Positions 1 through 64,000 of a stretch of DNA of 64,000 nt are shown here, one piece after another. The position numbers and the translations under genes are program-made. The notes under the pieces were generated by a model that saw only the letters and a program-made list of their open reading frames with translations, searched no databases and was not told the DNA's origin. Each line of letters begins with the position of its first letter. The first letter of the stretch is position 1. This stretch comes from Salvia splendens (lineage: Eukaryota > Streptophyta > Magnoliopsida > Lamiales > Lamiaceae), in the NCBI RefSeq assembly GCF_004379255.2, contig NW_024599428.1:50424-114423 (forward strand), in the 5' to 3' direction.

Positions 1-903
1 TCTGACCTATTCGAAAAGCCAAAGCGGATGACGAAATCAGCCGCGCGCCGACCACAGGATAACTACTGCTCCTACCATCAAGACCACGGTCACGATACTG
101 AGGAGTGCAGAAACTTGGCTGCAGGTATCGATGTTCTTGTGAAGGCAGGGACATTGAAAAAATACCGAAGTAAGCAGCCAAAGAAGAATAAAAAGCAGAG
201 TGGTGCGAACTGCGCTCCTCAGGATCCGAAAAGGCAGCCGGATCCCGAAGACGATGACGAGCCGCAATATGATGGAGTAATCCAGACTATTGACGCGCTC
301 CCTGCCGGGAAGACCAAGTCGTCCCTAAAGTCAGAACGCAGAGGCTCCAATCGAGAGGAGCCAACGCATAAAAGGCTGAAGCAGGACGAAGTGATTACGT
401 TCTCGGCTGCTGATCCCGTCCCGGCCATCTCTCCTCACCAAGACGCCATTGTCATCCAAGCCGGAGTGGCAAACAAACTGATCCACAGGGTGTTTGTGGA
501 TACAGGAGCGTCGGTTAGCATTCTTTTTAAAGAGTGCTTCGACAAACTAGAAGTGGACCCAGCTCGGCTCAGTCCGGCTCCGCTTCCCCTGAAGAGCTTC
601 ACTCAGGAGGACACCCGCCCTGAAGGTATTATCAGCCTTCCGATCACGGTGGGGAAAGCGCCTACTAGCTCCAGTACGATGATTGAGTTTTTCGTGGTGA
701 AAGCTCGGTCCCCGTACAACGTCATCCTGGGAAGAGACTGGCTCAACACAGTTCGGGCCGTTTGCTCCACCTATCACCTCACCATCAAGATCCCTACTAA
801 AGGAGGGATAGCGGTCATCCGAGGTGACCAAAAGAGAGCAAAGGAATGTCTGCAAATTGCGCTTAGAAGTGCCGAGCAGTCAGATCGGCACCACCAAGCA
901 TAG
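1..903 (+). CDS. Gag-protease polyprotein, C-terminal part (copy 1)
   Basis: This is the last ~300 residues of the Gag-Pro protein whose full 694-residue version is seen in copy 2. The frame is open from base 1. It holds a zinc-knuckle-like Cys/His cluster (CSYHQDHGHDTEEC) and, after a lysine-rich acidic linker, a retropepsin domain with the active-site motif FVDTGAS near 496-516 and a later ILGRDWL. The protease would cleave the Gag-Pol polyprotein during particle maturation. The frame ends at TAG 901-903; the next in-frame codons lead directly into Pol. Confidence 0.92.
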   Translation, partial: SDLFEKPKRMTKSAARRPQDNYCSYHQDHGHDTEECRNLAAGIDVLVKAGTLKKYRSKQPKKNKKQSGANCAPQDPKRQPDPEDDDEPQYDGVIQTIDALPAGKTKSSLKSERRGSNREEPTHKRLKQDEVITFSAADPVPAISPHQDAIVIQAGVANKLIHRVFVDTGASVSILFKECFDKLEVDPARLSPAPLPLKSFTQEDTRPEGIISLPITVGKAPTSSSTMIEFFVVKARSPYNVILGRDWLNTVRAVCSTYHLTIKIPTKGGIAVIRGDQKRAKECLQIALRSAEQSDRHHQA

Positions 904-909
904 CAATCA
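901..909 (+). promoter_or_regulatory. Putative stop-codon readthrough site between Gag-Pro and Pol
   Basis: Gag-Pro ends with TAG followed by CAATCA. The Pol frame is the same frame, and no other stop separates them between 904 and the first Pol ATG at 931. UAG followed by CARYYA is the context known from tobamovirus replicase readthrough, and CAATCA fits it exactly. The inference is that a fraction of ribosomes read through to give Gag-Pro-Pol, which sets the Gag:Pol ratio. The identical motif is kept in copy 2. Confidence 0.65.
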
Positions 910-3900
910 CAGCAGCCGGAGTCAGAGGCGATGACCGAAGTCATACCGGAGCCGAACTCGATGACAGTTCAGCTGTACGAAGACGATCCATCCAGAACGG
1001 TTAAGATCGGCTTCGCGGGAACGCCCCTACTTCGGGAAAAAACCATCCAGCTCCTCAAGGAGTATAAAGACGTCTTTGCATGGTCTCCGTTGGACATGAC
1101 CGGAGTGCCCCCCGAGGTAATCACTCATCGGTTAAATATTGATCCTTCAGTCCGGCCGATAAAACAGAAGCAAAGACTCTTTGCGGCAGAACGAAGTCAA
1201 GTCATCCATGACGAAGTCCGTCAATTATTGAAGGCGGATGTGTTATTCGAAGTGAAGTATCCTTCGTGGGTGGCCAATCCTGTCATGATCAAGAAAAAGG
1301 AAGGAGGATGGCGGATGTGCATAGATTTCACCGATCTAAATAAGCACTGTCCCAAAGATTGCTATCCCCTTCCGAACATAGATAAAAAAGTAGAAGCTTT
1401 GATAGGCTTTGAAATTTTTTGTTTTCTTGATCTGTACAAAGGATACCATCAAGTTTTAATGGATGAGATTGACGCTTCAAAAACGGCCTTCATTACTGAT
1501 TTCGGCATTTTCGCTTATAAAAAGATGCCATTCGGTTTAAAGAATGCCGGAGCCACTTATCAAAGGATGGTAGACAAGCTTTTTCGGCACCTGATTGGAA
1601 AGGAGGTCGAAGTGTATGTTGACGATATAGTCGTCAAAAGCAAAAGCACTTCGGAGTACGAGCACAACCTCAAGTCCACTCTCAACGTGCTCAAAAAAGC
1701 CAACCTCAAACTTAATCCCCAAAAGTGTACCTTTTTGGTAGATTCGGGAAAGTTTCTGGGTTGTTGGGTTTCAAAGGACGGACTCAAGGCAAACCCCTCA
1801 AAAGTTCAAATCGTTCAGAACATGGCAATGCCGAAGTCCATACATGACGTGCAAAGGCTAACCGGATGTCTAGCCGCACTGAATCGATTCCTTTCCCAAG
1901 CAGCCGAAAAGCAACTGCCGTTCTTCAAGGTGTTGAAAAAGGCACCAAAGTTCGAGTGGGGAGCCGAGCAGAAAAAGGCCTTTGACGAGCTCAAAAGTTA
2001 TCTAGCCGAGCTTCCTATTCTCTCTGCTCCAACCGAAGCCGAAGTAATATTCTTATACTTAGCGGCATCGGATCAAACCATCAGCGCGGTGCTTGTACGA
2101 GAAGAAGGCCTAAAGCAGCTTCCCATCTATTTTACAAGCCGAGCATTAAGAGGTCCAGAAACCAGGTATCAACCACTGGAAAAGATTGCTCTGGCATTAG
2201 TAAATGCAGCGAGGAGACTGCGGCCATACTTCTATGCTCACAAGGTATGCGTCTTAACTGATCTGCCACTTCGGCAAGTGTTGACCAAACCAGAAGCATC
2301 AGGCAGAATCGCCAAGTGGGCTATAGAGTTGGGAGAGCACACAATTGAATATCTACCTCGGAAAGCCATCAAGGGACAAGCCTTGGCAGATTTTCTTGCA
2401 GAAGCGAAGTTCGATCAAGCAATTCCTGTTATTGCCGAACAGAAGAATTCTGCCAATGCCGAACTAGCACAGCCCTTGGAATCCGAAGTAGAGCCGCCGG
2501 ACTGCTGGAGCGGGTTCGTAGATGGAGCTTCGAACAAGATGGGAAGTGGAGCTGGTATTTTACTTGTCGCTCCCGACGGACACGAGGTAGCCTACTCACT
2601 TCGGTTCTTATTCCCCACTACTAATAATGAAGCCGAGTACGAAGCCCTCCTGGCCGGACTCCAGTTAGCGCAAAGCCTGCTCGTCAAATCTCTCAAAGTC
2701 CATTGTGATTCACAAGTCATAGTAAATCACATGTTGGGTACAAGTGAAGCCCGTGACGAGAGAATGAAGAAGTATTTGGACAAAGCGCAAAGCATCAGCC
2801 GAAGTTTCTCCTATTTTCGGATAATCCGCATTCCCAGAGCGGAAAATAGCCGAGCAGATGCCTTAAGTAAGTTGGCCTCAGATCCGAGCTCAAAGGCGGA
2901 AGAATTAATGCATCGAAGCATTGATGAAGCCGAGGTACATTCAGTATCCAGCTCGCCGAACTGGATGACGCCGATCTTGCAGTATCTGGATCAAGGACAA
3001 TTGCCCGAGGATAAGAGAGAAGCTCGGAAGATCACGTGCCGAGCACTTCGGTACGAACTTCATGAAGGAGTCCTCTTTAGAAAGTCTTACCTCCAGCCGT
3101 TATTGCGGTGCGTAGGACCAGAAGAGACGGACTACATCCTCAGAGAAGTTCATGAAGGATCGTGCGGTAGCCACATCGGAGCCAGAGCTTTAGCTAAAAA
3201 AGTTCTGAGATGGGGATATTATTGGCCAACCATGGTACAAGAGGCAGTGCAGCTCGTCAAGAAGTGTACGAAGTGCCAAATTCATGCAAATGTCCCAAGG
3301 ATGCCGCAGACCGATCTATACACTATGCAAAGCCCTTGGCCTTTCATGCAATGGGGCATAGACATAGTGGGACCACTTCCTCAAGCTCCTCGGCAAATGA
3401 AATTCCTTATCGTTGCCGTGGACTACTTCACGAAGTGGGTGGAGGCGGAACCATTAGCTACGATAACGAGCTCAAAGGCATTGGACTTCGTCTGGAAGAA
3501 CATAGTGTGCCGATTTGGCATACCCCACATCCTCATCTCGGATAATGGGACCCAGTTCACCGACAAGACGTTCAAGAATTGGTGCCAAGAGCTGAACATT
3601 CAACAGCGGTTCACTTCGGTCTCCCATCCCCAAGCAAACGGACAAACGGAAGTAACGAACCGGATTCTGGTGAAAGGGTTAAAAGCTCGGTTAGAACAAG
3701 CCAAAGGACAATGGGTAGAAAATCTCCCTCAAGTCCTATGGTCCTATCGAACTACGCCCAAAACCTCCAACGGTGAAACTCCGTATAGTCTGGTGTACGG
3801 CACTGAAGCCGTAATTCCGGTGGAGATCGGCGTACCCAGTCCCCGAACTCTAAATTTCTCCTCAGAAATGAATGACGACGGACTGAGAGCAGAACTAGAT

Positions 3901-4194
3901 CTCGCCGAAGAAAGAAGAGAATTGGCGTGCATAAAAGCAGCCAAGTATAAGGAGCAAGTAGCCCGATATTATAACCAAAGGGTGAAAAAGCTTCAATTTC
4001 AAGTGGGAGATCTCGTCTTGAGAAACAACGAAGTAAGCCGAGCAGAAAAGCTGGGCAAACTCGAACCCACATGGGAGGGTCCATATCGGGTGTCAGAGGT
4101 CCTCGGCAAAGGGTCTTATAAATTGACTCACATGTCAGGAGAACAAGTACCCCGAACATGGCACGTCTCCAACCTCAAGAAGTTCCACTTGTAA
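904..4194 (+). CDS. Pol: reverse transcriptase, RNase H, integrase (copy 1)
   Basis: The frame is open from the leaky stop to 4194; an ATG at 931 gives 1087 residues. Reverse transcriptase lies at about residues 90-330, with the catalytic YVDD in VEVYVDDIVVKSK. RNase H follows at about 525-660 (FVDGASN, NNEAEYEA, VHCDSQ). Integrase has an HHCC zinc finger ending in CTKCQ, and a DDE core (GIDIVGP, ISDNGTQF, QANGQTE). A short C-terminal domain with HVSNLKKF ends the protein and no chromodomain is seen. No internal stop or frameshift is visible, so it may still encode active enzyme. It converts element RNA to DNA and inserts it. Confidence 0.95.
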   Translation, partial: QSQQPESEAMTEVIPEPNSMTVQLYEDDPSRTVKIGFAGTPLLREKTIQLLKEYKDVFAWSPLDMTGVPPEVITHRLNIDPSVRPIKQKQRLFAAERSQVIHDEVRQLLKADVLFEVKYPSWVANPVMIKKKEGGWRMCIDFTDLNKHCPKDCYPLPNIDKKVEALIGFEIFCFLDLYKGYHQVLMDEIDASKTAFITDFGIFAYKKMPFGLKNAGATYQRMVDKLFRHLIGKEVEVYVDDIVVKSKSTSEYEHNLKSTLNVLKKANLKLNPQKCTFLVDSGKFLGCWVSKDGLKANPSKVQIVQNMAMPKSIHDVQRLTGCLAALNRFLSQAAEKQLPFFKVLKKAPKFEWGAEQKKAFDELKSYLAELPILSAPTEAEVIFLYLAASDQTISAVLVREEGLKQLPIYFTSRALRGPETRYQPLEKIALALVNAARRLRPYFYAHKVCVLTDLPLRQVLTKPEASGRIAKWAIELGEHTIEYLPRKAIKGQALADFLAEAKFDQAIPVIAEQKNSANAELAQPLESEVEPPDCWSGFVDGASNKMGSGAGILLVAPDGHEVAYSLRFLFPTTNNEAEYEALLAGLQLAQSLLVKSLKVHCDSQVIVNHMLGTSEARDERMKKYLDKAQSISRSFSYFRIIRIPRAENSRADALSKLASDPSSKAEELMHRSIDEAEVHSVSSSPNWMTPILQYLDQGQLPEDKREARKITCRALRYELHEGVLFRKSYLQPLLRCVGPEETDYILREVHEGSCGSHIGARALAKKVLRWGYYWPTMVQEAVQLVKKCTKCQIHANVPRMPQTDLYTMQSPWPFMQWGIDIVGPLPQAPRQMKFLIVAVDYFTKWVEAEPLATITSSKALDFVWKNIVCRFGIPHILISDNGTQFTDKTFKNWCQELNIQQRFTSVSHPQANGQTEVTNRILVKGLKARLEQAKGQWVENLPQVLWSYRTTPKTSNGETPYSLVYGTEAVIPVEIGVPSPRTLNFSSEMNDDGLRAELDLAEERRELACIKAAKYKEQVARYYNQRVKKLQFQVGDLVLRNNEVSRAEKLGKLEPTWEGPYRVSEVLGKGSYKLTHMSGEQVPRTWHVSNLKKFHL

Positions 4195-4440
4195 GAGACA
4201 AAGTCCGGTCAGTCTGTCTTGTGTCTAGTTCGGTCATAGGGGTACATGTTTTTATTTGTTTGTTTTTACTTGTACCTTTTACTTGTCGTTTTATAAAAAG
4301 TTTAAAGTTTTTTCTTTCGTCTTTTTCATTTTTTCTCTATGTGTTTTGTCTCTATGTGCTTGTCGTCTCTTACAAATGGTACCAAGGTATATCGTTCTTT
4401 AAAGACTGATCCCCTTTTTAGATCGATTATTAAAGACTAT

Positions 4441-4616
4441 TGTGAGTCCAAGCTTCTAAGGAGGATATAAGACCACAATTCAGCTTAACAAGCAGTCCGT
4501 CTGAAACGAACTGCAATAAGCCAACGATTGTGAGTCCAAGCTTCTCAGGAAGATACAAGACCACAATTCGGCTTAAGAAATAAGCACTTCGTCTGAAACG
4601 AACTGCAATAAGGGAA
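4441..4616 (+). repeat. Two ~88-bp direct repeats downstream of Pol (copy 1)
   Basis: A block beginning GTGAGTCCAAGCTTCT occurs at 4441 and again at about 4530. Each copy is followed by a segment ending in GAACTGCAATAAG. Shorter repeats (GGGAAAGTCCGATCC and relatives) continue to about 4815. The same arrangement occurs inverted in copy 2 near 13900-14110. No coding function is seen. Confidence 0.7.
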
Positions 4617-4839
4617 AGTCCGATCCACGCGATAAACCTCGCCGAATTAGGACGACCAAGTTCGGTCAAAGAAGTTTACCTCATAAGACCGGGGACGACC
4701 ACGTCTAGTCAAAGAGGTTTACTGCATAAGACCACTTCGGTTAACTGGGAAAGTCCGATCCACGCGATAAAACTCGCCGAATTAGGACAAGGGAAAGTTC
4801 GATCCCGGCGACAAAAATCGCCAAATTAGAACACAAAGA

Positions 4840-5105
4840 CGAGTCCGGTCAAAGATGTTTATTTCGTCAGACCAAAGACGAGTCCGGTCAAAGATGTTTA
4901 TTTCATCGGACCAAAGACGAGTCCGGTCAAAGATGTTTATTTCATCAGACCAAAGACGAGTCCGGTCAAAGATGTTTATTTCATCAGACCAAAGACGAGT
5001 CCGGTCAAAGATGTTTATTTCATCGGACCAAAGACGAGTCCGGTCAAAGAAGTCTACTTCATAAGACCAAGGACCAAGTCCGGTCAAAGAAGTTTACTTC
5101 ATAAG
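4840..5105 (+). repeat. 39-bp minisatellite between Pol and antisense gene (copy 1)
   Basis: A 39-bp unit built around GAGTCCGGTCAAAGATGTTT is repeated head to tail. There are about five near-identical units and two more divergent ones at the right end. Because 39 is divisible by three, open frames appear on both strands, but these are a by-product of the repeat. It lies between the convergent 3' ends of Pol and the antisense gene. Confidence 0.9.
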
Positions 5106-5249
5106 ACCGAGGACAAGTATGATGAAATTTTTTCGCTAAGCTGTAAATACAGTGTTAGAAGCGAAAACAAAATTTCATTTTTCAAATCTTGTTCGGCATA
5201 CAACTCCGCTACCCTACAGAATGGCGTTACGCTATTACAAAGGACTATT

Positions 5250-8096
5250 CTACTGTCCAGGGTTGCTAAAGTTAAGCCACCTATCTGCAAAATCCTCTGG
5301 AAGCCGAGTTCGGTTGTTCCGAGCAGATGAAGAATAAGCAGGTCGACGAGATGCTATCCTCGACCCAACGCCTCTTCCCCGAGCCCGAGAAGTCCTAACA
5401 CCTCGGCGATGAAGAGTCTCTGCAATAATCATCTGCTGATCTTGCTCGCTCATAGTCACAACTCCTCGGCGAATTTCAGTCCGTCCCTGTCTTGACGATT
5501 CCGGTTGCTCCTGAGCCCGTTCTCGTCTTGACGTTTCCGGCTGTTCCGGAGTTCGTTGTTGACTGGAAGTAGGATTTTGAACAAGGGAACCAGAGGCTTG
5601 ATCTGGAGTGCGAGCATCTGTTGGCACGATATGCCGAAGGAATCTTTCTATGGAGGGGCGCCGAGAAAGAACAATGTCGTACCGAGAAGCCCAGCGCCGT
5701 AATGATTTCACAACTTGTTGGCAAGCCGAGCTCTCCAGCGCATTGTTCCTCCGGAGTACATGATATTCCTCCCACAGTTCGTCAACTCGACTCTGAACAT
5801 CTGATATGGTCAAGCCCCCGCGCACACGGATGTAATCCTCGTACGCAGTCCTCTCAGCAATGGTCGTATTCAGCTCGGCCTCCAGACCCTTCTTATCGGA
5901 CTCTAAGTCCTTATTATCGGCCTCCAGCTTCACTAAACGAGCCAGAAGCTCGTCATTCTTCGTCTGATCGGCTATAGCTCTTTTCTCAGCTTCGTCTAAA
6001 GCCGAAGAGTACAGCCGTTTCCAGTGAAGTATCTCCATCTCCTTGAGTACAAAGCAGCTATATTAGTTCGGCAGCTGTACCGAGCAGATAGTAAAATACA
6101 ACAGAAATAAAGGCGAGTACGAAAAGCTATACGAAGACAAGTGTAGAGAATTTTTCATTCGCAAGGAAAATTTTTACACTAGGAGGGCTTCAAGGCCATT
6201 TTACAAGGAAGAAACTAGACTAAGAGAAGGGAGACGAAATCATACTCCACCAGCTTCGTCTCCGGCTCCTTGGTCTGGTTCAGCTTCTTTCTCCTGAGCT
6301 ACTTCAGCCTCGGCCTCGCCTCCTGCCGGCCTCGCCTCCGCCTCCTGATCGGCTTCCTTCTCCGGATGCCCGGCCCGCTCGACTTCGGCCTCCAGCTCCA
6401 GCGGCTCGGCCTCACCCTCTCCGTTGTAAGTCGAAGCGGGTGAAACGGGTCCCACGGAGGCAAAGATAGCCTCCAGGTTCTCGTCCCGATCAGCTCGACA
6501 ACTCCGGACTTGGTCTGCAGAAAGCAGGACCGAGGATGAAGCGAGCTCCTCAAGGAGCGGCAGATTCTGAAGCCGAGCTGCTATCTCTCGGCTGTACAGA
6601 GGCAGCACGACGTCGGCCCCCTGCTCGCCCTTATCGGCAATTAGCCTTACCAGACTACCGACAAAGGCCGAGAACTGGCTGCTCAAAAAGAGTTTCTCCG
6701 TGTAAACACGGAGAGCCTCCCCCTGGGCAGCCACGGCGGCAGCATCCCTCCGTTTCGTCTGCTCTCGCTGGATGACGAGCTGGTTTTTGGCAAACTGAGC
6801 TTCATCCTGGGCCGAAATCCTAGCAGCTCTGGCTTTCTCAAAGTTAGCCTCAGCCTGTTCGGCCCGATGACAAGCAGCCGCCAACTTCCTCTGCATCTCA
6901 GCATAGTCATTGGACGCTTTGGAGAGTTCGACGGCGACGAGCTTGGAGAGCATATCGTTCCTCTGAAAATGGATAAAGAAAAAAGTCAACAAAGGGGCCA
7001 CAAAAAATACAGGAAAAAAGCAAGGCCAGAAAATCAAGAAGAGAATTCACCTCGGCGAAGTCCGTGGGCCATAAAAACGGCTCACAGATATGTTCCGAAG
7101 GAGGCGCCAAGACCACGTCTTTCTCTGGCGCTCTCGGGGGCTTCTGGGCCTTCCCCCTTCCCTTTGCCGAAGTCGACTCCGGCTTCTTCGGATCCGAAGA
7201 GGTTTTTTGCCTTTTCGGAGTCCTCTCGGCATCAGACGCCGAGCTGGTGGTTTTCGGCCTCTCCGGCTCCTTGGACTCCGAAGATTTGCGGCTAGCCTTA
7301 CTCAGCATGTACACTGCCAAAAAGCAAGAAAGCAAAGTCAGATTTTCTTTGTTAAAGCAGTAGAGCATAAAGATAAAGAGAAATCCTCACCCTCGGCCTC
7401 TTCGTCCGAAGACGAGATGTCGAACACGACGTCGCCCTTGACGAGCTCAGACTCCGTGTATTGTTTCCTAACTATGGGAATCTTGTTGAGCTCGCCATCG
7501 AGCTCGTCCAACGGTTCAGGCCGAGGGTGACGGATAACGGACTCCGGCCCTCTCCAGGGAAAACTAGGAGCCGCGGTCCTATCATAGTAGAAGAAGCGAT
7601 TTTGCCACTTCGGCCACTTCGTTTTACAAAAGGCTCTAAAGGGCTGTAAAGGGATCAAGTAAAACCAAGACCCCTTCCTCTTAAATTGAAAGAATTTAAG
7701 GATCGCCTTCAAAGACAAATCCCTTCCTAACCTACGGAGTTCGGCAGCGAAGGCCGACAAGTGCCTCCAAGAGTTCGGAGTCACTTGGCCTAAAGGAAGC
7801 TGAAAAAAATCTAGTAAATCTATAAAGGCAGAAGGGAGGGGGAAACGAAGCCCGCATTCTAAGCAGGCCTCGTACACGGTGGCGTACCCCTCCGGCGGGG
7901 AGTCAGCCCTATGATCACCGTCAGGTACCACCGCCTTCCCCCCAGGAAAAAAGTATTTTTCGGGTAGGGATATCACAGTATCCTTACTCAAAATACTATG
8001 GAAATACTCTACGGTCTTCTCCCCGGACTCTTTCCGGCCAGAAGACCCCTTATCCCCTTTCCTACCGCTACCCGACTCCGAAGAAGAAGAAGACAT
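5250..8096 (-). CDS. Spliced antisense gene of the retrotransposon (copy 1)
   Basis: The gene lies opposite to Gag-Pol. Four exons read in one frame: 8096-7391, 7313-7051, 6962-6246 and 6041-5250. All junctions are GT-AG, and together they give 825 residues. The first exon carries a globular domain resembling the plant 'putative gypsy type transposon' family (PF04195, from memory; motif YFFPGGKAV and a Trp/Phe-rich segment). Exon 2 is Ser/Lys/Pro-rich. Exons 3 and 4 are Ala/Glu/Lys-rich with long coiled-coil stretches, an acidic tail in exon 3 and an Arg-rich end in exon 4. Function is unknown. Antisense genes have been described in Tat-lineage elements such as maize Grande. Confidence 0.8.
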
Positions 8097-8412
8097 TTTT
8101 CTTACTTTTTGAAGATGAAGAAAGTCTGAAGAAGCTCTTGAAAGCGGAAGAAAATTTCTCGAAAAAGAGAGAGTATAGAAGACGCAACAGCAAAAGTGTT
8201 CAAATGAGGAAAAAGGAGCATATTTATCAGATTCGGGAAAGATTTCGAGATCGTTGCGCCGTTTCGAATCCCACCTTTTCAGGATTCAACGGCCGGATTT
8301 TACTGTCGCATTTAATGCAGGCACGCGCAAGGCACGTCCCCTGACGTCAGCCTCCCCCTTACCATTATCCAGAATGCCGAAGTGACTCACCTCGCCGAAG
8401 TGATTCACTTCG

Positions 8413-8429
8413 CTTTTCGGGGGGGGTAG
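8413..8429 (+). other. Polypurine tract (copy 1)
   Basis: A run with eight consecutive G residues (CTTTTCGGGGGGGGTAG) ends one base before the 3' LTR. This is the expected plus-strand primer position for a Ty3/gypsy element. The same tract is found inverted in copy 2. Confidence 0.85.
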
Positions 8430-9027
8430 TGATGGGGTACGAACTAAACCCTAATGGCAAGCCCAATAACAGTGACGGCCCATCAGCCCAGAGCCCAAGA
8501 AAGAGTATCTGTTCGGCACCAAAGAGTTCGGCACGACCAAAGAGTTCGGACTCAGCCTACAGCTCGGTAAAAGCCGACCAGTCAAGCTCTCCTCTCAGAT
8601 CGGCAAGAGCTGATCGGTAAAGTCCAGCAGTTCGGTCTCAGCATTCGACCGAACTAGGAGTTAGTGGACTCATGAAAGGCCTCCACGACCTCCGCTATAC
8701 CCACGATCTATTTAGTGGTACGAAGCAGTTATTGAGCAGTTATTGCTCACCCACGATCTTGTTAGTGGGGCTGCAAACCACGACCTTAGTTCAATGTATA
8801 AATAGAACTTAGATCAGATAGAAAAGGGTTAAGCTCTCTAGAGATAAAATACCATATAGCAAGTCTGTGTTGTAAGCTGTAATCCCAGATCAAGCAATAC
8901 AATCTTGCCCTCCCTTCTTCCCGTGGACGTAGATTTACCTCAGTAAATCGAACCACGTAAATTCTTTGTGTCGTAATTTTCATTCTCTACCAGCATTTAC
9001 TAACGTCAGAAATTCGCGGATCCATCA
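8430..9027 (+). repeat. 3' LTR of copy 1
   Basis: The LTR is 598 bp, starts TGATGG and ends CCATCA, so its tips are inverted repeats. A TATA box (TATAAATAG) lies at 8797-8805 and would drive transcription rightward, out of the element into the RBOH exon. It lacks one copy of a ~24-bp repeat that is doubled in the copy 2 LTRs. The five bases after it (GTTTC) are either a target duplication or plain RBOH sequence; the left flank is outside the window. Confidence 0.92.
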
Positions 9028-9429
9028 GTTTCCGTGAGGCGGCCGGCGAGGAAACTCGACCGGGCCAAGACCGTCGCTTCGCGGGCCCTCACGGGGCTCA
9101 AGTTCATCAGCAAGACCGGTGGCACGTGGGACCGCGTCGAGGAGCGCTTCAACAAACTCAAATCCGATGATGGAATGTTGTCACGCGACGACTTTGGCAA
9201 ATGCATTGGTATAATTATTGAAGTTATAGTAGTCTGAGCTTAATTAATAATATAAATAAATTCTTATGTTTTATTTTATGTGTGTATAGGAATGAAGGAG
9301 TCGTCTACGTTCGACGGCGAGCTCTTCGACGTGCTTGCCCGGAAGTGGGATATCTCCAGCAATTCCATCAACAAAGAACAGCTCAAAATTTTCTGGGAAC
9401 AGATTGCTGACCCAACTTTCGATGGCGGC
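9028..9429 (+). pseudogene. RBOH (NADPH oxidase) N-terminal exons, trapped between two retrotransposons
   Basis: Two exons are visible: 9028-9208 and 9290-9429, joined by a GT-AG intron. They encode the region before and within the EF-hand part of a plant respiratory burst oxidase ([33 protein letters not shown]). Earlier exons lie left of copy 1, outside the window. The second exon is cut by copy 2 after TTCGATGGCGGC. Joining across the target duplication restores the frame into 20444. RBOH proteins are plasma-membrane enzymes passing electrons from NADPH to oxygen to form superoxide, activated by calcium through EF-hands. With two 11-kb insertions in exons this allele cannot give a normal mRNA. 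Confidence 0.9.
9425..9429 (+). other. Left target-site duplication of copy 2
   Basis: GCGGC immediately left of the element is repeated at 20439-20443 immediately right of it. A 5-bp duplication is usual for Ty3/gypsy integration. Removing the element and one copy restores a continuous RBOH reading frame. Confidence 0.95.
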
Positions 9430-10049
9430 TGATGGATCCGCGAATTATTGATGTTAGTAAATGCTGGTAGAGAATTATGACACAATGAATTTACGTGGTT
9501 CGATTTACTGAGGTAAATCTACGTCCACGGGGAGAAATGAGGGCAGGTTTGTATTGCTTGATCTGCGAAAATACAGCTTACAACACAGACTTGCTATAGG
9601 GTATTTTATCTCTAGAGAGCTTAACCTTTTTCTATCTGATCTAAGCTCTATTTATACATTGAACTAGGATCGTGGTTTGCAGCCCCACTAACAAGATCGT
9701 GGGTGAGCAATAACTGCTCAATAACTGCTTCGTACCACTAAATAGATCGTGGGTATAGCGGAGGTCGTGGAGGCCTTTCATGAGTCCACTAACTCCTAGT
9801 TCGGTCGAATGCTGAGACCGAACTGCTGGACTTTACCGATCAGCTCTTGCCGATCTGAGAGGAGAGCTTGACTGGTCGGCTTTTACCAAGCTGTAGGCTG
9901 AGTCCGAACTCTTCGGTCGCGGGCTGAGTCCGAACTCTTTGGTCGTGCCGAACTCTTTGGTGCCGAACAGGTACTCTTTCTTGGGCTCTGGGCTGATGGG
10001 CCGTCACTGTTATTGGGCTTGCCATTAGGGTTTAGTTCGTACCCCATCA
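9430..10049 (-). repeat. 3' LTR of copy 2
   Basis: The LTR is 620 bp with TGATGG/CCATCA tips. The TATA box (reverse complement of TATAAATAG) is at 9648-9656 and points leftward, toward the RBOH exons at 9028-9429. A ~24-bp segment containing GAAGAGTTCGGACTCAG is duplicated here relative to copy 1. Confidence 0.95.
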
Positions 10050-10066
10050 CTACCCCCCCCGAAAAG
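10050..10066 (-). other. Polypurine tract (copy 2)
   Basis: On the - strand this reads CTTTTCGGGGGGGGTAG and directly precedes the 3' LTR, as in copy 1. Confidence 0.85.
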
Positions 10067-10382
10067 CGAAGTGAATCACTTCGGCGAGGTGAGTCACTTC
10101 GGCATTCTGGATAATGGTAAGGGGGAGGCTGACGTCAGCGGACATGCCTTGCGCGTGCCTGCATTAAATGCGACAGTAAAATCCGGCCGTTGAATCCTGA
10201 AAAGGTGGGATTCGAAACGGCGCAACGATCTCGAAATCTTTCCCGTATCTAATAAATATGCTTTTTCTTCCTCATTTGAACACCTTTGCTGTTGCGTCTT
10301 CTATACTCTCTCTTTCTCGAGAAATTTTCTTCCGCTTTCAAGAGCTTCTTCAGACTTTCTTCACCTTCAAAAAGTAAGAAAA

Positions 10383-13233
10383 ATGTCTTCTTCTTCTTCG
10401 GAGTCGGGTAGCGGTAGGAAAGGGGATAAGGGGTCTTCTGGCCGGAAAGGGTCCGGGGAGAAGACCGTAGAGTATTTCCATAGTATTTTGAGTAAGGATA
10501 CTGTGATATCCCTACCCGAAAAATACTTTTTTCCTGGGGGGAAAGCGGTGGTCCCTGACGGCGATCATAGGGCTGACTCCCCGCCGGAGGGGTACGCCAC
10601 CGTGTACGAGGCCTGCTTAGAATGCGGGCTTCGTTTCCCCCTCCCTTCTGCCTTTATAGATTTACTAGATTTTTTTCAGCTTCCTTTAGGCCAAGTGACT
10701 CCGAACTCTTGGAGGCACTTGTCGGCCTTCGCTGCCGAACTCCGTAGGTTAGGAAGGGATTTGTCTTTGAAGGCGATCCTTAAATTCTTTCAATTTAAGA
10801 GGAAGGGGTCTTGGTTTTACTTGATCCCTTTACAGCCCTTTAGGGCCTTTTGTAAAACGAAGTGGCCGAAGTGGCAAAATCGCTTCTTCTACTATGACAG
10901 GACCGCGGCTCCTAGTTTTCCCTGGAGAGGGCCGGAGTCCGTTATCCGTCACCCTCGGCCTGAACCGTTGGACGAGCTCGATGGCGAGCTCAACAAGATT
11001 CCCATAGTTAGGAAACAATACACGGAGTCTGAGCTCGTCAAGGGCGACGTCGTGTTCGACATCTCGTCTTCGGACGAAGAGGCCGAGGGTGAGGATTTCT
11101 CTTTATCTTTATGCTCTACTGCTTTAACGAAGAAAATCTGACTTTGCTTTCTTGCTTTTTGGCAGTGTACATGCTGAGTAAGGCTAGCCGCAAATCTTCG
11201 GAGTCCAAGGAGCCGGAGAGGCCGAAAACCACCAGCTCGGCGTCTGATGCCGAGAGGACTCCGAAAAGGCAAAAAACCTCTTCGGATCCGAAGAAGCCGG
11301 AGTCGACTTCGGCAAGTAGGAAGGGGAAGGCCCAGAAGCCCCCGAGAGCGCCGGAGAAAGATGTGGTCTTGGCGCCTCCTTCGGAACATATCTGTGAGCC
11401 GTTTTTATGGCCCACGGACTTCGCCGAGGTGAACTCTCTTCTTGATTTTCTGGCCTTGCTTTTTTTTCTGTATTTTTTGTGGCCCCTTTGTTGACTCTTT
11501 TTTTTTTATCCATTTTCAGAGGAACGATATGCTCTCCAAGCTCGTCGCCGTCGAACTCTCCAAAGCGTCCAATGACTATGCCGAGATGCAGAGGAAGTTG
11601 GCGGCTGCTTGTCATCGGGCCGAACAGGCTGAGGCTAACTTTGAGAAGGCCAGAGCTGCTAGGATTTCGGCCCAGGATGAAGCTCAGTTTGCCAAAAACC
11701 AGCTCGTCATCCAGCGAGAGCAGACGAAGCGGAGCGATGCTGCTGCCGTGGTTGCCCAAGGGGAGGCTCTCCGTGTTTACACGGAGAAACTCTTTTTGAG
11801 CAGCCAGTTCTCGGCCTTTGTCGGTAGCCTGGTAAGGCTAATTGCCGATAAGGGCGAGCAGGGGGCCGACGTCGTGCTGCCTCTGTACAGCCGAGAGATA
11901 GCAGCTCGGCTTCAGAATCTGCCGCTCCTTGAGGAGCTCGCTTCATCTTCGGTCCTGCTTTCTGCAGACCGAGTCCGGAGTTGCCGAGCTGATCGGGACG
12001 AGAACCTGGAGGCTATCTTTGCCTCCGTGGGACCCGTTTCACCCGCTTCGACTTACAACGGAGAGGGTGAGGCCGAGCCGCTGGAGCTGGAGGCCGAAGT
12101 CGAGCGGGCCGGGCATCCGGAGAAGGAGGCCGATCAGGAGGCGGAGGCGAGGCCGGCAGGAGACGAGGCCGGGGCTGAGGTAGTTCAGGAGAAAGAAGCT
12201 GAACCAGACCAAGGAGCCGGAGACGAAGCTGGCGAAGTATGATTTCGTCTCCCTTCTCTTAGTCTAGTTTCTTCCTTGTAAAATGGCCTTGAAGCCCTCC
12301 TAGTGTAAAAAATTTTCCTTGTGAATGAAAAATTCTCTACACTTGTCTTCGTATAGCTTTTCGTACTCGCCTTTATTCCTGTAGTATTTTACTATCTGCT
12401 CGGTACATCTGCCGAACTAATATAGCTGCTTTGTACTCAAGGAGATGGAGATACTTCACTGGAAACGGCTGTACTCTTCGGCTTTAGACGAAGCTGAGAA
12501 AAGAGCTATAGCCGATCAGACGAAGAATGACGAGCTTCTGGCTCGTTTAGTGAAGCTGGAGGCCGATAATAAGGACTTAGAGTCCGATAAGAATGATCTG
12601 GAGGCCGAGCTGAATACGACCATTGCTGAGAGGACTGCGTACGAGGATTACATCCGTGTGCGCGGGGGAATGACCATATCAGATGTTCAGAGTCGAGTTG
12701 ACGAGCTGTGGGAGGAATATAATGTACTCCGGAGGAACAATGCGCTGGAGAGCTCGGCTTGCCAACAAGTCGTGACATCATTGCGGCGCTGGGCCTCTCG
12801 GTACGACATAGTTCTTTCTCGGCGCCCCTCCATAGAAAGATTCCTTCGGCATATCGCGCCAACAGATGCTCGCACTCCAGATCAAACCTCTGGTTCCCTT
12901 GTTCAAAATCCTACTCCCAGCCAACAACGAACTCCGGAACAGCCGGAAACGTCAAGACGAGAACGGGCTCAGGAGCAACCGGAATCGTCAAGACAGGGAC
13001 GGACTGACATTCGCCGAGGAGTTGTGACTATGAGCGAGCAAGATCAGCAGATGATTATTGCAGAGACTCTTCATCGCCGAGGTGTTAGGACTTCTCGGGC
13101 TCGGGGAAGAGGCGTTGGGTCGAGGATAGCATCTCGTCGACCTGCTTATTCTTCATCTGCTCGGAACAACCGAACTCGGCTTCCAGAGGATTTTGCAGAT
13201 AGGTGGCTTAACTTCAGCAATCCTGGACAGTAG
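10383..13233 (+). CDS. Spliced antisense gene of the retrotransposon (copy 2)
   Basis: There are four exons: 10383-11088, 11166-11428, 11520-12236 and 12442-13233. The introns are 77, 91 and 205 bp with GT-AG borders. The phases fit exactly: exon 1 ends with one base that completes a Val codon in exon 2, and the other junctions fall between codons. The spliced product is 825 residues. The N-terminal domain (residues about 25-235) resembles the plant gypsy-associated PF04195 family. The middle is basic and Ser/Pro-rich, and the C-terminal half is coiled coil ending in an Arg-rich segment. A TATA-like AATAAATATGC lies about 130 bp upstream (near 10250). Exon and splice-site identity with copy 1 argues that splicing is maintained. 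Role unknown. Confidence 0.8.
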
Positions 13234-13376
13234 AATAGTCCTTTGTAATAGCGTAACGCCATTTTGTAGGGTAGCTGAGTTGTATGCCGAACAAGATTTG
13301 AAAAATGAAATTTTGTTTTCGCTTCTAACACTGTATTTACAGCTTAGCGAAAAAATTTCATCGTACTTGTCCTCGG

Positions 13377-13716
13377 TCTTATGAAGTAAACTTCTTTGAC
13401 CGGACTCGTCTTTGGTCTGATGAAATAAACATCTTTGACCGGACTCGTCTTCGGTCTGATGAAATAAACATCTTTGACCGGACTCGTCTTTGGTCTGATG
13501 AAATAAACATCTTTGACCGGACTCGTCTTTGGTCTGATGAAATAAACATCTTTGACCGGACTCGTCTTTGGTCTGATGAAATAAACATCTTTGACCGGAC
13601 TCGTCTTTGGTCTGATGAAATAAACATCTTTGACCGGACTCGTCTTTGGTCTGATGAAATAAACATCTTTGACCGGACTCGTCTTTGGTCTGATGAAATA
13701 AACATCTTTGACCAGA
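13377..13716 (-). repeat. 39-bp minisatellite between antisense gene and Pol (copy 2)
   Basis: This is the same 39-bp unit as in copy 1, here with about nine units, eight of them nearly identical. The higher copy number shows expansion or contraction since the two copies diverged. Related shorter repeats continue to about 14120. Confidence 0.9.
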
Positions 13717-14365
13717 CTTGGTTTGTGTTCTAATTTGGCGATTTTTGTCGCCGGGATCGAACTTTCCCTTGTCCTAATTCGGCGAGTTTTATCGCGTGGA
13801 TCGGACTTTCCCAGTTAACCGAAGTGGTCTTATGCAGTGAACCTCTTTGACCAGACATGGTCGTCCCCGGTCTTATGAGGTAAACTTCTTTGACCGAACT
13901 TGGTCGTCCTAATTCGGCGAGGTTTATCGCGTGGATCGGACTTTCCCTTATTGCAGTTCGTTTCAGACGAAGTGCTTATTAAGCTGAATTGCGGTCTTGT
14001 ATCCTCCTTGGAAGCTTGGACACACAATCGTTGGCTTATTGCAGTTCGTTTCAGACGGACTGCTTGTTAAGCTGAATTATGGTCTTATATCCTCCTTAGA
14101 AGCTTGGACTCACAATAGTCTTTAATAATCGATCTAAAAAAGGGGATCAGTCTTTAAAGAACGATATACCTTGGTACCATTTGTAAGAGACGACAAGCAC
14201 ATAGAGACAAAACACATAGGGGAAAAAAATGAAAAAGACGAAAGAAAAAAACTTTAGACTTTTTATAAAACGACAAGTGAAAAGGTACAAGTAAAAACAA
14301 ACAAATAAAAACATGTACCCCTATGACCGAACTAGACACAAGACAGACTGACCGGACTTTGTCTC
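13717..14365 (-). other. Non-coding spacer downstream of Pol (copy 2)
   Basis: This is the inverted counterpart of 4195-4839. It contains the degenerate ~88-bp direct repeats and GGAAAGTCCGATCC-type motifs, then a T/A-rich segment just after the Pol stop. No gene is seen; it probably holds the 3' untranslated region of the Pol transcript. Confidence 0.6.
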
Positions 14366-17300
14366 TTACAAGTGGAACTTCTTGAGGTTGGAGACGTGCC
14401 ATGTTCGGGGTACTTGTTCTCCTGACATGTGAGTCAATTTATAAGACCCTTTGCCGAGGACTTCTGACACCCGATACGGACCCTCCCATGTGGGTTCGAG
14501 TTTGCCCTGCTTTTCTGCTCGGCTTACTTCGTTGTTTCTCAAGACGAGATCTCCCACTTGAAATTGAAGCTTTTTCACCCTTTGGTTATAATACCGGGCT
14601 ACTTGCTCCTTATACTTGGCTGCTTTTATGCACGCCAATTCTCTTCTTTCTTCGGCGAGATCTAGTTCGGCTCTCAGTCCGTCGTCATTCATTTCTGAGG
14701 AGAAGTTTAGAGTTCGGGGACTGGGTACGCCGATCTCCACCGGAATTACGGCTTCAGTGCCGTACACCAGACTATACGGAGTTTCACCGTTGGAGGTTTT
14801 GGGTGTAGTTCGGTAGGACCATAGGACTTGAGGGAGATTTTCTACCCATTGTCCTTTGGCTTGTTCTAAACGAGCTTTTAACCCTTTCACCAGAATCCGG
14901 TTCGTTACTTCCGTTTGTCCGTTTGCTTGGGGATGGGAGACCGAAGTGAACCGCTGTTGAATGTTCAGCTCTTGGCACCAATTCTTGAACGTCTTGTCGG
15001 TGAACTGAGTCCCATTATCCGAGATGAGGATGTGGGGTATGCCAAATCGGCACACTATGTTCTTCCAAACGAAGTCCAATGCCTTTGAGCTCGTTATCGT
15101 AGCTAATGGTTCAGCCTCCACCCACTTCGTGAAGTAGTCCACGGCAACGATAAGGAATTTCATTTGCCGAGGAGCTTGAGGAAGTGGTCCCACTATGTCT
15201 ATGCCCCATTGCATGAAGGGCCAAGGGCTTTGCATAGTGTATAGATCGGTCTGCGGCATCCTTGGGACATTTGCATGAATTTGGCACTTCGTACACTTCT
15301 TGACGAGCTGCACTGCCTCTTGTACCATGGTTGGCCAATAATATCCCCATCTCAGAACTTTTTTAGCTAAAGCTCTGGCTCCGATGTGGCTACCGCACGA
15401 TCCTTCATGAACTTCTCTGAGGATGTAGTCCGTCTCTTCTGGTCCTATGCACCGCAATAACGGCTGGAGGTAAGACTTTCTAAAGAGGACTCCTTCATGA
15501 AGTTCGTACCGAAGTGCTCGGCACGTGATCTTCCGAGCTTCTCTCTTATCCTCGGGCAATTGTCCTTGATCCAGATACTGCAAGATCGGCGTCATCCAGT
15601 TCGGCGAGCTGGATACTGAATGTACCTCGGCTTCATCAATGCTTCGATGCATTAATTCTTCCGCCTTTGAGCTCGGATCTGAGGCCAACTTACTTAAGGT
15701 ATCTGCTCGGCTATTTTCCGCTCTGGGAATGCGGATTATCCGAAAATAGGAGAAACTTCGGCTGATGCTTTGCGCTTTGTCCAAATACTTCTTCATTCTC
15801 TCGTCACGGGCTTCACTTGTACCCAACATGTGATTTACTATGACTTGTGAATCACAATGGACTTTGAGAGATTTGACGAGTAGACTTTGCGCTAACTGGA
15901 GTCCGGCCAGGAGGGCTTCGTACTCGGCTTCATTATTAGTAGTGGGGAATAGGAACCGAAGTGAGTAGGTTACCTCGTGTCCGTCGGGAGCGACAAGTAG
16001 AATGCCAGCTCCACTTCCCATCTTGTTTGAAGCTCCATCTACGAATCCGCTCCAGCAGTCCGGCGGCTCTACTTCGGATTCCAAGGGCTGTGCTAGTTCG
16101 GCACTGGCAGAATTCTTCTGTTCGGCAATAACAGGAATTGCTTGATCGAACTTCGCTTCTGTAAGAAAATCTGCCAAGGCTTGTCCCTTGATGGCTTTCC
16201 GAGGTAGATATTCAATTGTGTGCTCTCCCAACTCTATAGCCCACTTGGCGATTCTGCCTGATGCTTCTGGTTTGGTCAACACTTGCCGAAGTGGCAGATC
16301 AGTTAAGACGCATACCTTGTGAGCATAGAAGTATGGCCGCAGTCTCCTTGCTGCATTTACTAATGCCAGAGCAATCTTTTCCAGAGGTTGATACCTGGTT
16401 TCTGGACCTCTTAATGCTCGGCTTGTAAAATAGATGGGAAGCTGCTTTAGGCCTTCTTCTCGTACAAGCACCGTGCTGATGGTTTGATCCGATGCCGCTA
16501 AGTATAAGAATATTACTTCGGCTTCGGTTGGAGCAGAGAGAATAGGAAGCTCGGCTAGATAACTTTTGAGCTCGTCAAAGGCCTTTTTCTGCTCGGCTCC
16601 CCACTCGAACTTTGGTGCCTTTTTCAACACCTTGAAGAACGGCAGTTGCTTTTCGGCTGCTTGGGAAAGGAATCGATTCAGTGCGGCTAGACATCCGGTT
16701 AGCCTTTGCACGTCATGTATGGACTTCGGCATTGCCATGTTCTGAACGACTTGAACTTTTGAGGGGTTTGCCTTGAGTCCGTCCTTTGAAACCCAACAAC
16801 CCAGAAATTTTCCCGAATCTACCAAAAAGGTACACTTTTGGGGATTAAGTTTGAGGTTGGCTTTCTTGAGCACGTCGAGGGTGGACTTGAGGTTGTGCTC
16901 GTACTCCGAAGTGCTTTTGCTTTTGACGACTATATCGTCAACATACACTTCGACCTCCTTTCCAATCAGGTGCCGAAAAAGCTTGTCTACCATCCTTTGA
17001 TAAGTGGCTCCGGCATTCTTTAAACCGAATGGCATCTTTTTATAAGCGAAAATGCCGAAATCAGTAATGAAGGCCGTTTTTGAAGCGTCAATCTCATCCA
17101 TTAAAACTTGATGGTATCCTTTGTACAGATCAAGAAAACAAAAAATTTCAAAGCCTATCAAAGCTTCTACTTTTTTATCTATGTTCGGAAGGGGATAGCA
17201 ATCTTTGGGACAGTGCTTATTTAGATCGGTGAAATCTATGCACATCCGCCATCCTCCTTCCTTTTTCTTGATCATGACAGGATTGGCCACCCACGAAGGA

Positions 17301-17656
17301 TACTTCACTTCGAATAACACATCCGCCTTCAATAATTGACGGACTTCGTCATGGATGACTTGACTTCGTTCTGCCGCAAAGAGTCTTTGCTTCTGTTTTA
17401 TCGGCCGGACTGAAGGATCAATATTTAACCGATGAGTGATTACCTCGGGGGGCACTCCGGTCATGTCCAACGGAGACCATGCAAAGACGTCTTTATACTC
17501 CTTGAGGAGCTGGATGGTTTTTTCCCGAAGTAGGGGCGTTCCCGCGAAGCCGATCTTAACCGTTCTGGATGGATCGTCTTCGTACAGCTGAACAGTCATC
17601 GAGTTCGGCTCCGGTATGACTTCGGTCATCGCCTCTGACTCCGGCTGCTGTGATTG
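14366..17656 (-). CDS. Pol: reverse transcriptase, RNase H, integrase (copy 2)
   Basis: The frame is open from the leaky stop at 17657-17659; the first ATG is at 17629, giving 1087 residues. It has the same domain order and catalytic motifs as copy 1: YVDD in reverse transcriptase, FVDGASN and CDSQ in RNase H, an HHCC zinc finger, and GIDIVGP and ISDNGTQF in integrase. It differs from copy 1 by about nine residues, none in these motifs. No frameshift is seen. Confidence 0.95.
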   Translation of the reverse strand, partial: QSQQPESEAMTEVIPEPNSMTVQLYEDDPSRTVKIGFAGTPLLREKTIQLLKEYKDVFAWSPLDMTGVPPEVITHRLNIDPSVRPIKQKQRLFAAERSQVIHDEVRQLLKADVLFEVKYPSWVANPVMIKKKEGGWRMCIDFTDLNKHCPKDCYPLPNIDKKVEALIGFEIFCFLDLYKGYHQVLMDEIDASKTAFITDFGIFAYKKMPFGLKNAGATYQRMVDKLFRHLIGKEVEVYVDDIVVKSKSTSEYEHNLKSTLDVLKKANLKLNPQKCTFLVDSGKFLGCWVSKDGLKANPSKVQVVQNMAMPKSIHDVQRLTGCLAALNRFLSQAAEKQLPFFKVLKKAPKFEWGAEQKKAFDELKSYLAELPILSAPTEAEVIFLYLAASDQTISTVLVREEGLKQLPIYFTSRALRGPETRYQPLEKIALALVNAARRLRPYFYAHKVCVLTDLPLRQVLTKPEASGRIAKWAIELGEHTIEYLPRKAIKGQALADFLTEAKFDQAIPVIAEQKNSASAELAQPLESEVEPPDCWSGFVDGASNKMGSGAGILLVAPDGHEVTYSLRFLFPTTNNEAEYEALLAGLQLAQSLLVKSLKVHCDSQVIVNHMLGTSEARDERMKKYLDKAQSISRSFSYFRIIRIPRAENSRADTLSKLASDPSSKAEELMHRSIDEAEVHSVSSSPNWMTPILQYLDQGQLPEDKREARKITCRALRYELHEGVLFRKSYLQPLLRCIGPEETDYILREVHEGSCGSHIGARALAKKVLRWGYYWPTMVQEAVQLVKKCTKCQIHANVPRMPQTDLYTMQSPWPFMQWGIDIVGPLPQAPRQMKFLIVAVDYFTKWVEAEPLATITSSKALDFVWKNIVCRFGIPHILISDNGTQFTDKTFKNWCQELNIQQRFTSVSHPQANGQTEVTNRILVKGLKARLEQAKGQWVENLPQVLWSYRTTPKTSNGETPYSLVYGTEAVIPVEIGVPSPRTLNFSSEMNDDGLRAELDLAEERRELACIKAAKYKEQVARYYNQRVKKLQFQVGDLVLRNNEVSRAEKQGKLEPTWEGPYRVSEVLGKGSYKLTHMSGEQVPRTWHVSNLKKFHL

Positions 17657-17659
17657 CTA
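17651..17659 (-). promoter_or_regulatory. Putative stop-codon readthrough site (copy 2)
   Basis: Read on the - strand, TAG (17659-17657) is followed by CAATCA (17656-17651), in frame with both Gag-Pro and Pol. It is identical to copy 1 and fits the UAG-CARYYA readthrough context. Confidence 0.65.
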
Positions 17660-19741
17660 TGCTTGGTGGTGCCGATCTGACTGCTCGGCACTTCTAAGCG
17701 CAATTTGCAGACATTCCTTTGCTCTCTTTTGGTCACCTCGGATGACCGCTATCCCTCCTTTAGTAGGGATCTTGATGGTGAGGTGATAGGTGGAGCAAAC
17801 GGCCCGAACTGTGTTGAGCCAGTCTCTTCCCAGGATGACGTTGTACAGGGACCGAGCTTTCACCACGAAAAACTCAATCATCGTACTGGAGCTAGTAGGC
17901 GCTTTCCCCACCGTGATCGGAAGGCTGATAATACCTTCAGGGCGGGTGTCCTCCTGGGTGAAGCTCTTCAGGGGAAGCGGAGCCGGACTGAGCCGAGCTG
18001 GGTCCACTTCTAGTTTGTCGAAGCACTCTTTAAAAAGAATGCTAACCGACGCTCCTGTATCCACAAACACCCTGTGGATCAGTTTGTTTGCCACTCCGGC
18101 TTGGATGACAATGGCGTCTTGGTGAGGAGAGATGGCCGGGACGGGATCAGCAGCCGAGAACGTAATCACTTCGTCCTGCTTCAGCCTTTTATGCGTTGGC
18201 TCCTCTCGATTGGAGCCTCTGCGTTCTGACTTTAGGGACGACTTGGTCTTCCCGGCAGGGAGCGCGTCAATAGTCTGGATTACTCCATCATATTGCGGCT
18301 CGTCATCGTCTTCGGGATCCGGCTGCCTTTTCGGATCCTGAGGAGCGCAGTTCGCACCACTCTGCTTTTTATTCTTCTTTGGCTGCTTACTTCGGTATTT
18401 TTTCAATGTCCCTGCCTTCACAAGAACATCGATACCTGCAGCCAAGTTTCTGCACTCCTCAGTATCGTGACCGTGGTCTTGATGGTAGGAGCAGTAGTTA
18501 TCCTGTGGTCGGCGCGCGGCTGATTTCGTCATCCGCTTTGGCTTTTCGAATAGGTCAGAGTGCAGTTCGAAAATTTCCGCTCTCGGCTTGTTCAGCGGTA
18601 CGAACTGAGCGGGCGGCTTCTCGGGATTGAGACGAGGTCCCAATCTGTCTTGCACCGGAGCCCTTTGAATTCTTTCAAATGGAGTCCGGCGAGGATGCCC
18701 CTGATCGCTATGATCGGGCTTCCTTCTGTCTCCTCGAGACGATGAGCTGTCTAACGACCGTTTGCGACGATCTGCCTCATCGGCCCGGGAGTACTGGTCC
18801 GCAATGTCCCACATCTCCTGAGCTGTCTGCGGACCGCACTCAACGAGCTTCCTGTAGAGAGCTCCGGGCAGGATTCCATTTTGGAATGCCGAAATGACAA
18901 GCAGATCGTTGAGATCGTCTACTTGCAGGCATTCCTTGTGGAATCTTGTCATAAAGTCGCTGATTTTTTCGTCGCGACCTTGACGAATGGAAAGCAGCTG
19001 AGCCGAAGTGATTCGGGCTTCCGCTTTCTGAAAAAACCTCCTGTGGAAGGCATCCATTAGATCTCGGTAAGATCTGATGCTGCCCTGGGGGAGGCTATCG
19101 AACCACCTTCTCGCGTTCCCGATGAGCAGCTCGGGAAACAGCTTGCACATGTGGACCTCGTTGAGACCCTGGTTCGCCATGTTATATTGATAGCGCCCCA
19201 AGAAATCGTGAGGGTCCACGAGCCCGTCGTAAGTCATCGACGGAGTTCGGTAGTTCTGTGGTAGGGGAGTTCGGGTGATGTCGTCCGAGAACGGAGTCTT
19301 CAGTGCTCCGTACACGGCGAATCCGATATCTCGTCGGTATGGAGGAGATTGAGTTCTCCTGTGATTCCGGTACCGAGGAGGAGCAGGAATATGTCGGGGT
19401 TGAGGATTCTTTCTCCTGGGAGATGCGACACTACTGCGGTAGTGACTTTCTTGTGCGGAGGGAGAAGGAGAATCCGTCGTTTTCGTCTCCGGCTGCTTTT
19501 GGCTTTTTCGCAGGAAGGTTAAGAATTCCTCCTGCTTTTCAGCCAAAAACTGCTTGACAGCCTCATTCAAATCGGGCTGCTGGGAAGACTCAGTGGGACG
19601 ATTTTTGGAGCGGCTTGTTCCTTCGCCATGAGAACTGGTGGTGGATTTATCCCTAGGCTGTTTTCCCGACCTATGAGATGGATTGGCTTCCTCCTGGTTC
19701 TCACGGGCAGGAATACGGGTATTCTGCGATCTGGTATGCAT
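17657..19741 (-). CDS. Gag-protease polyprotein, full length (copy 2)
   Basis: 694 residues. It begins with a basic, Gln/Ser-rich N-terminus. A retrotransposon Gag capsid domain lies at about residues 175-320 (ARRWFDSLPQGSI, FHRRFFQ, FMTRFHKECLQVDDLND). A Cys/His cluster near residue 420 (CSYHQDHGHDTEEC) follows, then an acidic linker. A retropepsin domain with FVDTGAS lies at about 560. Gag forms the virus-like particle and the protease matures it. The frame stops at TAG 17659-17657, from which readthrough would extend into Pol. Confidence 0.95.
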   Translation of the reverse strand: MHTRSQNTRIPARENQEEANPSHRSGKQPRDKSTTSSHGEGTSRSKNRPTESSQQPDLNEAVKQFLAEKQEEFLTFLRKSQKQPETKTTDSPSPSAQESHYRSSVASPRRKNPQPRHIPAPPRYRNHRRTQSPPYRRDIGFAVYGALKTPFSDDITRTPLPQNYRTPSMTYDGLVDPHDFLGRYQYNMANQGLNEVHMCKLFPELLIGNARRWFDSLPQGSIRSYRDLMDAFHRRFFQKAEARITSAQLLSIRQGRDEKISDFMTRFHKECLQVDDLNDLLVISAFQNGILPGALYRKLVECGPQTAQEMWDIADQYSRADEADRRKRSLDSSSSRGDRRKPDHSDQGHPRRTPFERIQRAPVQDRLGPRLNPEKPPAQFVPLNKPRAEIFELHSDLFEKPKRMTKSAARRPQDNYCSYHQDHGHDTEECRNLAAGIDVLVKAGTLKKYRSKQPKKNKKQSGANCAPQDPKRQPDPEDDDEPQYDGVIQTIDALPAGKTKSSLKSERRGSNREEPTHKRLKQDEVITFSAADPVPAISPHQDAIVIQAGVANKLIHRVFVDTGASVSILFKECFDKLEVDPARLSPAPLPLKSFTQEDTRPEGIISLPITVGKAPTSSSTMIEFFVVKARSLYNVILGRDWLNTVRAVCSTYHLTIKIPTKGGIAVIRGDQKRAKECLQIALRSAEQSDRHHQA

Positions 19742-19798
19742 TTTTTGGGTGGAAAAAATGGATCAAAAATTCGCTTTATCACAAATTTTGTTCTCTGT

Positions 19799-19816
19799 TT
19801 CCCACAGACGGCGCCA
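19799..19816 (-). other. Primer binding site (copy 2)
   Basis: One base inside the 5' LTR the - strand reads TGGCGCCGTCTGTGGGAA. The first nine bases match the complement of a tRNA 3' end, most like tRNA-Asp, and later bases fit less well. It primes minus-strand DNA synthesis. The tRNA assignment is tentative. Confidence 0.75.
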
Positions 19817-19817
19817 G

Positions 19818-20438
19818 TGATGGATCCGCGAATTATTGATGTTAGTAAATGCTGGTAGAGAATTATGACACAATGAATTTACGTGGTTCGATTTACTGAG
19901 GTAAATCTACGTCCACGGGGAGAAATGAGGGCAGGTTTGTATTGCTTGATCTGCGAAAATACAGCTTACAACACAGACTTGCTATAGGGTATTTTATCTC
20001 TAGAGAGCTTAACCTTTTTTCTATCTGATCTAAGCTCTATTTATACATTGAACTAGGATCGTGGTTTGCAGCCCCACTAACAAGATCGTGGGTGAGCAAT
20101 AACTGCTCAATAACTGCTTCGTACCACTAAATAGATCGTGGGTATAGCGGAGGTCGTGGAGGCCTTTCATGAGTCCACTAACTCCTAGTTCGGTCGAATG
20201 CTGAGACCGAACTGCTGGACTTTACCGATCAGCTCTTGCCGATCTGAGAGGAGAGCTTGACTGGTCGGCTTTTACCAAGCTGTAGGCTGAGTCCGAACTC
20301 TTCGGTCGCGGGCTGAGTCCGAACTCTTTGGTCGTGCCGAACTCTTTGGTGCCGAACAGGTACTCTTTCTTGGGCTCTGGGCTGATGGGCCGTCACTGTT
20401 ATTGGGCTTGCCATTAGGGCTTAGTTCGTACCCCATCA
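19818..20438 (-). repeat. 5' LTR of copy 2
   Basis: This 621-bp LTR is nearly identical to the one at 9430-10049. The differences I see are one extra T in a T-run and one substitution close to the outer tip. Transcription from its TATA box runs leftward through Gag-Pol. Confidence 0.95.
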
Positions 20439-20443
20439 GCGGC
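20439..20443 (+). other. Right target-site duplication of copy 2
   Basis: GCGGC, the second copy of the target duplication, is followed directly by the rest of the split RBOH exon. Confidence 0.95.
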
Positions 20444-23400
20444 CTTCAAATTTTTTTTGAAATGTAAACATTACTCTTACACTCGATCTCATTTCCAACC
20501 CTATATATGTATGTATTATAAATTAATGCAATTTGAATTCTGAATCCAGGGTTGATAAAAATGGAGATGGAAGAATTACTGAAGATGAAATCCGGGAGGT
20601 ATATATGATATAATTATATGAAGTGTATGTTGTTTGCAAAAACAATACAGTAACATAATGTGCAGTCGCTGATCCTAATAAGTTGTCATGTAGATTACAA
20701 GCCTGAGTGCTAAAGCAAACAAGCTGTCAGTTAACAAAAAAGAGGAAGATATTTATGCAAAAGTAATTATGGAAGAATTAGACCCCAACAAGCTTGGGTA
20801 CATCATGGTACAACTCAACTCAACCAATCTAACTATTAATCTCAACCTAAAATCAAATTAATTAATTAATTAATAATCGATACATAGATACAAGACTTGG
20901 AGAAGCTCCTACAGCCGGAGGACTTGGACGCGGACTACAGCCGGAATCTGAGCAAGCTGCCGAGTGAGATCCGCAGACCGCCAACGAAAATCGAGGTGCT
21001 CATCAAGCGGTTCTACAGAGGCGCTGCGTATTTTTTGGACGCAAATTGGCGGAGGGTGTGGGTGCTGGCGCTGTGGATTGGAGTTATGGCGGCGCTTTTC
21101 GCCTACAAATATGTGCAGTACAAAAACAAGGCGGCTTTCGAGGTGATGGGGCACTGCGTTTGTATGGCCAAAGGCGCGGCCGAGACGCTCAAGCTCAACA
21201 TGGCGCTGGTTCTGCTCCCCATGTGCCGGAACACCATCACGTGGCTCAGGAACAGGACTAGCTTAGGCGCGGTTCTTCCCTTTGATGACAATATCAATTT
21301 CCATATGGTATCTTGTTTTTCTATTTTATGCCGTCCACTAACATTACTCTTTATGTATTTATAATAAGTTTTTCTTCTTTGAGGTGTAGGTCTGATTTTT
21401 CCCTGATAAAACTTTACTTAAATTAAACCTATGTCGTCCACAACTAAACTATTTTTTTTTACAGATTTAATTAGTACTATTGTTAGATAGGGTTCTAGTT
21501 CCAATCAAATTAATAATATTTGATTGAAATATTGGATTTATAGATTGTTGCCACGGCGATCGGAATAGGAGTTGGAATACACGGGATAAGCCATCTGGCG
21601 TGCGATTTTCCGCGACTCATGCATGCGAGCCCGGAGGAGTACAAGAAGATGGCACCGTACTTTGGAGATGATCAGCCAAAGAGTTATTGGCATTATGTGA
21701 GAGGGCATGAGGGTGTGACAGGGATAGTGATGGTGGTTTTGATGGCTATAGCATTCACACTTGCATCACCATTTTTTAGAAGGAACAAAGTGCATCTACC
21801 AAAGCCTTTGGACAAGCTTGCAGGGTTCAATGCCTTCTGGTATTCACACCACATGTTCATCATTGTCTATACCCTTCTCATTCTTCATGGAATCAACCTA
21901 TATATGACCCATGAATGGTACAACAAAACTGTGAGTTCTCACTCTCCTATTTAGAGTTTAAAGTGATATTTTTTTGATTGAGTTATCTGATTATATGTGT
22001 GGTGTGTGTAGACTTGGATGTATGTTGCCATTCCTATCACAATTTATGTTGGAGAAAGATTGATAAGAGCCTTCAGATCCAGCGTCAAGCCAGTCAAGAC
22101 CCTTAGGGTAAATAAACCATAATAAATGTTACTATAATTGTTTTTTGTACAGTATTCATGTGCTTGTTTTAATTAATTTCATGGATGAAGGTGGCATTCT
22201 ACCCAGGAAAAGTGTTAGCACTGCACATGAAGCCTCATAAAGAAACATTCAGATATAAAAGTGGACAGTATATTTTTGTCAACTGTTCAGCTGTTTCTCC
22301 ATTTGAATGGTATGTGTCTCCTTATTTTTTTATATTATTATTATGAAATGTAAAAAAGTAGTATGATAGATTAACATGTCATGAATATGGGATCATCTAG
22401 ATGTTTTTAAAGTATATGTATTGTTAAGGATCAAACTCAAACTTTGTATCTTAGACTTAGTAGAGGTGTATATTATAGACTACCTACCATGAATTGACAG
22501 GTAATTGTATGTGTAACAACCAGTTTGACAAACTGCATATAATTAATGTTGTCTTATTTATAATAATTGGATTACTTAAATAATTGCAGGCACCCTTTTT
22601 CAATAACTTCAGCTCCTAGAGAAGATTATTTAAGTGTTCACATTCGGGATGCCGGTGACTGGACCAAAAAAATTCAGGAAGTATTCAGCTCAAAGGTAAA
22701 TTCATATATATGCTCATTTTGATAAATGTTATCCACTCTTAAATTTTACTTGAGATTCTATTTCATTACTCTATTTGTTACTGTTTTTTACTCCCTCCGT
22801 TCCATAGTACTGGAGGCGTTTTTTTCCGGCACGGAGATTAAGAAAAATTGTGTTAGGTAAGTTAAGTAAAGAGAGAATAAAGTGAAAAATGAAAAGGTAG
22901 AGAGATGAAGAGAGAATAAAGTAAGAGATAGTAAAGTAAGTGTGGAGAAATGTGTTGACTTTTACTAAAAAAAGAAATGACTTTATTATTATGGAACGTA
23001 CCAAAATAGCAAAATGACTTTATTATTATGGAACGAAGGGAGTAGTATTTTAAAGTTTTTTTTTATTTTATTTCAGAGTTGACTATACACACTCGATCAT
23101 GATGTGTAGTTTTATCCTAGTGCTTGGCTTTTGTCTTGTTTGGATGAGAAGTCTAACAATTTCCTTTTATATAAAGTGAATTTTTCTTTAAAAAAGTGAA
23201 CTTTGAGAACCAAAAATTATATCAAATTTCTGATAAATTAGTATTAGTTACCATTACAAAATATATCAAAAAGTGATATTCATGAGCCAACGAACTGATA
23301 TTGAGTCAGGAACTGATATTCACGAGTCAGCAAACTGATATTGAATTACAAACTGATATGAATATTTTGTGAATCCAACTGATATTAATGTATTTGTAAA

Positions 23401-24505
23401 ATGATATAGTACTCCTAGTTCAGTATTCGAACATTATCTGAAATCAACAATCTCCTATATATATACTCTTAGCCTACCGTTTTACAAAGTATTTTTATAC
23501 TTAATTTATCTAGTAATGTCTTATTGTTTGTTTAGAATTAAAAATGTGTGGCTTATTAATTGTAATAGTATTATGTTTTTTTGTTCCTTGTAAGGTACCT
23601 CGGCCGCCACTTACAGAAAAAAGTGGACATCAGTCAACCAAGTTTATTGATGTAGAAAATAATCATAAGTAAGTCGGACTTTTCCTCAACCCATTCTAAA
23701 ACAATTGTGTTCATGGATTAATAGCACAAATCACAAAACAATCATCATACATTGGTACTAAATGTCTCAATCCCACAGTATACCAAAAATACTAATCAAC
23801 GGTCCTTACGGAGCACCAACACAAGACTACAAAAAATACGAAATTGTGGTACTAATAGGGCTGGGGATTGGCGCAACCCCAATGATCAGCGTGGTGAAGG
23901 ACATCGCCACCAATATAAAAGCCATGGAGGATGAAGAGAACGCGATCGAGGAGGGAAGCCGTGGCGGTGATAAACATGATCAATTCAAGACGAAAAAGGC
24001 TTACTTCTATTGGGTGACTAAAGAGCAGGGTACGTTCGATTGGTTCAAGGGCGTGATGAATGAGGTTGTCGAAATGGACCATAACCGAGTCATAGAAATG
24101 CACAATTACTGCACAAATGTGTATGAAGAAGGGAATGCTCGTTCCCTCCTAATTTCTAAGCTTCAATCAATCATCCTTGCTAAAAGTGGAATCGATATTG
24201 TGGCTGGGACAAGGGTCAAGTCACACTTTGGTAGGCCTAATTGGGACACAGTCTTCCAAACAATTTCAACGAATCATCCTGATTCTAAAGTTGGTGAGTT
24301 CATATACTATTGTTTTTGTTAATGTAAGTAAGTGAACTCATAAATCATTATTTAATTACTTGATTGATTAAGAAAATTGTTGTTGGCCATTTTTGCAGGA
24401 GTGTTTTATTGTGGGGCACCAGCAACGATGAGAGATCTGAAAAAGGCAACTAAAATTTCTCACCCGAACCCAGCCAAATTTGTACTCCACAAAGAAAACT
24501 TTTAA
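20444..24505 (+). pseudogene. RBOH (NADPH oxidase), remaining exons
   Basis: The split exon resumes at 20444-20463. Further exons are 20550-20598, 20694-20807, 20888-21307, 21544-21930, 22012-22107, 22191-22309, 22590-22695, 23595-23668, 23779-24293 and 24399-24505 (stop TAA). The product would carry an EF-hand (VDKNGDGRITEDE), the six-helix ferric-reductase membrane domain with haem histidines ([18 protein letters not shown]), FAD binding (HPFSITSAP), NADPH binding ([25 protein letters not shown]) and the C-terminus LHKENF. No stop or frameshift is seen inside these exons. That fits a gene that was functional until the retrotransposon insertions split it. Truncated transcripts from 20550 onward remain possible. 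Confidence 0.9.
22791..23042. mobile_element. Stowaway-like MITE in an RBOH intron
   Basis: A 252-bp element starts CTCCCTCCGTTCC and ends GGAACGAAGGGAG (imperfect inverted repeats), flanked by TA on both sides. It is non-coding and lies in the intron between 22695 and 23595. This is the usual structure of Tc1/mariner-derived Stowaway MITEs. Confidence 0.85.
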
Positions 24506-27262
24506 CATTATAATCGAAAAGTTGGGTTGTAAATTTGTAATGTTATTTTCAAGATCCAATTTTAATCGTACTGATGAATTTTAAATATTTGTGTTGTAAT
24601 AAATGTTAGCATCTGTAATTAAAATACTAGTATTTCGTTATTGGTAGGCCGTAATGCTTTTAAATTGCTTATACTCTTTCATCGCAACAATCAAGTTTAT
24701 AAATCAATTAAAAATATCCACTCAATTTAAACTTCAAGACCCAAATAGATACAATCAAGCCTAATGGACCTTCGAAAGGTGGGCTTCTTGAAATTGGGCC
24801 TTGGTCCATTCAAGTTGATATTAATCGTTTACTTTTTAGTTCTATTCTTATTTTATTTATTACAAAAATAATTTAATATTCTTTTTTAGTTCTATTCTTA
24901 TTTTATCTGTTGAAGGATGATTATTTTTTTCACTTCAATCTTGGTGGGTTAAAATCATGATTGATGAAGGTATGGAGTATAATTTGTAGACACGTCTTGA
25001 AATATCCTACATTTAAAATTCTCACTATATTAGTAAGTAGGAGTTGTAAATAATTAAGTCTTTGGAATTTTTTATTAAATAAATGTCTATTATGTTTCCA
25101 AGCTATTTGGGAGTGGTTCATTAGCTTGTCAGGTAAGATGTTTCCAAATTAGCCTTGATTATATTCTTCCTTCTTTTTCCTGTGCTTCATAAAGTAATAG
25201 ATAAACCATGTTGATTAGGTTGACTGTTTAATTATGCTAGCAATTTGTAATTTTTAAAATTTAAATAAACAAATACATTTCCATAGTTTTAAATTCATGG
25301 TATGACACAGTAGGTTTTGAGACTAATTACTTTATTTTATTAAAATAATTAGTACATGACATTATTTAATTAATGCCTTATTATATTTAATTGGATTCAC
25401 CTAAATTATACTGCTACATAACATCAAATTAAAAATAGTTATTTGAATACTATTTGAAATACATAACATCAAATTAAAGACCAAATAACAAAATTACAAC
25501 AACTAAATTAGTTTTTATTCTAATACCTATTTTTATAAATGTATTTCGATCTAATACCTCATTACTCTTAATTTTTGATTCCTCAACATTTATGATTGTT
25601 TTCATATTTCAAACAACATAGGAGTATCAGATTTTTCTAATTTGATTGCATATTATTAATTTTTGGTTTGTTTGATTTATTACAAATCTATCGGAATAAC
25701 AAATTGAATTAAATAAATATAATAAATATATATATATTACATTAATTTTTTTATAATATTATTATTTTATTAAATTTTAACCCCAACTAATTTGTATTTC
25801 TGGTTCCGTTCCTGATTTGATCATAACTCAGTTTTTAATATCATAAATTAAGACCGGATACAATACAATATGTTTGAAATAAAAAAAATTAAAAAAAATC
25901 GATCAGGAATAAGCCAAAATTTGCAGGTCACATTACCAAAAAAAATTAATTTAAAAATAGCAACAAATTAAAATAATTGGGCAGGCTGGCAAATTGCAAC
26001 GATTAAACCTAATTAGAGCTTACGAATATTGAAATGCAACTACCAATTTTTGAATAAGATCCGATACTGTTTCCTAGTAATATAACCCAATTGCATCATC
26101 CCTGCCCTTGCCACGTAATAGACAAAATGCTAGACAATACGACGTCGTGGTAGTAGGTAACAACGACGACGTTGATCGGCCGTTCAAGGAGACCCTATCC
26201 TCCGTCAGTTCTCATGTTAGGTTGATCCTACGTGGAAAATATCACATCTTTCATCATAATACCTTACCTACATTTACACCAACCATATGGTTACGTCAAC
26301 TCATATGGTTTCTCTCAAAAAATATCATCAATTGGGCTATGATTCAAATGTACACATGGAACTAACAAAGTTTAATATGAATTAAATTTTATAACATGAA
26401 ATTTGATTATGCAACTAGTAGAAATATTGTTTCGAATTAATAAAATACAATTTGTTTGCGATTTTGATAAATTCAACTAGAATTGATGGTCTCGCTTGAT
26501 GGCTTCTCCATTGACAAAGTATTACTACTATTACTAGTTTTTGCTTGTCAATCATATTTGACCAATCAACCCTTTCATTTATTCCAATTTTCCCATCAAG
26601 TTTCTGTTTGATGTTATTATTGTACAAACATTCGGTGGATAATATTTACATAAAATTACTAGCACTATTGCTCACCCGAAATATGCAAATATGTGCATCG
26701 CAAAATATTTTTATGTTGAATTGACTACTACTATTTTTTTGTAGTTAGAGGACACTTAGCCTCTACCAGTAGCTTTCTTTTAGTTGGATGAAATGAAACT
26801 ATAGCCTCCACCAATAGCTTTTTTACAATGAAAAAACACAATTCTGTGGAATAATTGTCAAAATGTGATTATATTCTGTATTTAGAATTTAATACTAATC
26901 TTTGTGATTAGGGGGGGTCTTAGATCACAGGGTAGACTTTGTCAACCATAGAAGATATAAATTATACTCCATTAAGCAAACTATATATTTGATGTGTTCT
27001 ATCTAAATGTTTTACTCAGACACAAACTCTTAATTACGTTTCAATTATGCATTCATTCACTCTACAAATGAAATCACCTTAAAAGATCAAATAGTCTCTT
27101 CTTCTCATAGTAGTAAGACATAATATAAAAGCATGTCCAATACAAAAAATCTGAAAATTTATTGTAAATCAAAGCTATTTTGAAGGATTAGCCTTTTTTC
27201 ATAATCCAATTATAGAAAGAGTGGATTCAAGACTATTCACCAATGCCCACTCAACTCTTCTC
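24506..27262. other. Intergenic, AT-rich; no gene recognised
   Basis: This lies between the RBOH stop and the 4CL promoter. Only short open frames without recognisable domains occur. An 85-codon frame at 26108 has no family features I recognise. Simple A/T runs are common. Confidence 0.6.
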
Positions 27263-27270
27263 ACCAACCA
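27263..27270 (+). promoter_or_regulatory. AC element (MYB site) in the 4CL promoter
   Basis: ACCAACCA lies 187 bp upstream of the 4CL start codon. AC elements (ACCWAMC) are known R2R3-MYB sites in phenylpropanoid gene promoters including 4CL. A TATA-like TATATTATATAT follows at 27359-27372. Confidence 0.45.
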
Positions 27271-27456
27271 CACTGAAAAGAAAACCAAATTCCCAAATTT
27301 ACCCCTGAGCAACACAAATTCCCCATCAAGTCCCTATCTCACCAACTTTGAGCAAGATAGTATATTATATATCCCTCAAATCCCAACTCTCATTTTCAGG
27401 TTCAACTCTACAACACAACAAAAGTTGATACCAACATTTCCCCTCCGATTCCACAC

Positions 27457-30430
27457 ATGGATACCGCAGCAAGAAAAGATGACGTCATTTTCCGATCGAA
27501 ACTCCCCGACATCTACATTCCCAAGCACCTTCCTCTGCATTCCTACTGCTTCCAGAACATTTCCAAGTACCGAACCAAGCCCTGCCTGATCAACGGCGGC
27601 TCCGGCGACGTCTACACCTACGAGGAGGTGGAGGCCCTCTCCCGAAGAGCCGGCGCCGGGCTCAGCCGCCTCGGACTCCGCCACGGCGACACCGTCATGA
27701 TCCTCCTCCCCAACTCGCCGGAGTTCGTCTTCGCCTTCCTCGGCGCCTCCTACATCGGCGCCGTCTCGACAATGGCAAATCCCTATTTTACCCCTGCCGA
27801 GGTCGTCAAGCAGGCGAAGGCCTCCGACGCTAAGCTAATCATAACGCAGGCGTGCCACGTCGCCAAAGTTAACGGCTACGCTAAGGATAACGGCGTTAGG
27901 GTTGTGCTGGTGGACTCGCCGCCGCCGGAGGCCTCGCCGGCCGATTATCTGCAATTCTCGGAGCTGATTGCCGCGGATGAGAGTGAATTGCCGGCGGTGG
28001 ATTTCAGCCTCGACGATGTGGTGGCGCTGCCGTACTCCTCCGGCACGACGGGGCTGCCCAAGGGGGTGATGCTCACGCACAAGGGGCTCGTCACGAGCGT
28101 CGCGCAGCAGGTCGACGGCGAGAATCCGAATCTGTATATTCACAGCGACGACGTGATGATCTGCGTGTTGCCGTTCTTCCACATTTACTCGCTGAATTCG
28201 ATCCTGCTGTGCGGGCTCCGCGCCGGCGCCGCGATTTTGGTGATGCAGAAATTCGAAATTGAGCCGTTTCTGGAGCTGATTCAGAATTATAAGGTGACAA
28301 TCGGGCCGTTCGTGCCGCCGATTGTTCTGGCGATCGTGAAGAGTCCGGTGGTGGATAAGTACGACCTTTCGTCGATGAGGACGGTGATGTCGGGGGCGGC
28401 GCCGCTGGGGAAGGAGCTCGAGGAGGCGGTGAGGGATAAGTTTCCTAATGCCAAGCTTGGACAGGTAAGCAACCAAATACAGTAAAAATATAATGTTACA
28501 AATTTTATTCCTGTGTTTTTAAAATTTAAATTTGTTTGCACTTGCGCATTATTTTTATTCTTTATATAGTGACGCTCTGAAATTGATGTGACTAACTAAA
28601 TTTAGAGAGAAACATTAAAAACATATGGTTTCAAATCATGCCGCATTATTAATTTAATGCGATATATGTCCATGCTCTGATGTTGAATACTCTACAGCAA
28701 ATGGTTTATTTGTTTCTCACCCATTATCATTTAAAGAATATGTATAGTAGTGGATCCAAATTAATTGTAACATACACGTCGATAGTGCACCAAATTAGTG
28801 TATTGAGTGGCTCATTTTCCTACCTAAGAAAGAAACGTATACCTTCAAATAATCAGTTTATTGCTCAATATAAAAATGAATTTTAGAGAGTCCAAAATCT
28901 CACTCAATTACACACGGAATTTTTTTAAGCAAGCCTAATAGATACGATATGTTGTAATCGACACGTGACAAAAAGTTTGCCCCACCAATAATTTAATTTT
29001 CAGGAAATATGATAGTAGTAATAGAAAAGTTGCCTAACACTTTTTTTATCGATCAAAATTCGTGAGACAATATTTAGCTAATAATTGTATAATTATGGAT
29101 TGACTTGTGACAAGTAACAATATTTAAAATATTTTGGAGTTTCATTAAATGATGACATGTGCTGCAGGGTTATGGAATGACGGAAGCCGGACCGGTGCTA
29201 GCGATGTGTTTGGCATTTGCGAAAGAGTCATTTGAGATAAAATCTGGTGCGTGCGGGACCGTGGTAAGAAATGCTGAGATGAAAATCGTTGACACGGAAA
29301 GTGGTGCTTCGTTAGGGCGCAACCAACCTGGTGAAATTTGCATCCGTGGTGATCAAATCATGAAAGGTACAAATTTCCATCCGTGGTGAAATTATTTCAC
29401 TCATATTTGAATTACACTCAATTTCAGAATAAGACAAGTCTAAATAATTTGTGTATTAATATGAACACACTGCCGTGAAATTAAATTTTAATCTAGAGGT
29501 CGCAGTTTTATTTTCAATAAAATTTAATCTCCAAGGTTTTAAGTAGTTGAGGGTGTTTTTGTAAAATGGAATTAGTAACATCACCAACACATCATTACAT
29601 ATGTCATCATGACGCATAGAATAAAGTTGGTGGTAGTTATGTTATTGTGAGGACACATACCCATGAAAATCACTATCCCACGCTATATGTACCGTTTATT
29701 TTTGCTTGTTCAAAATATTGATGTTCCAAAACAAAAATATTTCGTCGCAATAATTATAAGTATTTAATATGCAATAAATAAATTTATTGTTGCAGGTTAT
29801 TTGAATGATGCAGAGGCAACAGAGAGAACAATTGACAAACAAGGATGGCTACACACAGGAGACATAGGGTTCATTGATGAAGAAGATGAGCTTTTTATTA
29901 TTGATCGTCTTAAGGAGATAATCAAGTACAAAGGCTACCAAGTTGCCCCTGCCGAGATTGAAGCCCTCCTCCTCAACCATCCCAACATCTCCGACGCCGC
30001 TGTTGTCTCGTAAGTCCCGCTCGATAAATTGGTGATCCTGACTCTCTATTATTGATATAAAATAATGAATGTATTTTACATCTAAGGTAATTATATTGTG
30101 CAGAATGAAAGATGAACAAGCGGGAGAAGTGCCCGTTGCCTTTGTTGTTAAATCAAATGGATCAACAATTACTGAGGATGAGATCAAGCAATTCATATCC
30201 AAACAGGTTGGATATTTTTATTTTATTTTATTTACACTTTATTAGTAATTCTTTTTAAATTAATAATGGAATTTTAATATAATGAAAATTATTGGGTTTT
30301 GCAGGTTATTTTCTACAAGAGAATTAACCGAGTATTTTTCATTGACGCCATCCCCAAAAATCCATCTGGAAAAATATTGAGAAAGGATTTGAAGGCAATA
30401 TTAGCAGCAACTACACCTTCTCCAAACTGA
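27457..30430 (+). CDS. 4CL: 4-coumarate:CoA ligase
   Basis: Five exons, 27457-28464, 29168-29366, 29796-30009, 30104-30206 and 30305-30430, give 549 residues, normal for the family. The enzyme activates 4-coumarate and related hydroxycinnamates to CoA thioesters via an acyl-adenylate, feeding lignin, flavonoid and phenolic-ester pathways in the cytosol. Box [12 protein letters not shown] is at residues 194-204 and box II GEICIRG at 391-397. WLHTGD, the hinge [12 protein letters not shown] and the catalytic-lysine motif PSGKILRK also fit. All junctions are GT-AG with consistent phase, and no disabling change is seen. The start fits the conserved [15 protein letters not shown]-terminus. Substrate preference is not resolved. 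Confidence 0.95.
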
Positions 30431-31112
30431 TAAAGCTGCAAGTATTTGAAGCCATATTAACAAAAAAAAATCAAGTTCTTGTATTATTTTGTGATATGAT
30501 GGGGTTTTCAAGACACACAAATGTTGGTGTGGTGTTGCAATATTAAATCTATTATTTGTTGATTAAACTTTTAAACTTCATCATTTTTTTCAAATGTGTA
30601 TTAAGAGAAAAGGGAAAGACAAACCTGTCGCTGAAATCTGAATTGCAAGCTCTGGTAGGATAATCATGTTGACTATTGATTAGAGATTATTAATCATAAG
30701 TAACTACAATTATAATTACGGCGGATGCACTGCCGTCTGCCTAAAATAAAGAAACTTTTCGGTGGAGTAGCACTTCTAATTTAGTAATTAATTTCATTGA
30801 GCACCAGAATACTATTCTGTACTAGAGTTGTGGTCAAATAAAAAATTAGAATGTCTGTATAGGACTATAGGCAGATACCATTTTTAGGCATTCAAATATT
30901 GATGTATACATATGATTAAAAGGGTATTTTATGTTGAGATTTTTTAGCTTGATGGAGAATTGAGATTGATTTTCAGTCACTCATGCACAACATTTTTAAA
31001 ATGTCAACTGTAAGTAGATTATGTCAACTCGAGGGTATTATCGTCAATAGCTTGCACATCAAATACCAATAGCATGCACATCAAATGTCAACAACTTATA
31101 ATTATATGTATA

Positions 31113-31249
31113 TAGTTGACATGAATTGTATATGTAATTGACATTATACGTGTGTAGTTGACATGAATTGTACACGTAGTTGACATGGATTGTACACATA
31201 GTTGATATTATACGTGTGTAGTTGACATGAATTGTATATGTAGTTGACA
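31113..31249. repeat. 20-22-bp tandem repeat
   Basis: About six units of the form TAGTTGACATGAATTGTATA, alternating 22 and 20 bp, run head to tail. Each carries TTGACA or a close variant. Confidence 0.8.
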
Positions 31250-31548
31250 AAAAAAATTTAAAAATTTAAAAAAAAATTACAAAAAATTAAAATCAAAAAA
31301 AATATTTATTGAATAAAATGTACCATGAAATTACCATTATGCCCTTTCATAATTAATTAATCTAAAAATAATTTTCATGCGGTAAATTCTGGACCACTCA
31401 TTTAATAAAAATGAGTAACTAATAATGCATATCAATTCTCAATTAGGCTAAAAAATCTGAATTGATCATAACCCTATGATTAAATAGCTGTATGGCCGCA
31501 CTAGTATACTACTTTGGTACTGTAATAGCAATGTTATTATTAGGCTCT

Positions 31549-31598
31549 TTGATTGAGATTGAGATTGAGATTGAGATTGAGATTGAGATTGAGATTGA
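31549..31598. repeat. Hexanucleotide microsatellite (GAGATT)n
   Basis: About eight perfect copies of a GAGATT unit. Confidence 0.9.
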
Positions 31599-32592
31599 GA
31601 ATATTTTACAGTTTGTAGAGTAGCAAATTACATATATGGGCAGGCTCTTAATTTGTTGTCTAGAATTGGGATTTGATTTAGGAATTACACCCAACCGGCC
31701 AACCCAAAATGATGCATCCTCCTAGAAACATGTGCCCTATATCTGTTTACATAGGAATTCCATTTTCAGGTAGAAAATTCATCCTTATTGCCTTATTAGG
31801 TGCTAGTCAAATTAACACAACCATAAATAAATGGCAAATTCACGTATATATGAAACGTGGGTGTGAATTAGCAACGTTTTTCCGAAACAACTGCAATCGT
31901 GAGTGATTATATAATTGAATAATTATCATATTCGAAGCTATTAATGAATAAGGATATCGTGTACGAGGTAATTTAATGTGATTGAAAAAAAAATATTCAT
32001 TTCATTTTTTGTCATTTTAGTACGTTGGTGGAGTTATTATTATTTTTAGTAAAAGTCAACATTTCTTCTTCAGCTTATTTTACTCTCTTTCACTTTATTC
32101 TCTATCATTTTTTATTTCATTCTTTATACACTTAACTCATCTAACACAAATTATCTTAAATCACGTATCAAAAAGTAAAGCCTCCACTAGATATTGATTT
32201 TTTCAACTAAAAAGGATAACCATGATAAACGGGAAAACTACTGCCTATTCCAGAAAATGGACTTAATTTGAAGTGGATAACTTTTCTAGTTTATAAAAGA
32301 TTTTTTTTGTATAATATGTGTGGGAAAGAGTATATAATTATGACCGTTCTCCTTTACGAAGAAAACCGACTTCTCTCTAAAATCACGCGATTTTTCTTCT
32401 CCATTAAATCTATCTCAAAACTACGCTCCTAATTCATAGTGATTAATATCCTATCACCACAAATCTCTCTAAATCCCCGCTTACATACACAATTAGTGCC
32501 AATAACTGCTAAGTCCTTTGGAATTAAGCATCTCAGTGTTTCCATACAACAAAACGAACACTTTAATTTCATTCTCAACACAAGAGATAGAA

Positions 32593-32758
32593 ATGGAATC
32601 CGAACAGATCGCCCTCGCCTGCACCGACGAATACATCGCTTCAATCGTCATCAACACCTCCGAAAATCCCCAATCCAACGAAGAATCCCTACTTTCCGAC
32701 GACGATTTCGCCCAAGAACTGCAGCTCCAGGAACTCATAATCTCTTCCCACCTCAACC
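32593..32758 (+). pseudogene. RBR-type E3 ubiquitin ligase, 5' coding part before a copia insertion
   Basis: An ATG at 32593 opens a frame of about 55 codons with an acidic, Gln/Leu-rich N-terminus (SDDDFAQELQLQEL), as seen at the start of plant RING-IBR-RING proteins. It is interrupted at 32758 by the copia element. Across the CAACC duplication the frame continues at 36106. Confidence 0.7.
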
Positions 32759-33313
32759 TGTTGGAAGTGATAACAAAGTCGATCAAGCCACTGCATACCA
32801 AGTTGATCAAGCTGCTGCCAACAAAGTTGATCAAGCCGCTTCATGGCAAGTTGATCAAGCTGCTGCTAACAGAGTTGATCAAGCAGCTACATACCAAGTT
32901 GATCAAGCTGCTGCTAACAAAGCTGAGATTACTAACCATGATGATCAGTGTATGGTAACAAAGCAACATGCACGTGATAAACAAGTCATCAACCTCACGC
33001 GTGCCAAGCTCGTGGTTGTACCAGAAGACACAACTAAGATCGTGGACCACTTGTGTACCACTTGGAGAGACGTGTTGATCAAAGGGTTAAAGAAGAAAGT
33101 ACTTGACCGTAGTTTGTTATGATTAAGCTTAGTTTGTTATGATTAAGCTCTTTAAACTCGCTTTAGCTTGTACGATGTTTTATTAGAGTTGGAATCTAGA
33201 TTGTTCGAATGTAATGATATATGTATCAGCTCATTGAGCTCTATTGTCAAGTAATGAAACAATAGATTCCACATGAATACTTTCTTCTTCATGAATTTCA
33301 TCGCACATTTTCA
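32759..33313 (+). repeat. 5' LTR of copia element
   Basis: 555 bp, TGTTGGAAG...ATTTTCA. The first ~190 bp consist of imperfect 24-bp repeats around AAGTTGATCAAGC. It is about 48 bp shorter than the 3' LTR, mainly through repeat number, with several substitutions between the two. Confidence 0.9.
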
Positions 33314-33325
33314 TGGTATCAAAGT
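33314..33325 (+). other. Primer binding site of copia element
   Basis: TGGTATCAAAGT directly follows the 5' LTR and resembles the initiator tRNA-Met primer site (TGGTATCAGAGC) common in plant copia elements. Confidence 0.75.
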
Positions 33326-33479
33326 TGGCCCAAGTCGATGATGGTTTTCTCTTATCTCTTATCTACCTCACGAGTGGAAGACCGATGTCCTTTCCAGCCC
33401 ACATTGATGATGGTTCTCTTATCTCTTGCATTGCCTACCCACGTGATGGAAGGCTGATGTCCTTTCCGGCCCACACGTG

Positions 33480-33640
33480 AGGGGGCGTGTTAAATTCTCT
33501 AAATTCTGTCTCACATCGACTTGGTGAAGATCCAATCTAATCTATATAAGTGTGGATAACCCTCCCCCTTATAAGGCCTTTTAAGGGGTGAGTGGCACAT
33601 TTCTAATATGGTATTAGAGCTCTCCCCCAGATGGGAGACT
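33480..33640 (+). other. Possible second LTR or leader remnant inside the copia element
   Basis: The stretch has a TGTTAAATTCTC start, a CTATATAAGTG TATA-like motif and then TGGTATTAGAGCTCT near 33607, which resembles another tRNA-Met primer site. This suggests an older or recombined element end joined inside the present one. Confidence 0.4.
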
Positions 33641-34027
33641 AATTGTCACTAGAGACATAGTCTTTGATGAAACAGTGTTTCCTTTCCAAATTTCCCCTCC
33701 TGCAATACCTAGTCCAGTTGAGTCTAGTTCTCCCACACCATCTTTTTCTATCCACTATATTCCCATCACTACCCAACCATCTCATTCTGTTCCTTTTTCT
33801 TCACCATCCTCTCAGCATAACTCAGAACCAGTTGTTGTCCCAGTCTCACCCTGATGAACATAGCCAGGCCTCTCCACTCTCTTAGTCTTATATTGAGGAT
33901 CATTCATCATCCAATGGTCCTCCTGCTCAGCCCGTTCATTCTATGACCACTAGATCTAAGTCTGGCCTTTTCAAGCCAAAAATTTTCAACATCATCACTT
34001 CCTCTTCATTTCTGCCTAAGTCTGCCA

Positions 34028-35497
34028 TTGATGCCTTGCTTATTCCAGTTTAGAGATCTGAATGAATTTAATGCTATTCTTAAAAACAAAACATGGATTT
34101 TAACATCTCTCCCTCCAGGCAAAAACCTTATAGGCTGCACCTGGGTATTTAAGATCAAACTGCACTTATCTGGTGCCATTGCCAGACATAAAGCCAGGTT
34201 AGTTGCTCAAGGCTTTTCTCAGCAGCCTGGATTTGATTTCAATGAGACTTTTAGTCCTGTTGTGAAACCTACTACGATCAGAATTGTCCTCAGTTTGGCA
34301 GTCTCACTTGGCTGGCAGATAACTCATCTTGATGTGAATAATGTCTTCTTGAATGGTGAGCTTAAAGAAGATATCTATATGAAGCAGTCTTTGGGTTTTG
34401 AGTGGGGGGGTCATCTTATCTGTAAACTCAATAAAGCAATCTATGGCTTAAAGCAAGCCTCTAGAGCTTGGTTCTTTACTGTGCACTCTGTTTTGCTTGC
34501 TCTAGGCTTCTCTCAATCTACGGCCGATGTTCTTCAGACAGCAGAGAAATGAAGTTATATATCTTCTAATCTATGTTGATGATATGTTGATAACTGGAAA
34601 TGCTCCTGCATCCATTCAATTGGTCATTTCTCAGCTTAACTCTTCTTTTTCTTTAAAAAATCTTGGGGAGGTGAGCTTGTTCTTAGGTGTTGAAGTGGTT
34701 AAAACTCAAGACAATGGACTTCACCTATGTCAGTCCAAATACATCAAAGACCTTTTAAAGAGAGCCAATATGACAGGAGCAAAGGGGTGTCCAACCCCTA
34801 TGGTTTCTAACTGTGAATTGAGGAAAAGTGTAGGCGAACCTATATCAGATCCCAAACTCTATAGGAGCATAGTGGGAGCATTGCAATATGCAGCCATTAC
34901 TAGACCTGATATCAACTTTGCAGTAAACAAAGTGAGCCAATACATGGCAGCTCCATTGGATACACATTGGAGAGTAGTTAAAAGAATCTTGAGATACTTG
35001 TCAGGGACATTGGATTATGGTATTCAAATCCAGAAATCAAATGGTGATATATCAGCTTTCTCTGACTCAGATTGGGTTGTTGACTTGGATGACAGAAGAT
35101 CAACCACTGGTGTGTGTGCCTATCATGGAAGGAACTTGATATCTTGGTGTGTCAAAAAGCAAACCGTGGTTTTGAAGATCAAGAGAAAACATGCCTAGTC
35201 TCATTACTTGGTGAATTGAAGATCAAGAGAAAACAAGCTCCAGTGATTTGGGTTGATAATATAAGTGCAATATCTCTGGCATCTAATCCAGTACTACATG
35301 CAAGAATCAAACACATCGAGTTGGATATGCACTTTGTTCGTGATAAAGTTTTGAGCAATGAGCTGGAATTAAGACATGTGCCCACAGCTGATCAAATAGC
35401 TGACATCTTCACCAAACCTCTAAATCATCAACCCTTCGTGAAGCTGAGAGAAAGGTTAGGAATAATATCCCTAGCCTCACTCGGTTTGAAGGGGGTG
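34028..35497 (+). pseudogene. copia pol remnant: reverse transcriptase and RNase H
   Basis: Two main overlapping frames (34028-34552 and 34527-35198) and a third (35114-35509) together hold copia reverse transcriptase motifs: WVFKIK, RLVAQGFSQ, FSPVVKPTTIR, THLDVNNVFLNGEL and YVDDMLITGN. They also hold the RNase H end (DSDW, ADIFTKPL). Frame changes near 34540 and 35180 break the protein, and the RNase H active-site region is damaged. It is not expected to be functional. Confidence 0.85.
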
Positions 35498-36100
35498 TGT
35501 TGGAAGTGATAGCAAAGTTAATCAAGCCGCCGCTAACAAAGTTGATCAAGCCGCCGCTAACAAAGTTGATCAAACCGCTGCATACCAAGTTGATCAAGCT
35601 GCTGCCAACAAAGCTGATCAAGCCGCTTCATGACAAGTTGATCAAGCTGCTGCTAACAGAGTTGATCAAGCAGCTGCATACCAAGTTGATCAAGCTGCTG
35701 CTAACAAAGCTGAGATCACTAACCATGATAATCAGTGTATGGTAGCAAAGCAACATGCACGTGATAAACAAGTCATCAACCTCACGCGTGCCAAGCTCGT
35801 GGTTGTACCAGAAGACACAGCTAAGATCGTGGACCACTTGTGTACCACTTGGAGAGACGTGTTGATCAAAGGGTTAAAGAAGAAAGTACTTGACCGTAGT
35901 TTGTTATGATTAAGCTTAGTTTGTTATGATTAAGCTCTGTAAACTCGCTTTAGCTTGTACGATGTTTTATTTGAGTTGGAATCTAGATTGTTCGAATGTA
36001 ATGATATATGTATTAGCTCATTAAGCTCTATAGTCAAGTAATGAAACAATAGATTCCACATGAATACTTTCTTCTTCGTGAATTTCATCGCACATTTTCA
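35498..36100 (+). repeat. 3' LTR of copia element
   Basis: 603 bp, beginning TGTTGGAAG after a GAAGGGGGTG polypurine tract and ending ATTTTCA. It contains more 24-bp TGATCA-bearing repeat units than the 5' LTR. Confidence 0.9.
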
Positions 36101-36105
36101 CAACC

Positions 36106-36821
36106 AACCACCCGAAACCTCCAAACCCGCGGCGGAGGAAGAAGGCGGCGGCAGCGTGAGAGTCATTGCAGTCTCTCTGCAAGATCTGCGTCGAGGAGAA
36201 AGACGGCGACAGCATGTTCCCCCTCCCCGGCTGCACCCACCGCTTCTGCAACGACTGCATCTCCCGCCATCGTTGACGCCGCCGCGGCCATCGCCTGCCC
36301 GGGAACTGGCTGCGGCGTCGCCGCGTGCAGGGCTGTGCTCCCCGCCGGCGTGGCGGCGGCGTGCTGTGCGAGGCGGCGATCACGGTGGGGGATCACGTGT
36401 ACTGCCCCTACAAGAACTGCTCGGCGCTGCTGGTGGACGACGGCGGCGCCGGGGTCATAGCCGAGGCCGAGTGCCCATTCTGCCGGAGGTGCAACGTGGC
36501 GCCCTGGCACGCCGGGGTGGACTGCGAGGGGTTCGCGAAGCTCGGGAAGGATGAGAGGGAGGGAGGGGATCTAATGGTGCATGATCTTGCCAAGTCCAGG
36601 AAGTGGCGAAGATGCCCCGGCTGCAATTTCTACGTCGAAAGGAATGAAGGATGCCTGCACATTACGTGCAGGTTATATGATCTAAAATATGTGTTATTAT
36701 TATGTTTTGTTTATTTATCTTTCCCCGTCTCTAAAATTGATAAGGCCTCAACAGGTGTAGGTATGAGTTCTGCTATGCCTGTGGAAAAGCTTGGAGTTCT
36801 ACACATGGTGGTTGCCAATGA
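36106..36821 (+). pseudogene. RBR-type E3 ubiquitin ligase, RING1-IBR-RING2 part, frameshifted
   Basis: After the copia insertion the RBR sequence continues. RING1 (CKICVEEKDGDSMFPLPGC, HRFCNDCISRH) is at 36180-36273 and the IBR part (CPYKNCSALL, CPFCRRCNVAPWH) at 36400-36510. RING2 (CPGCNFYVERNEGCLHITC, then RYEFCYACGKAW) spans an 83-bp intron at 36672-36754, with stop TGA at 36819-36821. These pieces fall in different frames: breaks are needed just before RING1, after CISRH and before the IBR. Intact RBR proteins move ubiquitin through a RING2 cysteine. The gene is broken by the insertion and the frameshifts. Confidence 0.85.
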
Positions 36822-39800
36822 CTCGAGCATGGTGCATTCTCCTAATCATGAGAATAAGTTCAGCATGCAGAAAATTTGAAAAAAGGTAGTACAAATCTTC
36901 ATTGATTATACACTAGAATTTTCTATTGTTTCTCTGAAACAGATTGAAATGACATAAATTGGTTGTTTTTCAATTTCGGTTTTTGCAAATGATATTAGCC
37001 TCTCATTGATTTGTTATTTATCGGAAAACTAGCTCTTTGGGCTTATCTAACTAATTCATACACACATGGGCTTATAAATAAAATGATTGTTGATAAACTT
37101 TTCTATGTATCGGATTAAATTTGAGGTTATTATTCTTCGCCATCTAGGTATAGATAATGACTGATGAAATGCTTAATCATTTAATAATAGTATAAATAAC
37201 GACTACACCGTATAATTTATAATTCTAACGTATGTTTACCATGCATGCACTTCAATTTTCGGAGGCAAAGGCAACCTATAGCAACTAAATTAAATTCCCA
37301 AACGTTGACGTCGTCACCATCTTAATTAGTAGTATATGTAATATGCATATACAGAAGAGTGATTAGGATGATTTGACATTTTAGACTCGATCTAAGCTGA
37401 CAGTGACATCTCACTATTATTATTATTTTTTAATTTAGTTTTTATTAAATTTGAATTTATAAAATTTCTAATTAAAAAATACCTTCCCTCTAGTATAGTA
37501 ACCGGATCAAATTTGCCTTTTGTTTTATTTTTTAGTGTACTTTTTAAAGCTTCCCAACACCCTTTATTGCTACATATAAATACCTCCCTCACCGAACTTC
37601 ATTTTTCATCTTCATCATCGTTATATTCTTCACTCCATTTATGAATCTCAACTATTAGTTTATTCAGTTATGATGTTAATATCTTATTTCAATTATTTAA
37701 TGAGCTGAGGAATGTATGTTGCACCATTTGCGGACTCTTAAACCAAGAACTAAAATGTACATGCATGACAACAATATCTATTATTAAAGTTAGACAATAT
37801 GCATGTGACAATTAGAGCTCTGAAGTCTTCATTTATTACTCCGTATATAGGAATATATTTCAACGAGCTAAGTTTATGTATAATAACGTCTTGTCTAACA
37901 ATCTCTTAGGAACAAAGTCATATAGCACACTCAAACACGATTCAATAAAGTACCAATAGTAGTTTTTCTCGTATACCAATTACCACTTCCCAAGGAAATA
38001 AAAATACATTGTTGCAAAAGTATATATATATACTATCATCTAACAAGTTAAAAAGTAGAAACATTATCGTAAGCTTAATGTTACTAATATACATTTAAAA
38101 TGAATAATCGCTGAGATCACACACTTTAGTTTAACCAACATAGATGTACTTGTTTCTTCGTGAACCAACATCAGATGTTCTCTATCATCCAATATGGGAA
38201 GTTCACGATAGATTATCCACATCTATTTAGGCTGTGAATATTATTCAATCATTTGTACAATAAATTGACTGAAGGACTTTCTGTAAACACGAGTTAATCT
38301 ATTAGTTTAAAGAAGAAAGCTTCGTTTATTTAATTAATACATACAAACTACTTAATTTCTGTAAATTTAATTAAAAACAAATAAAGATTTATAAATACAA
38401 AGCAACATGAAAACATATTTTTGCAGTATAACATATAGTATAACATATACAGAGTACTAGTTTAGATTTACTTTATAATTTATACGTTATAAAAAAATTA
38501 TATTAGACAAAATAATGTAAGCAAATTAATCATATTCTCAATCGATGATAACTGATCAGTCTCTAATCGAAGGCTAAATAACCAACTAATGTAGTTGAGT
38601 GACTCAATTTTGAGGAAGATTCAAGAACATGTTGAAAAAGTTAAGATCAAACAAAGTTAGGGATACCATGTCCTTCATTTAGTTTCCAAAAGTAGTGTCA
38701 CGTTGAAGACAAAATTGAGTGGCACACCTTAGAAAATGTATAATGTTTTCAACAATTAAGTTGTTGTAGGGTACTATACAAAAGGGGCAATTATTAGAAC
38801 TCTAAGTCATGGCATGGGTCCAATTAATAGTAGTCCAATCACTCTATAGATTGTTGAATCACAACCCATTGTGCTCATCAAGATCAAGAATGACATACTA
38901 CCTTTCGTGGACTAAGACTTGTCTAAAACCTTATTATATAAATCAACTTTATAATGAATTTCTCTCACTACCAATTATATACTGTACTACCTAAATTTGA
39001 AAGTAGCCCCACCCGGGAGCACCTTTCTCACAAATCTACATTAGTATTAGATTTATAGTTTTATCCATTTATATTAATTCTAATCTACAACTAAATCAAA
39101 TCAAAAAACAAAAAAATATTAATGTGAACGTGGACTAAATATAGCAAAATATCTATATTGTTTGGTTATATGGTGAGAATTGAGCCAGCACGTCCGCCGT
39201 GTGAACATTGATAATCTTGATGTAATATGCTGGTAAAGATATATACTCATATTTCTTGTTGTAAAGCAAACCATGAGAACCATACATATAAAGTTTTTAT
39301 GATATAAGGTACCATCAACTCAAATTACTATTACAAATATTTTTTTAATAAGCTACTCCTAGCTACAAGCTCAAATATATCAAAAAAAAAAAAATCAAAA
39401 ATCAAGCTGGTGTGGACAATAACGGACTGGACGAAATATCCAAGTACAATGAAAAACAATTTATACAATATTGGTGAAACTTTAGCTAATGACATCTTGA
39501 AAGAGATATATTTCGGTGCCTCAACTTTGATCTTGTTGCACTTCCTCGGCAAGAAAAAATTTTAAAATGCACAAAATAGATACAAACATAACATTGAAAC
39601 ATTACTTATGCGTCCTAATTATACTATATTAGTTATTTTTAAAAATTTCCAAACGCTAGTAATTGTGTTTCAATATTTATATCCCTAAAAGATAAATTTT
39701 TTGTAGTGTAGTAAATAAGTATCAACTACGTACTTTTTTGGGGGTGACACTTCAAATTCTACTTACGTCCTTTAATTATAATTGGGACACCAAGAATAAT

Positions 39801-40009
39801 AACGATGTTTGAATTACCTGCTAAGTGGGCCTGGGCCGGCCCGACTCCAATCTGTCTGGCCTGAGGCGGCCTAGGTCGGACTAGGCCAACTGAGGCCATT
39901 TGACAACTATATCTACTTTAGTTTTTTTTTCTTTCTACTACGTTACTAATTTCGAATAGAGTTTTGCACTGTCCACAAAGCATACATTTTTTGGGGAGCG
40001 AGAGTAGTA

Positions 40010-40267
40010 CTCCCTCTGTCCGCTATTAGATATCCCATTTTTGAATGGTTCGAGTGTTAAGACATTATTTGACTTTATAAAAGAGATGATAGAAAAAGTT
40101 AATGGAATGTAGGTTATACTTTTATATATTGGTATTATAATAAAATATGAGTTGAGTGAGCTAGTGGAATGTGGGCCCCCTTGCCAAATGTAGTAAAAGT
40201 GAAATGAGACATTTATTGACGGACATATAAAAAATGAAAAATGAGACATTAATGGCGGACAGAGGAG
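40010..40267. mobile_element. Stowaway-like MITE
   Basis: A 258-bp element starts CTCCCTCTGTCCGCTA and ends GGCGGACAGAGGAG, near-perfect inverted tips, flanked by TA. Non-coding. Confidence 0.88.
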
Positions 40268-40432
40268 TACATCATTACTAACATTTATACCAAAAATTAA
40301 ATTTAAAAAATAATTATTCTGATTGATTTATTTCAAATTTATGGTATTTATTATTTCAATGTTTTCATATGTTAATCATCTTTAATAAAATAATTTTTTA
40401 TTTCTAATATTATTACTCCATTAAAATAAACA

Positions 40433-41055
40433 TGTTAGGTTTGTGGTGAATCAGCAGACTCAGAGTATGGGTGTACATACACCAAACAGTAAAACACACC
40501 GGATAATTAATCATGAGAAGTCAGTTATAACTAACTTCATTTACATAGGTAGTATTCTGTTTCCTAGATAAAATAATATCAAGATATAATCTAGAATTGA
40601 GTTATGAGATTATTTTAGTCATAAGGGGTTAGCTATTACTAATTATCTCATGATTATCCATCTAAGAGTTGTGGGATTGAATCTCATGAACTAAAAACAC
40701 TACATATTTAATTCCGGGATACAATATTGCAAACCGAACACCCCAATTGTATATATAAGTGTGTGATGTGATCTCTTTGAGCAGATGAATGCTAACGCTA
40801 AAGAGGAGGATTGGGAAGAGAGAAACAATTGTGACTTAGTCTTGAGATTTGATTAAGAGTGTTCTTCGTTATCCATTTGTGTTCCCATTGTAAGTGCATC
40901 TCGATCTTGCCCTTACAACTGTGTTGCTAAGTGAATAAAGTCCCTACCTAGTCACTTACAACTGTGTTATCCATGTAGGCTTTCAGCCGAACCTCATAAG
41001 TTCTTGTGTATTGTTTACTTCTTATTTTTTTCTCGTTTGTTTGATCTTGCCAAAG
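40433..41055. repeat. Possible solo LTR or LTR remnant
   Basis: It starts TGTTAGG and has a TATA-like GTATATATAAGTG near 40750. The following transcript-like region has T-rich stretches, a typical LTR layout. I found no target duplication and the right end is a guess. Confidence 0.3.
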
Positions 41056-43598
41056 CCAATAAAATACTAATTACTAGTGGAACGCCCACATAAATATTGC
41101 TCGGATAGAAAATTCCATTCGATGTAAAAAATGAGTTTATACGACAATCTTTATTTTGATACATTATCTTCATACTAACTTTTTTATGATACTAGTATTA
41201 CGTAACTTTTACAAGCATCGGAATGTTTATCTAAGACTTTGTATTTGAGTAAATGTTAGCTCAACATATAATTCAAATACTAGAAGGTGGAGTAATAGTT
41301 AAATGTATATGTTTGAATATATGATCAGCGTATAAATTTTTTGGACAAAGACGAGAATTATAGTCCCTTTCATTAGTTTATTAAAGTCACGTGGTCCATA
41401 AAATTACCGACACCAAGCTGGTATATACCGCCAATACTAATTCAAATTCAGACCAAATTTCAAAATATCTTTGAACCTAAAATTCGTTGACTTTTCTGCG
41501 CACCCTTGACCCTACTAGTATTAATTTATTATATTTGGTGACCAATTTAATCATTGTTCCAATGGCAATTAATTTGTTGTAGTTTTAGAAATTAATTAAA
41601 TCTAATCTTTATCGATTTGCATTAAACTGTTTAGATAAATAAAGAGAAAGTTAACCATTGATAGAAAACAATCTAAACTATATAAATTATTCAAGAAAAC
41701 TTATTAATACTAAAAAAATTTATCAATAGATGCATTATTATTCGCAATATAAGATAATAAAGTTAATAAGTAGGAATGCTAGTGTAATCCGGATAACTCA
41801 TTAAATTCAGAGGATTCGTTAAGATTAATTTAAGTTGAATAGAGCTGACCTAAGAATCCTATGGGTTGGCCCAAACTATAACTATTGCCTAATTTTTTTC
41901 ACAGTTTGACAAATAATTTGATTCTCTTTAATGACAATTTCAAAAAAATTAATTCTTCCATTTAAATTAATATAGCTTCATTAGTTTTTACTAATATACT
42001 GTTAATATAATAATAGACAAAAACTCTGCCAATTCAAGTTTACTGTTAAAAATATTCCGAATTCTAAAATGTGATTTGAAATTGGTAAGATGTGTTGTTG
42101 TTTCATTTTTAATTCTATAAATCTTTAATTAATTTTTTTAACACGTCAATTTTTATCATAACTTATTATTTTATAAAATGATCCGAATGATTTATCAAGT
42201 TTTATTTGTATCGAATGTCATATTTTTAAATTTTTATACTAATATGTGAGTCATGTGATTAATATCTTTAATATTTAAATATAACTACTGATAAAAAAAA
42301 TATAGGTTTCTAATGAATAAAAAATTGCATAACTTTTAATTTTATTATTTAGCTTTTTAATCTGATTAGCCAGCTGAGCTAGCCCGAAATTTGAACATTT
42401 ATGATTAGAGTTTCGAAATTTCTAACTCAGCATCCGATTAGTCTGTAATTTTAGACGGACCCAAATTCGATAGTTTGGCCTATTGACATCCCCACTCATA
42501 AGCTTAGCTAAATGTATTTTTCTATTTTGCATGAAACACGTTTTAGGTAGAGTTTTTGAAGTGTTTAACGACTAAATTTTTAGTTTATAACTTTATACGA
42601 ACAATTTTCATTATTGTATCGTTCGGAATTAGAGTTGCAATAGTGGTGGTAATTTGATAAGGTGGTAGTTGTTATCAAATTTTGAATAATTACACAATTT
42701 ATACTACTGTTTGATATTGGTATGAAGGAAGGAAAACCCCGATATAAAAAAACAAAACTCGACGACTAATATTGAAAGAGAGAGAAAAACAAAAAAATCT
42801 ATAATTATTCAACAAATTCTTTGTCCTTTCAAAGCAAGACAAAAGTTAGTAGTTGTTTGATTTATTTTCAATAGTGTAGCGCATTAATTAAATTTAGTGG
42901 AGTATATATTTTAACCGCCACCGTCACCGTCAACCCCAAACAAATTAACCTTTCACTCAATTCACCGAATAAGTCTGACTAGTAGTAGTATTAAAATATA
43001 CTCCAAATTAACGTGGACTTTATTTTTTTTTATCGAATATCTCATAGTGTTCTCCACTTCCCAACTTGGCTACTTCAATATCAATACCACTATACACACA
43101 GTCGTCGGCAAAGTGTCTAGCTTTCTCAACTCAGACCATTATCAAATTTTGGAATACTTTCCGTGCAAATATTTGAACATTTTAATTAGTTTAGAATTTC
43201 GATGAGATTTAGAAAATTACTCACTGAATTATTTGATAATTACATAGGCATATATCAGATTATAATAATAGACATGCCCGAGCACAAATAATTTCCAAGT
43301 TCAATGACGTAAATACTAAATATACCTTGAATTATTTATCATGTCTATCCATAACTACTACTATGCGTCATTCTTACTTTTGTAACACACATCCCTTAAT
43401 ATTAACCCTTATTTACCAAAAATGTCATTAGTGGACTCACCATAATTAGTATTATTGCAATAATAGTCATACTCTTACTGTATTTCATTTCAAATTACAT
43501 TTAACTAATTTAAAACTTAACAAAAATGAAACCTTCAATTGACTCACATGCACTTAATTATGTAATTTAAAAAAAATTATCCCAAATCAAAAGTGATA

Positions 43599-43899
43599 CT
43601 CCCTCCGTTCCAACATAAGTGAAATATTTCTATTTTGGCATAAGAATTTAAGTAGCAGTGATTTAAATTTTACTAATACTATTTAATTACGAGAAAAACT
43701 AAAGCAGGGATTAGAAAGAGAGTGTAGAATAGATTAAAGTAAAGTGAAGTAAAGTAAGGTGAAGTATAGTAAGAGAGAGTAAAATAGAAAAAGTAAAATG
43801 ATAAAATAAGAGAAAGAATGAAGTTAATTAAAATGAAAATGTCTCGGGCTGGGACATTTTAGAAAAAAATACGCCTTATTTAGATTGAGACGGAGGCAG
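43599..43899. mobile_element. Stowaway-like MITE
   Basis: About 301 bp with CTCCCTCCGTTCCAACATAAG at the left and a diverged inverted end (ATTGAGACGGAGGCAG) at the right, flanked by TA. The interior is AG-rich as in the copy at 22791. Confidence 0.75.
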
Positions 43900-44623
43900 T
43901 AGCGTAGCCAACATATAACATTCGAGTTTTGACATTAGAGCATCTATTAGCATAAAATTTTGTTTTAAATTAATATAATTATTTTTTGCACTCCCAATTT
44001 TAAAATTTTGGATGGAAGGAGTAATATTATTTTTGGACAAGGAGCTTAGGATAGAATAAACATATTAATTAGTTATATTCTTAAGTGGTCTGATTTTTTA
44101 TTAATAAAAACAAAAATACTCTGAATAAGAGTCCCATAATAAAGATATTTGAGGTAACAGAATTTAGAGTGATAGTTTATAACGTGACTCGCCTTTTTTT
44201 TATAATCATATAAAATTCGTATATACATGTATGATCTATCATATCCAAGTGGCAAAGTTCTTCAAGGCTTCCTCTAGTCTTGCAGCCACTTTTAGGTTAA
44301 ATCAAAAACTGAATCAAATGAAAAACTTCACGAAAAAATCAATTCATATTCGAACCCATGTGCTAAGCTATTCATCTGAACATTTAACCTAACAAGATTA
44401 AATGAAAATATCATCCAATTATTTGTATAAATAAACGTCATGCAATGTTAAACAAAGTGGAAAAAGGGAGGTGAAAACATGATCAACGTGTCGGGACATG
44501 ATTTAACATATTTATAAATAATTGATGAAAAAGGGACGCTAATCCGTCACATGTCGGTGAGGTGACTCCTTTTAAAATAAGCCGCGACTGCCCTTAACGG
44601 CTAAACCCAACAACCTTTTAGTT

Positions 44624-44654
44624 TCTCTCTCTTCTCTCTTCTCTCTTCTCTCTC
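44624..44654 (+). repeat. CT-rich microsatellite in a probable 5' leader
   Basis: TCTCTCT and CTTCT units lie about 150 bp upstream of the ATG at 44799. CT-rich tracts of this kind are frequent in plant 5' untranslated regions. Confidence 0.6.
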
Positions 44655-44798
44655 ACACACACTATGAGTTCCTCTGCATGTTGAATTTACACACTCCTCT
44701 GGTTTTGCGTAGCTAGATAGACAACGGAAAAGGGGATAGTTCTGGCCGGGTTAAGGCTCTTCTGTGGAAACCGGCGGCGGAAGGTCAAAATTAAGGTC

Positions 44799-46793
44799 AT
44801 GGATTGGTGGCACAAAATCGTCTTCCCGGTTAGGCGGGCTTGGTTTGCCGTCTCCGCCCGCGTTAAAGCCCGAAAACAAGGTCAAACTCGCATCTCGATA
44901 TGCCTATGGAGTGGAATTTCATTGTATTACCACTCAAATACTAGTACCTTTTTTTAAATATTTTAACTATGAAATTAGTAGTAGTTAATTTCGATATTAT
45001 CTGTTAATTGAGGTTTTCTGGAGGTTGAAGTGATTTTCGAGCAATATCAATATACACTACGTGCGTGCGTGTAAATAATTTGGTGCACTGACGTTTGCGA
45101 GGATTAAAAAGATGGTTTAATTTCTTTCTGTTTTAGCAATTTTTTCAGTTTGATATTTTCCCCCTTTTACGAGTAGTTGGTAGGAGCTGCAGCTGGAGAT
45201 TTTCTTGTTTTATGATATGAATTTCCTTTCTGCGAGGGCTTCAACGGAATCATGTTTTGCTCCCCTGTTTTCATTTCTGTGCTTATGTGAAGAAATTATG
45301 CATGATTTAGATTTTTACTGGAAATTTGGGTGATATTCCGTTTTTCCTTCTTCATAGAATTATATCCATGGAATTTACTACACCTTTAAAGTAAAACACT
45401 TTGTAAGGGGACCTTCTTGTTCTTCGAGGATATAGATCATGTCACTCGATGGATTCCATTGGATGTAGTATCTATCGTTCATTTGAATAATGTCGCGTGC
45501 AAAATGGAATCCGTCTGGTATAGCATCTACGAGACTTTCTCTAAATAATCCTAAAAATGTGAGGATTATCTCATCTCAGTTTCACTCACTGTAGGAAGAT
45601 TCCTTGCTGCATTCACTAATAAAGTGCCCCTTATCTTTTTTGCTTGTTTCTTTAACTATCATTGGATGCCTTAACCAAAAGTCTGTTTCCGAATCTAGAA
45701 AGAATTGGGTCGATGTGGAAAGAATTAGGAGGCATAGACTTGGTGTGTCAAAGGATATAAAGGTTCCGTTGACATAGATGGGGCGTTTTGCTTAAGCTTT
45801 CGTACTAGTTGTTGCTGTTGATAGTGCTTGGTGGAAGATGACTACACAAACACCGAGTAGAGCTCCCAGCCCCTGGTTTATGCAACGAACATTAGCAGAT
45901 TATACGAGTGTATGATGTAAGAAGGAGAATGAATGACCAAACGAGGATGATGTTGTTTATAGCTATCTGGTCAAAATGAAGTATTTAGAATGTATGACAA
46001 GGATAGGTTACTGATTTGGACACTATTTGGCTGAAGTATTTTATGATGTTCTTGTCATCCACTTGTGGATTAGTGCAGTCTTAGCCTTTGAAAACGGTAT
46101 TCTTTCGCGCACTGATGATGGCTTTTGGAATATAGTTGCATTTGTTTATTGTATGGGATCTGCTCATTATACCTAAATATTCCACTTATAGGTGCTTATA
46201 GTTAGTTCCACTCAAGAAAACAATAGATTAAGAGGTAATTGGCCCCTTTAATATGACAAAACTAAAGCAATGTCCCACTTTTTTATTCTTTTTTCGTCTC
46301 TATATTGCCTGCTTCGCTTTCGGTTTCTGTTCTTTTCTTCAGATTTTTGTGGCACTAAAGATCACATGGAAATGGGATGTATATTAACTCTTTGATGCTT
46401 GTCAGTTGTTATCATCCTAAAAATTGAGTGATTTGAAGTGGGGCTCTGACGATTTAGTAGGATAAGGTTATAGAAACAGCCAAAGAATCAGATTCTTTGT
46501 GGATGAGATGGCTATACGCATCTTTCTTTTTTGCTTTAATGTGTGCTCATGTTCATGTCGCTTCGTCTGAGGAACTTTGGCCGTTGATGTGAGGGAATGA
46601 GAATGACTGATGATGGATTTTACTCTGCTGTGTAGGTGGGGGGCTGCTGAAACTTCACGATGACATTCAGACATGCGGGTACGAGGATGTGCAGATCATG
46701 TGGGAGATGTTGAAGAAGACAGAGATGGAGGTGATGTCAAACCACAGCAAGCGCAAGCGCTGGTTCTTGAGGAACTTGAATCGAAGTCAATAA
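44799..46793 (+). CDS. Small conserved plant protein of unknown function (79 aa), two exons
   Basis: Exon 1 is 44799-44880 and exon 2 is 46636-46793. They join across a 1,755-bp GT-AG intron with matching phase. The protein begins MDWWHKIVFPVRRAWF and continues with GGGLLKLHDDIQTCGYEDV and an MWEML segment, ending in a basic Lys/Arg/Trp-rich tail. I recall this signature as a small family present across land plants without assigned function. There is no membrane segment or known domain. Both exons are under 60 codons, so simple open-frame searches miss it. The donor AAG|GTCAAA is slightly unusual. Confidence 0.8.
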
Positions 46794-48661
46794 GGGAAAG
46801 CAGTCGGCAATTCATGGGTGCAGCAGCAGCAGCTGTTGCAAATAATGGCACCATCATCATCATCATCATCTTCACCCCTTTTGATGTTTTACAGAAAATG
46901 TGCATCTTAAATATAGGATTGTAATCACTTCATTATTGCAGTGAAATTTGTAAATATGGCTTTGCCATCCATCACCAATCCTTGCTCCAAGGAGTTTTAC
47001 AGTAAAAAAAACAATCTCTAGACTTTATTACATTCCACACACGCTCTCTATCATAATCACAAGATCCCAAAGATGAAGACAGTTAAAGCTACAACAGATA
47101 TCCCAATGAACAATTCAATTCCAAAGGAAGAGCAGCAAAACATAGTTTCAGACTTTTAACAATGAACATATGCGACAAAGACCACATTTTGGTAATCATC
47201 AGAATCTCTAAACCAAACAGTCACCTAAAACGAAGGGGGTGATCTCGTAGTTTATGGTCTGTGAAGATGCAATGGTAGGTGCTCCATTTTCTTTTCACAT
47301 TACGGCAAGTAGTGGGATCCTGAGCTACTAACTTATCCACAAAACAAAATTTTACAAACGTGCACTTAAAGAGATAATGCCAAGAAAAGATAGTGATTAA
47401 GAATCTTTTCTGAAGGATCTCAGTTCTCATTATTTAGATACTACATAAAGGCATCTACATCATCATACTACAATAATAGGAGAATTTAGATTCAGGTTTG
47501 AAAATAACTTCTCTTTTTTTGGCCAAACCTCATAAAAAACAGCTGCATTATTTATACTAGCTCTGATAAATCAGGCAAAGTGTTGCCATGGTACGAAAAT
47601 GCATCCACGCCCTTGTCAAATGCAGTACAATATGATAACATAAACATCATAAAACACCGGCCACCACGGACCTGTGATATTTTGAGAGCTCCATGCGCAT
47701 GAATACTAGCATCCAATTCCATCCTTGATCAGCTGACCTGCAGAAGAGTTACAGGAAGTAGCAATGAGAGAAGCAAGAAAAAGGAATACCATATATACCA
47801 AAGATTTTAGGCACTGACCAATATCTCTGTTCTTGGAGTAATCCATCAGATTTCAAGATTGCAACGCAACCTGCAAGATACATAGAAACTGGTCTACCAA
47901 AAAAAGTATGCCCTTACCATTCAAGGGAAGAGATAAAGCATTATGGAATAAACTAGTTTCATCATGTTTTTACTTATAAATGAATCCTCTATAACAAAAA
48001 AGCATTGCTGGTGCACATGAAATTAGCATGCTATATACATGATGTACTAACGCAGCCAAATAAAATGCAAGGCCGGATCTTTAGCAATGAATCAACGACC
48101 ATCATCACAGAAGACGACATAACTAAACAAGTAAGAAACGTATAAGTAATCATACTTTTGGAAACAGTAATGTAAAATGTTATCAAAGAAGGAGAGGACA
48201 GAGCACAGAATGGAAGCAAGTGGTTAAACTGTATTGTTAATATTAAGATCCCAACCAATCTGGATGGTACATACACATGACTATTGTATCATGCAACCCC
48301 ACCACTTTTTCCACTGAACTACACAAATTATTCCTGCAAAACTGTTCTACAAATTTCTCACTGTAAATTACAGGACAAAGAAACAAAAAAAAGAACTTGG
48401 GATCAAGCTAATCATACAACAGCGAGCGCGACCTTAGATTCGTGCATTCAGCTCATCACAGTGGTCGCTAATAATGGGTTTTTTGGATTGAAGAGAAGCC
48501 AGAAGCAGAATGGAATAGATATTCCTGCTTTTGCCCTGGACCGGTCATGAATTTGAGCTACTAAATCCACACCAGGGCCAGAAGAGTGGCAGCACAAGCA
48601 TGCCTTGAGATCCAGTAGGACTAATTACTCAACTATGAACCATAAAAATGGGAGCTCCCCG
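46794..48661. other. Intergenic / untranslated sequence between convergent genes
   Basis: This contains the 3' untranslated region of the small-protein gene (with a short ATC microsatellite near 46853) and probably the 3' untranslated region of the ADA1-like gene on the - strand. No further coding exon is recognised. Confidence 0.5.
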
Positions 48662-49924
48662 CTATTCTTCAAATGCATGTGTACATATCTTCTCCAGTAA
48701 CAACGGCCAGTCTTCACCAAGTTTTCGAGGATTCAGCTCCATGGCTACTCTAAAGTCCTGTAACGAAATGGGGGACTGACTTCTTTGGTCTTGCACTTCC
48801 ATCGTCTTCCCACTATGTTGCATCAGATATTGATGACCTGGTTTTACACCGTTTATCAGCTTCATATAACTGGGATGCTTGTTGGGTTTGTTCTCCGTTG
48901 TCTCATGCCCCGATCTTGACCCTACAAGCTCGATGCACGATCTAATCAATCCTTTCATGTAAGCATCTAAACCGTGGTTCAATATGTTGGCAGAATCCAC
49001 TGAAACCCCTTCAAGACCCTGTACGAGAGCAATCTGCTCCATCCGTTCCCTTAATGTTAGACTGTCCAACAAAGAACCATTGCTATATGAGCCAAGACAT
49101 CTACTGCTCCTCGATAGAGGCAGAGCTCTGTGTGCCCCACCAATGCTAACAGGACGTAACTGAACCCCAAGGGGAGCTCGAAGTGGACTCCTAGCAGAAG
49201 CCTCATTCCCATCATCACTGACGATCAACTCAGTTTGATCTTTGCTACATGAAGGAGCTGAAACATCCAGAGATCTCCTATCGATGGACATTTTAGCAGC
49301 ATTTGGGGCCAAGATCTCATTTTCGCTCCCTGATTGCTTCAGTAGCCTTCTCATATCAGGTGGATTCAAATCTCCATTCTCCAACACAGCACCAAAGTCA
49401 CTTGACAGAGTAGCAGCAGGAAGGTGGGTAGCAAAACTAGCCTTCCCATTAGGTCCAAGGGCACTACGACGGTCACCAGTTTTCCGGTCACGGATATTCG
49501 TCCTGACCTTTCGAGGCGAGAGAGGTAGCAGATCACCACCTCCATTTGATAAACAGGGTGAACCAGAAGCCTGAGCTACATTGGCGTGGGACCCGTTTTG
49601 CAGGAGACTGTCAGTGGACATATCCTTGCCGGCAAGGTGCACACCATGTCTCGAAACATCATCCTTCTGATTGGCCGGCGGTGGTGTCTTTGCACTACAA
49701 GCATTTCTCAGTATTGAACGAATCAACTGATTGTGAAGGGGAATATTCTCCCGGCCAATAATTCTAAGACACAGCTTATTGAACTCAACCTTACTCAATT
49801 TCAAACTCAAGAACATATGAAGGAAATAAAAGTATTGCTTTGACCCCTCTGGCCCAACTTTCTTGACTAACTGAGCTTTCAATTCAGCAAGATTGATCCG
49901 CGAATAGTGATGTGGTGGTTGCAT
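48662..49924 (-). CDS. ADA1-like subunit of the SAGA coactivator complex
   Basis: A single coding exon of 420 residues. The N-terminus (INLAELKAQLVKKVG, YFYFLHMFLSLKLSK, FNKLCLRIIGRENI, LHNQLIRSILRNA) is the conserved start of plant SAGA-Tad1/ADA1 proteins (PF12767, from memory). A long Ser/Asn-rich linker follows, with SPRKVRTNIRDRK. The C-terminal part (DSLTLRERMEQIALVQGLEGVS, ILNHGLDAYMKGLIRSCIELV) resembles a histone-fold region. In yeast and animals ADA1 pairs with TAF12 in SAGA, which acetylates and deubiquitinates histones; a nuclear coactivator role is inferred. A splice-acceptor-like TTTTAG just upstream (about 49952) suggests a 5' leader intron. Confidence 0.85.
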   Translation of the reverse strand: MQPPHHYSRINLAELKAQLVKKVGPEGSKQYFYFLHMFLSLKLSKVEFNKLCLRIIGRENIPLHNQLIRSILRNACSAKTPPPANQKDDVSRHGVHLAGKDMSTDSLLQNGSHANVAQASGSPCLSNGGGDLLPLSPRKVRTNIRDRKTGDRRSALGPNGKASFATHLPAATLSSDFGAVLENGDLNPPDMRRLLKQSGSENEILAPNAAKMSIDRRSLDVSAPSCSKDQTELIVSDDGNEASARSPLRAPLGVQLRPVSIGGAHRALPLSRSSRCLGSYSNGSLLDSLTLRERMEQIALVQGLEGVSVDSANILNHGLDAYMKGLIRSCIELVGSRSGHETTENKPNKHPSYMKLINGVKPGHQYLMQHSGKTMEVQDQRSQSPISLQDFRVAMELNPRKLGEDWPLLLEKICTHAFEE

Positions 49925-51611
49925 CTCTCTCTGTCTCTATCTCTACACTAAAATCAATATAACAGAAACACACACTTGCACACAACCTTACAGCACCTTC
50001 AATGAGTTAGGGTTTTTAGCTGCTACATCTCCAATAACCCAGTTTCCAAATATCCAATCCCTCTAAAAAAACCCTAAAACGGTCAAAGCTATGGCTCATC
50101 TCCAACACTTCAGTTTCAAACACTAAAGCAATTTGAGGCTCGAGTCCAAGCCCTGAGATCTCAAACTTCCAATTAAAATTGAGTCTCCCTCCAAAACCCC
50201 AAATTCAAGATAATTCACAAATTCTTCTACACCAACCACGAAATTCACAATTACCATCCAAACATCCCCTTTATTGAACTAGACCCCCAAATCCAGATAC
50301 GTCCATGCAACTCCAAGTAAACCGCCCACCATTTTCACCTGTATTATACAAATTCAACAATAACCAAAATGCCACTCCCTCAATGAAAGATTCAAGCTTG
50401 AATTCTGAACTTCAAGCTCAGATTTTTACGCTCAGAATTCAAACTTGAACAAAAAAATTGAATCAACTAAGCATAAAGATTCAAACTTGGACAAAAATTT
50501 GAGTTCAAACCAACAAAATTACAAATGGGCTGACCTTATTGAAGCTCCCGAAATTCAGATTCAACACAAAATTTAATCACATAACACTTCCAGCCTTATT
50601 TTCTTCAAATCTTTTTTAACTACTAACTCTGACCCATCATGTAGCTTCTCCCACCATTGCTTCAAATTCTTGCTTCGCATTCCCCAATTAACTCTCTAAA
50701 AATTTCTTGCAGAACGATTCTGAATCAGAAATTTGAGAAGACCCTTCTCTTTGTTTTCCTCTTTGATCGATACACCCTTTCTCTCTCTTCGCTCTTTCTC
50801 TCTCTCTTCGATTTCTGTCTGTAGAAAGTAAATGTGTTTTTTGTGTAATTTCGTAGAGAGGTACAATCGTTGATGCACGGTATACAACATAGGAATGTTG
50901 TACGTTGCGCAGTAGATATTGTATTTCGATCTGGCAGGGGGAATATCAGTTTGGCATTATAAATTTCTTCTTTTAGAAGGTTTTGGATACCACGCTCTTA
51001 TAGATCCGTGATAACTACTCGCCGTATCATTGGTAAGTTTTAAGTGACGTGCTCTTATGTTATTGCACCGAAAAAACACTCTCCTCAACTGCGAATGTGG
51101 ATAAGTAACTCATGGGGATTTTTATATTATTTTCCTATTAATCTTTGGGTGAGAAATAAAATACACCCTCCGGTCTCAACTAAATTGTAGTAGTAATTTT
51201 TTTTATACGTTAGATTAAGAAATTATGTTAAATGATTAAATAATAATAAATTAAAATAGGAGATAAAGAAAAAATATAAAAGCTAATAAAAAGTAAAGTA
51301 GGTGATTGAGTAAGAGCGATTATATGATTTGTTTGACCATAGTTGTTATTATGCAGGCTCATTAAATGCTAGGTCATTTGAACTTTAAACGCACAAGTAT
51401 AACTTTAACTATCTCAACTAAACCTCCTAAGAAAAGACAATTAACAAAAAACAGAAAAAAAAAAACGAAACCTCCTAAGAAGAAGAAGGACAATTAACAT
51501 GTTTTGCTTAATATTCCATTAGTCTCAATTAAGTTGAGTCAAAATATTTAAGCACAAAGATTACAAAATTAGATTAAAAAATAGGAGAGAGAAATAAAAT
51601 AGAAAAGATAA

Positions 51612-52341
51612 GAGCATCCAAAATAGGAATGTCCCAGCAACAACCCAGCTTAAAATTCCTCCTGCCTAGACCTGCCCAAGGTTTACCGATCCGGTGATTG
51701 AAACCGAAACCGTCGATTTTTGAACCGTGGTTCGGTTCAGGTTCAAAAAATTTCAAACTGAAACCGTGTCGGATCTGTCGGTTACGGGCGGTTCAAAACC
51801 GGAACGGTGAAAAACCGCCAAAAAACAGTGAAACCAAGCCGGATCCGCAAAAAGCTGGCGGTTCAGAACCATGAAAAACGATAAAAAAAAAAACCTCCGA
51901 AAAACTGTCGGTTCGGAACCGAAACTGAAACCAGCAGTTTTGGAACCCGAACCGTAACCGCGAAACACCCTCGCGGTTCAGTTCCGGTCTGCCAATTTCT
52001 AAAATCGGAACCGGCGATTCCGAAACCGTGGGCACCTCTACTCCTGCCACATCATCATGCCCTTTCCACAGCCTAGCCAATGCTCTGGCCTCCAATTTAA
52101 TTCATTTTAATTGTTGGTGTTTTTCAAATATTTAAAAAAAGTGCAATGGACTTGTATATATAGAGTAGAAATAAAAATAATAATAAATAAATAAAATAAA
52201 AATGAAAAATTAGCTCAGCTCGGTGGTCGGTGTGCAATAGGCGCCTAGCCACCGCTTAGCCGGTTCGGTCGCACCCTAGCCGACCGCCTGGCCGCACGCA
52301 GCCGGCTAGGGTGGTGGCTAGGGTGTGTATCGAGGATGGTC
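51612..52341. mobile_element. Tourist/PIF-like MITE nested in another repeat
   Basis: It starts GAGCATCC and ends GGATGGTC (imperfect inverted tips) with TAA on both sides, the 3-bp duplication typical of PIF/Harbinger elements. The interior has many CGGTTC/GAACCG motifs and a GC-rich hairpin-prone patch at 52215-52325. The flanks 51509-51611 and 52342-52465 together look like the two halves of an older Stowaway-like element, so the insertions are nested. Confidence 0.6.
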
Positions 52342-53188
52342 TAAAGAGAGAGTAACGTAGGTGATGGAATAAAGTAAGAGTGATTGGATGTTTTGTTTTT
52401 TGTCAAAAAATAAAATGACTTAACTTGGTAGGAACATCCTAAATAGAAATACGACTCAATCTAGACATTTATTTATATTTTTGGTAAAGAAAGTGGGCAA
52501 ATTAATCTCGGATACAATGAAACTAACTAAGATGAATCATCTAATTTATCATGCAAAATCTAACTATAGATACTTTGTTGGAATGTTTCCAAAACATGAA
52601 CTCCTCTATGAAATATAAGCATAATGTGACAAATAATCAAGAACAAAATTATCTTCTCTATGTATGTACTTGATCACCACATATTTTGAAATCTTGACAC
52701 AATCAATGCACTCTTTTTAAGTACGAACGACAATTAACAAAGACCACAGACCGCCCATAATCATTAACTCCAACAAAACTATCACTTTCTATTTCAATTT
52801 TTGAAATCACAACGTTTTTGTATGTCGGAGTCCATAATATATGCACTAATTCTTTGCTTTTATAATGAAACAAACTCCAATTTTAGTGACAAAATTAGGC
52901 CTAAAATTTTTTACTTGACACGAACACGCGCGAAATTAATGGTTTCGGTAAATGCTTATTGGGTCCATGTTCTTACCGGATTCACCCATCAGGAACTCGA
53001 TAATTTTGAGTTGAGTTATGGTCGGATAAACCTTTAAAAATATTATTATTATTTTTATTCCCAACTTAATCTTTAGTTCTATTCTCTAAATTCGAATAAA
53101 TCAAGTTTAAATCGTGTATATCAAATTTTATCGTGTAAATCAAGTTTAATCATGTAATATCAGTTTTGATCGTGTAAAAAATGCCTAA

Positions 53189-53633
53189 GAGCATCCGCAT
53201 CGCCATCTCGATGCGGGCTCGGACTCGTCTCGGCGAGACGAGCCAGCATCGAGATAGCGATGCAGCCCTCCCGTCGCGTCGCGTGTCCCTCCGCCTCGAT
53301 GAAGCTGGCGAGCTCTGGCGCGAGGCGTGACGCCCACTCGCCAGTCCGCGAGTGGGCGTCGTCATGCTGACGCAATAATTTAAAAAAAAACGATTTTTCG
53401 AAAAAAAATATTAAAAACTAAAATTTTAAAACGGTAATATTACCGTTTGAATTTAATTTTTTTTATTTTTTATGTGTTTTTTATTTTTTTAGGATTTTAA
53501 ATTATAATTTTCTTTTATTTAATGAAGTGCGTTTTTATTAATTGAATTTGTTGGAAATAAAAATAAAAATTGAAATTGAATGAATAGTTAACGGATGAGA
53601 TGGTTAAGACATGAAGGGTTGCAGATGCTGTCT
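53189..53633. mobile_element. Probable Tourist-like MITE
   Basis: The left end TAAGAGCATCCGCA and a right end TGCAGATGCTGTC are near inverted repeats. An internal GC-rich palindromic patch (CGTCTCGGCGAGACGAG) lies at 53226-53242. The right border is degenerate, so limits are approximate. Confidence 0.45.
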
Positions 53634-54301
53634 TTTAGTTAAGAAATGAGGTAAAAATGTGCAGTGATGCCCATGAATAGTTAAGGAATGAGACGGTATT
53701 GAGACGGTATTGAGACATGGACGTGAATGACCTAATATCCAATTTTAGAAGAAAAAAAAGGTCACCCACATTTTGAAGCTGTAGTGTCTCTCTTTTGAGA
53801 ATAATATAATTATTTGCATTTCGTCCTACAATTAAACATAAATGTCAAATCAAATAAGCTTTAAACTTTTATACAAACTTTATACTAATTGTCAAGTTGG
53901 TTTGAACTTGATCAAGCTCTCCCAAACGCACTTTTTTATACACACAAATTTTATGTACTACTCCATGACTTGACAAGTTAATAATTAACACCAATAAGAT
54001 TAAATGGAGGATGATCAGTACACGCTCGTAAAGTGTTTTTAAATTAGGATGAGGTGCAAAAACTTCCTACACATTTATGGGTCCAAACATTTTAAATTTA
54101 AATTTAATCCTAATTCATTATTTTGCCAAAGTAGTAGACGTTACACACTAAACTACTGTCCAGTTCTTGATTCCCTGCCCACTCATTTTTCTTGTCCATC
54201 TCAGGAAGGTTACTACTGAACCTCTACTTTTTGGCTACACAATTCTGTAAAGACACCGAAAAAAATCCAATCTTTCTTCTACAAACGCTCTGCTTCAGCA
54301 A

Positions 54302-55892
54302 ATGGAAGCAGCTTTTGAAGGTTACATTTCATCCATCCCCACTTCCTCTATTTTCGATGATTTAAGCTTAACTGTTTCTTGCCACTAGAGTAACTAATTC
54401 TGATATGGTTTATCGAATTTCTGTTACCAGTGTAATGTTGATGAAATTCTTATTATCATTATAATTCCTTTCTGTTTGTGCAATGAAAGTGTGCTTGAGT
54501 TTCTGTGCATTAGGCCTCTAGGTGAGTTTATCTGTCAAAGGAATTAAATAAAGATCAAAATTTGAAATAATTTTTATTTCTTGTTCTTGAATTTGTGGAT
54601 AATTACTTGTACAGCTCTGAAATGATGAAAGATTTTTTTTTTCTTGGATTCTTGAAATTGTTCTCGAATGATTTTTGAATTGCTGTAGTGGATGGAGGAG
54701 GAGAGCGTCTGCTAGGTTTGGTAGATGGGCACTCTCCTGAAATGAAAATAGAGGTGAGGGATCTGACAAGGGTTTCTGACAAGGGTGTAAGAATACTGAA
54801 CAAACTCAACCTAGACATTCCCAAAGGACTGATCATGGGGGTGATCGGGCCGAGTGGCAGCGGGAAATCCACATTTCTCCGCACCCTCAACCGGTTATGG
54901 GAGCCTGCCTCTGCCACAGTGTTCTTGGATGGTGTGGATATCTGTCAGCTTGATGTCCTCAGCCTTCGTCGAAAAGTTGGTATGCTGTTTCAGCTTCCTG
55001 TGCTGTTCGAAGGTAAAGATGTTTGTATCTTGATGTCGATGGGAATTGCTTAGAGTTGGCAGTGAATTAGCTAGATGATCATAAAATTTGATTAGTTTTT
55101 GTGTGTTTTGATCCATTTAGAATGAAAGTAAGGCTGCTTTTCAGCTTGACGCTGTTCCATTATTGCAATGAGTGAATTGAAAGTGAAGTCTACTTTCACA
55201 ATTCTTGTTAGAAGCAAGCTTTTTAGCTCTAGATATCTTAGTATTTGAGTAACGTGGTTCGATGGCATGCTTTGTTCTAAGTTCCACATAGTTTTGGTAA
55301 CTTTTACTCTCCTTGTTCTGTCACATATCGAGTAAAATGGAGTGAACTTGTTGCAGGAACTGTTGCAGACAACGTGCGTTTTGGACCACAGTTGAAGGGA
55401 AACAAACTAAGCGACAATGAGGTGTACAAGTTATTGGCTCTTTCAGATCTCAATTCCTCTTTCTACAGCAAGTCTGGAGGAGAGCTATCTGTTGGTCAGG
55501 TGCAAAGGGTTGCTCTTGCAAGAACCTTAGCTAATGAGCCTGAGGTGACCTGAAACAAACTTCTAGTAAATCCCAAGTACATTGTGCTCGAGATAATTGG
55601 TCTGCTATTTAATCTGGAAACCCCTTTTTCTGTGAAGGTTTTGCTGCTTGACGAGCCAACGAGCGCATTGGATCCGATATCAACCGAGAACATAGAAAAT
55701 GCTCTGGTAAGGCTGAAGAAGGAACAAGAAATGACAATCGTTATAGTGTCTCACAGCATCAGACAGATCCAGAGGATTGCCGATGTGGTGTGCCTCGTTG
55801 TAGATGGGGAGATTGTTGAAATCTTGAAACCTGATTGCCTCTCCGAGGCTAAGCATCCCATGGCACAAAGGTTCTTGCAGCTTGGATCTTAA
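54302..55892 (+). CDS. ABCI17: ABC transporter ATP-binding protein, ABCI17/STAR1-like
   Basis: Four exons, 54302-54320, 54689-55012, 55357-55544 and 55638-55892, give 261 residues. The tiny first exon (six codons plus one base) is inferred because an ATG, a GT donor and the right phase join it to the TAG acceptor at 54688. Walker A GPSGSGKST is at residues 60-68, signature LSVGQ at 158-162, Walker B LLLDEP at 179-184, and the switch histidine is in IVSHS. A single nucleotide-binding domain with no membrane part fits soluble ABCI17. In rice STAR1 pairs with the membrane protein STAR2/ALS3 in aluminium tolerance; the same role here is inference. No disabling change is seen. Confidence 0.9.
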
Positions 55893-56568
55893 ACTTTAAT
55901 ATATTTATCACAGCAGTAAGCCACAAAAATTTGTACCGATAAACTTGTGCAATATGTATAATATGCCATGTTGATGATCACCTTTAGTCCACTTTTATTT
56001 TGTCAATGCTAAATTTTACATGGCAATCTTCACAATTTAGCTAGAGGAATGAATTTGACAGTATACATTGTTGAGAGAAGTTGATTATTGTGAATGCTAT
56101 CAAGGGAAGAATTACAACTCTTTCAATGACTTATTCTAGTTGAGGGGCTCCCCACCTCATGACAGATCCGAACAACTCTTGAAAAAACAGAGTTGTAAAA
56201 GTTAAACATTTTGATAACCGGTTGCTGTATCAAACTGTTGATGCTAGGTAAATGCTGGACAACACCATTGTAAACAAGAGACCAAGGCCGTAACCAAGAG
56301 GTGTGGCCGCGCTCTTTGCTGCTGGTTTACCTCCGGCTGGAGTTGCTCCTCCAACCTCTGATGACGGTCCCTCTACACCTGGAGCCATAGCTGAACCAGG
56401 GGCGTTAGCCGTTGGTGTTGAGGCTGGGGATGCGGATGGCCTGGAAGAAACTGGTGGCGGGAATTTTGAAGGTAAAGGGGCCTTGCTCAGCGTTGGTGTG
56501 GTTGCAGCTGCGACAGGAGCAGTGCTCGCCTTTGGTGCGGCGGTAGATGGAAGGGGAGCAGCAATGCT

Positions 56569-56785
56569 CGGTGTTGGTGGAGCCAGGGCTGGGACAGTGG
56601 CTGCACTCGGTGTTAGTGGAGCCAGGGCTGGGACTGGGGCTGCTCTCGGTGTTGATGGAGCCAGGGCTGGGACAGTGGCTGCGCTCGGTGTTGGTGGAGC
56701 CAGGGCTGGGACTGTGGCTGCGCTCGGTGTTGGTGGAGCCAGGGCTGGGACTGTGGCTGCGCTCGGTGTTGGTGGAGCCGTTGAT
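56569..56785 (-). repeat. 39-bp coding repeats in the FLA copy A Pro/Ala region
   Basis: About 5.5 units of 39 bp encode the 13-residue unit PTPSAATVPALAP in the arabinogalactan region. Confidence 0.85.
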
Positions 56786-56847
56786 GGGATCGGAAGCAAG
56801 CTTGCTAGTGGTGGCAGAATTGGTAGAGAAGGTAATGTGGTTGGCGG

Positions 56848-57110
56848 AGGGGTTGCAGCGGCGGTGGCTGGAGGTGGAGGTATTCCAGCAACGGTGGCTA
56901 GAAGAGGAGGGGTTGCAGCGGCGGTGGCTGGAGGTGGAGGGGTTCCAGCAACGGTGGCTAGAAGAGGAGGGGTTGCAGCGGCGGTGGCTGGAGGTGGAGG
57001 GGTTCCAGCAACGGTGGCTAGAAGAGGAGGGGTTGCAGCGGCGGTGGCTGGAGGTGGAGGGGTTCCAGCAACGGTGGCTAGAAGAGGAGGGGTTGCAGCG
57101 GGGCGGTTGC
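56848..57110 (-). repeat. 60-bp coding repeats in the FLA copy A Pro/Ala region
   Basis: More than four nearly identical 60-bp units encode 20-residue units built from ATPPLLATVAG and PPPPATAA. The opposite strand is strongly G-rich and carries a long spurious open frame. Confidence 0.9.
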
Positions 57111-57766
57111 TGGAGGTGGAGGGGTTCCAGAAACGGTGGCTAGAAGAGGAGGGGTTGCAGCGGGCCGTGGCTAGAGCAGGAGGGGTTGCAACGGTGGTGG
57201 CGGGAGGGGAGGTGGCCGGCGGAGAGGAAGTTTTGGTGCCATCAATCCCCTGAGGCATGATAACACTGCTGACTTGTAGAATTGAGATGTTGTAAGGCTC
57301 TAGGAGAACAGATTTGATGAGGCTCGAGTCAAGTGGGGATCCGGGCATGGCTGAGCCGAAGGAGAAGCTGCCGACTGCGGGGCTGGAGACGCTGACGAAG
57401 CCCTGCTGGCCGCGGGCGAGGCCGGTGTCTGGAAGAGGGTGGTCATGAGGTTGCGGCTGGCGGCTTGAGTCTGCAGCCTTGGGCATCGTAGTAGTCAAGG
57501 AGGACGTGCACGGAGAGGATGCTCCTGATGAGCTCGACGGGCTTCCCGGAGAGGGGGAGAGGCTGCCGTTGTCGAGGACGAGGAGGGTGATGGTGTTGCG
57601 GGCGTTGATCTCGGCGGCAAGGTTGGTCTGGGAGAGGTAGCTGTTGAAGGTGGCGACTCGGGGTATTGGTTGAGGAGTGGGTGATGTCGTGGGCGTAGGC
57701 AGAGTGGAGTGAGAAGATGAAGAGGGAGAGAAGGAGAGAGAGGGGGGGAGACATTTTCATGTTCAT

Positions 57767-59727
57767 TTTGATTTTTGAGAGAGGAGTGATGAGAGAAGAA
57801 GAAGAATAATGGAAGTGAAGAGTGGGGAGGAAATGGTATTTGTATATGAAGTATGTGAGCCATGAGTATAGGTGGTTTGTAGGAGAAAGGTTCGCTCTCC
57901 TAAAAGGTGGAGATGGTTGGCTGGGAAGGAACACGCAGGTGTGGTCTAAGAATTGGTATAACTTCTCCTTTCTTAAAATAGATTTACTTCAATTTACACT
58001 ACTTGTTTTTCTTCATATAGGTTGTAGGAGTTGTAGTAGTTATTTTGTGGTATTTCCTGAATTTTATTCTAGTAATTTAGTTGTTGAAGTATTGGATAAA
58101 CTTTAATTTCAATGCCAACCAATGACCGTTACCTCATTTGATTAAGAGCATCTAAAATGTTATGTTATCACTGTTCTAGAACCCTCATTTGTGAATATAC
58201 TGCTTTTCTTTAGGCTTGCATCAACCATAGTATCTATTTGTTTTTATATACGAGTACTAATTTCTCCCTAGTGTTCCTATAGACTACTCTTCAAAATTAC
58301 ATAACACTCAAATGCTAACTTGTTCCATTTATATAACTTCTACTATTTTTTTAAATGGATTTTAATTTTTCCATATTTATAAATTAACAATATTATAACA
58401 ATTTTTAGAGTTGTTATAATCAAACTAAATATAACACAGAATTAATAATATCAATATGGTTATATTAACACAAGTTTAGTTGACATAGTACTTCTTTGTT
58501 TTAAAAGTTTAAATATAGATATCAAAACAAAGGTATGAGTATGTCAACTAAATTTGTATTGATAGACTAATATAATCGTGTTGCATTTTTAACATATAGA
58601 ATTGACAAGTTAGCAAATTAAACTAGTTATTGATCATATCATATATCAATAATGACTGAATAATTTAGTTGCTCATAGATATATGTAAAGAAAAAAATAC
58701 TACTAATACTTACACCAAATAGACTTTTCTCTATTTATGAATTTTTTAAAACAAAATGTTTTTTTCACATTCTATAAGTACATTTTCAGAACATTTATTA
58801 TTTTTTATGAAAATAAAACCTTTTATTATAGTCAAGTTATTCTTTTATTTGTTTGACTTAACGATTATTATGATAAAACTTCTCTTAAATATGATGATAG
58901 CTTATTAAATGTATTAATAATGTGAAAATTTTACTGGTTTAAAAAATGGGTGTAGTTAAAAGGTTTGCGTGGTTTTATGAAAATTATATAAAAATATAGT
59001 TATACCTTGCAAAAATTAATAAATGAATATATTATTTGATTTAGGAAAATTATTATAAAAATTTCTTAGCAAATGAAAGCCTTAACTATCAAAGCTAGTG
59101 ATGTCGACGGTAGAAAACCGGTGGTTTGCAGCTCTTCAAAGGGAGGATTCATAACCAGCCCGTGTAGGGAGGAGGCGGTTCAATTCCGGTTCAAACCGTA
59201 AATATTTTTAATCCCGTTTCAATTAATTTCCCTTTAAAGAAGATATTTGAAAAGATTATGTGAAATTGAGATGTTAATTTATATAATTGGACTAGATAGC
59301 CGATAGTATTACTGACTGAACTCAAGTTTGAAGTTTAATTATTTATTTTATCAAGATGAACATAGTACACACTTAAATTCCATAATATTCGAGTTTCACA
59401 AATTAATTTCATGCTTGGAAGTGAATGATTTTGGTTCTTCACACTCCAATAAAAAAAATAAGTGTAATCAGATTTTCCAGTCGCAACAATGGCCAGAATT
59501 AACGTTGTGTTGTGGCTCAAATAATGCATGAGAGAAAGTTGAAAACACAAGTTTAAAAGGCTGATTATTGTCATTTCCATTTCATCAAGGAAAAGATTTG
59601 CAATCCTTTCAATGACTTATTGTTGTTGAGGGGTTTGCCCGCCTCCTATAATGATCCGACAAAATTATAGTAGTATGTATGTGCTAACAACTCTACAAAA
59701 ATCCTTTCAATATTTCCACGTCTTGTC
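57767..59727. other. Intergenic AT-rich DNA between the two FLA genes
   Basis: The right side of FLA copy A is its promoter. The rest is A/T-rich without genes. A short stretch at 59110-59210 carries GAACCG/CGGTTC motifs like the repeat at 51690-52030. Confidence 0.5.
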
Positions 59728-60870
59728 TCATATCGTTGATGCTAGCTGGAGAGTGGACAACGCCATTGTGCATACCACGGCCACGCCAATTTCTAGCGCC
59801 GCTGCTGCACCCTTGGCTGCAGGTGTGCTCGAACCCGGTTCATCTGATGCCGGAGTATCATCTGCCGATGCAGCAGGGGACGAGGCTGAGCCCGGGGCAT
59901 CAGATGGAGTGGTCGCCACGGTTGGGGCAGCTGCCTTGGTTGGTGCAGCCGCCTTAGTTGGAGCAGCCGCCTTGGTTGGCGCAGCCGCCTTAGTTGGAGC
60001 AGCCGCCTTGGTTGGGGCAGCAGCCTTTGTTGGGGCTGCTGCCTTAGTTGGAGGGGCAGCAGCCTTGGTTGGGGAGCTGGTGTTGGTGGGGCCGTGACCG
60101 TGGCATTGGCGGGTGGAGGAGTGGCTGTGGCTGTGGCATTGGCGGGTGGGGGAGTGGCGGTGGTGGCGTTGGCAGTGGCTAGTGCTGGGGGAGGGGGAGT
60201 GGTGTGGTGGTGGTGGCGTTGGCAGTGGCGGGTGCTGGGGGGGGAGGGGGAGTGGTGGTGGTGGCGTTGGCAGTGGCGGGTGCTGGGGGAGGGGGAGGGG
60301 GAGTGGCCGTGGCGGCAGTGGTGGCCGCGGGGGCTGAGGTTTTGACACCATCAATGCTTTGGGGAATGATGGGACTGCTGATTTGGAGAATTGATAAGTT
60401 GTAAGGCTCTGAGGTGACAGACTTGACAAGGGTGGAGCTTTGGGTGGAGCCGGGCATGGCAGAGCCGAATGTGATGCTAGCTGTGCTCGGGTGAGTCACG
60501 TTCAAGAAGCCTTGCTGGCCTAGAGCGAGGCCGGTGCTCTCTGGAAAAAGGTGGTGGGGAGGGGAGAGGTGGCCGTGAGCTGTTGGAGCTTGGTGACATC
60601 GTAGTAATCGAGGATGATGTGTACGCTGAGGATGTTCTTGATGACGTCGGGTGATCTGCTCGAAAGGGAGGCAATGTTGGCGTTGTCCACGACAAGGACG
60701 GTGATCGTGTTGCGGCTGTTGATGGCGCTCGCTAGGTTGGTCTGTGTGAGGTAGCTGTTGAAGTTGCTGAAATCCGGGTATTGGTTCAGGATTTGGGTGA
60801 TGTCAAACCCATTACTACTATGGATCAACAGAAGGAGAGACAAGATCAGAAATGAGGGAATAACACTCAT
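59728..60870 (-). pseudogene. Fasciclin-like arabinogalactan protein, copy B, frame broken
   Basis: From an ATG at 60870 the sequence encodes a signal peptide (FLILSLLLLIHSSNG) and a fasciclin domain (DITQILNQYPDFSNFNSYL, ILSVHIILDYYD). The frame then stops near 60537, but the domain continues in another frame (LALGQQGFLNVTH, FGSAMPGST, YNLSILQISSPIIPQSIDG). A further frame change in the Pro/Ala/Thr region leads to TKAAAP repeats and a GPI-type tail (VCTMALSTLQLASTI). It is a tandem paralogue of the gene at 56230-57766. Its first break falls at the matching place just after TTFF/TTLF. Real loss or sequence error cannot be told apart here. Confidence 0.75.
59930..60075 (-). repeat. 18-bp coding repeats in FLA copy B
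   Basis: About seven or eight units of 18 bp encode TKAAAP. The neighbouring 60100-60330 has longer GT/GC-rich repeats encoding Pro/Ala/Thr units. Confidence 0.85.
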
Positions 60871-61387
60871 TTTCAACTTGTTGTTTTGGTAGTGGGAGAT
60901 AGAGACAGATGATGATGATGATTGATGATGAGTGGAGGAGAGTATTTATATGTGCAGTTAGTGAGTAAGGTGTGTGAATTGAGCACAAGTGTAGGTTGTT
61001 TGTAGGAGGAGGGCTCTTTTCTCTTCATTTCAGGATCTAAGCTTTATAACCCATTCTTGAAATAGCTTGTAACATTCCAACTGTATCAATATTTGTACTT
61101 GACTCTATATAACTTTATACTAACAGTTTATAATATCTTCAAGTAAAAGTCTAAGATAAACATGTCATGTGAAATAAGACTTTGATATATCACATTTTGA
61201 TCGTGTATATAATCTTTTACCCTGTAATTCCACTTTTATTTGGAAAAAGAATACCAGAAAAGAAAGCATGAGTCGAAAAATCATGGAAAAAAAAAAAGTG
61301 GAAAGTGAGTAGTATGCTACACATTCCATTGGTATAGCGCACAATTCTTTTTTGTATGCGTGCATAATTCTTCGGTCTTGGCATATT
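60871..61387. other. FLA copy B promoter and CER3 3' flank
   Basis: A TATA-like AGTATTTATATG (+ strand 60943-60954) lies about 80 bp upstream of the FLA copy B ATG. The rest is the 3' side of the - strand CER3 gene. No gene is seen. Confidence 0.4.
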
Positions 61388-64000
61388 CTACAATGGCTTG
61401 AGCCGTGTATAAGTGCCGCCTCCCACACAATATCAATCTGATCGACGTTGATCGCCCCAACCTCGTGATGCTTCCATCCTTCAAGAAAATGTACAACTCC
61501 TCCTGCATGACAAGCATGCACCACACCTCTTCCCATTGTGTACTTGAGAAGAAAAGGAAAGTTTCTAGTGTTAGGACAGTAGTAAAAGTTTCAAGAATGA
61601 TCGTATTTTACGCGTTCTCAGGTGCATACCTCGCATGATCCGAGCCCCTCAACGTCATCTGGCAGCCTCATTGCTGCCAGCTTCCCATAAGTGCAGTCCC
61701 TTCTAAAAGGGATGATGGGAGGAACCACAAACTGGTGGAAATGTGTTCCTGATGGAGCCCAGTACTGCTCTCTAGGCGTCGTCCACTTTCCGATTATCCA
61801 TGTCTGGAAGATTCTTGAATTGTCAGTACAAGGTTGAAAATTGAGTAGAATTGAAGAGTTGAGATGGACATAGAATCACCTTACAGTGTTGTGCTGCCTG
61901 ATACTTAGTGACTTGAACTAAGTGTTTTTGGCAGTCTAGTGGTGCTTCTTTCTGAATCTTGTTGAATCTCTCTGCCGACAGCGTCAGCATCTGCGTTCAG
62001 ACATGTTTTTAAGTTTAAAGACGACGTGATTCTAGGATCAATAAATGAGCATATAGTAAGAAGCAAATGGCTCCATCAGCTGATCTATGTACAAAAATGT
62101 GACTGTGTACTTACCAAGACTTTAACCTTGCGACGAGCAAGATAGAGAGCGATGGCTCTCCCAAGTTTAGAAGTAGCACCGGTTAAGAAAACTTCGTCTA
62201 CATCATTAGGAATCTCATGTAGGATCACAGCAGCTGTGAGGGTGTTGCCATGAACCACTCTGACTCTGAGGTTGGGATGCTTGGTGGTAAAGAGCGTCCC
62301 TCCTCCATTAAGGCTCTCGTTCTATCAAAACAACAAATGTATCACCCTTGTGTCCACGATGTCAAGAGGCGAGGCCAGCGTTAGGACAAGGCTTACCTTA
62401 TTTAGTGCAGCAAGACTAATAACCTTAACTCCGAGCCTATCTGCTTTAAGGATAGCATCTTCTATCTGATTATTTATGCTTTTGTTGCAAAAGGTAAGAA
62501 ATACTGCCAAAAATAATTGAAAAAAAATTCAGAGGACTTTCCTTTATCTCTGCCAAATGCCAATATTGAAATATGTATATTAGGGGGACCAAAATGCACC
62601 TGAAAACCGAACCTAGGGACGATCCACGTCTCGTGCAATTTACCTCTGAGATAGTAAAGGCTGAACAAGAATGTTTTAGCCTTTGCCCACATAACAAGCA
62701 TCACCAAATAGGTAAAAGGCCACATTGGAAACAAGAAGGGCTTTATAGTGAAAGGCATTGAGCTGAATGATCGGAAAACGAATGGAGAGTGTAACGCTGA
62801 TATAACATCAACGACATGTGCAAGAAACACAAAATCTGCTACTCTGCTCTCTGCAAAGTTCCACTTTTTCTGAGTTCTAAAGAACTATTTTTGATAAAAG
62901 TGTTCGTTTACTTTTTTTTGTGATAAGAAAGAAACCTCACTTTTTCTTGAACTTATCTCTCGTTGGAGCTCCCATGATTGGGCGTTTGTAGTCTTCCATA
63001 AACTGTCGTAGAAGGGCATAAAGAGGCAGAAATTAGTCACCATGTCCGTGTGATGAAGGCTGTGGTATCTGCAGCAAAAGCATGAAAATGGTTTTTGATC
63101 AGATAAGCAGGACTATGAAGCTCACATATGCAAGAATTCAACAAAGAAACATGATGGACTTACGTAGGTGTACGGATGATATGCTTGAGAAGTGGGAAAT
63201 TATCAAACAAGTTACTGGGGAAAACTTCAACATTGCAATGAGCCAAACACTGAAGAAAATCGAAGGCCAAAAGATAACCATACATCAAGCTTATCGACCC
63301 GTATCCAATATAGATCGTTCCCAACGTCGGGATTCCTACAACTACACAAAGCAGCAGATGTTCCAAGAATGTAGCATGTCCAGCTGCAGACAAGCACAAA
63401 TCAGCCACATACATTTTCATTCTTGATCAATCGAAGTTAAAGGACACGAGCAACGTAGTTTCTCTCGTATGGTTCCTAACCTGTGAAAGGATGCAGAACT
63501 CTAGAGCTATGGTGGAGCCAATGATAATGTTGGAAGAAAGCAGGGGAATGTAACAACCTATGCAGCCAGTAATACAGTGGCTCTGAGATTCCTATGTGGA
63601 GAATTAGGCACCACAAAAAACCCCTCGAATCGAAGATGGGAAAATCGGATAAAGGCAAACTCAAGTACAGAAATGAAGCCGCAATAAATTGAAGTATCAA
63701 GAAATTGTCCCTGTTGCATGATCAAAATTCAAGATTTAAGCACAAGAAACCAATTTTTATCCTAATTTGATAGAATTGTATTATACCAATGCCATTCTGC
63801 ATCGATTTGCTTGAATTCCAAGCCCTTTTGATCGATTCTTCGATTTCGATTAAGGAAAGCATGCTAGAATAGCTCCCCCAAAGCTGAAACAAGGCCTCTA
63901 GCCCCAAATAAGATGAGAATATGCAAGCACCCAAGCTTCATTCTTGATCTCACCTCTATAGATGGCATAAAAGGGCATTTGCAACTAATGGAGCATACAA
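61388..64000 (-). pseudogene. CER3: CER3/WAX2 wax-synthesis protein, 5' end outside window, frame broken
   Basis: Exons on the - strand: 64000(open)-63787, 63710-63481, 63383-63164, 63068-62936, 62869-62600, 62503-62397, 62321-62115, 61990-61880, 61803-61630 and 61542-61388. They encode CER3 motifs in order: [99 protein letters not shown] and [18 protein letters not shown]3 works with CER1 in the endoplasmic reticulum to make very-long-chain alkanes for cuticular wax. Single-base frame breaks are seen in the rightmost exon (two or more), early in exon 62503-62397 and just before the expected stop at 61388-61390. All splice sites look normal, so errors in the assembly are a real alternative to a pseudogene. 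Confidence 0.8.

Follow-up and report, generated by a model that had tools for sequence, protein, structure and literature searches.

How two near-identical LTR retrotransposons came to lie in opposite orientation inside one gene, and whether such a pair could silence its own family, is the question raised by a 64,000-nucleotide stretch of Salvia splendens DNA (the window, to which plain coordinates refer). The window lies on contig C901; C9, C10 and C16 are other sequences in the same assembly. A 4CL protein encoded in the window is 100% identical to SASPL_157162 of Salvia splendens (scarlet sage), in line with this host. The preferred answer, with a probability of about 0.93, is that two separate recent retrotranspositions of one high-copy Retand (Ty3/gypsy) family occurred tail to tail in exons 1 and 2 of one copy of an RBOH gene.

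Structure of the inverted pair

The features of the locus are as follows.

1..9027, + strand: element 1, Retand-type Ty3/gypsy LTR retrotransposon, first 1,856 bp outside at C901:48568-50423 (ends and length, 10,883 bp)
1..903, + strand: element 1 gag-protease ORF, end part, open at the left window edge (reading frame; counterpart in element 2 has Pfam matches)
904..4194, + strand: element 1 pol, with RT, RNase H, second RNase H-like (RVT_3) and integrase (frame and Pfam)
4795..5106, no strand: 39-bp tandem-repeat array of element 1 (family D3), between pol and 3' LTR (repeat search)
5250..6062, - strand: element 1 antisense ORF, 270 aa (frame; no Pfam match)
6240..7046, - strand: element 1 antisense ORF, 268 aa (frame; no Pfam match)
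7338..8285, - strand: element 1 antisense ORF with Transposase_28 (TRP28, PF04195), E 5.8e-12 (frame and Pfam)
8430..9027, + strand: element 1 3' LTR, 598 bp, with no difference from the 5' LTR of the element (C901:48568-49165)
9028..9032, + strand: element 1 target-site duplication GTTTC, right copy (left copy C901:48563-48567, outside the window)
9028..9429, + strand: loop, remainder of RBOH exon 1, intron and most of exon 2 (limits approximate, from frames; NADPH_Ox in C10 exon 1)
9425..9429, + strand: element 2 target-site duplication GCGGC, left copy (sequence comparison)
9430..20438, - strand: element 2, same family, opposite orientation, complete from LTR to LTR, 11,009 bp (alignment)
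9430..10049, - strand: element 2 3' LTR, 620 bp (alignment)
10194..11141, + strand: element 2 antisense ORF, counterpart of the element 1 TRP28 ORF (open frame; the Pfam match is that of element 1)
11433..12242, + strand: element 2 antisense ORF, 269 aa (frame)
12421..13233, + strand: element 2 antisense ORF, 270 aa (frame)
13317..13796, no strand: 39-bp tandem-repeat array of element 2 (family D1; repeat search)
14366..17656, - strand: element 2 pol frame (reading frame)
17657..19762, - strand: element 2 gag-protease frame (frame and Pfam)
19818..20438, - strand: element 2 5' LTR, 621 bp (differs from the 3' LTR of the element by 1 mismatch and a single one-base gap)
20439..20443, + strand: element 2 target-site duplication GCGGC, right copy (sequence comparison)
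20439..24505, + strand: remaining RBOH gene, with Ferric_reduct and NAD_binding_6 domains (exons read from frames)

An earlier note on this DNA had described two same-family elements in opposite orientation, with inverted arms of at least 9 kb around a 402-bp loop. Alignment and exact ends bear out the family, the orientation and the arms, and the element 2 end at 20438 and the 402-bp spacer (9028-9429) are exact. The arm length was right for the part inside the window; the real arms are longer (10,883 bp for element 1 and 11,009 bp for element 2, the whole inverted repeat spanning ~22 kb) because element 1 begins outside it, at C901:48568, 1,856 bp left of position 1, and ends at 9027. A repeat search recovered the arms piecewise, pairing parts of 1-8881 with parts of 9572-18559. 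I1-I5, I7 and I15 are the main pieces, at 95-99% complementarity, and extra pairs within the tandem arrays have 91-98%. Aligned end to end, the arms gave 10,676 matches, 189 mismatches and 162 gap columns in 18 runs, an identity of 98.26% (98.3%) without gaps, their interiors being known from a single assembly, in a genome where related copies number in the thousands. The longest perfect stretches were 713 and 700 bp, and the similarity is far beyond chance.

Element 1, like element 2, is complete from LTR to LTR; it has TG...CA ends and a PBS-like stretch after its 5' LTR. Its pol contains an RVT_1 domain, and the remaining Pfam domains lie in the order RT_RNaseH (residues 381-476), RVT_3 (538-656) and integrase (738-908). 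The gag-protease frame of element 2 matched Retrotrans_gag, with a weak match to gag-asp_proteas below the Pfam cut-off.

The host gene

Judged by its domains, the interrupted gene is a respiratory burst oxidase homolog (RBOH), an NADPH oxidase. Four pieces were scanned against Pfam (exon 1 as it stands on C10, the later exons as in the window), of which three matched, with NADPH_Ox, Ferric_reduct and NAD_binding_6 domains, and one had no match. Exon 1 also resembles 3a8r_A by sequence (E 8e-08), which we take to be a rice Rboh. With exon limits taken from reading frames, without a gene model, the nine exon segments compared were 98.5-100% identical to the copy on C10. Element 1 lies in exon 1 and element 2 in exon 2, so that both insertions do fall in one gene, as had been proposed, and the C901 copy has probably lost function. 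An Rfam scan of the window gave no match.

Origin of the two elements

The independence of the insertions, likewise claimed earlier, follows from their perfect 5-bp target-site duplications, since each element has its own and the two differ (GTTTC and GCGGC). Divergence between the elements (189 sites; pol dS 0.035) is far above that within either LTR pair, so the elements probably derive from different source copies. Both insertions are young: the LTR pairs differ at 0 of 598 aligned sites in element 1 (598 matches) and at 1 of 620 in element 2 (619 matches, plus 1 gap). The bounds on insertion age assume 1.3e-8 per site and year. Integrase would have inserted cDNA of one source copy into RBOH exon 1 and cDNA of another into exon 2.

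An RBOH gene colinear with that of C901 is carried on C10, where both insertion sites are empty. GTTTC and GCGGC each occur singly in the empty site, and the loop and flanks are continuous. With these sites empty, it is very unlikely that the contig was misjoined where the elements sit or that the pair arose by inverted duplication. Inverted repeats of this length and similarity are well known to mislead assemblers, and C901 is not part of any chromosome-size sequence, which would favour inverted arms made by a misjoin or a fold-back chimera; the 189 differing sites and 18 gap runs between the arms, the separate duplication at each element and the uninterrupted loop and flanks on C10 nevertheless render such an artefact highly improbable. 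Even less credence can be given to a single insertion followed by inverted duplication or inversion. Close spacing and opposite orientation would suit that origin, but it predicts one common duplication sequence, where GTTTC and GCGGC are observed, and arms with roughly the divergence seen within the LTR pairs, where the arms are far more diverged. Both explanations were rejected because the duplications are distinct, the arms have diverged and C10 lacks both insertions.

Status of the contig

Over its whole length C901 is colinear with C10, the match comprising 14 main blocks of 97.6-99.95% identity (matches of at least 300 bp). Most likely it represents an alternative haplotype of C10:11,933,349-12,017,101; otherwise it would be a segmental duplicate of that range, of recent origin. 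If it were a duplicate and not an allele, the broken RBOH would be an extra locus, which is compatible with two insertions. The k-mer heterozygosity published for this inbred line is 0.06%, which favours a duplicate, and at such a value a 1-2% divergent haplotype fits only as a residual island. Just outside the colinear range, no second near-identical copy was found in the one stretch tested on each side; this also counts towards a duplicate, although single-copy flanking stretches fit a residual haplotype island as well as a duplication. Against a duplicate stand the end-to-end colinearity with one chromosome region and the presence of a more diverged copy (about 89-91% identity) on C9, and a segmental duplicate is accordingly considered unlikely, though not negligible. 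The C9 copy is uninterrupted at the element 2 site, the only site looked at.

Family membership and abundance

In dimensions and architecture the elements fit the Retand cluster 'Salvia splendens 1', as outlined in a survey of such elements (PMC11963269). The fit is one of sizes and layout; the cluster criterion is LTR identity of at least 90%, and the elements are candidate members. The host species is the same, and the values here and in the cluster are 598 and 620/621 bp against 597 for the LTR, 9,687 and 9,768 against 9,719 for the internal region, and 4,235 and 4,316 against 4,234 for the pol-3'LTR region; antisense TRP28 and one tandem array are common to both (PMC11963269). The long pol-3'LTR regions fall within the range given for Retand elements (2,933-6,566 bp), and the antisense TRP28 ORF (PF04195) that also defines them is present in element 1, with the matching frame open in element 2. 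A second RNase H-like domain beside the original one is described as a feature of the Tat group (PMC5348765), and RVT_3 lies after RT_RNaseH and before integrase here, probably representing an archaeal-type RNase H domain. According to its account of sources, the survey drew elements from chromosome assemblies, not scaffolds (PMC11963269), so the C901 copies are probably absent from it. By its recency rule element 1 would be classed as recent and element 2, with identical insertion repeats and LTRs differing by 1 mismatch and 1 gap, would not.

The earlier note had called a double insertion in one gene remarkable, which holds in part: close pairs are to be expected in the broad family because it is abundant, but are uncommon among the closest relatives. 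There are 3,978 family PPT-LTR junctions (up to 2 mismatches) in 806 Mb, and even scatter would place ~8 pairs within 402 bp, ~2 of them convergent. The 2,206 PBS junctions in the genome would give ~2.4 pairs, ~0.6 convergent. For the closest relatives, 1,235 exact LTR ends, halved to roughly 618 insertions, would give ~0.2 pairs, ~0.05 convergent (hand arithmetic), and a value of roughly 0.2 speaks against pure chance there. A genome-wide scan for exact 12-base LTR ends, confined to 390-450 bp spacing, found one convergent pair (the present locus), one pair whose LTR starts point away from each other (on C16) and no direct pairs. Among the matches listed, and as read by eye, 100 of the 2,206 PBS junctions included four neighbour pairs within 6 kb (three head-to-head, one direct; roughly 0.4 expected if even), and 100 of the 3,978 PPT-LTR junctions included two, both inverted (roughly 0.6 expected), which hints that the family clusters in the genome. 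The locus is a young and clean double insertion, ordinary as genome anatomy where the copies of a family run into the thousands.

Potential for hairpin RNA and silencing

Read-through over the 402-bp loop could yield an LTR-loop-LTR or longer hairpin RNA, which could in turn give siRNAs against the Retand family; by analogy with Mu killer (Muk) of maize, hairpin RNA and silencing from C901 are plausible. The closest literature found for inverted or tail-to-tail LTR pairs is that on Muk and EVD, and other such plant loci may be published. Muk, as described in PMC2563033, is a MuDR copy that has been inverted and in part duplicated; its transcript folds into a perfect hairpin of 2.4 kb, from which siRNAs are made. 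The C901 pair shares with it a transposon in inverted duplication and, in principle, a possible hairpin transcript, but consists of two LTR elements inserted separately, with arms 98.3% identical. Silencing of the Muk type would call for an inverted duplication of an element with active relatives; the inverted pair is present here, and its numerous relatives may include active copies. In the Arabidopsis rdr6-EVD line, EVD is reported nested in itself in antisense, its LTRs being separated by 2,562 and 1,942 bp (PMC11624286). Opposite-orientation LTRs of LTR retrotransposons, a proposed source of LTR hairpins (PMC11624286), are common to both cases, whereas the C901 elements are placed tail to tail with 402 bp of host DNA between them.

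An active silencing locus for the Retand family, working as Mu killer does, would be compatible with two insertions. RBOH sense (+) transcription would cross element 1 in sense, the loop and then element 2 in antisense; Muk offers a precedent, and tail-to-tail LTR insertions have been put forward as a route to LTR hairpins (PMC11624286). However, the transcript must get past both element 1 LTRs, and the Arabidopsis antisense nested insertion was not assayed as an siRNA source in the account given (PMC11624286), so that present activity seems improbable. Similarly improbable is the proposal that C901 is a natural, recent hairpin locus, in which read-through from the RBOH promoter or an LTR would generate LTR and internal siRNAs silencing the whole family in trans, as a retrotransposon counterpart of Mu killer. 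The onset of silencing in a still-young LTR retrotransposon family is an open question for which the pair is a candidate test locus. Since an empty matching copy exists in the same genome, the hairpin idea is testable by segregation if the two copies are alleles, and simple segregation could follow any such trans-silencing. The locus also marks a broken NADPH oxidase gene copy in an ornamental.

Structure and identity of the inverted pair

Two LTR retrotransposons of a single Ty3/gypsy family lie in opposite orientation within a respiratory burst NADPH oxidase (RBOH) gene, their 3' ends pointing at each other across a 402-bp loop of host DNA:

C901:48568 (left of the window; C901 is contig NW_024599428.1) to window 9027, + strand: element 1, 10,883 bp
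9430-20438, - strand: element 2, 11,009 bp

The inverted arms are 1.7% diverged; aligned end to end, they agree at 10,676 positions, mismatch at 189 and are gapped in 18 runs, with perfect runs of at least 21 bases covering 10,063 bases. The inverted pair with arms of at least 9 kb described in the earlier note is thus borne out by measurement; the physical instability that the note usually expects of near-palindromes would here concern arms 1.7% diverged and 402 bp apart.

Pfam places reverse transcriptase, RNase H, a second RNase H-like domain and integrase in pol, downstream of a gag-protease frame whose protease match falls under the cut-off. Of the three antisense ORFs that follow pol, one carries Transposase_28 and the other two have no Pfam match. 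This layout is the published Retand architecture. The cluster 'Salvia splendens 1' (Table 1, PMC11963269) is listed with 23 copies, LTR 597, internal region 9,719 and pol-3'LTR 4,234, and also with TRP28 and one tandem array; the corresponding lengths are 598, 9,687 and 4,235 in element 1 and 620/621, 9,768 and 4,316 in element 2. Between the two elements, dN/dS is 0.10 for pol and 0.31, 0.38 and 0.25 for the antisense ORFs, the latter from just 18, 36 and 15 changes. All three ORFs are open in both elements (5250-8285; 10194-13233), and these ratios, from small counts, hint that the antisense proteins are also under selection and important to the element.

Two insertions in one gene

The loop and flanks code for respiratory burst oxidase, according to Pfam scans of four pieces: NADPH_Ox lies in exon 1 (scanned in the copy on C10, another sequence of the assembly), Ferric_reduct and NAD_binding_6 lie in later exons, and the scan of the fourth piece gave no match. 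Across nine exon segments, C901 and C10 differ by 0-6 substitutions per segment and by one one-base gap near a segment's edge; within these segments the insertions are the sole evident damage to the C901 gene. RBOH is on the + strand, and its transcript would therefore carry element 1 as sense sequence and element 2 as antisense sequence.

LTR elements are well known to move by retrotransposition, and the anatomy of both copies shows it here. Element 1 is flanked on both sides by GTTTC and element 2 by GCGGC, and the C10 counterpart is continuous across both insertion points. On C10 the left-flank block extends to 11,965,739, past the start of the loop block at 11,965,735, and the loop block in turn extends to 11,966,139, past the start of the right-flank block at 11,966,135; such five-base overlaps are what target-site duplications predict. 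C9 holds a further copy, more diverged at about 89-91% identity, which is also unbroken at the element 2 site. A single insertion is rejected, since each element has its own duplication and C10 is unbroken at both points; independent insertion of one family twice in the same gene, as previously claimed, therefore holds.

The two LTRs of element 1 show no difference over 598 aligned sites; those of element 2 show one mismatch in 620 and one gap. At an adopted substitution rate of 1.3e-8, element 1 is younger than about 0.19 My (an upper bound) and element 2 is about 0.06 My old, with an upper bound of about 0.29. Pol dS between the elements is 0.035, far above the LTR-pair divergence, so the two derive from different source copies.

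Relationship of C901 to C10

C901, a contig of 114,423 bp whose final 64,000 bases form the window, is colinear with C10:11,933,349-12,017,101 in 14 main blocks at 97.6-99.95% identity, with several differences that include one 14.3-kb and one 5.3-kb insertion. We read C901 as an alternative haplotype of the C10 region. A duplication of that region is the less likely reading, with which a published heterozygosity of only 0.06% for Salvia splendens (PMC6030905) would agree. For one 1.7-kb stretch on each side just outside the colinear range (40 candidates scored for each), a second near-identical copy was not found; the stretches matched repeats and diverged C9 sequence (79% on the right, 72-83% in pieces on the left). 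Published assemblies comprise 808 Mb from PacBio data (PMC6030905) and 807 Mb, tetraploid and Hi-C-scaffolded (PMC8408255). A 4-coumarate:CoA ligase encoded in the window matches SASPL_157162 of Salvia splendens at 100% identity, which identifies scarlet sage as the host.

The 14.3-kb composite insertion (C901:32412-46758, left of the window) is lacking from C10 and lies 1.8 kb upstream of element 1. It holds two nested long direct-repeat pairs (622 bp at 99.2%; 1,334 bp at 99.6%) and looks like an LTR element nested within another. The 5.3-kb insertion (C10:11978280-11983598) is confined to the C10 copy, being missing between C901:82408 and 82646, and is a same-family relative, 79-88% identical in pieces. 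Its ends are near-identical repeats (552 bp at 98.7%), pol is wholly unmatched, as is the greater part of gag, and its frames are all shorter than 180 aa; it looks like a decayed non-autonomous derivative.

Frequency of the arrangement and possible silencing

Across the 806-Mb genome, 1,945 + 2,033 PPT-LTR junctions (at most 2 mismatches) and 1,067 + 1,139 PBS junctions of the family were counted, and reversed control patterns gave 0 matches. Even scatter would yield about 8 (PPT-LTR) or 2.4 (PBS) pairs within 402 bp, one quarter of them convergent. For a narrower group sharing the exact 17-base LTR end (634 + 601 ends), about 0.2 close pairs are expected. At C2:4653000-4660500, two more diverged relatives have convergent 3' LTRs spaced by about 3 kb; within the 7.5 kb compared, the left relative matches only over its LTR and about 70 bp preceding it. 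At C16:14761072-14761541, family LTR starts face apart with 446 bp between. The description of the double insertion as remarkable is therefore too strong for the broad family, and less so for close relatives: the close inverted arrangement is uncommon among young copies, and not unique in kind.

By analogy, the C901 pair could conceivably act in silencing. LTR-loop-LTR would be the most economical form of double-stranded RNA, since read-through beyond a single 3' LTR would suffice; for the full 11-kb hairpin, a transcript would have to pass through the whole of element 1. Mu killer of maize is a precedent for silencing by a hairpin from an inverted transposon (PMC2563033). For the Arabidopsis retrotransposon EVD, tail-to-tail LTR insertions have been put forward as silencing triggers, as a proposal without demonstration (PMC11624286).

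Other features of the window

A 97% direct repeat (32771-33070 and 35558-35857, 2.8 kb apart) encloses frames at 33947-35198 that resemble, by eye, copia-type reverse transcriptase; this is possibly a short copia element. Long proline/alanine-rich frames occur on the - strand at 56230-57756, over 30- and 39-bp tandem repeats, and at 59728-60495, and presumably resemble arabinogalactan-type cell-wall proteins.
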